Below the pieces are notes generated by a model that saw only the letters and a list, made by a program, of their open reading frames with translations, ran no database searches and was not told the DNA's origin. Below are positions 1 through 33,792 of a stretch of 33,792 nt of DNA, one piece after another. This DNA comes from a virus. The translations under genes and the position numbers were made by a program. How positions within the stretch are numbered: position 1 is the first letter of the stretch; each line of letters starts with the position of its first letter. Where the stretch lies: positions 1 through 33,792 of IMG/VR virus record IMGVR_UViG_3300036828_000373, one strand, 5' to 3'.

Positions 1-1
1 G

Positions 2-151
2 ATCATCGGCATCGCCTTGATATGGATTACTGTGCGGGTGGCGGGCAACGCATGGTTCACCGCTAAGAAAGCCCACACCGACAGTTTGCTGCGTGAACTT
101 GAAGATTCGGAAAGAAGGAAGGAAAGCAATGGCGAAAAACAGAAGCGATAG
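2..151 (+). CDS. C-terminal end of a small membrane protein (partial)
   Basis: The frame is open from the left edge to a TAG at 149-151, giving 49 residues. It begins with a hydrophobic stretch (IIGIALIWITVRVAGNAWF) that looks like a transmembrane segment, followed by a charged Glu/Lys/Arg-rich tail. The start lies outside the window. It overlaps the start of the ssDNA-binding protein gene by 23 bases, so the two are probably co-transcribed and translationally coupled. It resembles a short phage membrane protein, but no family or function can be assigned from this fragment. Confidence 0.55.
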   Translation: MIGIALIWITVRVAGNAWFTAKKAHTDSLLRELEDSERRKESNGEKQKR

Positions 152-1325
152 ACATGGAAACGGGCAGGGGGACCGCCCGCGCAACCAGGATCGCGGCGGC
201 GACCGCCGGGCAGCACCGAGCCGAGCAAGTAAACCGCGCCGCGAGTATTGGCGGCCTTCGGCCGACAGCACGCGGCGGCAGATGAGTCGTTCCCGTGCGG
301 GCGGCGGCGGCGAGCAGCCATTCAAGGGCATGATGTTCAAGCCAAAGAGTGGCGGCAACACCATCCGCATCCTGCCGCCGACGTGGCCCAACCCCGACCA
401 TTATGCCATGGAGGTCTGGGAGCACCGTTTCGTCGGCCCGGACGAGGGCAACTACGCATGCCTGCGCAAGATGAAGAACGAGGCATGCGCAATCTGTGAC
501 GCGGAGAAGGCAGCCCGCAGCCATGGCGATACCGACGAAGCCAAGGCTCTGAAAGTGCGGAAGCGCTGGGTCTGTTACATCCTCCACCGCGATGCCGACG
601 AACGGTCGGCGCGGGTCACGCCAATGATCTTCGACATGGATGTGTTCCGTGACGAGGAGATCGTCGGCCGCACCTGGAACCGGAGAGACGACAGCTCTCT
701 CCCCGTCAGCGACCCGCACGAAGGCTACGATCTCTACTTCCGCAAGACCGGCCAAGGCAAGGAAGGCACCCGCTACGGGAATTGGGAGTTCGATCGCGAT
801 CCATCGCCAATCTCGGACAATCCGAAAGTGATGAACCAAATCCTCACTTTCATCGAAGAAAACCCGCTCGATCAGGTTCTGTTGTTCCACGAGAACGAAT
901 ACCTGGAGAGCATGATATTCGGCACCGCCGAACGCAGCGACGACGACGACATCGGCACTGATCCTAAGCAGGACGAGGAAGACGAGCAGGACGAGGAACA
1001 GCAAGAGGAGGAAGAGCAAGAGGAGGAAGAGGAAGAACAGCAAGAGGAGGAACAGCAAGAGGAGGAACAGCAAGAGGAGGACGAGCAAGAGGAGGAACAG
1101 CAAGAAGCTTCGGAAGACGACGACGGCGAGCCGGATATTCGACAACAGAAACGCCGCCCAGAGCGCCAACAGGAACGCCGTCAGGAACGCCGAGAGCTGC
1201 GCAGCGATAACAAACGCGACCACGATGATCGCAGCAGCCGACGGGAGCGCCCTCCCTTTCGTGGTGAAGCGTCGTCTCGCCAACGCCCGCGACGCGGCGG
1301 CGGCCCAAACCGCTATCGCGACTAA
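129..1325 (+). CDS. Single-stranded DNA-binding protein, T4 gp32-like
   Basis: Predicted 398-aa protein that coats ssDNA during phage replication and recombination. The core (about residues 60-285) carries a gp32-type zinc site: H99, C111, C120 and C123 (CLRKMKNEACAIC), with spacing close to the His-Cys-Cys-Cys site of T4 gp32. The N-terminal 60 residues are basic and disordered-looking. The C-terminus has a long Glu/Gln/Asp tract (about 275-330), like the acidic tails of SSBs, but here it is followed by an Arg-rich tail of about 70 residues, which is unusual. I chose ATG 129 over GTG 93 because AAGGAAGGAAAG lies just upstream. It is followed by recombinase and SbcCD-like genes, which fits an SSB role. 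The acidic tract is encoded by repeats and could hide an indel (see the overlapping ORF at 1225). Confidence 0.85.
   Translation: MAKNRSDRHGNGQGDRPRNQDRGGDRRAAPSRASKPRREYWRPSADSTRRQMSRSRAGGGGEQPFKGMMFKPKSGGNTIRILPPTWPNPDHYAMEVWEHRFVGPDEGNYACLRKMKNEACAICDAEKAARSHGDTDEAKALKVRKRWVCYILHRDADERSARVTPMIFDMDVFRDEEIVGRTWNRRDDSSLPVSDPHEGYDLYFRKTGQGKEGTRYGNWEFDRDPSPISDNPKVMNQILTFIEENPLDQVLLFHENEYLESMIFGTAERSDDDDIGTDPKQDEEDEQDEEQQEEEEQEEEEEEQQEEEQQEEEQQEEDEQEEEQQEASEDDDGEPDIRQQKRRPERQQERRQERRELRSDNKRDHDDRSSRRERPPFRGEASSRQRPRRGGGPNRYRD
968..1106 (+). repeat. Purine-rich imperfect tandem repeat coding the acidic tract of the SSB
   Basis: The stretch is built from variants of a 15-base unit, CAAGAGGAGGAACAG, with near-perfect tandem copies at about 1040-1085. 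It encodes the Glu/Gln-rich part of the ssDNA-binding protein. Such repeats change length easily and are a likely place for assembly or natural indels. Confidence 0.85.
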
Positions 1326-1383
1326 GAACTTCCACGGCTGGCCGCCCCAGGTCTGGAACGGCACAAAGTGGGTCTATGTATGA
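1225..1383 (+). CDS. Possible overlapping ORF or frameshifted SSB tail, coupled to the recombinase
   Basis: In the +1 frame relative to the SSB, an ORF with ATG 1225 runs 52 codons to TGA 1381-1383. It ends in a Trp-rich segment (WPPQVWNGTKWVYV) that looks like a real protein terminus. The stop overlaps ATG 1380 of the recombinase as ATGA, the same junction used elsewhere in this operon. Third positions are about 79% G/C, higher than in the SSB frame over the same bases. This frame is open upstream to about 832, right through the repeat tract. It could be an overlapping gene, the product of ribosomal frameshifting in the repeat, or the true SSB C-terminus after an indel. No Shine-Dalgarno precedes ATG 1225, so independent initiation is doubtful. 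Confidence 0.35.
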   Translation: MIAAADGSALPFVVKRRLANARDAAAAQTAIATKNFHGWPPQVWNGTKWVYV

Positions 1384-2348
1384 CCGAACGCCGCCAACTC
1401 AAATCGGATCAGAGTGGTGGAGGTCAATACGGTTTCAAGCCCGACGAGGATGTGAATTTCTTCTCGTCGGGCTGCCGCACGCTTGATCTGGAGCTTGGCG
1501 GCGGCTGGGCCGAACAGCGGCCGTCCAATATTATCGGAGATTCCAGCACTGGAAAGACCCTGCTCGCTGTCGAAGCCGGGGTGAATTTCATCCGCAAGTA
1601 CCCGAAGGGCCACGTCCGCTACCGCGAGCGTGAAGCCGCCTTCTCCAGGTTCTACATCGCCAACAAGCTGGGAATGCCGCTTACTGGCTTCGACATCTCC
1701 GACAATGAACACCCATCAGCCACAATCGAGGATTTGTACGAGGAGCTGGAATACCGCGTGGAGAAGGCCAAGTCCCCCGAACTCATGGTGGTCGACTCGC
1801 TCGACGCTTATTCCACCCGCAAAGAATTGGCCCGCGCCATCGATAAGCAAGCTTACGCCACCGAGAAGGCCAAACAACTCTCGGCTCTGTTCCGCCGTAT
1901 CAACTGGGCCATGTCCGAGAAGCACATCACTCTCATGATTGTTTCTCAGGTGCGCGCCAATATCAGCGGGTTTGGACGTGAATGGGAGCGTAGCGGCGGC
2001 AGGGCTTTGCAATTTTACTGCTCGCAGGTTGTGGTGCTCAAGCCCGCTTGGCCGAATGGAAAAATCGTCAGAGCCCATAAGGAAATCAAGCGCGTGATCG
2101 GCATCAATGTTCAAGCTTATATAGATAAGAACAAGGTCGGAGCCGCCTACGGCACCGCTGAATTTCCGATCATCTTTGGCTATGGCATCGACGACGCATT
2201 GGCTTGCCGCAAGTATCTGCGAACAATGAAGGTGATTTCGGAGAAGGACAAGACCAAGCGCTCGCTGCAGCAGCTGCACCAGATGGTGGAGAAAACCTGG
2301 GTGCAGTTCGATCAGGTATTCAGCCCGAAAACGAAGAAATACGCATGA
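1380..2348 (+). CDS. RecA/UvsX-like recombinase
   Basis: Predicted 322-aa ATP-dependent strand-exchange protein. The Walker A motif is GDSSTGKT (residues 53-60). The conserved Glu region is YREREAAFSRFYIANKLGM (about 81-99). Walker B is ELMVVDSLDA (134-143). A QVRANISGFGREW segment matches the position of DNA-binding loop L2. Length fits the short phage UvsX/RecA group. An alternative start is GTG 1368; I favour ATG 1380 because it forms an ATGA junction with the upstream frame. It sits after the SSB and before a nuclease and the SbcD/SbcC pair, the usual T4-like recombination set. Family assignment is firm. Assignment as UvsX rather than a RadA/DnaB-like paralogue is inferred from size and context. 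Confidence 0.88.
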   Translation: MTERRQLKSDQSGGGQYGFKPDEDVNFFSSGCRTLDLELGGGWAEQRPSNIIGDSSTGKTLLAVEAGVNFIRKYPKGHVRYREREAAFSRFYIANKLGMPLTGFDISDNEHPSATIEDLYEELEYRVEKAKSPELMVVDSLDAYSTRKELARAIDKQAYATEKAKQLSALFRRINWAMSEKHITLMIVSQVRANISGFGREWERSGGRALQFYCSQVVVLKPAWPNGKIVRAHKEIKRVIGINVQAYIDKNKVGAAYGTAEFPIIFGYGIDDALACRKYLRTMKVISEKDKTKRSLQQLHQMVEKTWVQFDQVFSPKTKKYA

Positions 2349-2461
2349 GCAACACAGAAAGCGGGCACTTGGCAAAGCCAGGGAATGCTTTTATTCACGG
2401 CCACGCTGGGCGACTCACATTCGCAAAAATAGCTAAGGACAGAATCACCAATGGTAGTTAG
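2345..2461 (+). CDS. Small coupled ORF, 38 aa
   Basis: ATG 2345 overlaps the recombinase stop as ATGA, and the ORF ends 11 bases inside the next gene at TAG 2461. The product is 38 residues, starts MSNTESGHLAKPGNAFIHGH and is polar and basic, with no recognisable domain. The tight junctions on both sides argue for translation, and codon use is unremarkable. It may simply bridge the recombinase and the nuclease for coupling. I do not recognise the protein. Confidence 0.5.
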   Translation: MSNTESGHLAKPGNAFIHGHAGRLTFAKIAKDRITNGS

Positions 2462-2954
2462 CAAAGTCAAAGGAGGCTCTTTCGAACGCAAAATTTGCAA
2501 AGAGCTGTCCTTCTGGGTCAGCCATGGTGCCCACGCCGACCTGTTTTGGCGCAGCGCCATGAGCGGTGGGCGAGCGACGGTGCATGGCCGCGATGTGCGC
2601 CAGTGCGGCGACATCTGCTCCGTATCACCCGAAGGCCACACATTGACCGACATCTTCTTCATCGAATGCAAGCATACCAAGAACATGCAGCTGATCCGCT
2701 TCTTCACTGAAGCCAAGGGCGGTCCCAAGTCGCTGATGCGGTTCTGGATAGTCTGCTGCCGGGAGGCAGCGAAACACGGTAAATGGCCAATGCTGATCGC
2801 CAAGCAGAACGGGGTGGCGACCCTGATGGTGCTGCAAGAGAGCTGGGCGATGGCCACCAGAGTCCCAGTCAAGGGAATGCCCGATTGCTATGTCCATCTG
2901 TTCGATACGGTGATGGCCAGGAGGTTCAGCAAGGAACTCACAGGAACTCATTAG
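2451..2954 (+). CDS. PD-(D/E)XK-family nuclease, possible Holliday-junction or recombination nuclease
   Basis: The 167-aa product has the layout of a small PD-(D/E)XK nuclease: an N-terminal helix with E12 (GGSFERKICKELS), a central Asp in QCGDI (D54), and the E-x-K motif in FFIECKH (E72, K74). A Ser/Gly/Arg-rich segment (FWRSAMSGGRAT) lies between the first and second motifs, as in many phage resolvase-like nucleases. It is placed between the recombinase and SbcD-like genes, so a role in recombination intermediate processing is plausible. Specificity (Holliday junction, flap or restriction-like) cannot be told from sequence. The start overlaps the preceding small ORF. Confidence 0.7.
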   Translation: MVVSKVKGGSFERKICKELSFWVSHGAHADLFWRSAMSGGRATVHGRDVRQCGDICSVSPEGHTLTDIFFIECKHTKNMQLIRFFTEAKGGPKSLMRFWIVCCREAAKHGKWPMLIAKQNGVATLMVLQESWAMATRVPVKGMPDCYVHLFDTVMARRFSKELTGTH

Positions 2955-2959
2955 ATCAG

Positions 2960-3961
2960 ATGACCACGCTAATCACCGCTGATTTGCACTTCAGCCTGCT
3001 CCGGGTGAATGCCTACCGGAGCAAATTCGTCGATACGCTTCTCGACATGCTGGCCAAATACAAGGCCGACCACTTGCTTATCCTCGGCGACCTCTGTGAA
3101 CAAAAGGACGAGCATCCAGCCGAGCTGGTCAATCAAGTGGTCGAGCATATCTGGCGGCTGTCGCGGAAGCGAAAGGTCACGTTGTTGCGCGGCAACCACG
3201 ACTACCTGTCTCCCGACAGCCCGTTCTTCGCCTTCGTCGATCACATCGACAATGTGGCTTGGATCAACACCCCGACCAAGACTTGGAGCACTGGTCATGA
3301 CCACGTGTATTTTTATCTGCCGCACACCGACGACTACGAGCGCGACTGGGCCAATCTGCAATTCGACGATTGCGATTGGATATTCTGTCACCAGACGTTC
3401 GACGGCGTTGTCAGCGAGTCCGGAGCCGAGCTGCGCGGCATACCCACCAGAATCTTTCCTCTCGACGCGGGGGTGATCAGCGGCGACATTCACAAGCCGC
3501 AAGCTCTCGGCGTGGTCACCTACGTCGGAGCACCGTACACCATTCGTTTCGGCGATAGCTACATGCCGCGCGTGATCCTAATCGACAAGGACAAAATGTC
3601 CTCGATCCCATGTCCTGGCCCGCAGAAGCGGCTGCTGGAATGCACGGCAGGGGAAAAGCTGCCGCTCACCACCAAGCCGCAAATCCTCAAAGGCGACATC
3701 ATCAAGGTCCGTTGCAAGGTGAAGCAATTCGAGCCCGACAAGTGGTCGCGGTTCAAAGCTTCGGTATATGAATGGGGTGAGAAGCACGGATTCGTCATTC
3801 ACCAGATCACGCCGGTATTCGCTCGCGAGACAACCGTAGGCAAGCGGCAGTCCACGGCAGTACCCTCGGACCAGCAGGTCATGAGCGCCTACGGCAAGAA
3901 ACGGCAGGTCGCCGAAACGGTGATGAAGACCGGCTACTGGCTCATGGAGCACTCATCATGA
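2960..3961 (+). CDS. sbcD: SbcD-like (T4 gp47 / Mre11-type) metallophosphoesterase
   Basis: Predicted 333-aa nuclease subunit that pairs with the SbcC-like ATPase to process DNA ends. All calcineurin-like motifs are visible: D8-x-H10 (ITADLHF), GD at 43-44 (LGDLCE), GNHD at 78-81, H144 (IFCHQTF) and GDIHKP at 175-180, close to the usual GHxH. Start ATG 2960 follows AGGAACTC and lies six bases after the nuclease stop. The gene ends in an ATGA overlap with the next small ORF and is separated from the SbcC-like gene only by that ORF. Length matches gp47-type phage proteins. Confidence 0.9.
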   Translation: MTTLITADLHFSLLRVNAYRSKFVDTLLDMLAKYKADHLLILGDLCEQKDEHPAELVNQVVEHIWRLSRKRKVTLLRGNHDYLSPDSPFFAFVDHIDNVAWINTPTKTWSTGHDHVYFYLPHTDDYERDWANLQFDDCDWIFCHQTFDGVVSESGAELRGIPTRIFPLDAGVISGDIHKPQALGVVTYVGAPYTIRFGDSYMPRVILIDKDKMSSIPCPGPQKRLLECTAGEKLPLTTKPQILKGDIIKVRCKVKQFEPDKWSRFKASVYEWGEKHGFVIHQITPVFARETTVGKRQSTAVPSDQQVMSAYGKKRQVAETVMKTGYWLMEHSS

Positions 3962-4200
3962 CAATCAGGGTTGGGGATTTCGTTCGCTTCGGCGGACCGC
4001 CGTACAATATATTTCGCGTGAACCAGATTTACGAAACCAATATCGGCACCGAAACCGTTCACGGCGTCTACACCGAATTGGCTATCAAGGAATGCGAGCC
4101 TGTCTCAGCTGATTTCACAGAGAAAGCGATGTGCGAGGCACGCCAACGCTACTTGTCCTCTGCTCTCGGCAGAGAGCTGGAGCGGTGGAAGAAGCCCTAA
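3958..4200 (+). CDS. Small hypothetical protein between SbcD-like and SbcC-like genes
   Basis: This 80-aa ORF overlaps the SbcD-like stop (ATGA) and the SbcC-like start (TAATG), so it is almost certainly translated. The first 50 residues (start MTIRVGDFVRFGGPPYNIF) suggest a small beta-barrel of the SH3 or KOW kind, with a VGDFVRF opening. The C-terminal 30 residues look helical. I do not recognise the family. The position inside the sbcD-sbcC pair suggests a function linked to that nuclease complex, but this is only inference. Confidence 0.8.
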   Translation: MTIRVGDFVRFGGPPYNIFRVNQIYETNIGTETVHGVYTELAIKECEPVSADFTEKAMCEARQRYLSSALGRELERWKKP

Positions 4201-6005
4201 TGCAGCTCCAGTTCGACAAGCTGGAGATCGAGAACTTCGCGATGATCACCGAACGGGTGGTCATCGACTTCTCGCGGCATCCGGGGCTGTGCTTCGTCCG
4301 CGGCGTCAACAAGTACCGGCCGCGGCTCGGAGCCAACGAGTGCGGCAAGTCCACGCTGTTCGCGGCTATGTGCTGGGCGCTGTTCGGCCGCACCGTGGAC
4401 AACCAGCACGGCACCGACATCAAGCCATGGCGTAACGGCGGCACCACCGCCGTCACCGTCCGCCTGCGCACCGACCAGGACAAGCACGAGATCAAGCGCA
4501 CCGCCAACCCCAACAAGCTTACCCTCGACGGCGACGTGGCTGGGCAGGAGCAGATCGATCGCCTGCTCAGCCTCGAATTCAAGGTGTTCATCCAGACCAT
4601 CCTGCTCGGCCAGGGCCAGCCGTTGTTCTTCGACCTGAAACCGCGGGAGAAGATGCAGCTGTTCTCGGACGTGCTCGACCTCGATCGCTGGACCAGCCGA
4701 TCCGAGTACGCCGCGAAGCGGAGCGCCGACCTGGAACGCGACGCCACGGCCCTGGACGGCCGGATCGAAAGCTACAAGCTGACCTTGGACAATCTCGACG
4801 GGATGCTCGAAGACAACGAGAAGCGATCCCAGGAATGGGAGCAGACGCGGCAGGAAGACGAGAACGAAGCCAAGGACCAGATCGCCAAAGACAAGGAGCG
4901 GCAGCAGAAGCTGCAAGCGGTCGTGGACAAGGCCGAGCTGGCTTACGACGGCGCGTTGACCGAGCTGCGGGCGATCAACAAGCAAACCGAAGACGCCCGT
5001 CTACTCCACAGCGGAACAGAAATTAGCCGCGACCAGAGCGAGAGGATCATCTTCAGTCTGAGAAAAGAAATTGGGAACATCGGCGACACCTGTCCAACCT
5101 GCGGCCAATCGTTGAAAGGAACGGCATTACAGAAACACCGAGAAACCACACGCAAGAAGATCGCAGAAGAAAAGCAGAGGCTTGAAAAATTAGAACGCGC
5201 CGTTTCCAACGACGCAGCAGCCGTCAAGAAACTACAGCAGCAGCACGAAAGCTTCCAGAAGAAGGCGGACAATTTCGGTTCCGAGCTGCGCATCCAGCGC
5301 CCGGAGATCGCCGAACTCAAAGGCCGGATAGCAGCCGTTGAAGCGATCCTGAAGAAGGCACGCAATGAAGGTAACCCGTACCGCGCCCAGACCAAGACCA
5401 TGCACCGGGAGGTCGAGAAGACCGAAGCGGCTCTGGACAGCGCCGAAAACGAGAAGCAGAAGCTGCAAAACCGCATCGAGCGCACCAAGTTCTGGATCAA
5501 GGGCTTCAAGGACGTGCAGCTCTACCTGATCGAGGACGCCCTGGAGGAGTTGCAGATCATCACCAATGCCATGCTACCCGATGTCGGCCTCGATGACGAT
5601 TGGGAAATAAGATACGCCATCGAGCGTGAGACCCTGTCCGGTTCGGTACAGCGCGGCTTGAACGTCAACATCATCTCGCCCGACAATAAAGCCCCGGTAC
5701 GGTGGGAATGCTGGTCCGGTGGTGTGAAGCAGCGCCTGCGCGTGGTCGGAGCCTTGGCGCTCTCGGAGGTGCTGCTGTCGCGCGCTGGGGTGACTCCCGA
5801 CCTGGAGATACTGGACGAACCGACACGATCCCTGTCGAGCGAGGGGTCGCAAGACCTCTGCCAGTTCCTGGCCGATCGCGCCCAGCAACTCGGACGGCGG
5901 ATCATGTATATCGATCATTTAGCTATAGAGTCAGATGCTTTCTCCTCGGTCCTGACGGTCACCCGCGGCAAGGATCGAAAGGTCTCCACCCGCCTCAGCG
6001 GGTGA
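4200..6005 (+). CDS. sbcC: SbcC-like (T4 gp46 / Rad50-type) ATPase with zinc hook
   Basis: Predicted 601-aa SMC-like ATPase partner of the SbcD-like nuclease. Walker A is GANECGKST at about residues 43-51. Long coiled coils flank a zinc-hook CPTCG at about 297-301. The ABC signature is WSGGVKQRL at about 503-511. Walker B is LEILDEPT (about 535-542), followed by a D-loop-like SLSSEG and a switch His in MYIDHLA. Size matches phage gp46 rather than the much longer bacterial SbcC. ATG 4200 overlaps the previous stop. The middle of the gene (about 4990-5230) is visibly richer in A than its flanks, perhaps a recombined segment of the coiled coil. It is the last gene of the recombination operon. 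Confidence 0.92.
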   Translation: MQLQFDKLEIENFAMITERVVIDFSRHPGLCFVRGVNKYRPRLGANECGKSTLFAAMCWALFGRTVDNQHGTDIKPWRNGGTTAVTVRLRTDQDKHEIKRTANPNKLTLDGDVAGQEQIDRLLSLEFKVFIQTILLGQGQPLFFDLKPREKMQLFSDVLDLDRWTSRSEYAAKRSADLERDATALDGRIESYKLTLDNLDGMLEDNEKRSQEWEQTRQEDENEAKDQIAKDKERQQKLQAVVDKAELAYDGALTELRAINKQTEDARLLHSGTEISRDQSERIIFSLRKEIGNIGDTCPTCGQSLKGTALQKHRETTRKKIAEEKQRLEKLERAVSNDAAAVKKLQQQHESFQKKADNFGSELRIQRPEIAELKGRIAAVEAILKKARNEGNPYRAQTKTMHREVEKTEAALDSAENEKQKLQNRIERTKFWIKGFKDVQLYLIEDALEELQIITNAMLPDVGLDDDWEIRYAIERETLSGSVQRGLNVNIISPDNKAPVRWECWSGGVKQRLRVVGALALSEVLLSRAGVTPDLEILDEPTRSLSSEGSQDLCQFLADRAQQLGRRIMYIDHLAIESDAFSSVLTVTRGKDRKVSTRLSG

Positions 6006-6060
6006 CGATCATCGCCCTAAATGGCCCATTACCGGCGACGATCGGCAACCGGGCCTAGAC

Positions 6061-6084
6061 CCCCTGGTTTGAGGGGCCGTTTTT
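6061..6084 (+). terminator. Weak intrinsic terminator after the SbcC-like gene
   Basis: CCCCT and AGGGG pair across a GGTTTG loop and are followed by CCGTTTTT. The stem is only 5 bp, so efficiency is uncertain, but the position about 55 bases after the operon's last stop codon is right. Confidence 0.45.
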
Positions 6085-6360
6085 CGCCCTTCCCAGAGGC
6101 CCGTAGATGGTCGCTGGGGCGTTCCCTGAAGAAGGCCGCTACCCCTACCCCCGAAGGGGGCCAAAACCCCTCAGTTGTCCCCCTTGGGCCTTTAAGCGGG
6201 TATCCGGGAAAAACTCCAAGAAGATCAAGGGGTTGACTAACGGGGCCAGGACAACCGTGTCACCCCGGCTGACTGCCCGGCTAGTTCCATGCTGTAATTC
6301 TGCACGTCCGGCCCCCGCCCGGGACCCCCAGAATGAGGCTGTAACAAATCGTGATCTAAT

Positions 6361-6444
6361 TATAGCTACAAGCCCCTATCCAGGTACTGATTTACGCGAA
6401 AAACAGCCACTATAGCTACAAAAACACTTGACTTTATAGCTACA
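6361..6444 (+). repeat. Three direct copies of TATAGCTACA (iteron or operator candidates)
   Basis: Exact copies lie at 6361-6370, 6411-6420 and 6435-6444, spaced 50 and 24 bases apart. Each contains the palindrome TAGCTA. The surrounding sequence is AT-rich. The third copy falls inside the spacer of a promoter candidate, which suggests repressor or activator binding. Replication iterons are the alternative. Confidence 0.6.
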
Positions 6445-6456
6445 TAGGTTTACATT
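6428..6456 (+). promoter_or_regulatory. Sigma-70-type promoter candidate for the early array
   Basis: TTGACT (6428-6433) and TACATT (6451-6456) are separated by exactly 17 bases, and the third TATAGCTACA repeat lies within that spacer. It points rightward towards the early genes. The -10 box matches consensus at only four of six positions. Confidence 0.5.
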
Positions 6457-6928
6457 ACTAACTGTTGGAAACACGGGGTACAAACCCTGAAAAAATTATT
6501 TATCGGTTTGACCCCAAAAGTTCTGACGGACTGTTTTACAAAAAGTGAGAATTTGTGGAGCGGGAAGGAAAGTCGGACCCGCACCGAGGCGACAAAAGAT
6601 AGTAAATGAGTTTAGTCGGCCAACACAGATTCTCCGTATAGGGCGACCTTTAGGGAAGGGTGCGGACAGGCACCAAAGGCAGATGAGCAGAATGCCATTG
6701 TCCAGCACGGGACGATCCGGTGATTATGGCCCTCACAACGTCATTTGATATGGCGCAGGGCCAATATGGAGAGGGAGAGCCTCTCCGGTGAATGTCTGCC
6801 GTCGAACTACGGGTGTGACCATTCGATCGGCTATTCCGGGAAACCCCCGTGTCCTCACAAAACTCTTCTCCTAAAGAAGGAGAGTGGAGGGAGGGAGTGG
6901 CTTCGCGCCGCTACTTCTTTCCACTTAG

Positions 6929-6990
6929 CTCTCAAAGGATCACCGCCACGAGGTGAGAGTGGAAACGTCCTTCAGGACGGCCAACGATCC
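6929..6990 (+). promoter_or_regulatory. Structured leader 1, class A (pseudoknot)
   Basis: P1 pairs CTCTCA (6929-6934) with TGAGAG (6954-6959). P2 is CGTCC-ttca-GGACG (6966-6979). The P1 loop strand GGATC (6937-6941) is complementary to GATCC (6986-6990), which abuts the Shine-Dalgarno of the next gene. The conserved loop text is ACCGCCACGAGG and the linker is TGGAAAC. Confidence 0.7.
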
Positions 6991-7007
6991 ATAGAAGGAG
7001 AGAGAAA

Positions 7008-7208
7008 ATGGCGAAAAGCGGATACAAACGGCCGAAACCCGTTTTGATCCCCGTCGATAGCGACGAGTTCAGAGAAGCTCGGCGCAAGTTCTACGCTCGC
7101 GGCGTCTTGGTTGCGGCCATAGAAGGCCGAATACAAGACGCTCACGATCTGGCCAAGGAATGTTCAATCCTTGACCTTGTCGAGGCGAAGAAAGAGTTCA
7201 CGAAATGA
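7008..7208 (+). CDS. Early small protein, 66 aa
   Basis: First gene of the early array. ATG 7008 follows AGAAGGAGAGAGAAA, the shared array Shine-Dalgarno, and the class A leader. The product starts MAKSGYKRPKPVLIPVD, with a basic N-terminus followed by two predicted amphipathic helices and a mixed-charge end (LVEAKKEFTK). No signal peptide, membrane segment or known motif is visible. I do not recognise the family. Small basic proteins first expressed after infection often target host machinery, but nothing here shows that directly. Confidence 0.75.
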   Translation: MAKSGYKRPKPVLIPVDSDEFREARRKFYARGVLVAAIEGRIQDAHDLAKECSILDLVEAKKEFTK

Positions 7209-7228
7209 TTGGGGGCGTAAGCCCCTTG

Positions 7229-7293
7229 CTGACACGATCCACCTCCATGCGGTGTCAGTGGAAACTATGCCGATCGGCGTAGGCCAACGGATC
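7229..7293 (+). promoter_or_regulatory. Structured leader 2, class A (pseudoknot)
   Basis: P1 is CTGACAC (7229-7235) with GTGTCAG (7252-7258). P2 is CTATGCC-gatc-GGCGTAG (7265-7282). The loop strand GATCC (7236-7240) pairs with GGATC (7289-7293). Compared with leader 1 the two pseudoknot strands have swapped sequence. A GC hairpin (GGGGGC-gtaa-GCCCC, 7211-7225) precedes it. Confidence 0.75.
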
Positions 7294-7309
7294 ACAAAGG
7301 AGAGATACC

Positions 7310-7576
7310 ATGAAGAACGGAACCAAGCGCGTTTTGTGCTGGGGCGTGATCGGAGCAGCTTGCTGCGACATAGTCGAAGGCAAAGGCCCGATCGACAGTC
7401 TCGGAGTGGCTACTGGAGACGCAAAAGACTTGGCGGTTTACACCGCCAAAGGCGTCTACAACGGAGCCGCTGCGGCGGGGCGCAAAGTCGCCAACGCCAG
7501 CAACTTCGTCATCGACAAGGTCTTGTCGAGGGAGCCGAAGCGCCACCAGAAGCCACAGCTCAAAAGCGTTTCGTAA
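7310..7576 (+). CDS. Early small protein, 88 aa, with hydrophobic N-terminus
   Basis: ATG 7310 follows AAAGGAGAGATACC. After MKNGTKR comes a hydrophobic, Cys-containing stretch (VLCWGVIGAACCDIVEG) that could insert in or lie against a membrane, then a Gly/Ala-rich middle and a basic Lys/Arg tail. The hydrophobic part is short and contains Gly and Cys, so a membrane location is uncertain. No domain is recognised. It sits between two class A leaders as a single-gene cassette. Confidence 0.72.
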   Translation: MKNGTKRVLCWGVIGAACCDIVEGKGPIDSLGVATGDAKDLAVYTAKGVYNGAAAAGRKVANASNFVIDKVLSREPKRHQKPQLKSVS

Positions 7577-7598
7577 CCAAGGCCCCTGCGGGGGCCAG

Positions 7599-7664
7599 CC
7601 TTCAAAGGATCAACCGCTACGAGGTGAAGGTAGAAACGTCTCATTTCGAGACGGCCAATGATCC
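7599..7664 (+). promoter_or_regulatory. Structured leader 3, class A (pseudoknot)
   Basis: P1 is CCTTCA (7599-7604) with TGAAGG (7625-7630). P2 is CGTCTC-atttc-GAGACG (7637-7653). The loop strand GGATC (7607-7611) pairs with GATCC (7660-7664). The preceding hairpin GGCCCC-tgcg-GGGGCC lies at 7581-7596. Confidence 0.75.
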
Positions 7665-7686
7665 ACAAAGGAGAGAGAGAGAGACA

Positions 7687-8142
7687 ATGATTATCAATGT
7701 GACGCAGCACGACGCCACCCCCGATCAGATCGCGGCAGGCGTCGTTGAACTGCTGCCACAATACAAGGAGGCGGTTCGCGGCGCGCTCACTTTTAGTGAG
7801 CTGCCGAACCACCAGAATAAATTGTTGCACAGCCGAGCCGCGCAGATTGCGCAGCTGGTTCTCAACCAATTCCTCATGCATCACGTGCCTAAAGGGGAAA
7901 GGCTGGCGATGATCGGTGGCGCCCCCTTTTTCATGAGCCACTTGGAAATGGCTCTGTTTGAGGCGAGCATCTGTCCGGTCTACGCTTTCAGCCAGCGCGT
8001 CTCGGAGGAGACGAATCAGGCTGACGGCAGTGTAAAGAAGACGCAAGTCTTCAAACATGAAGGCTTCGTCTTCGGCCGCGACTGGCGATGCAACTTCTTT
8101 TCCGAGGCAAGCGATATCTTATGCAAGGCAAGAGATCGCTAA
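7687..8142 (+). CDS. Conserved mobile-element protein with IGGAP and YAFSxR motifs, 151 aa
   Basis: ATG 7687 follows AAAGGAGAG and a GAGA run. The product opens MIINVTQHDATPDQIAAGVV and contains AMIGGAPFFM (about residues 78-87) and CPVYAFSQRVSEE, then a DGSVKKTQVFKHEGFVFGRD region. I recall proteins of this pattern (NxTQHxATPxQ, IGGAP, YAFSxR, FxHxGFV) as widespread in phages and integrative elements with no established function. The last 15 residues (after GRDW) look appended and may be phage-specific. It is a cytosolic alpha/beta protein by appearance. The longer upstream extension of this frame overlaps the previous gene and leader and is not used. Confidence 0.8.
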   Translation: MIINVTQHDATPDQIAAGVVELLPQYKEAVRGALTFSELPNHQNKLLHSRAAQIAQLVLNQFLMHHVPKGERLAMIGGAPFFMSHLEMALFEASICPVYAFSQRVSEETNQADGSVKKTQVFKHEGFVFGRDWRCNFFSEASDILCKARDR

Positions 8143-8170
8143 ACCTCGGAAGGCCCCCTACAGGGGCTTA

Positions 8171-8234
8171 CTCGCACGATCCACCTCCACGCGGTGCGAG
8201 TGGCTCTCCAGCCAATCGGTTGGACGAACGGATC
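8171..8234 (+). promoter_or_regulatory. Structured leader 4, class A (pseudoknot)
   Basis: P1 is CTCGCAC (8171-8177) with GTGCGAG (8194-8200). P2 is TCCAGCC-aatc-GGTTGGA (8207-8224). The loop strand GATCC (8178-8182) pairs with GGATC (8230-8234), directly before AACAAAGGAGAGA. Confidence 0.75.
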
Positions 8235-8255
8235 AACAAAGGAGAGAGACATGAA

Positions 8256-8426
8256 ATGGTAGATCAAGTAAGACAGAAGATCGCTGACCGCATCAAGCTC
8301 GTCGCAGCACCCCTTATCGAAACGGTGCTGCGACGTTTGCTTGGTGATGCAGGGATCAAGGTGACAGTGACAATCGAGAGGTTACAACCAAAAGCTACCA
8401 ACCTCGAAAAGGCACCAGCACCGTAG
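8256..8426 (+). CDS. Early small protein, 56 aa, amphipathic
   Basis: I chose ATG 8256 because ATG 8251, which sits at the standard array distance from the Shine-Dalgarno, opens only a three-codon ORF (Met-Lys-Trp-stop) whose TAG overlaps this start. The product (MVDQVRQKIADRIKLVAAPL...) is predicted to be a helix pair followed by a short beta segment (IKVTVTIERLQ). It has no membrane segment or motif that I recognise. Translation may depend on re-initiation after the mini-ORF. Confidence 0.65.
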   Translation: MVDQVRQKIADRIKLVAAPLIETVLRRLLGDAGIKVTVTIERLQPKATNLEKAPAP

Positions 8427-8487
8427 ATCGCAAGCTAGGCCAGCTCCCAAAACGCGGGAGCTGGCTTGTGGTTGCGATAATGCAACC
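8427..8487 (+). promoter_or_regulatory. Structured leader 5, class C (P1/P2 with alternative P3)
   Basis: P1 is ATCGCAA (8427-8433) with TTGCGAT (8472-8478). P2 is GCCAGCTCC with GGAGCTGGC (8439-8447 / 8457-8465). Alternative P3 is GGTTGC (8470-8475) with GCAACC (8482-8487). P1 and P3 share TTGC and exclude each other. The sequence starts directly after the upstream stop. Confidence 0.7.
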
Positions 8488-8506
8488 AACACCAGAGAAT
8501 GACGAC

Positions 8507-8546
8507 AACGAGGCGCCGGTCTCCAAAACCGGCGTCTCGTTCGTTT
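8507..8546 (+). terminator. Strong intrinsic terminator inside the leader of the TTG-start gene
   Basis: AACGAGGCGCCGGT (8507-8520) pairs with ACCGGCGTCTCGTT (8528-8541) over 14 positions with one G-U pair, then CGTTTTT. It lies between the structured leader and the next gene, so it should attenuate downstream expression unless it is bypassed. Confidence 0.75.
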
Positions 8547-8577
8547 TTCTGGTTCACTCAGACGAAAGGAGAGAGAC

Positions 8578-8718
8578 TTGATCAAAACGATCAAACGCAC
8601 GCTTGTGGATTTGCAGTCGGAGGGTGTGCTCCAATACCCGGAGCGAGCTGCTCTGATGCTTTTCCTGATCTCGTCAATACTGCTCGTATTGGCGATAACG
8701 TGCGGCTTCAAATTATGA
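8578..8718 (+). CDS. Small membrane protein with TTG start, 46 aa
   Basis: TTG 8578 sits at the standard distance after GAAAGGAGAGAGAC, exactly where other array genes have ATG. The product has a basic N-terminal half (MIKTIKRTLVDLQ, reading TTG as Met) and a single C-terminal transmembrane segment (ALMLFLISSILLVLAITCGF). The stop overlaps the next gene's ATG as ATGA. The rare start and the upstream terminator suggest low or conditional expression, as expected for a potentially toxic membrane peptide. Its role is unknown. Confidence 0.65.
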   Translation: MIKTIKRTLVDLQSEGVLQYPERAALMLFLISSILLVLAITCGFKL

Positions 8719-8897
8719 GTGGCCAAATTCACGCCCGAGCTGTTTTCGGCTGCGATGAAAACTCTTGGGTCCGCCCGTTGTGCGGCACACAAGGCGCAAT
8801 GGGATGCGAAATGGCTCCGCAAGGAGCCTATGAGCAGGTCACTTGCAAAGAGTGCAAGCGAAGGCTTTTCGCTCTCGCTCTTATCGATAAAGAATGA
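8715..8897 (+). CDS. Small Cys-rich, probably zinc-binding protein, 60 aa
   Basis: ATG 8715 overlaps the preceding TGA (ATGA), so translation is coupled. The product contains cysteines at FGCDEN, PLCGTQ, MGCEM and a CKEC pair (VTCKECKRR), a pattern typical of a small treble-clef or zinc ribbon. The stop TGA 8895-8897 lies at the edge of P1 of the next leader, as in several other cassettes. That supports this frame over the competing frame from GTG 8719. Function is unknown. Confidence 0.65.
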   Translation: MSGQIHARAVFGCDENSWVRPLCGTQGAMGCEMAPQGAYEQVTCKECKRRLFALALIDKE

Positions 8898-8944
8898 GCG
8901 CAGCTAGGGTGGCCTACGGGCCACCTCATGGTGCGTTTCGCACC
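8896..8944 (+). promoter_or_regulatory. Structured leader 6, class C
   Basis: P1 is GAGCGCA (8896-8902) with TGCGTTT (8932-8938). P2 is GGTGGCC-tacg-GGCCACC (8908-8925). Alternative P3 is GGTGCG (8930-8935) with CGCACC (8939-8944). The upstream stop codon overlaps P1. Unlike other copies, about 40 bases with a second small hairpin separate it from the Shine-Dalgarno. Confidence 0.75.
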
Positions 8945-8999
8945 CAGACCCCTCCTGAGCATGAGGCAAAAAGGCTCACAACCAAAAGGAGAGATGACA

Positions 9000-9383
9000 A
9001 TGATGAGTCCCTCTACAATCCGTGAAATGTCCCGTGATGCTGCAAAGAGAGCAGCGCGCGCCCGCAAGGAGCCGTGGGAGGCTACTCCCGACGCTCTGGA
9101 ACGCGGACGCAACGGTGACACCAGCGGCGTAGAAATCCCGTTCCTCGGCGATCACGTTCCCAAAGGCTGGGAACGCATCAACCTGATGGAGCCGAAGCGC
9201 GGGTGGCACGAAGACGTTGACGGCTTTGGCGCCTATTTCGTCGATACCTCCGGGTTCGGCGGCTCAGGCGAGCCTGCTCTGACTCAGAAGCAACTCATGG
9301 AAGTTCTGCTTCCAGGATACGGGTATGCTCTGATCGAGTGCGGGCAATTCCAAGGCTACGTCGGCGTGTTCCGCCGCAAATAG
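9000..9383 (+). CDS. Conserved phage hypothetical protein, 127 aa
   Basis: I chose ATG 9000 because the in-frame ATG 8994 is only two bases from the GGAGAG site. A basic Ala/Arg-rich helix (about residues 8-24) is followed by a region with IPFLGDHVPKGWERI, DGFGAYFVDTSGFG and a C-terminal YALIECGQFQGYVGVFRRK. It looks like a compact soluble alpha/beta protein. Similar small proteins are, as I recall, common in phages of alphaproteobacteria without known function. Confidence 0.75.
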   Translation: MMSPSTIREMSRDAAKRAARARKEPWEATPDALERGRNGDTSGVEIPFLGDHVPKGWERINLMEPKRGWHEDVDGFGAYFVDTSGFGGSGEPALTQKQLMEVLLPGYGYALIECGQFQGYVGVFRRK

Positions 9384-9384
9384 G

Positions 9385-9437
9385 ATTGTGAGCCGCTGCT
9401 CGTCCATGTGGGCGAGCAGCTACGCACAATCATGTGC
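9385..9437 (+). promoter_or_regulatory. Structured leader 7, class B
   Basis: P1 is ATTGTG (9385-9390) with CACAAT (9425-9430). P2 is GCTGCTCG with CGAGCAGC (9395-9402 / 9413-9420). The internal loop is AGCC opposite TACG. Alternative P3 is GCAC (9424-9427) with GTGC (9433-9436), abutting AAAAAGGAGAG. Confidence 0.7.
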
Positions 9438-9452
9438 AAAAAGGAGAGAGAC

Positions 9453-9890
9453 ATGCCTGAGTTCATTCTCAACATGGGCACTCCCGAAGCCGCGAGCAAG
9501 TTCAAAGAACTCAGCGAGTTTAATCGCGGCTACATTGAAGCAGCATTCTGGACTTCAAGCGGAGATGCCGAAGACGGCGATCTGCACGAAGCCAGCTTTG
9601 CTGAATTAGAACCGAAAGCTCTAGCCGAGATGCTCGAAGCCTGTCTGGATTTTGAAAGGCTGGCTGGTCCATTATTGGATCACGTCTACATCCTGGAGAA
9701 AAAGGACGGCAATTTAGCTTATAGTCCCCACCAAGCCGGTGTTGATTTCTGGTTGACCAGAAACGGTCACGGTGCGGGGTTCTGGGATCGTGGTCTCGGC
9801 GAAGTCGGCAACCAGCTGACTCGTGACGCGAAAAGCTTCGGCTCCTGCGATCTCTATCGTGGAGACGATAATCTGATCTACGTCACGTAG
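9453..9890 (+). CDS. Conserved phage hypothetical protein with GHGAGFWDRGLG motif, 145 aa
   Basis: ATG 9453 follows AAAAAGGAGAGAGAC. The product has a GYIEAAFWTSSGD segment near residue 27, an acidic middle, and a strongly conserved-looking C-terminal part: HQAGVDFWLTRNGHGAGFWD, then CDLYRGDDNLIYV. I recognise the FWLTRNGHGAGFWDRG pattern from many phage genomes, always as a protein of unknown function. It is soluble, with no signal peptide. Confidence 0.85.
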   Translation: MPEFILNMGTPEAASKFKELSEFNRGYIEAAFWTSSGDAEDGDLHEASFAELEPKALAEMLEACLDFERLAGPLLDHVYILEKKDGNLAYSPHQAGVDFWLTRNGHGAGFWDRGLGEVGNQLTRDAKSFGSCDLYRGDDNLIYVT

Positions 9891-9943
9891 CGTGACGCGA
9901 CCCGATGGGCGGCGCAACCCGCCCATCCAGCCGCAGCACGCGG
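9891..9943 (+). promoter_or_regulatory. Structured leader 8, class C (divergent)
   Basis: P1 is CGTG-ac-GCG (9891-9899) with CGC-ag-CACG (9932-9940). P2 is GATGGGCGG with CCGCCCATC (9904-9912 / 9919-9927). Alternative P3 is CCGC (9931-9934) with GCGG (9940-9943). It begins at the base after the upstream TAG. Confidence 0.55.
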
Positions 9944-9959
9944 AAAAAGGAGAGAAAGC

Positions 9960-10409
9960 ATGAGCAGACAGATGCGTCTGATCGAGCACCTTGCCAACAG
10001 CATTGTCGCCATGAGGAATTGCGAGAAGAATGGCAATACCGAGTGGCACGACAAGCACTACGAGAGGATTCTGTGGCTGGTAAAGAATGCCCTGCCTTCG
10101 GGCTCGGGCATCGACAGCGGCACCAAGATCGACTTCGACGCGAGCAACGGAGACGCTCCGGAGAAGATCGTTCTGCAATGCAGCTTCCACCACATGGATG
10201 AACACGGCGGCTACGACGGATGGACAGACCACACCGTCGTAGCCCGGCCGTCATTCGTCCTCGGGATCGACCTCACGATCACCGGCAAGGATCGCAACGA
10301 CATCAAGGACTACTTGAGTGAGGTCTACTACGACGCATTGATGCAGCAATGGACAGAAACTGAAAGCGGCTTCAGCAGAACGCCGCCAGCGAAGTCCGAC
10401 GCTGCCTAA
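9960..10409 (+). CDS. Conserved phage hypothetical protein, 149 aa
   Basis: ATG 9960 follows AAAAAGGAGAGAAAGC. The N-terminal third is helical with a WHDKHYERILWLVKNALPSG segment. The middle has KIDFDASNGDAPEKIVLQCSF. The C-terminal part reads as a beta-rich domain (FVLGIDLTITGKDRNDIKDY) with a final helix. It resembles early phage proteins of unknown function. No catalytic motif is visible. Confidence 0.8.
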   Translation: MSRQMRLIEHLANSIVAMRNCEKNGNTEWHDKHYERILWLVKNALPSGSGIDSGTKIDFDASNGDAPEKIVLQCSFHHMDEHGGYDGWTDHTVVARPSFVLGIDLTITGKDRNDIKDYLSEVYYDALMQQWTETESGFSRTPPAKSDAA

Positions 10410-10434
10410 GCTAAGGGGCGCTCCTGCGCCCTAA

Positions 10435-10489
10435 ACCCGCACGACCAAAGCCGCCACGAGGCGCGGGTGGATAACCAACCAATTTGGTC
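10435..10489 (+). promoter_or_regulatory. Structured leader 9, class A (pseudoknot, divergent)
   Basis: P1 is ACCCGC (10435-10440) with GCGGGT (10463-10468). The loop strand GACCAAA (10443-10449) pairs perfectly with TTTGGTC (10483-10489), although the sequence is wholly different from GGATC/GATCC. The conserved loop GCCGCCACGAGG is kept. P2 is not obvious. A hairpin GGGCGC-tcct-GCGCCC precedes it at 10416-10431. Confidence 0.7.
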
Positions 10490-10520
10490 ACGCTCAATCT
10501 TAAAAGGAGAGAGAAATACC

Positions 10521-10712
10521 ATGATGCACGTCATCGTGCTCGTGAACAGCTTTTTGCTGACCCTGTTCATCATCGCCAACCATAGCTCGGTTCATGCCAC
10601 TGCCACTCGGCAGTGGATTGAATATGAGTGGGTCATGGCGGATCGCTGGGACGCCTGGGAAGGCCGCATGGCCGAACTCCCGGCATCCCTCAACATCGAA
10701 GACAGGAGGTAA
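10521..10712 (+). CDS. Small protein with N-terminal signal or anchor, 63 aa
   Basis: ATG 10521 follows AAAAGGAGAGAGAAATACC. The first 20 residues (MMHVIVLVNSFLLTLFIIAN) form a transmembrane segment or uncleaved signal. The remaining 40 residues are acidic and Trp-rich (IEYEWVMADRWDAWEGRM) and would be periplasmic or cytoplasmic depending on topology. The next gene follows by one base, and the AGGAGGT for it lies in the last codons here. Function is unknown. Confidence 0.7.
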   Translation: MMHVIVLVNSFLLTLFIIANHSSVHATATRQWIEYEWVMADRWDAWEGRMAELPASLNIEDRR

Positions 10713-10713
10713 C

Positions 10714-11034
10714 ATGACAGAAAAATCACGTTACGAAGTGGCGGTCGAGAATATGACCGACAAGCAGAAAGAAGCTTGTCGGCTTCTGGGGATCACCACA
10801 GACGAGTGGTGGTTCTGCATCGGCCGCTACCTCCACGTCACCAAAGAGCTATCGACGCTGCGAGTCGGCGTCGCCCGCATTGCCCAATACTTGGACGTTG
10901 ATGGGGTTCATGGCAGCCGGGACACCGGCTACCAGGAGCTTCACAAGCGTTCAGTCGAGATCGACCGGGGCTGGAACGCGCTTTGCGCGGCCATCCTCAA
11001 TAAGCTCGACGCGTGGGCTCTGGACAGACACTGA
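10714..11034 (+). CDS. Early hypothetical protein, 106 aa
   Basis: ATG 10714 has the strong Shine-Dalgarno AGGAGGT inside the end of the previous gene, so the two are coupled and this gene needs no leader of its own. The product is mostly helical, with MTDKQKEACRLLGITTDEWW near residue 13 and a C-terminal GWNALCAAILNKLDAWALD helix. No known motif is seen. Confidence 0.72.
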   Translation: MTEKSRYEVAVENMTDKQKEACRLLGITTDEWWFCIGRYLHVTKELSTLRVGVARIAQYLDVDGVHGSRDTGYQELHKRSVEIDRGWNALCAAILNKLDAWALDRH

Positions 11035-11043
11035 TATAGACTG

Positions 11044-11104
11044 ATCCAGCTCGATGCAGCGGCCGTAGCCGCTGCATCAGGGTGGATGGTCAAACAACTC
11101 CACC
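11044..11104 (+). promoter_or_regulatory. Structured leader 10, class C
   Basis: P1 is ATCCA (11044-11048) with TGGAT (11083-11087). P2 is GATGCAGCGGC-cgta-GCCGCTGCATC (11053-11078). Alternative P3 is GGTGGA (11081-11086) with TCCACC (11099-11104), abutting the Shine-Dalgarno. Confidence 0.7.
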
Positions 11105-11118
11105 AGAAGGAGAGAAAC

Positions 11119-11328
11119 ATGACAAGAAAACAGGTCATGCAGGCACTCACCAAGCTTGAGCAGCCGCATGAAGCAGATTCGAAGGAGCTGGAGGTCCGCG
11201 TCACCACCATGCACGGCGTGCTGTTCGAAGGGGAGGTTCACGATCCCGAAGACGGCCTGCTCCGCATCGATGGTGCACTCAAAGTGGCCTTCATCAAGCT
11301 CGAATCGATCATCGCGATCGAAGGGTGA
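11119..11328 (+). CDS. Early small protein, 69 aa
   Basis: ATG 11119 follows AGAAGGAGAGAAAC. The N-terminal helix (MTRKQVMQALTKLEQ) leads into a predicted small beta-barrel (LEVRVTTMHGVLFEGEVHD, LRIDGALKVAFIKLESIIAI). That strand pattern is reminiscent of SH3- or Sm-like folds, but I cannot assign a family. It is followed three bases later by a coupled gene. Confidence 0.7.
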   Translation: MTRKQVMQALTKLEQPHEADSKELEVRVTTMHGVLFEGEVHDPEDGLLRIDGALKVAFIKLESIIAIEG

Positions 11329-11331
11329 GCT

Positions 11332-11547
11332 ATGCATCACCTGCTCACCGTCAACATCACGTGGCCGGACGGCGAATTGCTCGAACAGGTGAAAATCATC
11401 GAGCTGGAGCCAGGCCGCGACCCGATCGCGGTAGCAAAGAACATCGTCGAGCACATCGAACGGAACTACGAAACCGTGCCCGTGTCGTTCGGCGAAGCCG
11501 TTGCGACTGTCCTGCGGGAGTGGGCAAAGCTTCCGAAAGAGGACTGA
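11332..11547 (+). CDS. Early small protein, 71 aa
   Basis: ATG 11332 lies three bases after the previous stop, with GAAGGG as a modest ribosome site, so coupling is likely. The product opens with two beta strands (HHLLTVNITWPDGELLEQVK) followed by helices. No motif is recognised. Its TGA 11545-11547 overlaps P1 of the next leader, so termination here could influence that RNA's folding. Confidence 0.7.
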   Translation: MHHLLTVNITWPDGELLEQVKIIELEPGRDPIAVAKNIVEHIERNYETVPVSFGEAVATVLREWAKLPKED

Positions 11548-11598
11548 GCGCAGCACCGGGTTGTGGCTTCGGCCACAACCCCATGGTGCGCTTGCACC
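11546..11598 (+). promoter_or_regulatory. Structured leader 11, class C
   Basis: P1 is GAGCGCA (11546-11552) with TGCGCTT (11587-11593). P2 is GGTTGTGGC-ttcg-GCCACAACC (11559-11580). Alternative P3 is GGTGC (11585-11589) with GCACC (11594-11598), one base before the AAAAAGGAGAG stretch. Confidence 0.75.
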
Positions 11599-11615
11599 GA
11601 AAAAGGAGAGAAGAG

Positions 11616-12086
11616 ATGAAACTAATCCATTACTCGGACACACCGCTTACAACGGTGCGTTCGATGGGTCAGGAAAACGAGGGCAAGCCATGTGGCTTAT
11701 GGTTGTCAGTCAATGACGACTGGTTAACATGGTGCCGCTCGGAGCAGTTCCAACTGCATAGTCTGGCCCACGCTACCGAGGTGATCCTTGCCGCAGGAGC
11801 GAATATCCTGCGGCTTCACTCACCCGACGAGCTTGATGAGTTCTCAAAACGGTTCGCTCATGGTGGACTTGATTATGAGATCAATCACTGTGTTCGTTGG
11901 AGCGAAGTCGCCAATCTTTGGCAAGGCATCATCATCGAACCCTATCAATGGTCCCGCCGATTAACGCCACACACATCGTGGTATTACGGCTGGGACATTG
12001 CATCAGGGTGCATCTGGGATGCCGAAACGGTCGCTGAGCTGCGACCAATAAACATCCCAGCAGAGTGCAGCACCGAGGGGGTTTAA
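11616..12086 (+). CDS. Conserved phage hypothetical protein (LIHYS ... WYYGWDIASGCIWD), 156 aa
   Basis: ATG 11616 follows AAAAAGGAGAGAAGAG. The product opens MKLIHYSDTPL and contains KPCGLWLSVNDDWLTWC (about 24-40), GIIIEPYQWSRR (about 104-115) and WYYGWDIASGCIWDAE (about 121-136). I recognise this set of motifs from many phages as an uncharacterised family. The conserved His, Tyr, Ser, Trp and Cys residues look like an active site, perhaps a transferase, but I cannot name a reaction. The gene's last codons include the 5' half of the next leader. Confidence 0.82.
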   Translation: MKLIHYSDTPLTTVRSMGQENEGKPCGLWLSVNDDWLTWCRSEQFQLHSLAHATEVILAAGANILRLHSPDELDEFSKRFAHGGLDYEINHCVRWSEVANLWQGIIIEPYQWSRRLTPHTSWYYGWDIASGCIWDAETVAELRPINIPAECSTEGV

Positions 12087-12115
12087 CATCCCCTCCATGG
12101 TGCGCTTTTTGCACC
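12062..12115 (+). promoter_or_regulatory. Structured leader 12, class C, overlapping the upstream stop codon
   Basis: P1 is AGAGTGCA (12062-12069, inside the upstream gene) with TGCGCTTT (12101-12108). P2 is GAGGGG with CCCCTC (12075-12080 / 12090-12095), and the upstream TAA sits in its loop. Alternative P3 is GGTGC (12099-12103) with GCACC (12111-12115). Confidence 0.7.
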
Positions 12116-12128
12116 AAAGGAGAGAAGA

Positions 12129-12431
12129 ATGGAAACCAACCAAACACTAGAGGACCAACTGATCGCCGAATTTGCGGCGTTCATCGAACGCACCGGATTC
12201 CCCAAAATGTCCGCTGACGAGCTTTGGTGCGAGCTTCTCGCTCACGAATGCAACGACAGCGAACTTTTGCGCGGACAACGGCAAGCCACCGAAGCAGAAC
12301 TGGAATGGCTTGAAACGTTCAGCAAACGCTGGGAAGCTATGGAGAACGCTTGCCGCGAAGCTCATCGCCGGGCGGAGCAGCGCATCGCCGACCACATCGA
12401 CGATGATCTCGGCGAATCTCCAGACTTCTAG
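12129..12431 (+). CDS. Early helical protein, 100 aa
   Basis: ATG 12129 follows AAAGGAGAGAAGA. The whole product is predicted helical and acidic (METNQTLEDQLIAEFAAFIE; later ELEWLETFSKRWEAMENACR), with a coiled-coil-like central helix and an Asp/Glu-rich end. There is no membrane segment and no recognised motif. It may be a small binding or inhibitor protein, but that is speculation. Confidence 0.75.
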   Translation: METNQTLEDQLIAEFAAFIERTGFPKMSADELWCELLAHECNDSELLRGQRQATEAELEWLETFSKRWEAMENACREAHRRAEQRIADHIDDDLGESPDF

Positions 12432-12435
12432 CTAG

Positions 12436-12491
12436 ATTGTGAGCCGATGCCCGCCCAGTGGGTTGGGCATCTACGCACAATCAAACGTGCG
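12436..12491 (+). promoter_or_regulatory. Structured leader 13, class B
   Basis: P1 is ATTGTG (12436-12441) with CACAAT (12476-12481). P2 is GATGCCC with GGGCATC (12446-12452 / 12465-12471). The internal loop is again AGCC opposite TACG. Alternative P3 is CGCAC (12474-12478) with GTGCG (12487-12491). Confidence 0.72.
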
Positions 12492-12504
12492 AGAAGGAGA
12501 GACA

Positions 12505-12720
12505 ATGACAAAAGAAGAACACAAAATCACTTTCGGAACGCTGACACCAGCCGGACTGACGAACGTCCGCATGATCAAGCAATCCGACATCGGCAAATGC
12601 CCGCACTTCATCATGCTCCCCCAACATTACCGCGACGATGGGAGTTGCAAATGCAACGATCCCAACGAGACGGTCATGAAGGAATGGGGCTACAAGTGGA
12701 GGAACGGGCAATGGCGGTGA
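12505..12720 (+). CDS. Early small protein with His/Cys residues, 71 aa
   Basis: ATG 12505 follows AGAAGGAGAGACA. The second half (GKCPHFIMLPQHYRDDGSCK, then C and N residues) has three Cys and two His, with spacing that could bind zinc. The C-terminus KEWGYKWRNGQW is aromatic and basic. The pattern CPHFIMLPQHYRxDGSCxC is familiar from phage small proteins, but no function is known to me. The following gene overlaps its end by ten bases. Confidence 0.75.
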   Translation: MTKEEHKITFGTLTPAGLTNVRMIKQSDIGKCPHFIMLPQHYRDDGSCKCNDPNETVMKEWGYKWRNGQWR

Positions 12721-12917
12721 AACAAAACAAAGCTGAGAAAGCGATCGACCGCAGGGTCGAGAAAGCTTACTACGCCAGTTGCTCCGGTGTCCAGATCAAC
12801 ATCATGGACATCGGCAAAATCTTCGCCTTCGGGCGAATGAAAGTCGCGGCCGGTGAAGATGACGAGGCGCTGAAATCAAGTATCCGCGCCTACGTCGAAA
12901 CCATTCGCACGAACTAG
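12711..12917 (+). CDS. Early small protein, 68 aa
   Basis: ATG 12711 overlaps the previous gene by ten bases, with GGAGGAACGGG just upstream as ribosome site. The product (MAVKQNKAEKAIDRRVEKAY...) is basic at the N-terminus. Its centre (GVQINIMDIGKIFAFGRMKV) and a C-terminal helix are seen in other phage small proteins, as I recall, with unknown role. No leader of its own; expression is coupled. Confidence 0.72.
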   Translation: MAVKQNKAEKAIDRRVEKAYYASCSGVQINIMDIGKIFAFGRMKVAAGEDDEALKSSIRAYVETIRTN

Positions 12918-12969
12918 TTGCCAACGCAGAGGCCGTCCGCTGTGGCGGCCTCGATGGTGGCAACCCCAC
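12917..12969 (+). promoter_or_regulatory. Structured leader 14, class C, before the DUF932 gene
   Basis: P1 is GTTGCCA (12917-12923) with TGGCAAC (12958-12964). P2 is GAGGCC with GGCCTC (12929-12934 / 12947-12952). Alternative P3 is the short GTGG (12957-12960) with CCAC (12966-12969). A terminator follows at once. Confidence 0.62.
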
Positions 12970-12970
12970 T

Positions 12971-12998
12971 CAACCAGTCACTCGGCTGGTTGTTTTTT
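12971..12998 (+). terminator. Intrinsic terminator inside the DUF932 leader
   Basis: CAACCAG (12971-12977) pairs with CTGGTTG (12986-12992) and is followed by TTTTTT. It sits between the leader and the Shine-Dalgarno of the DUF932 gene, only about 16 bases from the ATG, which looks like an attenuator. Confidence 0.7.
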
Positions 12999-13013
12999 GA
13001 AGGAGAGAGACAA

Positions 13014-14066
13014 ATGATGAAAGGCATCAGCTTGGTGGAATTGGCTCAGAAGATCGAAGCCAATCGCTCCGCCAAGAAGGACTTCATCAGCGACACCAGA
13101 GACCTAACGCTGTTGACGAAGCCAGGTTTGGAAAAGCCCACCGTGGTTCTCGAAGTCAGGAACCAGGGCCAATTCCCGATCCAGCCGCTGGCACACGATC
13201 AGATCGGCACCCATCTCGGTATCCCGTCGAAATATTACGATCGGATGCTGAAGGAAGCTCCCGACCTGCTCGCGACCAACGTCAACGCTTGGTTCCGCAA
13301 GGAGCCCAAGAGTCGGATGATCCGCACGTTGCGCGGCAACGACAGAGCTTTCCTCTCGAACTCGTTCAATCGGATCGAGAACGAGGAAATCTCGGAAGTC
13401 GCGCTGCCGGTTCTGGCCGACATCCCCGACGTGACTTTCGTCTCGACCGAGGTGACCGACAAGCGCCTGTATATCCAGGCCGTCGCACCGCGGATTCAGG
13501 GCGAGATCAGGAAGGGCGATATCGTCCAGGCAGGCGTGCTGATCAAGAACAGCGAAGTCGGCCTCGGTGCCGTCTCAGTCGCCTCAGTTCTGTGGCGGCT
13601 GCTCTGCCTCAACGGCATGGTTGGCTCGGACGTGTTCAGTGCCCGCCACGTTGGGCGGCGTATCGAAGATAACGCCGCACTCTGGGCCGAAGACACAGTC
13701 AAAGCCGATGACCGCGCGGTCTTGCTCAAAGTCCGCGATATGGTCAGGGCCGCGGTGGATGAAACCAATTTCCAGAAGCAGATCACCCAAGCACGTGATC
13801 TGGTGGAAGGCAGAATCACCGGCGACCCGCAGAAGGTGGTCGAAGTCCTGGCCGAGAAAGTCGGAGCCAATGAAACCGAGAAGGGCGGCATCTTGCGCGC
13901 CCTGATCGAAGGCGGCGACCTCTCAGCTTGGGGATTGCTCAATGCCGTGACCGCTCAGAGCCACACCGCGCGGGATTTCGACCGCGCCGTGGAGTTCGAG
14001 AGGGCCGGTGGGCAGTTACTCGACCTGCCGAGAACCGAATGGAAGGAGCTGCTTCAGGCAGCTTGA
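13014..14066 (+). CDS. DUF932 family protein, 350 aa
   Basis: This is the largest gene of the early array. ATG 13014 (an ATG also follows at 13017) comes after GAAGGAGAGAGACAA. It matches the DUF932 family of phage and plasmid proteins: an N-terminal domain with GQFPIQPLAHDQIGTHLGIP and YYDRML, a middle with RTLRGNDRAFLSNSFNRIEN and DKRLYIQAV, then GIVIxNSEVGxG-like text here as VLIKNSEVGLGAVSVASVLW with RLLCLNGM. The C-terminal part is helical, with a LLNAVTAQSHTARDFDRAVE segment. Function is unknown for the family. Expression appears to be controlled by both a structured leader and an intrinsic terminator. Confidence 0.88.
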   Translation: MMKGISLVELAQKIEANRSAKKDFISDTRDLTLLTKPGLEKPTVVLEVRNQGQFPIQPLAHDQIGTHLGIPSKYYDRMLKEAPDLLATNVNAWFRKEPKSRMIRTLRGNDRAFLSNSFNRIENEEISEVALPVLADIPDVTFVSTEVTDKRLYIQAVAPRIQGEIRKGDIVQAGVLIKNSEVGLGAVSVASVLWRLLCLNGMVGSDVFSARHVGRRIEDNAALWAEDTVKADDRAVLLKVRDMVRAAVDETNFQKQITQARDLVEGRITGDPQKVVEVLAEKVGANETEKGGILRALIEGGDLSAWGLLNAVTAQSHTARDFDRAVEFERAGGQLLDLPRTEWKELLQAA

Positions 14067-14069
14067 TTC

Positions 14070-14131
14070 GGTTGTAAGCCTAGGGTGGTTCCCTCACAGG
14101 GGAGCCACCATGGGGTTGCAATCATGCAGCC
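14070..14131 (+). promoter_or_regulatory. Structured leader 15, class B/C
   Basis: P1 is GGTTGTAA (14070-14077) with TTGCAATC (14116-14123). P2 is a long hairpin from GGTGG (14084) to CCACC (14109). Alternative P3 is GGTTGCA (14114-14120) with TGCAGCC (14125-14131), sharing bases with P1. Confidence 0.68.
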
Positions 14132-14150
14132 ATCCAAGAAGGAGAGAGAA

Positions 14151-14522
14151 ATGTCTTGGAAACCCGAAGTCATCGCTGACAATTCTGGCAAGTGGTGCGG
14201 CAACGCACTGCGCTTCGCCACCAAAGAGGAAGCGGAAGCTCAAGTCTTCGACTTGTCCTGCCGCTGGACGGAGGTGCGCGAAACCCGAGCGATCGAATGC
14301 GATGATCCAGTGAACAGCCAGTGGGTTGACGGCAGAACGGTTCCTGCTGGCCCGCAGCCTCCGATAGACGAAGAGAAGCTAGTTACAGCCCATAAATTAG
14401 GGCGCAAGGACTGGAGCGAAGGTGGCTCAATGTCACCTCCATTCGTCAATGAGGAGGAAAAGGACGCCTACAAGGCGGGGTGGCTGGGAGAAAAGCGCCG
14501 CGCCGAGCAAGGCGGCCTCTGA
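14151..14522 (+). CDS. Conserved phage hypothetical protein, 123 aa
   Basis: ATG 14151 follows AAGAAGGAGAGAGAA. The N-terminal 55 residues (MSWKPEVIADNSGKWCGNAL, RFATKEEAEAQV, RWTEVRETRAIECDDPVN) match a small phage and plasmid family I recall as conserved but uncharacterised. The C-terminal half (about 75-123) looks like a second short helical module, with KLGRKDWSEGG and AYKAGWLGEKRR. The two parts may be a fusion of two early peptides. Confidence 0.78.
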   Translation: MSWKPEVIADNSGKWCGNALRFATKEEAEAQVFDLSCRWTEVRETRAIECDDPVNSQWVDGRTVPAGPQPPIDEEKLVTAHKLGRKDWSEGGSMSPPFVNEEEKDAYKAGWLGEKRRAEQGGL

Positions 14523-14571
14523 ATGCAGCTAGTCTGGCCCTTCGGGGCCAGATCAGGGTGCATTCCGCACC
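14521..14571 (+). promoter_or_regulatory. Structured leader 16, class C
   Basis: P1 is GAATGCA (14521-14527) with TGCATTC (14559-14565), a compensated change from GAGCGCA/TGCGCTT elsewhere. P2 is TCTGGCCC-ttcg-GGGCCAGA (14533-14552). Alternative P3 is GGTGC (14557-14561) with GCACC (14567-14571). Confidence 0.75.
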
Positions 14572-14587
14572 ATAGAAGGAGAGAGAA

Positions 14588-14773
14588 ATGCAGAAGTTCT
14601 ACGAAAGTCTCATTGAGCGTATGGCTCGGCGTTTCATGTTGGCTGGCCTGTATAGGGCCGTCGAGAACACCGACAAGTTCACGAAGGATTATCTCGGCGA
14701 CCACCATGACTTCGACGAGCTGAAGCTCAAGGCACCGAAGGTGCCCGAGATCGAGTATTCTGCACAGCTCTGA
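14588..14773 (+). CDS. Early small protein, 61 aa
   Basis: ATG 14588 follows AGAAGGAGAGAGAA. The N-terminal 25 residues (MQKFYESLIERMARRFMLAG) form a basic amphipathic helix that could lie on a membrane or on nucleic acid. The rest is charged and ends KVPEIEYSAQL. No domain is recognised. It is a single-gene cassette between two leaders. Confidence 0.72.
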   Translation: MQKFYESLIERMARRFMLAGLYRAVENTDKFTKDYLGDHHDFDELKLKAPKVPEIEYSAQL

Positions 14774-14781
14774 CAAGACAT

Positions 14782-14836
14782 CATCGACTGAGCGGCGGCG
14801 AAATCCGCCGCTCCCCGATGCTGTTTGATAAGCATC
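14782..14836 (+). promoter_or_regulatory. Structured leader 17, class C
   Basis: P1 is CATCG (14782-14786) with CGATG (14816-14820). P2 is GAGCGGCGG-cgaaat-CCGCCGCTC (14790-14813). Alternative P3 is GATGCT (14817-14822) with AGCATC (14831-14836), abutting AAAAGGAGAG. Confidence 0.68.
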
Positions 14837-14851
14837 AAAAGGAGAGACACC

Positions 14852-15442
14852 ATGAAAATGGAACCAATCAAGACGATTGATCTGGACTGTGTCCAGGTCA
14901 AAATCTACCCAGACGATTTTGGGGACCAGGAATGTCCGTTGGATTGCCTCGAAGGCGCCGACGATATCAAAGTCCTCGTCTGGGATCGCCGTTCTACGTT
15001 GTCAGATCGCAACGAGTTCAAGAACGACGATCCAAATGACATTCCAGGCTGGGCATTCTTTCACGGCTACTACAGCTTCCCCCTGTTCAAATACGAGCAC
15101 GGAGCAGTAGTGTATGCCGTGACTGAGGGCGGCAATCCGTTCCACTGCCCCTGGGACAGCGGACAAACGGGGTGGGTGCTGGTCAAGATAATTGACTGGA
15201 AAGACAGCACTCCATTAACGGTTGCCGAAAGCTGGGCGAAAGCCATAACGACATGGTGCAATGGCTGGTACTATGGTTTCGTCATTGAAGACCAGCGCGG
15301 CGAACATCTCGATTCGTGCTGGGGCTTTGACGACGATGACTACTGCGAGAGCGAAGCTCTCGAAATCGCCAAACATCATGTTGAAGAGCTTCAAACCAAA
15401 AAGGCGCGGAAGCTCGAAGCTAACCGCCCTGATATGTACTAA
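14852..15442 (+). CDS. Conserved phage hypothetical protein, 196 aa
   Basis: ATG 14852 follows AAAAGGAGAGACACC. The product contains WAFFHGYYSFPLFKYEHGAV (about 67-86), NPFHCPWDSGQTGWVLVKI (about 95-113), TTWCNGWYYGFVIEDQ (about 134-149) and a CWGFDDDDY acidic patch. This combination (HGYYSFPLF, CPWDSGQTG, WNGxYYGF) is familiar to me from many phage genomes as an uncharacterised protein. The Cys, His, Trp and Asp clusters suggest a folded enzyme or binding domain. No function can be stated. Confidence 0.82.
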   Translation: MKMEPIKTIDLDCVQVKIYPDDFGDQECPLDCLEGADDIKVLVWDRRSTLSDRNEFKNDDPNDIPGWAFFHGYYSFPLFKYEHGAVVYAVTEGGNPFHCPWDSGQTGWVLVKIIDWKDSTPLTVAESWAKAITTWCNGWYYGFVIEDQRGEHLDSCWGFDDDDYCESEALEIAKHHVEELQTKKARKLEANRPDMY

Positions 15443-15489
15443 GCGCAGCTTGGGCGGCCTACGGGCCGCCTTCTGGTGCGCTTCGCACC
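15441..15489 (+). promoter_or_regulatory. Structured leader 18, class C
   Basis: P1 is AAGCGCA (15441-15447) with TGCGCTT (15477-15483), perfect over 7 bp. P2 is GGCGGCC-tacg-GGCCGCC (15453-15470). Alternative P3 is GGTGCG (15475-15480) with CGCACC (15484-15489). The TAA of the upstream gene overlaps P1. Confidence 0.78.
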
Positions 15490-15503
15490 AAGAGGAGAGA
15501 GAA

Positions 15504-15770
15504 ATGAACGTACTGACACGAAAGCAGCGCGAGGCATTGTTCCGCGTCTTTCAACGCGACTTCCCAGGATGGGAGTCGCCGTTCAAGAGACGCGAGAGCA
15601 AACCATGTCCTCGTTGCGGTTATGCGGGAGAAGCCGTCCGCGTTCCATCCCAGCAATGGCGAAACTTCCGGAAAAAAGTCGTGGGTTATTCAGACGGTTC
15701 CGGATGCGTCATGATCCCCTGGCGCGGAATGTGGCTCGGAGTAGAAAAAGATGGCTACACGCATTCGTGA
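15504..15770 (+). CDS. Small protein with CPRCG motif, 88 aa
   Basis: ATG 15504 follows AGAGGAGAGAGAA. The product is basic. It has a helical N-terminus (MNVLTRKQREALFRVFQRDF), a CPRCG zinc-type pair at about residues 35-39 and a C-terminal region ending VEKDGYTHS. The C-terminus is echoed at the end of the following HNH protein (RDGYTHS), which starts inside this gene's last codons in another frame. This suggests the endonuclease gene was inserted at this 3' end. Confidence 0.75.
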   Translation: MNVLTRKQREALFRVFQRDFPGWESPFKRRESKPCPRCGYAGEAVRVPSQQWRNFRKKVVGYSDGSGCVMIPWRGMWLGVEKDGYTHS

Positions 15771-16266
15771 AATTTGGAAGCCAATCCCAGGATATGAGGG
15801 GAAGTACAGCGCTTCCAATATGGGGTGTGTTAGATCGCACACCCATAAAGCGCGAATACTAAAGCCATTTCCAAATGGCAAAACGCACCATTTGGCTGTG
15901 GCCTTGATGCACAATGGTAAGAAACAGACACGATTTGTTCATTGCCTTGTGCTATTGGTCTTCCGAGGTCCATGCCCGCCTGGGCTAGAATGTCGTCACC
16001 TAGACGGCACTCACAACAATTCCCTCTGCAATTTGCAGTATGGAACGAAGCAAGAGAACTACAAAGATCGCATCAAACATGGAACTGGCAATGAAGGCGA
16101 AAAAAGCCCGAATGCAAAGTTGACATGGCAATTGGTGCGACTGATCAGATCGTCACGAAAATCACGGAGGGGTCTCGCCAAACAATTCGGCGTTAGCCAT
16201 ACGGTGATTAACGATATCCTAAGCAACAAAGCTTGGATCGAACGTGACGGCTACACACACTCGTAA
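15751..16266 (+). CDS. HNH homing endonuclease with NUMOD4-type N-terminus, 171 aa
   Basis: The N-terminus (IWKPIPGYEGKYSASNMGCV) is a NUMOD4-type DNA-binding motif. It is followed by an HNH_3-type nuclease: RFVHCLVLLVF, CRHLDGTHNNSLCNLQYGT (about 104-122) and KQEN. The C-terminal 60 residues hold a resolvase-like helix-turn-helix (RGLAKQFGVSHTVINDIL). It starts within the previous gene without an array leader, and its base composition is more AT-rich than its neighbours. Free-standing endonucleases of this kind are selfish elements that move into intergenic sites. The final residues duplicate the end of the upstream gene's protein. Confidence 0.88.
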   Translation: MATRIREIWKPIPGYEGKYSASNMGCVRSHTHKARILKPFPNGKTHHLAVALMHNGKKQTRFVHCLVLLVFRGPCPPGLECRHLDGTHNNSLCNLQYGTKQENYKDRIKHGTGNEGEKSPNAKLTWQLVRLIRSSRKSRRGLAKQFGVSHTVINDILSNKAWIERDGYTHS

Positions 16267-16403
16267 AGGAGATTCAGATAGCTCAAGCCTGATGGGCTAG
16301 TGGCGGGGAAAGGTTAATGCGTCCCCTGCCACATCTCTCCTTGGGTCCTTGACAAGGGTGACCCTTCAGGCGACCCTTGTCACTAGTGTAGTGGAGCGCG
16401 ATC
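16267..16403 (+). other. Hairpin-bearing spacer upstream of the second HNH gene
   Basis: Two hairpins lie here. One pairs GTGGC-GGGG (16300-16308) with CCCC-T-GCCAC (16323-16332). The other pairs TGACAAGGGT (16350-16359) with ACCCTTGTCA (16373-16382), perfect over 10 bp. No array Shine-Dalgarno AAGGAGAGA precedes the HNH gene, although AAAGGAGA follows the first HNH stop at 16266-16272. Confidence 0.55.
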
Positions 16404-16901
16404 ATGAAAACTCAAATCGCTGCTGGCCAACGATTTGACCGTTTGGTCGCGCTTCGCGACACTAGAAAGAGAGCCAAAAGTGGCCAAGCTTTTTGGGAAT
16501 TTCTTTGTGACTGTGGGCAAACTAAGTCTATCAGAGCTTATAAAGTCACGTCAGGCAACACTCGATCTTGTGGATGCCTACGCAAAGAACTGCTTTTGCA
16601 GCTTAATTCTCACAAGAAAGGAGCAAAGCTGCATAGAATGTCAAAACTTCCAGGATACCTCGTTTGGCGAAGAATGATTTCGCGATGCGAGAATCCAAAC
16701 GATAATGACTACCGCCGCTACGGTGGTAGAGGAATCAGAGTTTGTAAACGCTGGTTTCTATTTGAGAATTTCTTAGCTGATATGGGACCGCCTCCTTCAG
16801 GCAGGTCTATTGACCGCATCAACAATGATCGCGGGTATTCGCCAAGAAATTGCCGATGGGCAACTACGAGCGAACAAGCAAACAACAAAAGCCGTAGTTA
16901 A
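16404..16901 (+). CDS. HNH-type homing endonuclease, 165 aa
   Basis: The N-terminal part has a Cys cluster (FLCDCGQ ... SCGCLRKE) that probably binds zinc. The second half carries the typical phage endonuclease text YLVWRRMISRCENPNDNDYR, RYGGRGIRVCKRW, SIDRINNDRGYSPRNCRWAT and EQANNKSRS. This matches the family often annotated as HNH or AP2-associated endonuclease. It has only a weak upstream ribosome site (GTGGAGCG). It is probably another invasive gene next to the first HNH gene, splitting the early array. Confidence 0.85.
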   Translation: MKTQIAAGQRFDRLVALRDTRKRAKSGQAFWEFLCDCGQTKSIRAYKVTSGNTRSCGCLRKELLLQLNSHKKGAKLHRMSKLPGYLVWRRMISRCENPNDNDYRRYGGRGIRVCKRWFLFENFLADMGPPPSGRSIDRINNDRGYSPRNCRWATTSEQANNKSRS

Positions 16902-16922
16902 CCCCAACAATCCCGTTCAGGC

Positions 16923-16978
16923 AATCGTGGCCTTCTGCACCGTCGCAAGGCGGTGCAGGGGGACGCGATTCTTGCGTC
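16923..16978 (+). promoter_or_regulatory. Structured leader 19, class C
   Basis: P1 is AATCGTG (16923-16929) with CGCGATT (16964-16970). P2 is CTGCACCG with CGGTGCAG (16935-16942 / 16951-16958). Alternative P3 is GACGC (16962-16966) with GCGTC (16974-16978), two bases before AAAAGGAGAGAGAC. Confidence 0.7.
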
Positions 16979-16993
16979 AAAAAGGAGAGAGAC

Positions 16994-17914
16994 ATGGCTA
17001 CACATAATCAGGTGGCCCACGCTTGGGCCAACCAGACAGGGAAGCATCAGAAAGGACACAACATGTCCTATTCTGGGCTGCTTCTCTTCAGCTACTCCAC
17101 GCCTATCGCTCGCATTGTCGAAAGACCAACTTTCGGCAGAGGTGATCGGTGCATTCTGGTGACAGATCACCACTATTCGACCACCACCAGCAAGCACATC
17201 ACTTACGCCCGCCGAGCGGTCAGCCACAACAAGATTTTCTTCGTACCCAACGTGGGATGGTCTTCGGTTTCGGAGCCAGACCACCAGCGAAATTTCGACA
17301 GCATGGTGGCGGAAGCGCGCAATCTGTTGGCGAAAGCCAAACGCGCGCTTCGCTATGGGCCGCTCAATCTAGACGGGGCAACCGAAAAGCTGAACGATGC
17401 TCGCGAATATCGAGCGTGGTTCAATTTGGAGGTTCCAGAGGAACCTCTGGCAGCCCTGCAATCGGAGATTGACGCGGCCTATCCGGCAGCGAACACCCGC
17501 GCCAAGGTCTACGAAGACCGCGAGGCCGAACGCATCCAGCTCGAAACCGAGCGTATGCGGATAAGGCAACGCGAGGCTGACAAAGCCAATCGTGAGAGAC
17601 TGCTGAAATGGTTGAACGGAGAAAGCGTCCAGCCGCCACACACGGCTCGACCCTACATCCGTATCAAAGACGACCAAGTCGAAACGACGTGGGGCGCGTC
17701 AGCTCCATTAGCAGACGCGATCAACATCTATCGGCTGGCGACAACGTGCCGGAAAAACCACAACGAATGGGGTGGGTGGCAAAGACCAATCATGGTCGGC
17801 GACTTCCCGCTCCAGCACATCGACGAGGTGGGAACGGTGCGCGTCGGTTGCCATGTGCTCGGCTACCGCCTGATGCGCATGGTTGCCGAGAAGGCGGGTA
17901 TTCCCGCCGAATAG
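16994..17914 (+). CDS. Conserved phage hypothetical protein (MATHNQVAHAWA), 306 aa
   Basis: ATG 16994 follows AAAAAGGAGAGAGAC. The product starts MATHNQVAHAWANQTGKHQK, then has FSYSTPIARIV and a HHYSTTTSKHITYARRAV segment (about 59-76). I recognise this start from many phages and mobile elements. A charged coiled-coil region follows at about 160-205 (AERIQLETERMRIRQREADK). The C-terminal domain ends LPLxHIDEVGxVRVGCH-like text, here FPLQHIDEVGTVRVGCHVLG. Function is unknown. It is the last large gene of the array. Confidence 0.85.
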   Translation: MATHNQVAHAWANQTGKHQKGHNMSYSGLLLFSYSTPIARIVERPTFGRGDRCILVTDHHYSTTTSKHITYARRAVSHNKIFFVPNVGWSSVSEPDHQRNFDSMVAEARNLLAKAKRALRYGPLNLDGATEKLNDAREYRAWFNLEVPEEPLAALQSEIDAAYPAANTRAKVYEDREAERIQLETERMRIRQREADKANRERLLKWLNGESVQPPHTARPYIRIKDDQVETTWGASAPLADAINIYRLATTCRKNHNEWGGWQRPIMVGDFPLQHIDEVGTVRVGCHVLGYRLMRMVAEKAGIPAE

Positions 17915-17925
17915 TCATTATGGCC

Positions 17926-17971
17926 TAATTATGAGCCGATGCTGCCTACGGGCAGCATCTACGCATAATTA
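17926..17971 (+). promoter_or_regulatory. Structured leader 20, class B
   Basis: P1 is TAATTATG (17926-17933) with CATAATTA (17964-17971). P2 is GATGCTGCC-tacg-GGCAGCATC (17938-17959). The AGCC/TACG internal loop matches leaders 7 and 13, while the P1 bases changed in a compensated way. P3 is weak here. Confidence 0.72.
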
Positions 17972-17991
17972 CAAAGCAAAAGGAGAGAAGA

Positions 17992-18141
17992 ATGATATTA
18001 TCGGCTGACGCGTTCGAGAAGTTTAGGGCCGGTGCGCGCGAAGCGGGTTCGACTCCCGTCCGGTCCACCATTTTTGTGAGGACACGAACCCGTGCTGAAA
18101 ACATACCGCGGCTGGAGAAATCTAGCCGCGGTATTTTTTAA
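17992..18141 (+). CDS. Short ORF running through a tRNA-like 3' end, 49 aa
   Basis: ATG 17992 stands at the array position after AAAAGGAGAGAAGA, so initiation is likely. The reading frame (MILSADAFEKFRAGAREAGS...) passes through a tRNA 3'-end sequence and then through the stem of an intrinsic terminator. Its TAA lies in the T-run. Only about the first 12-14 residues look like native early-gene coding. I think an original early gene was truncated by recombination with, or acquisition of, the tRNA fragment. The peptide may have no function. Confidence 0.35.
   Translation: MILSADAFEKFRAGAREAGSTPVRSTIFVRTRTRAENIPRLEKSSRGIF
18026..18070 (+). other. tRNA-like 3' end: T-arm, acceptor strand and CCA (attachment-site or minihelix candidate)
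   Basis: GCGGG-TTCGACT-CCCGT (18043-18059) is a standard T-arm. CCGGTCC-A-CCA (18060-18070) is an acceptor 3' strand with discriminator base and encoded CCA. GGGCCGG (18026-18032) can pair with CCGGTCC over 7 bp with one G-U pair, leaving only a 10-base linker in place of the D and anticodon arms. No normal tRNA 5' half lies upstream. It is either an attP core copied from a host tRNA gene, a tRNA relic, or a tRNA-like minihelix. Confidence 0.65.
18104..18139 (+). terminator. Strong intrinsic terminator of the early operon
   Basis: TACCGCGGCT (18104-18113) pairs perfectly with AGCCGCGGTA (18124-18133) across a 10-base loop and is followed by TTTTTT. It closes the rightward early transcription unit. 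Confidence 0.88.
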
Positions 18142-18152
18142 TGCTGTGATAA

Positions 18153-18269
18153 TTATCGCGGTATGAGTCTTTAACACTGATAAATCCGTCCGCAGGCAAG
18201 CCCTTGAAGTCATGCCAGAAAAGCATCTGGCTGAAATCCCTTATCACGTAAAGATTCATACCACGATAA
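18153..18269. repeat. Inverted repeat pair beyond the early terminator
   Basis: TTATCGCGGTATGA (18153-18166) and TCATACCACGATAA (18256-18269) are inverted copies with 13 of 14 matches. The core CGCGGTAT also occurs in the terminator stem (18103-18110 and 18127-18134). These could be protein-binding sites, for example integrase arm sites next to the tRNA fragment. Confidence 0.6.
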
Positions 18270-18281
18270 ATAACACACCAT

Positions 18282-18317
18282 TAAAAATGACCTCGCGCAC
18301 GCCTGAGTACGCGAGGC
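18282..18317 (-). terminator. Intrinsic terminator of the leftward late operon
   Basis: On the minus strand CCTCGCG and CGCGAGG (plus-strand 18310-18316 and 18291-18297) pair across a 12-base loop. They are followed by TCATTTTT, corresponding to the plus-strand A run at 18283-18287. It lies about 80 bases after the last late gene. Bases 18142-18397 hold no gene. Confidence 0.75.
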
Positions 18318-18397
18318 CAAGTTGCTCTTAGCAGGGAAACCCCACTCAAGAAGCTACGCCCAATGGGCGACGCGATCGGAGCGGGCCACGATCGGTT

Positions 18398-19669
18398 CTA
18401 ATCGGCGGTGAAATCGTCGATCCCGTATTCCTTGAGCTTGTCGATCTGCTCCTGAGCCGAGTCGAAGGCGTTGCTGTAGACCTCCAGGTAGTGGCCTTCG
18501 ACCTTCCGGCCGACCTCCTGGCAGTTCTCGATGGCGTCCTCCAGACTGTCGCCGAGAGCTACCACCGCGCCGACCTCGGGCATCCCCGTCCATTGCGGAG
18601 CGACATAATCCTTGCCCTCGATCCGGCACCAATTGCGCAACTTCACATTCTCGGCGATCGACTTGGGATACTCCACGGCCAGCCAGTTCTGGTCGGCGAA
18701 GGCCGAATGCAGCAGCATCTCCGCGCCCCACTTGCCGATGAAGTCCGGCTCGACCAGGGTGCCGTGCGCGCCCTCCCAGAGAATGTCCGGCCAGTTGCTG
18801 ATCATGTTCTGGTACAGTTCGCCGGGCGGGCTGCCCATCCGCGGCGTCGGGTCGATCAGGTACGGGATGCGCTTCGGCGTGATCCGCAGCTCCGTTGACC
18901 AGAAGCCGCGGAAGCGGCTGACTTCGAATACCTTCTTCAGCTTGCCGTTGACCGAGCGGATTTCCTCGGGGATGTCGTCGTACTTGGACTGCTTCATCAC
19001 ATAGGCTTTGTCCTTGATCTCGATGCCGTACATCGAGTTCTCCGGGAACTGTCCATCGATGGTGAAGATATCGCAGCCGGTCTCTACCGCAGGGTCGATG
19101 GTTTCCTCGACAATGAACTGCATCACCCGCTTCTTCGCCCCCAGCTTGTACTCGATCTGGTCAAGCAGCGGCTCGATCAGCTTGTAGTTCTTGGCCCCGA
19201 ATGATTCGAAGTCGCCGCGAGTGGTGCTGATCTTCACCCACTGGTCGTCGTGCTCCTTGAGGTACTCGCGCAGCGCATCCATGCCGGTGACCACCTCGTA
19301 GGGGCCGATGGCGATGCCGAGCCGCTTGCACAGTTTCTTCGAGGCGTCGCGGTCGAGTTCGAGGCGTTCGCATTCGCGCGAGCCCCATACCGGCTTGCCC
19401 AGGCTCTCCAGGTGCAGCTGCAAGGCTCCGTGATACACGTCGGGGAAGACGAACAAGTCGATGTCGTCCAGGTGCGACCAGAACTCGCTGACCCGCGTCA
19501 CGTTGGGCAGGCCGGTGCCGACCAGAGTTGTGTTCGACTTCGGGAACGCCGAGACCCACGGCATCCAGTACAGCACGCGCCCGAAGCTGCGCGCGAGCAG
19601 GACGGCGAAGGCGACGAACAAGCCGTTGTCCACCACGCAGACAGTCCGCTTCTTGTAGTCAGTCGCCAT
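18398..19669 (-). CDS. ATP-grasp family ligase-like protein, 423 aa
   Basis: Last gene of the late operon. The fold is recognisable as ATP-grasp, nearest in style to PurD or CarB: an N-terminal Rossmann-like part (TVCVVDNGLFVAFAVLLARS), a Lys-containing nucleotide loop (WVKISTTRGDFESFG), FIVEETIDP, and the metal-binding end FWSTELRITPKR with LIDPTPRMGSPPG. A C-terminal VVALGDSLEDAIENCQEVGR segment is also seen in such ligases. These enzymes join a carboxylate to an amine or thiol using ATP. The substrate is unknown. The start overlaps the previous stop (TAATG), pairing it with an AdoMet-decarboxylase-like gene. Confidence 0.78.
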   Translation of the reverse strand: MATDYKKRTVCVVDNGLFVAFAVLLARSFGRVLYWMPWVSAFPKSNTTLVGTGLPNVTRVSEFWSHLDDIDLFVFPDVYHGALQLHLESLGKPVWGSRECERLELDRDASKKLCKRLGIAIGPYEVVTGMDALREYLKEHDDQWVKISTTRGDFESFGAKNYKLIEPLLDQIEYKLGAKKRVMQFIVEETIDPAVETGCDIFTIDGQFPENSMYGIEIKDKAYVMKQSKYDDIPEEIRSVNGKLKKVFEVSRFRGFWSTELRITPKRIPYLIDPTPRMGSPPGELYQNMISNWPDILWEGAHGTLVEPDFIGKWGAEMLLHSAFADQNWLAVEYPKSIAENVKLRNWCRIEGKDYVAPQWTGMPEVGAVVALGDSLEDAIENCQEVGRKVEGHYLEVYSNAFDSAQEQIDKLKEYGIDDFTAD

Positions 19670-20067
19670 TATAATTCTTTCCCGGCGAGGCGCAGCACAT
19701 GCCCGGCTTCCCCGCGCACGGTCAATCCGTGGTCGCGAAACAAACCATAGAGCGGATGCGAATCGAACGGACGGCAGGAACAGATCACCAGATAGGCTCC
19801 GTTATGATCCGGCCACGTATCGAGAGCAATGAACGAATCGGTGATCGGCTGGACCAAGGTCACCCCGACGCCGCCCAGACCTTCCTCGGTCGGATAGCTC
19901 CAGAAAGCGGGAGACCCGGAAGGATGCATCCTGATCCGCTCGGTGACGGCCCCGAGCAGTCCTTCCCACCGGGGAATAGACAGCGCTCCGACCAGAACGA
20001 AACTGTGCTGATGCATACTGCGCCCGAGCAGCGGCTGGACGCGAGGCACGGTGGTGAAAGCGTCCAT
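19669..20067 (-). CDS. AdoMet-decarboxylase-like protein (SpeD-like fold), possibly inactive, 132 aa
   Basis: The segment DSFIALDTWPDHNGAYLVIC (residues 77-96), preceded by GVGVTLVQ, aligns by eye with the ESHxTIHTWPE-YGYAAIDLFTC core of bacterial S-adenosylmethionine decarboxylase. The Ser at the pyruvoyl position is kept (S78) and Cys is kept (C96 or C98), but the catalytic His before TWP is Asp. Length matches the small bacterial form. A proper role in polyamine synthesis is therefore doubtful. ATG 20067 follows AAAGAGGAG. It is directly coupled to the ATP-grasp gene, suggesting a joint pathway. Family call rests on my reading only. Confidence 0.55.
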   Translation of the reverse strand: MDAFTTVPRVQPLLGRSMHQHSFVLVGALSIPRWEGLLGAVTERIRMHPSGSPAFWSYPTEEGLGGVGVTLVQPITDSFIALDTWPDHNGAYLVICSCRPFDSHPLYGLFRDHGLTVRGEAGHVLRLAGKEL

Positions 20068-20079
20068 CCTGCTCCTCTT

Positions 20080-20442
20080 TCAGAGACCCGAACCGGGCAG
20101 AAAACAGCGGACCACTACCGTGTTTCCGCTCATGTAGTACCACAGCAGCGCGATGCCCTTCTTGTTCGGCACGGTCAGCACCGCTTCGTTGGGAATGTCG
20201 ATCCACCGGCCATTGACGAGAGCCGTATAATGATTGTGCTCAGTGTCATACTCGACCTCGCTGGGCCGGTAGCCGTCAGCAGAGGCGCAGCAGCTGCGAC
20301 CCTGCTTGTCGGTCAGCCCTTCGATCCAACGGCGAATCTCCGGTGGGTCTTCCTTTGCTCCTTCCGCCTTGATCCATCGCGCCAGTCCGGCGCCACTTGT
20401 GGCGAAGTAAGCCAACGCTGTAACAACGATAATTCGCAACAT
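20080..20442 (-). CDS. Predicted secreted protein with Cys pair, 120 aa
   Basis: The N-terminus MLRIIVVTALAYFATSGAGL followed by AR is a typical signal peptide. The mature part has WIEGLTDKQGRSCCASADGY, a middle GRWIDIPNEAVLTVPNKKG and a C-terminal VVRCFLPGSGL. Small secreted proteins with this CC ... DIP ... RCFxP layout are common in alphaproteobacteria and their phages, as I recall, without known function. It would act in the periplasm or cell envelope. ATG 20442 follows AAAAGGACAAGGG. Confidence 0.72.
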   Translation of the reverse strand: MLRIIVVTALAYFATSGAGLARWIKAEGAKEDPPEIRRWIEGLTDKQGRSCCASADGYRPSEVEYDTEHNHYTALVNGRWIDIPNEAVLTVPNKKGIALLWYYMSGNTVVVRCFLPGSGL

Positions 20443-20466
20443 CCCTTGTCCTTTTGAAGACAGCGA

Positions 20467-21333
20467 CTACGGCCCCACTACGACATCCACTACGGTGTAG
20501 GTTTCAGTTCCGAAGCTGGTGGCCGCGCCAAAACCATTGGTGGCCTGAGTAGCACCGACGCGATGTTCGATCTCGAAGACTTTGGGCACAGTAATAGTCA
20601 CCACAACGCTGCCGAAACTACGTGTCTGCACAACCGAGTCGGCCGTAAATTCCGAAGTTCCTGTCGCTACTGTAGTGCTGTCAGTGATGTTTTGCAGTCT
20701 AGTCAAATGCAAGCCCGACAAAAGGACGGGTGCCGACCAACTGATGTGAAACGTCCCAGCAGGCAGGGTGAACTGATTCGACGATAGCGAAGCGCCAGCG
20801 AGTACATTACGCAAGACGGTATTGAGCGTGCGTTGCTGAAAAGCCCCGGAAGTGGCGGTTCCGCCGCTGGTGCCTGATGCCTTCTGATCAGCCAGTTGAA
20901 AGGAAGGAATCGGCGATGGCGGTTGCGGTGCCAGCAATCCAGCCGCGATAATCCGCAACGCCGAGCCGTCATTTTCAATCAGATAGCGCCTTCCAGAAAT
21001 CCACCGGCCCGCAGCCAGAGCGTTGCCATCCTGATCGACGACATTCAAAATGCCGACGCCATCGATATTGAGAGTGACTGCGCTCGTGTTGGTCGCGATC
21101 GGAACGATGGTGAACTTCTGCCCAGACTTGTAACTCGTAAGAGCAGTAACAACAGAGGTATCGCTGGTCGCAGTGACGGCATTGGCCGTGCCTGCGACAT
21201 TGATCAACGGAGCGCCGACGTAACGCCACAATGCCTCGACTTCAGTATCAGCCTCGTTCTGCCAAGCCACTGCATCGACCGGGAGGGTGGCCCCGGTATT
21301 TTGACTGGGAAGTAATCGTTGCGCAGCCGTCAT
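20467..21333 (-). CDS. Putative tail fibre or appendage protein, 288 aa
   Basis: The start overlaps the preceding stop (TGATG). The N-terminal 130 residues have repeated beta-strand text (VTALTSYKSGQKFTIVPIAT, VTLNIDGVGILNVVDQDGN, GRWISGRRYLIENDGSALRI) seen in phage fibre stalk or neck domains. The C-terminal 130 residues are a beta-sandwich-like domain (ANQFTLPAGTFHISWS-like, here SSNQFTLPAGTFHISWSAPV) with many Ser and Thr. It ends in ETYTVVDVVVGP. It is probably a receptor-binding tip or a domain carried on the fibre. It belongs to the string of appendage genes after the J-like hub. Confidence 0.7.
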   Translation of the reverse strand: MTAAQRLLPSQNTGATLPVDAVAWQNEADTEVEALWRYVGAPLINVAGTANAVTATSDTSVVTALTSYKSGQKFTIVPIATNTSAVTLNIDGVGILNVVDQDGNALAAGRWISGRRYLIENDGSALRIIAAGLLAPQPPSPIPSFQLADQKASGTSGGTATSGAFQQRTLNTVLRNVLAGASLSSNQFTLPAGTFHISWSAPVLLSGLHLTRLQNITDSTTVATGTSEFTADSVVQTRSFGSVVVTITVPKVFEIEHRVGATQATNGFGAATSFGTETYTVVDVVVGP

Positions 21334-22736
21334 CAGATCAATCCTGTCATCCGTTCAGTCTGCCAACGCCGGTACAGACGCCAAGTCTCGGCTTGCGATA
21401 ACGCTCTGTTCCAGGCCATCAGCATCATGATGCGAAATCCGCTAGGAAAAAAGAATGTTCCATCAGTGTACCCAGAGATGCGCGCCAAGTTTGGCGAGTT
21501 ACTCGTCGTCGGACTGGCCAAATGAGCATTAAATGTCGTGGTTAAGCCACCGATGCGGTGATGAGAAGCACCAGCGCCGCCCGCCTCGCTGACAGCAACG
21601 GCTATGAAATTCCAGGCATTGTTGACGACTGCAAGGGTAGTTTGCTGCACGTCGCGGGACGAGCCGTTTCCCCGAATAATGTTGGGGTTCAGTACATTTA
21701 TCGTCCACGACCAACCAATCGCAGCACTACTGCCATTGGCATTTCCCGCGATGACCGGGCTTCCGTTTACATAGACAATCGCTGCTAAGGTGAATGTCGC
21801 TCCAGCTTTGTGCCAGTTTCGATCCCAGGTTCCCAGTTGAGCTTCATCAAAAGCGCTGCTCGGAACAGCCTGAAAATACTCGTTGGGATCACGCTTATCG
21901 AAAGTGCCAACAAACGTTGGCCTCGCTACAGAGCCAACAACAGCGATAGTCCCTGCGACACCCGCCGCCGCTGCGCCAACAAGGTTTGCAGTAGTTGTCC
22001 CTCCACCTGAAATTGAGGGAGTTACAGTCCCTGCGGCACCCGCTGCCGCAGCACCTACGAGGTTGACAGTGGTGCCGCCACCTGTAGCGTTATAGCTAAA
22101 TAGAATGATGCCGGGAGCACCAGTCCCGCCAGTCCCAGAAGCAGCACCGCCCCCACCACCACCATAATTACCTCCAGCGCCACCAATTCCAACTCCGCCA
22201 TGCGAGCCGCCGCCGCCGCCGCCTGCCCCAACCCCGCCCGCCATTTCGGTTCCGGGGCTGCCTGGATTGCCATTAGGAATCCCGCCAGCACCTCCAGCCC
22301 CACCAGTACCAAAATCGCCCGAACCGCCTGTGGTGCTTGAATTAGGAAGTCCAGTACCATTCGGCCCTCCTGCACCACCACCACCAGCAGTCGTTCCACT
22401 AGTGGTGCCACCAGCAAATTTCGTAGAGCCAACGCTATTTGTAGTAGTGTCATCGCCGCCAGCAGCGACAAGTGTCGAGCCATTGTTGAACCACGTATTG
22501 GCTGTAGGCGTCGTCCCCGCCCCGGTAGTGCCTCCACCAACACCGATCTGGACTGAGTAGACGTTGCTGGCAGCAATTCCGGCAAGCGCTGTGATCTTTG
22601 CGTAATTACCGCCCTTTCCTGCGTTACTGCCTGCTACACCACTAGCGCCCGCACCAATCGCTTCGATAGCGACCAGGGACGAGAAGTCGGGCGGAACTGT
22701 GAAGCTCGTTCCGCTGGTGATGAGGACGGTGGGCAC
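21333..22736 (-). CDS. Glycine-rich tail fibre protein with LamG-like C-terminal domain, 467 aa
   Basis: Start GTG 22736 lies two bases after the previous stop. The N-terminal 50 residues are beta-rich. Residues 70-215 are a Gly-rich domain with GGGG and GGAGG runs, like polyglycine-II tips of some phage adhesins. Two tandem copies of a VNLVGAAAAGxAGT unit follow (about 225-270). From about 275 (ARPTFVGTFDKRDPNEYFQ) to the end is a concanavalin/LamG-like domain: AFTLAAIVYVNGSP-type strands, NNAWNFIAVAVSEAGGA and MLMAWNRALSQAETWRLYRR. It would bind host surface glycans. The LamG domain lacks its usual first strand, which seems to be at the end of the J-like gene. Confidence 0.72.
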   Translation of the reverse strand: MPTVLITSGTSFTVPPDFSSLVAIEAIGAGASGVAGSNAGKGGNYAKITALAGIAASNVYSVQIGVGGGTTGAGTTPTANTWFNNGSTLVAAGGDDTTTNSVGSTKFAGGTTSGTTAGGGGAGGPNGTGLPNSSTTGGSGDFGTGGAGGAGGIPNGNPGSPGTEMAGGVGAGGGGGGSHGGVGIGGAGGNYGGGGGGAASGTGGTGAPGIILFSYNATGGGTTVNLVGAAAAGAAGTVTPSISGGGTTTANLVGAAAAGVAGTIAVVGSVARPTFVGTFDKRDPNEYFQAVPSSAFDEAQLGTWDRNWHKAGATFTLAAIVYVNGSPVIAGNANGSSAAIGWSWTINVLNPNIIRGNGSSRDVQQTTLAVVNNAWNFIAVAVSEAGGAGASHHRIGGLTTTFNAHLASPTTSNSPNLARISGYTDGTFFFPSGFRIMMLMAWNRALSQAETWRLYRRWQTERMTGLI

Positions 22737-22738
22737 TG

Positions 22739-23467
22739 TTAGCTAACACGCAGGATTGCATTGGTTTGATCGGGAGTCGGCATCACCGCGGTAAGCGTGC
22801 CACCAGACACACTCTGTGTACCGCCAAAGTCATGCACTGAAACCGCTCTGTTGATCGCCGAGCCGCTGGCGTTCGCGGTAATGCCGTTTGGATCGCCGAT
22901 GCGAACCGATGCGTTATAGATAACCGCTGCTGTAGTCGAGAATGTCGATGAGGTCCACGATGGGTCAGGCGTGAAGTCGGTGATTGCTACCGAGGTGCCT
23001 GCAAGCGACGGCGTGACATTCGTGAGGGCATTACCGCCAGTGGTGTACCCCGTGCCGCTGGTTTCATCAGTGCCCACATTGGTAGCGCTTGGAGTGCCGG
23101 TTCCCGGTGTGCCCACATTCGTTTGCGAACCGTCGAAAGTGCGCGCCGGACCAGATTTGATCAGCAGTATTTTGAACGTATCGGCAGTGAAGGTGTATGT
23201 CTGCCCGGTATGGGTTCCAGTAGCGGCTATGGATAACGTGACCGATGAAGAGGAAGCGATAGCCGCGATCACGGTGCCAGCAGCAATATCGGGAGTGCCT
23301 CCCGAGTTAGCCACCGCCATGCCAACGCAGAGGTTGGCTGTAGACGGCAACCCGTCCAGCGTCGTCGTGGTGTGTGTGTTGGCCGTAAGCGTCTGCACCC
23401 CGGTAAAGTTATGGCCGGTTTGCATCAGCTCTTTCTTGAAGCTGTAGCACATTGCGGTAGTAGCCAC
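22739..23467 (-). CDS. Phage structural protein of the SGTGYTTGG type, 242 aa
   Basis: Start GTG 23467 follows TAGGAGAACGCT. The N-terminal 90 residues are Thr/Ala-rich and beta-stranded (GVQTLTANTHTTTTLDGLPS). The C-terminal 150 residues contain ADTFKILLIKSGP, DETSGTGYTTGGNALTNVTP, DPSWTSSTFSTTAAVIYNAS, AVSVHDFGGTQSVSGGTLTA and a PTPDQTNAIL end. This set matches a widespread phage virion domain usually found near tail fibre or decoration genes. It is probably an appendage or fibre-associated protein. The preceding gene's stop lies within its ribosome site. Confidence 0.72.
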   Translation of the reverse strand: MATTAMCYSFKKELMQTGHNFTGVQTLTANTHTTTTLDGLPSTANLCVGMAVANSGGTPDIAAGTVIAAIASSSSVTLSIAATGTHTGQTYTFTADTFKILLIKSGPARTFDGSQTNVGTPGTGTPSATNVGTDETSGTGYTTGGNALTNVTPSLAGTSVAITDFTPDPSWTSSTFSTTAAVIYNASVRIGDPNGITANASGSAINRAVSVHDFGGTQSVSGGTLTAVMPTPDQTNAILRVS

Positions 23468-23476
23468 AGCGTTCTC

Positions 23477-23974
23477 CTATGCGTACAGATGAACGTTGGC
23501 TGCGCCAACACGACTGCGCAATTCATGGTATCGCTTGGCAACGGAGTGTTGATCATCCGTGACCAGCAAACGGTCTGCATACCAGGACCGCTCGATATCC
23601 ATCACCGAGGCAAAATCCCGACCAAGTACCTGATAAAGGTGCTTCTGCACCTCTACCTTATGAAAATGGTATTCAAACAAAGAACCCTTGGCAGCAGCTA
23701 CAATCTCAGCCACCTTTTGCTCAAGACGATGATCGCCAAGATCAAGCGGATGCATCAACCGCGATCCAGCAAAACTTTTGATCTGCGCGCGCTCATGCTC
23801 CTGCACATCCTTATGCTGCCTTTCAAGAATCGCGACGATCTTCTTTTCCAGATCGCGGCCTTCAGCAAGATTTTTGCCTATAGCTCCTTCGCTGATTTGA
23901 ATGATCGACGCTGCTGAAACAGCAGCCCATTTCTCCGGTGGATGCGGCCCGCCATTTGTGGCTATCAACAACAT
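23477..23974 (-). CDS. Hypothetical protein in the fibre region, 165 aa
   Basis: ATG 23974 follows TAGGAGAGTTCCGT and starts 12 bases after the J-like stop. The product starts MLLIATNGGPHPPEKWAAVS. It is then mostly helical, with a charged coiled-coil section (EKKIVAILERQHKDVQEHER) and a basic C-terminal half. No domain is recognised. The position between hub and fibres suggests a virion protein or a fibre chaperone. Confidence 0.65.
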   Translation of the reverse strand: MLLIATNGGPHPPEKWAAVSAASIIQISEGAIGKNLAEGRDLEKKIVAILERQHKDVQEHERAQIKSFAGSRLMHPLDLGDHRLEQKVAEIVAAAKGSLFEYHFHKVEVQKHLYQVLGRDFASVMDIERSWYADRLLVTDDQHSVAKRYHELRSRVGAANVHLYA

Positions 23975-23985
23975 ACGGAACTCTC

Positions 23986-26949
23986 CTAGCCAAGGTTGAA
24001 ATTATTGCCCTGGCCGGACGTGTCGTGCCAGACGTTACCGCCAGACGGGAAGAAGCTCGCCCCATCACCAGCATCGAGCGCCAGCGCCAAGCCTTCCAAC
24101 ATGCCTTCTTCGCGCGCCATGCGCGCTCCTGTAGCGTTGCCCCATAGCTGCGGGGCTTCCGGAACGAAAGTGATATCGGCGGTAAAGTCGGCGGCTTTTG
24201 GCTGGACTTCGAACACCAGCAAGCGTTGGTAAACCGAGTCCAGCGGGCCAGAGACCACCAAACAGTCAGCAGCGATGCTGCCAGGATCGGGGAATGGGTT
24301 GACGAAATTGAGGACGGTCGCGAAGCCCTGCGCGTCCAGCGCAGCTGGAATAGCTTCATAAACCAGGACCGTATCCATAGTCGTGCGGATAGCAACACCA
24401 GTGCGCGGGCTTGACCAAGCGTTGGTGTAATTGCTCCACGCCGCCGAAATGCCGGACCAAGCGTCAGTCGTAGGCATCGGGATCGAGCCATCAACGGTGA
24501 TGGCGCTGATGATCCCCAGGCTCGCAGCAATAGACTTGACTCGGGAAAAACCAGCCTGTCGTCCGATCACGTCATGCTGAACGGCGACCAAGTCCCCCCG
24601 CCGACATACCAAGGATTCGGCATCGACGGTGCCATGGAAATAAGTCAGCCGCAGCTCAGCTTGCATCAGATCGTATGTGGCCCGCGCCGCCGCATCGGCT
24701 TGGTTAACGAAGACATCATAACGCATGTCTTCCAGACGCGAGGTATCGGCTGCGGAATTCAGCGGGTCGAGAACAGTAATCTCGTTCTCGATATAGTTAT
24801 TGGTGGCATCGTCATAACGAACACGGAACCCAGTCGGCAGTATTGGAAACGGCTTCTCGAAGCGGAAGCCGGTCATATTGCGCGGACTGAACACCTGAAC
24901 CGGCGCTTGCGCCGAGTAATCCTGGTCGAGCAGAACGCCCCACAACTCCGACTGCAGCGGACGGGCGTAACCTGCGGCTGCAACCGTAGTCAGCGTATCC
25001 ATCACCGGCTTGCCGTCGGTGACCAAATTGCAGGTGTAGCTATGGTCTATGCAGCGCTGCCGCCATGCCACCAGACTGCTGTTGTCGATCAAATCGGCTG
25101 GCAGCGGGTCGGCATTGAGCGCTCCCGCCAGAATATCGCGAAAATGCGGTGCCGGATTGGAAGTGGTAGTGAACGTATTCCAGCCGCTGCCATCCCAATC
25201 GTAGGTATAGCCGGATGCAGTCACTCCGATCTGGTCAAGGCTCTGCCCTTGCCCCACCACAGCAATGCAGGCGAGTTCGTTGAAACCAAGGAGCGGATTG
25301 CTATCGTAGACGCTGGCAAGGCTGCGGATCATCACGCGGTGACTAACTGACGAGTAGTCCATAGCTATCGAATACAGGCCAGTCAGGACGGCAGCGCCGA
25401 AGAAGTCATAGACCCCAGTTGGTCCGGAATTGGCGTGGCTGCTCAGTTGGTAAGTAGACGTGGTGAAGTTGCTGCTAGGATAGACCTGTCCAATAATGGC
25501 TTGAACTTCGTAAATCCCTGGCGGGAACATCGACGGGTCGAGATAGAAAATGATCTGCTCATAAAGAGCCGCAGCATTTTGCACGCCGGTATTGGTCCCA
25601 TTAGGCAAGACCCAGAACCCGGTGCCGAAGTATGGATCGGCGTTCCATCCGGAAGTCGCTGGCGTGATAGTCGTTCCATTCTGCCCAGGCACGGTACTGT
25701 ATAAATAGACTGGACACGAACCACCAGTTCCAAACCCGGTGCCAGGACCGCGTCCTTTTGGTCCTCCGCTTGGTACAGCTTGGAATTTGAAGCGCACATC
25801 CTTCTGGAACGCTCCACTCTGTGCCGACGCGCCATTAGTCCAATGAATTTCAGGGCAGTTGATCCAAGGCAATGTGCCGAGCAGCCGGAAGCGCAGGCGC
25901 ATTGTCTGATTAAGAATACCGTTCGGGCCGTTGGTAAGGGTCAGTCCCTCCACCCAGTTGAAACGCACCCAGACCTCATCGGGCGCGTTGCGGGTAATCA
26001 TACTCATCCATTGCGGCAAGCTTTGCGAAACTGTGCCAGCCTCCAGAAGGATGGATTGGTTATTAGAGCCACCGACTTGGTAGTTCCACATCTCCTGATT
26101 TATCTGCGTCGTCTTGCCATAACGCTGGACCAGAGTTTGCTGTGGACTATCTTGCCGCCCTTCCTGCAATTCGACGGTGACGTTGGCAAAATCAATCAGC
26201 GGAGTAAGTCCAACCACTGGGTCGGACATCGCGTGCGGACCTGAGAGCACGTAAACACATTCAACGAACTCGTTATTGCCAATCAGCTCATTTAATGGTT
26301 CGCAGGCAGCCGGTGGATAGATCAAGCGTGTGCCGATGACACGCGGGATCGAAGCGTCCGGCTGCAAAACGTTGCCATTGAGCGAAGCTGGTTTGCCGAG
26401 AAGATCAACTGGGTTGGTTTGCTGACCACTGATCCGTGGCGGCGGGATCAGTGCGGCGATAGCCAGAGAACCCCCAATCAGGACTCCAGCCCCAACAGCC
26501 TGAGCTACCGTGTACGTGCCAAATAGCACACCGCCTAATGCAGGGATCGCTGGAGTAAGCAGACCGCCTGAGATCGCTGTGGCCGCAACCAAGACGCCGA
26601 TCAGGGCGATGGTCGCTATAGGGTTCTTTCCCGATGCGCCTCCGCCTCCGCCACCACCGCCCGGTCCCATAAGCGGCAGATGCAGGGTGATAACAACGTG
26701 CCGGGCTGAATCCAGCCGCGGGCGCACGTAACGCCACATCTCCCGAGGCACCGGGTCGCCATTGACGCAGACCACGCCTTCGAGCAGGAAGCGCCGTGGT
26801 AGCCCATGGCTGGCGATGGCCTCCGCCACGATCTCGGCAATGGAGAGCCCTTCGACCGCTGCCACGATCCGAGGATGGTGACCGAACGGCCCAGACCAGA
26901 TTACTGGTACTCGGGCACTACCAAGATCGTGGGGATCGACGTGCTTCAC
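23986..26949 (-). CDS. J-like tail tip hub / host-specificity protein, 987 aa
   Basis: Predicted central tail-tip protein that contacts the receptor and starts DNA entry. The N-terminal 90 residues resemble the hub start found in such proteins (VIWSGPFGHHPRIVAAVEGL, GVVCVNGDPVPREMW). A Gly run follows at about 96-106, then a hydrophobic region (about 110-170, with GVLVAATAISGGLLTPAIPA and SLAIAALIPPP) typical of lambda J-family proteins. The long centre has J-like hub text. The C-terminus stops just after the start of a LamG-like domain (LALDAGDGASFFPSGGNVWH, DTSGQGNNFNLG). GTG 26949 is the only good start. It follows the NlpC/P60 gene as in other siphophages and gene transfer agents. Confidence 0.8.
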   Translation of the reverse strand: MKHVDPHDLGSARVPVIWSGPFGHHPRIVAAVEGLSIAEIVAEAIASHGLPRRFLLEGVVCVNGDPVPREMWRYVRPRLDSARHVVITLHLPLMGPGGGGGGGGASGKNPIATIALIGVLVAATAISGGLLTPAIPALGGVLFGTYTVAQAVGAGVLIGGSLAIAALIPPPRISGQQTNPVDLLGKPASLNGNVLQPDASIPRVIGTRLIYPPAACEPLNELIGNNEFVECVYVLSGPHAMSDPVVGLTPLIDFANVTVELQEGRQDSPQQTLVQRYGKTTQINQEMWNYQVGGSNNQSILLEAGTVSQSLPQWMSMITRNAPDEVWVRFNWVEGLTLTNGPNGILNQTMRLRFRLLGTLPWINCPEIHWTNGASAQSGAFQKDVRFKFQAVPSGGPKGRGPGTGFGTGGSCPVYLYSTVPGQNGTTITPATSGWNADPYFGTGFWVLPNGTNTGVQNAAALYEQIIFYLDPSMFPPGIYEVQAIIGQVYPSSNFTTSTYQLSSHANSGPTGVYDFFGAAVLTGLYSIAMDYSSVSHRVMIRSLASVYDSNPLLGFNELACIAVVGQGQSLDQIGVTASGYTYDWDGSGWNTFTTTSNPAPHFRDILAGALNADPLPADLIDNSSLVAWRQRCIDHSYTCNLVTDGKPVMDTLTTVAAAGYARPLQSELWGVLLDQDYSAQAPVQVFSPRNMTGFRFEKPFPILPTGFRVRYDDATNNYIENEITVLDPLNSAADTSRLEDMRYDVFVNQADAAARATYDLMQAELRLTYFHGTVDAESLVCRRGDLVAVQHDVIGRQAGFSRVKSIAASLGIISAITVDGSIPMPTTDAWSGISAAWSNYTNAWSSPRTGVAIRTTMDTVLVYEAIPAALDAQGFATVLNFVNPFPDPGSIAADCLVVSGPLDSVYQRLLVFEVQPKAADFTADITFVPEAPQLWGNATGARMAREEGMLEGLALALDAGDGASFFPSGGNVWHDTSGQGNNFNLG

Positions 26950-27179
26950 GTTTTGTTCCGTTTGCCCTTTAGAAGGCCGCTGGTGCGAGTTCCACCGAGG
27001 AGGGGGTTAGGGCCTGCGGCCTGCCGCAAAACGCCTGGGGACCGCCTGCGCCCCGGCGCAGATGGCCTTCCAGGAGGGATCGAGGGGGTGGGGGCGAGGC
27101 AGGGCCGGTTAAGGCCCTACCCCGATCTGCCTGCTTTGCTTTGCTGCGCTTTGCTCGACTAAGCGTAGCCCAGCAGGGC
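26950..27179 (-). other. Non-coding gap in the tail operon
   Basis: The 230 bases between the NlpC/P60 stop and the J-like start are unusual in an otherwise packed operon. The gap is very GC-rich and holds several hairpins, for example CTGCGCC-cc-GGCGCAG (about 27048-27063) and AGGGCC-ggttaa-GGCCCT (about 27103-27120). It also has short repeats of GCTTTGCT at 27131-27155. No promoter or gene is convincing. Confidence 0.5.
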
Positions 27180-27605
27180 TTAGCTCGGCTCAGAACGGTA
27201 TCTATAAATTCCAAGGCGTCGAAAAGCAACAGACCTATGCGTCAGCAACACACACACCGCATCGGTCTTCTCATCCACATGCAGAATTTCCTGCGAGTTG
27301 ACTAAAATCCCACAGTGGACCGGCGACTTCGCGCTCTCATTGAGGTCGACTCGTCCAGACATGAGCACGACATCAAAGCAGCGCTGCATGTCTGTAACCA
27401 GTTTCCACACGCGGCTCTGCTCATCCATCACGCGCGCCACGCGCAGCAACTCCTTGGCAGTGATCTCTCCATAGGTCGGAAGGTCTAAACCACATTCACG
27501 CATCAAAACGAGCCTGACAAGACCCCAACAATTACAACCATGCTGATCATAACCATCAGGCCGAAACCGAATCCCAATATACTTGTTGGCCCAAAGCGGT
27601 CTCAT
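27180..27605 (-). CDS. NlpC/P60-type cysteine peptidase, tail-tip lysin, 141 aa
   Basis: The catalytic Cys lies in GCNCWGLVRLVL (C26) and the His in SPVHCGILV (H97), with a further His at ILHVD (H109), as in phage NlpC/P60 (C40) enzymes. The family cuts peptide bonds in peptidoglycan stems. In siphophages and gene transfer agents it is placed directly before the hub gene, as here, and helps the tail penetrate the wall. Length matches the family. The ATG forms an ATGA overlap with the stop of the small gene before it. Confidence 0.85.
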   Translation of the reverse strand: MRPLWANKYIGIRFRPDGYDQHGCNCWGLVRLVLMRECGLDLPTYGEITAKELLRVARVMDEQSRVWKLVTDMQRCFDVVLMSGRVDLNESAKSPVHCGILVNSQEILHVDEKTDAVCVLLTHRSVAFRRLGIYRYRSEPS

Positions 27606-27778
27606 GCGGGCAAAGCCTGATATACCCAGCCGTCGCGGGAAGCGATGAAGGTCAAATAGTCAGGGACACTCAGGCCCGCCCCATTCAGGACGAACGGATT
27701 CTGGTCATCGTAGACCTCCCCGGTGTCCATCCACGGATCATGCACTGTCGCTCGCCGTTGAATTGTCCACATAGCCAT
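27602..27778 (-). CDS. Small tail-module protein, 58 aa
   Basis: This ORF fits exactly between its neighbours: its ATG 27778 overlaps the DUF1833 stop (TGATG) and its TGA overlaps the NlpC/P60 ATG (ATGA). The product starts MAMWTIQRRATVHDPWMDTG and contains DYLTFIASRDGWVYQALPA. It is Trp/Asp-rich and beta-like. Both junctions make translation very likely. No family is recognised; it is probably a small tail-tip assembly component. Confidence 0.75.
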   Translation of the reverse strand: MAMWTIQRRATVHDPWMDTGEVYDDQNPFVLNGAGLSVPDYLTFIASRDGWVYQALPA

Positions 27779-28311
27779 CAGATGTACAGCCCCGGCAATC
27801 TATCTTTTGTCGCCCTCGTCGAGGGCCACGGTTCCCTGGTCAGGTCTATGGAAGTTATATCCCCCTGCACCGAGATGGCGTCGCAAGTCACCTTGTTGAT
27901 GCGCAAGTGGTTCGCTTGGTATTCGACCGTTGGTGTCCCCAGCGGCGAGCGCGTCCGCCGTTGCGTAGGCCCATCGGTGAAGACCGGCCCCCAATCCGAG
28001 CCAGCCATGACTTGCAGCAACAGGCGCGGCCACACCGTATTCAACGCCAGCACCGCATTGCCGATGATCTGGTCAACGTTCTGGATGCGAATGGTGCAAA
28101 CTGGCGGCTTGTCATTGTCGGTCAGCAACGTGAAGTCGAAAGGCACGCCGTAGAAGCGGTTGCCGTTGTAAATATAGTCCACGACATCGCATACCGTATA
28201 GATCGGCATCGCCAGCTGCGGGTGGGTAATGGTGGCGAAGCACAGCAGCAGCTCACTCGAAGCGGAGGCTTCGATAGCTTGGCGGAAGGCGGAGTTCAGT
28301 ATGCGCGGCAT
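27778..28311 (-). CDS. DUF1833 family phage protein, 177 aa
   Basis: The sequence shows the DUF1833 layout: SAFRQAIEASASSELLLCFA, ITHPQLAMPIYTVCDVVDYI, a PFDFTLLTDNDKPPVCTIRI segment, then QNVDQIIGNAVLAL and LLLQVMAGS. Proteins of this family lie between the tape measure and NlpC/P60 genes of many siphophages and are thought to belong to the tail tip. Length is normal. It starts directly after the stop of the 44-aa gene and ends in an overlap with the next one. Confidence 0.82.
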   Translation of the reverse strand: MPRILNSAFRQAIEASASSELLLCFATITHPQLAMPIYTVCDVVDYIYNGNRFYGVPFDFTLLTDNDKPPVCTIRIQNVDQIIGNAVLALNTVWPRLLLQVMAGSDWGPVFTDGPTQRRTRSPLGTPTVEYQANHLRINKVTCDAISVQGDITSIDLTREPWPSTRATKDRLPGLYI

Positions 28312-28446
28312 TCACTTATGCTTCCTCGGCTTGCGCAAGCGCCGCCGCACTGGAGCCACCAGTTTGTAGCCCCTGGCCAAAACCGCTCGCAGGACTTCCT
28401 CGATCTGGCTGTAGGGAATGCGAGTGTAAAAACGGCGCTTCTGCAC
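28312..28446 (-). CDS. Small basic tail-module protein, 44 aa
   Basis: GTG 28446 follows the previous gene's stop by one base, and TGA 28314-28312 lies immediately before the DUF1833 ATG. The product (MQKRRFYTRIPYSQIEEVLR with GTG read as Met, ending RRLRKPRKHK) is strongly basic. It has a helix preceded by YTRIPYSQIEEVLRA and ends in a Lys/Arg cluster. The competing frame from GTG 28450 is low-complexity and less protein-like. Function is unknown. Confidence 0.65.
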   Translation of the reverse strand: MQKRRFYTRIPYSQIEEVLRAVLARGYKLVAPVRRRLRKPRKHK

Positions 28447-28833
28447 TCACGGCATCTTTCTCATTTGAAAGGCTACGTCGGCATACAACGGATCGATGGC
28501 TTTGTACGCCGGTGGCGAGGTGAACATGAACTCGAACGTGCCCAGCGAACCAGTGGGGTCGCGCGGCAGGTTGCGGTTGAAGGTCAAGGTGCCGTCGAGC
28601 AGCGTGGTGGTGTAGAACGTCATCAGGGTGTCGTAGGCGCTCGGCGACAGGGTCATCGTACAATCGTACATGATGGTAGCTACACCGCTGCGACGGCGGC
28701 GCTTCGGCGGCCCGACCTCTGGCTGGAACTCGGCTATGTTCTGTTCCGGCACTTCCGCGTAGTTGCCCCCAGAGTTGGAGATCGCGTTGATCACCTGAGT
28801 GAGATTGCTGGGCCAGTTGATGCTAGTCGGCAT
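28447..28833 (-). CDS. Minor tail protein, 128 aa
   Basis: It starts seven bases after the tape measure stop. The product begins MPTSINWPSNLTQVINAISN. It has a central STIMYDCTMTLS-like strand region (VATIMYDCTMTLSPSAYDTL) and then FNRNLPRDPTGSLGTFEFMF and a C-terminal PPAYKAIDPLYADVAFQM. The NRNLPRDPxG...FxFxxPP pattern is typical of small tail-tip (distal tail-like) proteins placed directly after tape measure genes, as I recall. The exact family is uncertain. Confidence 0.7.
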   Translation of the reverse strand: MPTSINWPSNLTQVINAISNSGGNYAEVPEQNIAEFQPEVGPPKRRRRSGVATIMYDCTMTLSPSAYDTLMTFYTTTLLDGTLTFNRNLPRDPTGSLGTFEFMFTSPPAYKAIDPLYADVAFQMRKMP

Positions 28834-28839
28834 GGCACA

Positions 28840-31800
28840 TCATCGCCGCGCTGTTTGTGGGCGCAGGCCCATTCGCTGACCCAGAACACCGTCGTAGTGC
28901 CCGCCAGCAAAGTCGTCGGAAACCATCTTGCGCACCACCATCCTGATATCCATGCCGCCGGATTGGTTCTTCTTGCGCGAAGTCTGGATATCGGCGCCAT
29001 GGTTCTCGACCATGAAGTTGTTATGCACAGCAGGCGGCGACGCGCCTTTCGGTGTGATCTGCTCGCCCGCGTGGGCAATGATCGGCACTTCATCAGTGCC
29101 TAGTTGGAATTTGGGGGCGCCCATGAATATGCCCATAGGCACTCGGCGCTGCTCTCCCGACGAGGCTCCTACTGTGCCGCCGCTGGCGTGAACTCCGACC
29201 GCGCCTTGAACTCCACCGAGAGTAAGTGGTGTCAATCCCAGCGGTCCCACGGTTTCTGCCCCAACCCCTCCACCAAGACCGATACTCAGCAGCTGGCCAA
29301 AAAGTTTCTGGTAGACGGCTTGTGTAGCCATTTCCAAAAGCTTGTCAGCCAGCTTGTTCAAAGCGTTCATCACAGACTTGATCGCAGTCTCGCCTTGGCG
29401 CATCCCCATCACAAAGCTGGTGACGAAAGTCTGCCCCGTGCTTTGCACCTCTTTGATGGCGTCGTTGAAACGCATTTGCGCAGCTTCGCTTGACGCCAGT
29501 GCCCGTGGGTAATCATCACCGTATAGCTTTGTCAACTTTTTGACTATATCTGCCTCTTGAGTGCCTAGCATCAACTCCTCGCGCGCTTTGCTCAAATCAT
29601 AGGCTATTGTCACCTTCTCTTTCGCGGCTGCTTCTTTCTCCGCACCTTTACTGAGGTCGTCCATCTGTCGCTTTTGTGTTTCGTTAAGCCTGACTTCTTC
29701 TGTAGAGCTAAGATGATCCCGATTACGCACAAGCTCAAGCAGCTGGTATTTGATCCGCAATCCTTCCAAAGCCCCCGCGCTCTTGCCTATGGATTCTTCT
29801 TCAGCCTTCATCGCACCGATATGACGGCCGATGTTGTCGATCTCTTTCTGCCACTCTTTGCTCAGCATGGCGCGGGTAGCTTTCTCCTCCTGCGCCACCC
29901 ACTGATCAATTTGCTTCTTGTCCTCGTCGGTGACAACTCCATGAGCTTTGATCGCCGCCGCCGTAGCCTCAACCCGCGTCTTCAAACCAGCCTGCGCCAC
30001 CGCTCCTTTATCGGCAGCGGCGGATTCCTCCAGCTGCGTTTGCAAATGCAATTTCATCTGCTGCGCGTAACGGCTCCAATCCAACTTACCAACAGCGGCG
30101 CCTGTTTCTTCTGCCGCAATTTTCATGCGCTCGTATTGCGTAGCAGTTATCTTGACGGTGCTGCCACTCGCTTCAAGCATCTTGTTCAGCAAAGCGACCT
30201 CGACTGCTGTCTTGTCTCCCGAACCAGCTAGCGCAGCCGCCGCCTTACTCAACTGCTCGTAGCCCTGCGCCGATATGCGAACCGTGCCACCACCAATCTG
30301 AAAAGCCTTATTCAGAGAATCGAGCATGGACTTCATTCGCTCATTCTCTTGCGCGCTCTTGCCGACTGCGGCAGCTTCAGTCTGCAACGCGGCGATGTGT
30401 TGCGAGAGTGACTTGATCTCCTTGTCCCAGTTTGCTTGAGCCCGAGCCCTCGCCAGCTTTTCCTCGGCATCGGCCAGTTCATTGATCTGATTGATCGCTT
30501 CTGGCCATAATCTGGTCAGATTCGCCAATTTCTCCTCGTAACTCTTGCCTTCGATATTCAGAGCTTTGAAAGCTTGGGCGGTTAAACTGGAAGCTTCCTT
30601 GAAGCGCGCCTGCTCGACAGCATTTTTACCAGTCACTGCAATTTCGGCCTTCGTCTGCTCGATATGCTGCTTCTGCCCTTGAACGATCTGCAACCAATCG
30701 ACGACACGCGGCAATTCCTTGGCTTTAGTTTCCAACTGGTCAATAGCTTTTTGCCAGTCCTCCGTCGATTTCTTTGCTGTGGTCAGAGCCGCTGTTATAC
30801 CAACAATCGCACCAACAGCTAAAGCGCCAACCGTCGCTATCAAAGTAATAGGACCACCAGCAACCGCCGCGCCGACACCGGCGACGACACCACCAACACC
30901 AGCACCAGCGGCGAAACCTCCTAATGCTCGCCCAGCTTGCTCGCGGTGATACTGTTCCTCTAGCTCATTCTGTTGTTCAGCTAGCTCGTTTTGTTTTCGT
31001 TGTTCTGCCGTGAGGTTCTCAGCCTCCTCACTGGATTTGTGCAACCAGTCCCACGCCTTGGCAAGAATGGACACGGTATCTACCCAAAGAGAATACGTCC
31101 CCAAAGACACCGCATTCCACTTCGCCGTCGCCTCATTGATGTCCGTCGATATAACATCGTAAGAGTCGTCCAATTGCCTTTTCAGTTCTCCCGCCCGCTT
31201 GACGTTCTCCTGGGAGATCATCGAAATACGTGAAGCTTCGTCCATTTTCTTGACTATATCAGCAAGCACTCCAGGCGTGGTCACCAGTTTCTTATACAAC
31301 TCGTCGGGAAGGATGGTTTTCGCCAGCGTCAACGCCGCCAAACGCTCACCTTGGCTGCTTGCATCAGTAATCAACTTGGCCAAAGCGCGGAACTTCTCAT
31401 TTAAGCTCTCGGCATTGGCGACCTCCTTGAGCGTAGTCTTCTCGAAGTCTCCGAACTTCCCGACGCTGACCAAAGCCTCCAAAGTCTTGTCAACCATCCC
31501 CACATTATCGCCAAGCTTCTTGAACACGTCGGTGATATGCGTTGATGACACACCAACATTGAGCAGCGCTTGGTCATAACGGTGGATTTGATCCAAAGTC
31601 GCGCCGCCAAAGGTGGCAACCAACGTCTTGTCGAAGTCTTCGACCAAGCTCTGCCCAGTCTTGAACATCGACACCAATACTCCAATCACGTCCAAATGAC
31701 TCTTGATTGCGCTAAGAAAGCCTTCGCTCTTAGCGGATCGGTCAAGCTCGACGTACTGCTTCAGCAATTGATAGTTGGTTTCCAGGCCGCCGCCAAATTT

Positions 31801-32025
31801 TTTGAGTTCATCACCAGCTTCCGATAAGCTTACATGAAACGCTTTCGTCGTCGCGGCGGCGGCTTCAGTACCTTTCCCAAACTTGGAGACCTGCTCCTGC
31901 GGCTTGTCCATAGACTGCGTAAACCGCTGCAGTGCTTGCGTCGCGGCTTCGATCTCCTGCTGGAATTTATCCAGCTTCACACGAATTTCGACATCAGCCG
32001 AGCCGATGGTGCCAAGATCAGGCAT
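28840..32025 (-). CDS. Tail tape measure protein, 1061 aa
   Basis: The longest gene of the window encodes a mostly helical protein with long coiled-coil stretches, a hydrophobic Gly/Ala-rich segment at about 355-420 (GGFAAGAGVGGVVAGVGAAV) and a C-terminal region with a NKLADKLLEMATQ helix. It begins MPDLGTIGSADVEIRVKLDK. The family sets tail length and enters the host membrane. At about 0.15 nm per residue the tail would be roughly 160 nm. Its start overlaps the small frame upstream by eight bases. Position right after the tail assembly chaperone frames is standard. Confidence 0.92.
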   Translation of the reverse strand: MPDLGTIGSADVEIRVKLDKFQQEIEAATQALQRFTQSMDKPQEQVSKFGKGTEAAAATTKAFHVSLSEAGDELKKFGGGLETNYQLLKQYVELDRSAKSEGFLSAIKSHLDVIGVLVSMFKTGQSLVEDFDKTLVATFGGATLDQIHRYDQALLNVGVSSTHITDVFKKLGDNVGMVDKTLEALVSVGKFGDFEKTTLKEVANAESLNEKFRALAKLITDASSQGERLAALTLAKTILPDELYKKLVTTPGVLADIVKKMDEASRISMISQENVKRAGELKRQLDDSYDVISTDINEATAKWNAVSLGTYSLWVDTVSILAKAWDWLHKSSEEAENLTAEQRKQNELAEQQNELEEQYHREQAGRALGGFAAGAGVGGVVAGVGAAVAGGPITLIATVGALAVGAIVGITAALTTAKKSTEDWQKAIDQLETKAKELPRVVDWLQIVQGQKQHIEQTKAEIAVTGKNAVEQARFKEASSLTAQAFKALNIEGKSYEEKLANLTRLWPEAINQINELADAEEKLARARAQANWDKEIKSLSQHIAALQTEAAAVGKSAQENERMKSMLDSLNKAFQIGGGTVRISAQGYEQLSKAAAALAGSGDKTAVEVALLNKMLEASGSTVKITATQYERMKIAAEETGAAVGKLDWSRYAQQMKLHLQTQLEESAAADKGAVAQAGLKTRVEATAAAIKAHGVVTDEDKKQIDQWVAQEEKATRAMLSKEWQKEIDNIGRHIGAMKAEEESIGKSAGALEGLRIKYQLLELVRNRDHLSSTEEVRLNETQKRQMDDLSKGAEKEAAAKEKVTIAYDLSKAREELMLGTQEADIVKKLTKLYGDDYPRALASSEAAQMRFNDAIKEVQSTGQTFVTSFVMGMRQGETAIKSVMNALNKLADKLLEMATQAVYQKLFGQLLSIGLGGGVGAETVGPLGLTPLTLGGVQGAVGVHASGGTVGASSGEQRRVPMGIFMGAPKFQLGTDEVPIIAHAGEQITPKGASPPAVHNNFMVENHGADIQTSRKKNQSGGMDIRMVVRKMVSDDFAGGHYDGVLGQRMGLRPQTARR

Positions 32026-32206
32026 GAGTCACCTTGCCGCGGCCGAAAGCCGCGTCAAAGAGTTCTGGGGTTATGGGAGGGGCTTCGTCAGGGAGAGCGG
32101 CGGCAGCCGGTATCTCTCCTGGTTTTGTCGGAGCACCAAAAATTGCTTGCAGCATCTCAATGTGTCCGATCCTAGCTGCTTCAATGTAATTCAAGTCCTG
32201 CTCCAT
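32018..32206 (-). CDS. Second tail assembly chaperone frame (G-T-like), probably made by -1 frameshifting
   Basis: From ATG 32206 the ORF has 62 aa, but the same frame is open from 32320. The bases before the ATG encode protein-like text with no start codon: EEAQHKFFADCLCFCAGWKG then WTAEQAMEQDLNYIEAARIG. This frame is -1 relative to the upstream chaperone gene, and the two overlap at its end. In siphophages the two chaperone products are usually made by a programmed -1 shift in just this place. A shift must happen between 32320 and 32284. CCT CCC (32307-32302) allows a P-site proline tRNA to slip to CCC, but there is no classic heptamer. The stop overlaps the tape measure start by eight bases. 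Confidence 0.7.
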   Translation of the reverse strand: MEQDLNYIEAARIGHIEMLQAIFGAPTKPGEIPAAAALPDEAPPITPELFDAAFGRGKVTHA

Positions 32207-32283
32207 TGCCTGCTCGGCTGTCCAGCCTTTCCAACCAGCGCAGAAACAAAGACAGTCTGCAAAGAACTTGTGCTGAGCTTCTT

Positions 32284-32679
32284 CTAATTCAGCGGCGGAG
32301 AGGGAGGGTCCGCTTGCTCCTTATCCTCCTCGTCTTCTTCTGCCGCAGGAGCTGGACGACCACCGCGGGCGAGGTTGGACAGGTACTCAATCACCTTGCT
32401 CAAAACCTCGCCTTGGCTATCCATGAGGCCATTGACGAAGATCATCTCGTCAATCTTGGGGAAATGCTTGGCCTCCTTGGGACCGATGCCGAAGCGGACC
32501 ACCGCCACGATCGTGTCCAAGTCCATGTCCATGCACTTATTGATTGCGCCGCGAATGCCGCCAGCGATACGGGAAATACTCATCCCGGCTTGCAGGTTGC
32601 ATTTCAAAACCAGTTCCTGGTCGCCCAGGTTCAACGTAACATCGCCCGCTCCTGGCGGGTAAACCTTTCTTTCTGCCAT
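32284..32679 (-). CDS. Tail assembly chaperone (G-like), 131 aa
   Basis: The product starts MAERKVYPPGAGDVTLNLGD. It has a beta-rich first half, a helical RIAGGIRGAINKCMDMDLDT region and a C-terminal EYLSNLARGGRPAPAAEEDE acidic tail. The VTLNLGDQELVLKCN start and the position before the tape measure match tail assembly chaperones of the gene-transfer-agent gp10 type, which wrap the tape measure during tail assembly and are not in the virion. The downstream -1 frame supports this. ATG 32679 lies 24 bases after the previous stop with AGGGAAAC upstream. Confidence 0.78.
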   Translation of the reverse strand: MAERKVYPPGAGDVTLNLGDQELVLKCNLQAGMSISRIAGGIRGAINKCMDMDLDTIVAVVRFGIGPKEAKHFPKIDEMIFVNGLMDSQGEVLSKVIEYLSNLARGGRPAPAAEEDEEDKEQADPPSPPLN

Positions 32680-32703
32680 AGCTTGTTTCCCTGCATGTGG
32701 TTA

Positions 32704-33792
32704 TTATTCACCGTATTCTGTACGATGCCGCCTCGTGTGATGTGACTCGGTCTTCGGATACCGTGCTCTATAAACTCTCTCCGCAACGCCAATCGCCGTC
32801 TTGGCAGCCTTGACAGACTGCCGAATGAGCTGCTTACCCTCATGAGTTGTATGGCTCAGCTCAGAGCGCGCTCCACGCAAACTTGTGCGCAAATCGGTGA
32901 GATGCCGTCCCAAAGTGATGAAGTCCTTGTTTGAAGCAGCACTAGCAGCCCCCGCAAGAGACTGCGCCACTCTCTGCGCATGATAGGCCGCCTGCATTGC
33001 AGAGCCAGCAAAATTAGACGCTCGCCCGAGCAGCGATCGCTGCTTCCCACCATATTCACTACCAGTACGCTGCGCCATTTCAGATTCAAACTCGGCGCGG
33101 CTTTGCTCCTGGCGAAAGCGATGCCGCTCCCGCCCAACATAAGCTTCTTCTTCCTTGCTCCCTGATTGTTGCGGAATTGACTGAGCTTGGTAAGGTTGCT
33201 GACGATACTGCCCTTGCTGGTAAGATTGCCGACTCTGCGCCTGACTGAATTGATCAGCACCGCGGCCGACCGCAGAAGGCCCGATCTGTGCATTAGGGAA
33301 CAGCTTCTGCTGATTATGCTCTTGCACAATCTTGTTCCAATACGCAGACACATCAGGTTGACCATGAACATTTGTTCTGTTTGCAAGCTCGGTGTATTTA
33401 CCCAGTTCGTCAGTAGCCCACTGCCTCCGATTATGTGCTGGATCGTTTCTAGCAATATTCTGCAACTGCCCAACTATCTGCCTGACCCGAGTATTCCTTT
33501 CGTCGAGTGACAAATCCTTCCACTCGGAAGTTTTCAAATCTTTAGGCGCGGCTTCCTTGATTTGCGCTTGCGCTTGCGTTCCCATCAAAGTCTTGCGCGA
33601 TTCATGCTCAGTTCGCAACTCGTTTTGCAAGGATGCAATATGCGAGTTCACATCCCGATGTTCTGGATCATTCTCGGGAATGCCGCTACGCCGAAATGTA
33701 TTACGAGCACCTAAAGCAGCACTGAGAGCTTCATTAAGGTTGTTTATGTTCTTCGAATGAGGCCCTTCAGAAACGGCCTGAAATTTAGGCCC
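32704..33792 (-). CDS. Gln-rich protein of unknown function, N-terminus outside window (partial)
   Basis: The frame is open to the right edge (362 codons seen), so the true start lies beyond 33792. Residues near the edge (NNLNEALSAALGARNTFRRS, then GIPENDPEHRDVNSHIASLQ) are clearly coding. A GTG at 33651 is not the start. The middle is Gln/Tyr/Ser-rich and disordered-looking (QSRQSYQQGQYRQQPYQAQS). The last 150 residues form a basic helical domain with a SAMQAAYHAQRVAQSLAGAA stretch and end THRRHRTEYGE-like, here HTRRHRTEYGE. Its position just before the chaperone gene suggests a virion or assembly protein. I do not recognise it. Confidence 0.75.
   Translation of the reverse strand, partial: GPKFQAVSEGPHSKNINNLNEALSAALGARNTFRRSGIPENDPEHRDVNSHIASLQNELRTEHESRKTLMGTQAQAQIKEAAPKDLKTSEWKDLSLDERNTRVRQIVGQLQNIARNDPAHNRRQWATDELGKYTELANRTNVHGQPDVSAYWNKIVQEHNQQKLFPNAQIGPSAVGRGADQFSQAQSRQSYQQGQYRQQPYQAQSIPQQSGSKEEEAYVGRERHRFRQEQSRAEFESEMAQRTGSEYGGKQRSLLGRASNFAGSAMQAAYHAQRVAQSLAGAASAASNKDFITLGRHLTDLRTSLRGARSELSHTTHEGKQLIRQSVKAAKTAIGVAERVYRARYPKTESHHTRRHRTEYGE

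Follow-up and report, generated by a model that had tools for sequence, protein, structure and literature searches.

The window, by which we mean the whole 33,792-nucleotide stretch of viral DNA analysed here, carries an array of early gene cassettes on its + strand. Twenty of them have an (A)AGGAGAGA site before the ORF, which reads AAGGAGAGA in 19 cases and AGGAGAGA at position 15493. The sole good sigma-70-like site 5' of the array is a predicted early promoter (TTGACT-17-TACATT, 6428..6456, + strand), and an intrinsic terminator closes the early unit (18103..18140, + strand). A first-pass annotation had placed the same kind of structured leader before all 20 cassettes. The 20 sites are there, and 19 have a structured leader; the exception, at 8567, is preceded by a terminator-like 14-bp hairpin and T run that lies outside all leader classes (8507..8550, + strand). 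The leaders, all on the + strand, split into class A (five copies) and classes B and C (14 copies together), which are two unrelated devices. Each cassette has a single element; neither the secondary genes nor the two HNH ORFs carry one, as the annotation had stated. Terminators and riboswitches were dropped as a general explanation of the leaders, together with DNA operators and attC-like sites, the grounds for this set being the G.U bias, the open Shine-Dalgarno and the missing T runs. A search of the window for tRNA genes returned none.

The class A leaders are predicted to have the fold of hepatitis-delta-like self-cleaving ribozymes. They had been described as a simple P1 hairpin, and an early reading of ours, an H-type pseudoknot operator, was superseded once the fold was recognised: the pairing is that of a nested double pseudoknot, in the order P1a-P2a-P3-P1b-P4-P2b in all five copies under a strict descriptor (P1, P2, P3, a 7-nt L3, P1.1 and a J4/2 of the form C-N-A-A). 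All have P1, P2, P3, P1.1 and P4, an L3 core of the CC[A or T]CG type, and a catalytic-type C followed by N-A-A in J4/2 (CCAA in four copies, CGAA in one). P1.1, which joins L3 to J1/4, is CC/GG in four copies and a compensated CT/AG in the third. The descriptor, which was tuned only after the fold had been recognised, matches exactly these five leaders, with no match in 4.2 Mb of other sequence (both strands counted) or in 2.1 Mb of reversed control.

Three of the five also give full-length matches to HDV-like families in Rfam, at 26.8, 24.5 and 20.8 bits; these lie below the gathering scores of 44 and 37, which are curation thresholds for named subfamilies and not a property of the fold, and the other two copies have no match. 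Leader 1 (6928..6990; predicted cut 6927^6928) has P1 GCTCTC/GAGAGT and P2 GGATC/GATCC and accounts for the 26.8 bits, against RF02682. Leader 2 (7228..7293; cut predicted at 7227^7228) has P2 GATCC/GGATC and matches drz-agam-1 (20.8 bits), and leader 3 (7598..7664; 7597^7598), the copy with P1.1 CT/AG, matches RF02682 (24.5 bits). Leader 4 (8170..8234; 8169^8170) is recognised by the strict descriptor, and leader 5 (10435..10489; 10434^10435) has a reduced P4 and P2 GACCAAA/TTTGGTC. A class A pattern had no matches in viral contigs and 16 scattered matches in bacterial genomes, none of which fits the HDV descriptor. The earlier statement that no described RNA family has this design thus fails for class A; it stands for B/C, to which Rfam offers no match even at E-values of 5 to 10.

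Classes B and C, previously listed apart, are a single design. A lower stem (P1) is followed by a small internal loop with flanking purines and then by the hairpin P2, and a second, overlapping hairpin, P3, adjoins the ribosome site. Class C copies, listed here with loop and P3, lie at 8896..8944 (loop GCTA/CATGG, P3 GGTGCG/CGCACC, predicted cut 8929^8930), 11044..11104 (GCTC/AGGG, GGTGGA/TCCACC, 11080^11081), 11546..11598 (GCACC/CATGG, GGTGC/GCACC, 11584^11585), 14070..14131 (GCCTAG/ATGGGG, GGTTGCA/TGCAGCC, 14113^14114) and 16923..16978 (GCCTT/GGGGA, GACGC/GCGTC, 16961^16962). Further class C leaders lie at 12063..12115, which contains the upstream stop codon (loop GCACC/CATGG, predicted cut 12098^12099), at 14521..14571 (GCTA/CAGGG, 14556^14557), at 15441..15489 (GCTT/TCTGG, 15474^15475) and before the DUF932 gene at 12917..12970 (ACGCA/GATGG, 12955^12956), the last followed directly by a terminator-like hairpin (12971-12998). 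A class C-like copy occupies 14776..14836 (P3 GATGCT/AGCATC, predicted cut 14816^14817). Class B is found at 9384..9437 (loop AGCC/TACG, P3 GCACA/TGTGC, 9423^9424) and 12435..12491 (AGCC/TACG, CGCAC/GTGCG, 12474^12475), with a class B-like copy at 9892..9943 (ACCC/CAGC, CCGC/GCGG, 9930^9931). The last leader, 17926..17971 (17962^17963), is a class B copy without P3, located before the site at 17981 and 5' of a tRNA-like sequence.

Stems that differ between copies and stay complementary had been taken as a sign of selected RNA structure, and the B/C leaders bear this out. Across the 14 copies, P1, P2 and P3 each pair better with their own partner strand than with the strands of other copies (0 of 20,000 permutations per helix), while three control strand pairings give p = 0.13 to 0.86. 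Covariation was measured on hand-delimited blocks because MAFFT alone misaligned the mixed B/C copies; the 13 top mutual-information column pairs among 561 all fall in predicted P1, P2 or P3, a count that this delimitation favours. The covariation noted before is confirmed, and a further helix, P3, had been missed. The pairs of P1 include nine G.U against one A.C, an excess expected of + strand RNA and not of DNA dyads. This bears on the idea that the leaders act as DNA, either as operators or as attC-type recombination sites for cassette movement. Such sites might explain why there is one element per cassette, in paralogous copies, and why the cassettes recur ahead of unrelated genes. The G.U bias argues against them, no conserved core sequence borders the elements, and both the HDV topology and the register of P3 would be meaningless in DNA, so that we disfavour this explanation as extremely unlikely.

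The position of P3 is informative about what the B/C leaders may do. Its score is highest 1 to 2 nt ahead of the 3' strand of P1, which is the register of cutting in phage T7. By predicted folding, P1 and P3 are mutually exclusive. The uncut RNA prefers P1 (mean pair probability of at least 0.64 in 12 of 14 leaders), and the predicted 3' product folds P3 (probability of at least 0.94 in 12 of 13). Two leaders depart from this in the uncut state: the one before 15493 is predicted to be mostly in P3, and the one before 12118 has a P1 probability of only 0.29. As P3 begins at the expected T7-type cut, cutting should permit the downstream mRNA to refold into a 5'-terminal hairpin. The leaders also have in common with T7-type sites the two stems, the short internal loop and a place between the genes of a polycistronic early message. 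Among 25 B/C leaders, the loops are 4/5 in 10, 4/4 in seven, 5/5 in four and of other sizes in four. R1.1, a 60-nt RNase III substrate between T7 early genes, has a 4/5 internal loop, and the Sinorhizobium meliloti (S. meliloti) enzyme makes additional atypical cuts in it and prefers longer duplexes (PMC6121014), which counts against RNase III as the enzyme for B/C.

Two explanations without cleavage use the same P1/P3 exchange. The leaders could be translation-coupling switches, in which a ribosome terminating at the stop codon in P1 melts this stem, P3 forms and downstream initiation changes. In 10 of 14 leaders P1 begins no more than 6 nt from the upstream stop codon, and the other viruses are similar, which together with P3 being the alternative to P1 is what such a switch would use; yet the Shine-Dalgarno sequence lies outside P1 and is free when P3 has formed, and the leader before 16983 sits 22 nt beyond its stop codon. 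We regard this switch as very unlikely. Alternatively, the B/C leaders may be translational operators, where a phage or host RNA-binding protein reads the loop and sets the balance between P1 and P3, coordinating an early regulon, with class A still acting as ribozymes. The loops are indeed conserved in sequence beyond what RNase III should need, including across viruses in which all three stems have changed, and this conservation could point to a protein that binds them specifically or to RNA catalysis. The exclusion between P1 and P3 also suits an operator. What speaks against it is that in most leaders the Shine-Dalgarno stays open in both folds, that several loop sequence types coexist in one genome, and that no candidate binding protein was found, and we judge it unlikely, if still worth considering. 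The first-pass annotation had suggested translation control, mRNA processing or protein binding as possible roles. The predicted processed product leaves the Shine-Dalgarno mostly unpaired, which makes simple translation control less likely; protein binding survives for B/C at the low probability just given, and mRNA processing is the role we retain.

The B/C design, with altered stems, recurs in seven or more further contigs of uncultivated viruses, before genes of unrelated viruses. In two near-identical viruses, the P3 of an orthologous leader changes from GGGAC/GTCCC to GAGGC/GCCTC. The loop GCCTAG/A(T or C)GGGG is common to the leader before 14140 in the window and to contig L220, and the loops GCACC/CATGG and ACACC/CATGG occur in several viruses. 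A pattern combining the ribosome site with P3 gave 46 matches, among which that in contig L054 is real, and a class B pattern gave 20, all by chance. No match to the class C pattern occurs in 385 genomes from a single bacterial class. The class C consensus returned only chance matches among named phages, to which the window itself has no megablast match. The UvsX and phrog_7247 proteins have no relative among the viral contigs, and three distant relatives of the DUF932 protein lack such leaders.

We think it probable, on the strength of these folds, their covariation and placement, the register of P3 and the recurrence in unrelated viruses, that the leaders serve to process a single early transcript at its gene junctions, as HDV-like ribozymes in class A and as sites of RNase III type in B/C. 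This transcript would run from the promoter near 6430 to the terminator near 18140. Each class A leader would cleave itself just 5' of its own P1, giving the upstream mRNA a GC-rich 3' hairpin and the downstream mRNA a start with a 5'-OH and a compact double pseudoknot. The B/C hairpins, with their short internal loop, would be cut by a host RNase III-type enzyme, as happens among the early genes of T7. If the cut fell 3' in the loop, P2 would remain as the 3' hairpin of the upstream mRNA, and the 3' strand of P1 would be free to pair with the segment preceding the Shine-Dalgarno; the resulting P3 hairpin would begin at nucleotide 1 of the downstream mRNA. Either device would thus yield short mRNAs, one per gene, protected at both ends and with AAGGAGAGA open.

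The B/C leaders might instead be an undescribed class of self-cleaving ribozyme in the slot used by the HDV-like ones. Their positions are interchangeable with those of five HDV-like ribozymes in one operon, unpaired bases are conserved within a compact stem-loop core, and they match no Rfam family. The strand common to P1 and P3 precludes a pseudoknotted active site using both, and the likeness to T7 RNase III sites requires no new catalyst, which makes such a ribozyme quite improbable. In the broader version, a new class of catalytic or ligand-controlled RNA, autonomously cutting or switching at junctions alongside the HDV-like ribozymes, we find the idea improbable; were it true, the phage message would be dissected almost wholly by RNA. 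If processing by ribozymes and nuclease sites is right, phage HDV-like ribozymes would take on the role of 5' leaders placed in series before protein genes, and an RNA element outside Rfam, carried by no fewer than eight contigs of uncultivated viruses, would encode a cleavage register together with a refolding 5' hairpin. The predictions are base-exact and cheap to test.

Among known systems, class A most resembles the HDV-like ribozymes RF02682 (HDV-F-prausnitzii) and RF01787 (drz-agam-1), sharing the full P1-P2-P3-P1.1-P4 nested pseudoknot, the L3 core and the C-N-A-A of J4/2, with scores under the Rfam cut-offs. In the non-LTR retrotransposons R2 and L1Tc, an HDV-like ribozyme defines the 5' end of the mRNA and stays as its 5' UTR. 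Class A would do the same, but those ribozymes are eukaryotic, single-copy per element and not intercistronic. Theta ribozymes are encoded by tailed phages and described beside tRNA genes, with a proposed role in processing tRNA 3' trailers in gut phages, and are defined by a tRNA at most 5 nt from the cleavage site (PMC10879173). The class A leaders, with no tRNA gene found in the window, instead form a series of five 5' leaders ahead of protein genes in a single early operon.

The T7 early RNase III sites (R0.3, R0.5, R1, R1.1, R1.3) lie, like B/C, between early genes and just 5' of the next ribosome site. R0.3 and R0.5 have the same succession of stem, 4/5 loop and stem, and the loop ACTC/TATGA common to R0.3, R0.5 and R1.1 resembles the B/C loop GCTA/CATGG. 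Unlike B/C, the T7 sites lack a refolding P3 (scores 7 to 9.5), have no tie to stop codons and are far fewer per genome; we claim no sequence homology. In Cluster K mycobacteriophages, the SAS repeat precedes many small non-structural genes, about half of the copies with an upstream inverted repeat (PMC3203893). It is likewise a repeated start-associated sequence ahead of small genes, but SAS is a fixed 13-bp GGGATAGGAGCCC and ESAS a 17-bp sequence-conserved inverted repeat, with neither stem replacement nor P1/P3 exclusion, whereas the leaders differ in sequence and their stems vary freely. The arrangement proposed here, a 5' ribozyme, an intergenic RNase III site and gene-by-gene isolation of expression, is also that of synthetic insulated cassettes built from the RiboJ ribozyme and a T7 RNase III site (PMC6993053). 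Those are man-made; the phage would be their natural counterpart, a polycistronic message insulated per gene in the layout that synthetic biologists build by hand.

Upstream of ORFs at 20 sites, the early region of the window, a 33,792-base virus record from IMG/VR, carries (A)AGGAGAGA on the + strand, from 6996 to 17981, which confirms the count of 20 early cassettes with a common ribosome site made in the first-pass annotation. Since there is a single good promoter-like site (6428-6456) and a strong intrinsic terminator (18103-18140), the simplest reading of the leader array is a single transcription unit. Three copies of TATAGCTACA lie around the early promoter (6361, 6411, and 6435) and are possibly operators for a phage regulator. 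Terminator-like hairpins occur at two places within the unit and are possible attenuation points: one follows the first four class A cassettes (8507-8550), and the other is just 5' of the Shine-Dalgarno of the DUF932 gene (12971-12998).

The leaders of classes B and C are a single design (14 leaders): a stem P1 (5-8 bp), a small internal loop, a hairpin P2, and an additional helix, P3. The 5' side of P3 takes in the last 1-2 bases of the 3' loop and the start of the P1 3' strand, and its 3' side is the segment immediately ahead of the Shine-Dalgarno. The earlier description was right about the paired stems, but it missed P3 and kept B and C apart. The strands of P1, P2, and P3 each pair better with their own partners than in any of 20,000 permutations that exchanged partner strands among the copies; control strand pairings of the same copies show no advantage over permutation in this test. 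By mutual information, the top 13 of 561 column pairs are all predicted pairs. P1 contains nine G.U pairs versus one A.C, and selection therefore acts on the + strand RNA. These results bear out the proposal that the leaders are selected RNA structures. The blocks were cut by hand with complementarity in view, which inflates pairing percentages, and the permutation test and an orthologous leader are therefore safer evidence. In this ortholog, from two near-identical viruses of the L054 group, P3 GGGAC/GTCCC becomes GAGGC/GCCTC by two compensatory changes, and P1 is retained through a G.U pair. In 10 of the 14 copies, the P1 5' strand begins no more than 6 nt from the stop codon of the preceding gene, and similarly in the other viruses; hence, the element marks the junction between two genes.

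The virus sequence L054, found by a scan for P3 plus the ribosome site, has no protein similarity to the window, and its leaders have the B/C geometry ahead of gene after gene. Its relatives L086/L107, L087/L105, and L088 were added. A class C core scan gave L114/L221, L118, L120/L220, L146/L218, and L184/L219, with Shine-Dalgarno sequences different from the window's; it prescribed parts of P1 and P3, whose likeness is thus partly ascertained, and left P2 and many further copies unconstrained. All three stems differ between window leader 14140 (14070-14131) and L220, yet both carry GCCTAG and A(T or C)GGGG as their loops. A strict class C descriptor matched 11 copies in the early region and one elsewhere in the window, none on its minus strand, and one site in a 317-kb control (reversed and complemented sequence). 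The class C pattern is absent from all 385 genomes examined of bacteria in the same class as G010 (Brucella tritici), hence Alphaproteobacteria. In one class C leader (L218, 15912-15975), the Shine-Dalgarno AAGGAG lies inside the P3 loop (GGTGC GTTTAAGGAG GCACC); in this variant, P3 could act directly on initiation. L054 also has a second leader type on its reverse strand, before 440, ~790, 1125, and 3461: a 20-bp hairpin (AACCTTAACAAA../..TTTGTTAAGGTT), a hairpin resembling P3 (TTAGCAATTCGGCTAA or GTAGCATTTCGGCTAC), and AAGGAG, in that order.

Three of the five class A leaders match HDV-like ribozymes over their full length in a permissive Rfam scan, after which a first reading of the class, as pseudoknots with compensatory loop-to-Shine-Dalgarno pairing, was superseded. 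The order of elements is exactly that of HDV: P1, P2 (pseudoknot), P3 ACC/GGT, a 7-nt L3 (e.g., TCCACGC), P1, GG, P4, C-N-A-A, P2. Three copies have G.U as the first pair of P1, and the other two have A-U; P1.1 is CC/GG in four copies and CT/AG in the fifth. A full-rule HDV descriptor recovered all five leaders and had no other hit in all loci scanned or in the reversed control. The HDV-like fold is well supported, and self-cleavage is predicted from it. A GC-rich hairpin ends 1-3 bases 5' of the predicted cut in four of the five leaders and ~15 bases 5' of it in leader 6996 (6928-6990). After cleavage, this hairpin would cap the upstream RNA at its 3' end, and the downstream RNA would begin with a structured element.

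Two structurally unrelated elements, A and B/C, occupy the equivalent slot ahead of the same ribosome site, and a single cut in either would leave similar ends. Mainly because of this parallel, we prefer to regard B/C as putative processing sites rather than as sites of protein-mediated translation control. With the scanner used for the window, the T7 early sites R0.3 and R0.5 appear as stem, 4/5 loop, stem. The loops are ACTC and TATGA in R0.3, R0.5, and R1.1, and those of class C in the window, which resemble them, are GCTA or GCTC opposite CATGG or AGGG. The T7 cuts fall after ..TTTAT and before GA, two bases 5' of the 3' strand of the lower stem, positions consistent with the T7 sequence. 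In the B/C leaders of the window, the P3 score is highest 1-2 bases 5' of the P1 3' strand; with a cut in the T7 register, the mRNA would therefore start at the first base of P3. In folding predictions, 12 of the 14 uncut copies adopt P1 and a single one adopts P3; for the predicted 3' product, 12 of 13 copies reach P3 with a probability of 0.94 or more, and the Shine-Dalgarno is mostly open. One cut would thus give a 3' hairpin on the upstream RNA and a structured 5' end downstream. R1.1, which lies between T7 early genes and has a 4/5 loop, is a known substrate of RNase III, and the S. meliloti enzyme cleaves it as well (PMC6121014). The likeness to the T7 sites makes RNase III the candidate nuclease for B/C.

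Downstream of leader 17981 (17926-17971), the copy without P3, a tRNA-like acceptor and T-arm minihelix (18026-18070; GGGCCGG..GCGGGTTCGACTCCCGT..CCGGTCC-ACCA) lacks an anticodon arm and has a G3.U70 pair and A73, which are alanine identity elements. It scores 27.1 bits (E 7.6e-8) against Rfam tmRNA, below the gathering score of 47. Because it falls inside the last "early ORF", this leader may precede an RNA gene.

At curated cut-offs, Rfam gave no match in the window. The initial view that no described RNA family has this design holds for B/C, which is absent from Rfam, but not for class A, given its HDV-like fold and permissive matches. Phage HDV-like ribozymes are known beside tRNA genes (theta ribozymes, PMC10879173), whereas class A forms serial mRNA leaders, an arrangement of such ribozymes that we did not find in the literature searched. 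Mesorhizobium phage Cp1R7A-A1, Erythrobacter phage vB_EliS-L02, and Roseobacter phage DSS3P8 have a repeated promoter-like block ahead of each early gene and a conserved start-associated sequence (GTCAACGCAAACGGAGTTT; CGAATCATCGCAAC..AAGGAGACA; and CGAAACGCA..AAGGA, respectively), with TTAACC-rich, CtrA-box-like repeats in the first two. The nearest precedent for repeated leaders is the start-associated elements of Cluster K mycobacteriophages (PMC3203893), which differ from those of the window in sequence and logic.

Follow-up and report, generated by a model that had tools for sequence, protein, structure and literature searches.

The early region of the phage DNA analysed here (record IMGVR_UViG_3300036828_000373, a stretch of 33,792 nucleotides hereafter called the window) contains five leaders, numbered 1, 2, 3, 4 and 9, that are very probably HDV-like self-cleaving ribozymes, which would cut the early polycistronic transcript into mostly single-gene mRNAs (a reading to which we assign a probability of roughly 85% from the sequence). 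The observed parts of this reading are the signature of the fold, its covariation, its position and the twister ribozymes that occupy the equivalent slot in another contig. The coordinates are given in Table 1.

Table 1. Predicted HDV-like ribozymes, the hairpins preceding them and the reading frames that follow
Feature	Position	Strand	Details
HDV-like ribozyme 1 (leader 1)	6928..6990	+	Cut predicted 5' of G6928; best Rfam match HDV-F-prausnitzii at 26.8 bits (E 0.0089), short of the gathering score of 44; descriptor match
Ribozyme 1, helices	P1 6928-6933/6955-6960; P2 6937-6941/6986-6990; P3 6942-6944/6952-6954	+
Ribozyme 1, other parts	L3 6945-6951; P1.1 GG 6961-6962; P4 in 6963-6980; catalytic C 6981	+
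HDV-like ribozyme 2 (leader 2)	7228..7293	+	Catalytic C 7284; cut predicted 5' of G7228; best Rfam match drz-agam-1 at 20.8 bits (E 0.15), short of the gathering score of 37; descriptor match
HDV-like ribozyme 3 (leader 3)	7598..7664	+	P1.1 CT/AG; catalytic C 7655; cut predicted 5' of G7598; best Rfam match HDV-F-prausnitzii at 24.5 bits (E 0.032), short of the gathering score of 44; descriptor match
HDV-like ribozyme 4 (leader 4)	8170..8234	+	A-U replaces G-U at cleavage site; J4/2 CGAAC; catalytic C 8225; descriptor match; own covariance model 46 bits (P4-shortened version in training set); no Rfam match
HDV-like ribozyme 5 (leader 9)	10435..10489	+	Minimal, without P4; 7-bp P2; A-U at cleavage site; catalytic C 10479; descriptor match; own covariance model 22.7 bits (outside training set); no Rfam match
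Hairpin 5' of site 1	6889..6922	+	Foot 5 nt before site; RNA fold -19.8 kcal/mol (40-nt stretch)
Hairpin GGGGGC-GTAA-GCCCCT, past stop codon of preceding gene	7211..7226	+	Foot 1 nt before cleavage site 2
Hairpin GGCCCC-TGCG-GGGGCC, past stop codon	7581..7596	+	Foot 1 nt before cleavage site 3
Hairpin AGGCCCC-CTACA-GGGGCTT, past stop codon	8151..8169	+	Foot at cleavage site 4
Hairpin GGGGCGC-TCCT-GCGCCCT, past stop codon	10415..10432	+	Foot 2 nt before cleavage site 5
SD AGGAGAG and 66-aa ORF (7008-7208), 3' of ribozyme 1	6996..7208	+	No family match
SD and 88-aa ORF (7310-7576), 3' of ribozyme 2	7298..7576	+	No family match
SD and 151-aa ORF (7687-8142), 3' of ribozyme 3	7669..8142	+	No family match
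SD and 56-aa ORF (8256-8426), 3' of ribozyme 4	8240..8426	+	No family match
SD and 63-aa ORF (10521-10712), 3' of ribozyme 5	10505..10712	+	No family match

All five leaders contain the whole HDV-like fold, which consists of a 6-bp P1 with a G·U or A-U pair at the predicted cleavage site, P2, a 3-bp P3, a 7-nt L3 and a 2-bp P1.1. P1 and P2 are interleaved and P3 lies inside, and this nested double pseudoknot is also present in four copies outside the window (L003, L009, L013 and L017). An earlier note on this DNA had described a long-range pseudoknot adjoining the ribosome site, which is well supported and correct but forms part of the larger HDV-like fold, in which the GGATC/GATCC and GACCAAA/TTTGGTC pairings are helix P2. 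The letters in the window agree with the complementarity that it reported: the P2 strands read GGATC and GATCC in leader 1, GATCC and GGATC in leaders 2 and 4, and GGATCA and TGATCC in leader 3, and in leader 9 both are replaced by the perfectly complementary GACCAAA and TTTGGTC. The 5' pairing segment had been misplaced in the loop of P1; it sits on the 5' side between the coaxial P1 and P3, and the conserved 7-mer [GT]C[CT]A[CT]G[AC] forms the true terminal loop of the leaders. The intervening hairpin, named P2 in that account, is P4 of the ribozyme, and it is paired in leaders 1–4 as described but missing from leader 9. As evidence of pairing, the reciprocal changes are strong in leader 9 and the four outside copies, while the swap between leaders 1/3 and 2/4 says little on its own, because GGATCC is palindromic.

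The outside copies keep P1, P2 and P1.1 with different bases and retain P2 complementarity (the strand pairs being ACCCA/TGGGT, AGTCT/AGACT, AAGTC/GACTT and GTCT/AGAT), although they comprise one copy and three closely similar ones and perhaps amount to two or three independent cases. Across the nine copies, five of the six P1 positions vary with pairing always kept, and P2 occurs as several distinct sequence pairs that are always paired (with one G-U in L009). P1.1, which is formed by L3 with the nucleotides after P1', covaries as well, and is CC/GG in seven of the nine copies and CT/AG in the other two. J4/2 starts with the catalytic C and reads C-N-A-A in all five leaders and C-N-R-A in all nine copies, while the outer P1 pair at the cleavage site is G-U in 7/9 (leaders 1–3 and all outside copies) and A-U in leaders 4 and 9, a departure that, like the missing P4 of leader 9, speaks against the ribozyme reading. 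Together, the P1.1 covariation, the catalytic C and the outer G-U of seven copies are the signature of a putative HDV-like self-cleaving ribozyme.

A descriptor of the full fold, run over both strands of the window, returned five matches, all of them leaders 1, 2, 3, 4 and 9, whereas 60 dinucleotide-shuffled windows gave a mean of 0.067 matches and a maximum of 1. When the catalytic C of the descriptor was swapped to U, A or G, the window gave 0, 0 and 1 matches, respectively, and a chance origin of the five matches is thus ruled out by the shuffles and the catalytic-residue controls. The descriptor used is a tightened one, as a version with a looser loop gave many chance matches in the other loci. 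Nested-structure folding, a method that cannot represent pseudoknots, favours other structures for several leaders.

In Rfam, leaders 1, 2 and 3 and the L003 and L009 copies match HDV-like ribozyme families best, but each of these matches falls short of the gathering score, which none of the five leaders reached and which is a curation threshold rather than a biochemical feature; leaders 4 and 9 have no Rfam match. In addition, the structure line of RF02682 lacks the P2 pairing, so P2 is not modelled. No known riboswitch or other Rfam family reached gathering in the window, and in permissive scans only HDV-like families were plausible for the leaders. The order of elements (P1, P2, P3, L3, P1', P1.1, P4, J4/2, P2') is shared with HDV-F-prausnitzii (RF02682) and drz-agam-1 (RF01787), and cmscan aligns leaders 1 and 3 and the L003 copy end to end with RF02682. 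The leaders differ from both families in their 6-bp rather than 7-bp P1, their shorter J1/2 plus P2, their scores below gathering, and their tandem placement before phage ribosome sites. Since standard Rfam thresholds miss such copies, the subgroup may be under-counted.

The position of the leaders bears on their function. In all nine copies, the foot of a hairpin lies 0–5 nt before the predicted cut, and the upstream-hairpin scores are at least 15.5 for leaders 2, 3, 4 and 9 and L003, scores of 15 or more making up 4.6% of the window-wide background; however, this closeness is less striking than the background suggests, because most gene gaps of the leader region hold hairpins. The ribozyme 3' end is 4–15 nt from the SD in the five window leaders, while P2' lies at differing distances from the SD in the nine copies (1, 4, 4, 5, 5, 15, 29, 46 and 72 nt). 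A conserved hairpin-to-cut distance set against a variable P2'-SD distance favours cutting over SD masking. The translational role implied by the earlier note, with the structure acting beside the SD, is therefore not the best explanation, as P1.1, the catalytic C and the P1 G-U of seven copies fit a ribozyme. A non-catalytic pseudoknot leader, in which P2' pairing tunes ribosome access, would suit leaders 1–4, where P2' ends 4–5 nt before the SD, and L003, where it ends 1 nt before it, but not leader 9 (15 nt) or L009, L013 and L017 (29–72 nt); such a leader needs neither the catalytic C nor P1.1, yet both are kept in all copies, and we consider it improbable.

A still less probable alternative is a ligand-responsive HDV-like aptazyme, in which a metabolite or phage factor switches cleavage and the leaders are control elements instead of constitutive cutters. 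Conservation of the non-core positions (AAAC after P1.1 and GGC before J4/2) in most window and outside copies would be consistent with this; however, AAAC is missing from leaders 4 and 9, the proteins encoded downstream have no family, and the leaders have no aptamer-like extra domain. Least probable of all are decayed or mobile, functionless ribozyme copies spread by local duplication, since the pairwise resemblance of leaders 1/3 and 2/4 and the lack of P4 in leader 9 are outweighed by P1, P2, P1.1 and the catalytic C being intact in all five leaders despite differing helix sequences, which decay would not preserve, and by the leaders occurring only directly 5' of ribosome sites.

HDV ribozymes self-cleave in Mg2+, leaving a 2',3'-cyclic phosphate and a 5'-OH. 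According to the favoured self-cleavage reading, each leader would fold into the nested double pseudoknot during transcription of the early operon and would cut the RNA just 5' of its own first nucleotide. For leaders 2, 3, 4 and 9 the cut would fall between the hairpin past the preceding stop codon and the next gene's ribosome site. Going by the established chemistry, the upstream product would end in the hairpin and a 2',3'-cyclic phosphate, and the downstream mRNA would begin with a 5'-OH and carry the compact ribozyme fold, with an open SD 4–15 nt beyond it. This would probably convert the polycistronic transcript into separately stable, mostly single-gene mRNAs, which may in turn benefit the phage.

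Of the functions described for HDV-like ribozymes in phages, the processing of tRNA 3' ends is the best documented. Theta ribozymes are minimal HDV-like ribozymes (no P4) of gut Caudoviricetes, the majority of which cut at tRNA 3' ends (PMC10879173). Similarly to the leaders, they are found in tailed-phage genomes, often with folded RNA directly 5' of the cleavage site; in contrast, four of the five window copies have P4 (leader 9 being the exception), and the window has a hairpin 5' of the cut, tandem copies in an early operon and no tRNA detected by ARAGORN. Self-cleavage in vitro, and in one instance also inside E. coli, is established for tandem hammerheads that flank single prophage genes, and these have been proposed to process long phage transcripts (PMC3088659). 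The gene-by-gene arrangement and the proposed role are the same, and activity has been shown for the hammerheads, but they belong to another ribozyme class, and with the HDV-like copies the downstream mRNA would retain the entire ribozyme. No description of HDV-like ribozymes arrayed in tandem at ribosome sites was found in the literature. Five HDV-like copies in one operon, all placed with a hairpin on one side and a ribosome site on the other, offer the testable claim of a gene-by-gene cutter of polycistronic phage mRNA.

In contig L003, two other genes are preceded by twister-P5 ribozymes (RF02684; 51.2 and 46.8 bits, above the Rfam gathering score), a different class that was not found in the window. 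They sit between the stop codon and the SD, in the same slot as the HDV-like copy of L003, which suggests that position, and not ribozyme class, is under selection.

A close relative of the phage with the same leaders was not found, and the related contigs L004–L008 have none. Among the at least 118 stretches listed for the core pattern in GTDB genome contigs, almost all matched by chance and lacked P1 or P2, and of the 71 and 17 stretches from pattern scans including J4/2, only already known copies passed. Model matches in L220 (inside a 697-aa ORF) and L218 (no P1/P2 pairing) were rejected, and descriptor matches in L006, L020, L061 and L162 lacked the combined L3/J4/2 consensus or leader context and were left unused. 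No model match at E 0.001 was obtained in 385 alphaproteobacterial genomes, searched with strict filters and no positive control, and parts of Caulobacter, Brevundimonas, Rhizobium and Faecalibacterium phage records held no convincing copy. BLAST of the region gave only short matches within the 9.7–9.8 kb gene against phages and none against plasmids.

A bolder and doubtful extension is that RNA processing elements sit at nearly all junctions between the early genes, with HDV-like ribozymes at five of these junctions and a second, undescribed element at the others, which would be either a processing signal or a new ribozyme class; RNA alone would then dismantle the operon gene by gene. A candidate second element at the other junctions has a 7-bp outer stem, a purine-G mismatch, a short internal loop and a long inner hairpin. 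Twister was rejected for the other leaders of the window, which lack the conserved CCAAGCCC part and have no Rfam match. Some of these leaders have a GCGCA/TGCGC stem in common with the L003 twisters.

The five leaders considered here (1, 2, 3, 4 and 9) are candidate HDV-like ribozymes, and by structure they would belong to this class, as all testable sequence features fit, apart from the G-U pair, which two leaders lack. Each of the complementary segments that the earlier note had reported in them is present, and the 5' segment, which had been placed in the terminal loop of P1, lies within the 5' strand, where it separates two stacked parts of the stem. A bulged stem with a pseudoknot was the first reading of the leaders, and it was dropped once a permissive Rfam scan gave HDV-like families, HDV-F-prausnitzii being the top match of leaders 1 and 3, and drz-agam-1 that of leader 2; all HDV-like leaders are under the Rfam gathering score. 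The alignments of the matched leaders put the helices P1, P3 and P4, the loop L3 and the joining strand J4/2 where the layout of leader 1 has them (see table). Theta ribozymes are ruled out, because P4 is present in four of the five leaders and no tRNA is near.

A descriptor of the fold asks for 6-7 bp in P1, 4 or more in P2 and 3 in P3, for P1.1-compatible nucleotides, for an L3 of 7 nt whose second base is C and whose third is a pyrimidine, and for C-N-A before P2'. With both strands of the window searched, it matches five sites, which are the five leaders. Since it was designed after the leaders had been seen, the mean of 0.067 matches (maximum one) in 60 dinucleotide shuffles measures rarity and is not an independent prediction. 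With U, G or A in place of the catalytic C in the descriptor, a control applied to theta ribozymes (PMC10879173), 0, 1 and 0 matches remain, the sole one being leader 4 in a shifted register. Independent support comes from the matches to Rfam families and from the outside copies.

The outside copies come from an IMG/VR scan with a pattern of P3, L3 and the GTRGAAAC segment, leaving out P1 beyond the outer G, P2 and J4/2. It returned 13 contigs, most of them chance matches, and the whole fold in four (L003, L009, L013 and L017), so that the pseudoknot of the earlier note recurs in outside sequences with a changed P2, a helix absent from the pattern. Independent outside copies are few; the cores of L009, L013 and L017 are near-identical, and these three should count as roughly one or two independent cases. 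Over the nine copies, P1 is paired throughout with five of its six positions varying, and P2 pairs as GGATC/GATCC, GATCC/GGATC, GGATCA/TGATCC, GACCAAA/TTTGGTC, ACCCA/TGGGT, AGTCT/AGACT, AAGTC/GACTT and GTCT/AGAT. In P1.1 either CC faces GG or CT faces AG, in no copy mixed; J4/2 reads C-N-R-A, and seven copies have G-U as their outer P1 pair, the other two A-U. In a covariance model built on eight of the nine copies, some of them entered with a shortened P4, leaders 1-4 score 46-65 bits, as expected of training sequences, and leader 9, which was left out of training, reaches 22.7 bits (E 1.3e-4). No close relative of the phage was found to share these leaders, the contigs with its SbcC-like or DUF932 proteins being without them. 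Among the matches listed from a scan of genome contigs, nearly all were due to chance, and a search of alphaproteobacterial genomes, run without a positive control, gave no model match at E 0.001.

The window is an IMG/VR virus record of 33,792 bases. On its plus strand lie genes for an SSB-like protein, a UvsX/RecA-type recombinase and SbcD/SbcC-like subunits, followed from ~6.9 to 18 kb by mostly small genes in a row, almost every one with AGGAGAG ahead of it, and the tail genes lie on the minus strand. Leader 1 heads the row after ~900 nt without an evident gene. The predicted cut lies 20-28 nt past the preceding stop codon (leaders 2, 3, 4 and 9), and the ribozyme ends 4-15 nt before the Shine-Dalgarno (SD) in all five. 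Behind ribozyme 4, the first ATG starts a three-codon frame (ATG AAA TGG TAG), which overlaps the start of a 56-aa ORF.

All nine copies have a hairpin upstream of the cut, its foot 0-5 nt from the site. These are not typical terminators, because a T run is mostly absent behind them, the hairpin before leader 1 alone being terminator-like. A hairpin score of 15 or more occurs by chance at 4.6% of positions window-wide; most other gene gaps of the region also hold hairpins, and those before the predicted cuts are therefore taken as supporting evidence, not as decisive.

Contig L003 offers a hint of function from a separate source. Its three leaders of the stop-to-SD type comprise two twister-P5 ribozymes between phage genes (51.2 and 46.8 bits, both over the gathering score) and the HDV-like copy (28.3 bits, under it), and all three occupy the slot from the stop codon to the next gene's SD. 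The slot thus serves self-cleaving RNAs in that phage. Two genes of the same contig are built mostly from short repeats in tandem (pentapeptide-like and hexapeptide-like).

The cut of an HDV-like ribozyme falls 5' of its own first nucleotide, and the end chemistry, with a 5'-OH downstream, is established. Cut at its first four sites, the transcript would yield RNAs of about 300, 370 and 572 nt, plus the remainder, each of the three holding one small gene. The upstream product would end in a hairpin, and the downstream one would start with a 5'-OH followed by a compact fold; the two ends would plausibly be stable against exonuclease and 5'-monophosphate-dependent decay. HDV-like ribozymes keep an intact core on the downstream RNA (PMC8256844). 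The processing role proposed here is that already proposed for prophage tandem hammerheads, which flank single genes and were shown to cleave in vitro, one array also in E. coli (Perreault et al. 2011, PMC3088659). No report of a phage operon with HDV-like ribozymes in tandem ahead of its ribosome sites was found among the open-access papers covered. The theta paper (PMC10879173) mentions non-tRNA HDV-like ribozymes that lie in non-coding regions of phages, mostly sense to the gene closest to them, and have no known function, so individual examples of the present kind may have been catalogued before.

Coordinates and segments of the leaders and associated elements
Feature	Location	Strand	Sequence or remark
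Descriptor matches (leaders 1, 2, 3, 4, 9)	6928, 7227/7228, 7598, 8170, 10435	+	
Ends of preceding genes (leaders 2, 3, 4, 9)	7208, 7576, 8142, 10409		
Leader 1, P1 / J1/2 / P2 / P3			GCTCTC / AAA / GGATC / ACC, 5' to 3'
Leader 1, L3 / P3' / P1' / P1.1			GCCACGA / GGT / GAGAGT / GG, directly after P3
Leader 1, J1.1/4 plus P4			AAACGTCCTTCAGGACGG, between P1.1 GG and J4/2
Leader 1, J4/2 / P2' / SD part			CCAAC / GATCC / ATAGA AGGAGAG
Hairpin 5' of predicted leader 2 cut	7211-7226		GGGGGC-GTAA-GCCCCT
Hairpin 5' of predicted HDV-like cut	contig L003		ACCCGG-CGAAT-CCGGGT
Twister-P5 ribozymes	L003, 2872-2929 and 3773-3828	-	
Tandem-repeat genes	L003, about 3680-3275 and 2365-1870	-	
Three-codon frame / 56-aa ORF start	8251-8262 / 8256		
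SDs behind non-HDV leaders	8567, 9442, 9948, 11108, 11604, 12495, 13001, 14140, 14577, 14840, 15493, 16983, 17981		
Non-HDV subset, fixed loop	9384-9432, 12435-12483, 17927-17971		AGCC/TACG
Non-HDV subset, alternative pairing	11549-11601, 12073-12117, 14537-14575, 15455-15492		GGTGC
tmRNA/tRNA-like 3' end	18026-18070		GCGGGTTCGACTCCCGTCCGGTCCACCA

Most non-HDV leaders (8481-17975), for which Rfam gave no match, share another layout with differing stem sequences: an outer stem of about 7 bp, a purine-G mismatch, 1-2 bp and a small internal loop, then a long GC-rich inner hairpin and AGGAGAG. This is possibly a second processing element or a protein-binding element. In one subset the internal loop is fixed and the stems around it covary (GATTGTG/CACAATC, AATTATG/CATAATT). 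In another, GGTGC has two possible partners, one in an upstream strand (GCGCA/TGCGC stem) and the other a downstream GCACC immediately ahead of the SD, and since these hairpins are mutually exclusive, a two-state switch is possible. Finally, a tmRNA match of 27.1 bits (E 5e-8, under the gathering score of 47), which resembles a tmRNA/tRNA 3' end, is perhaps an attachment site.
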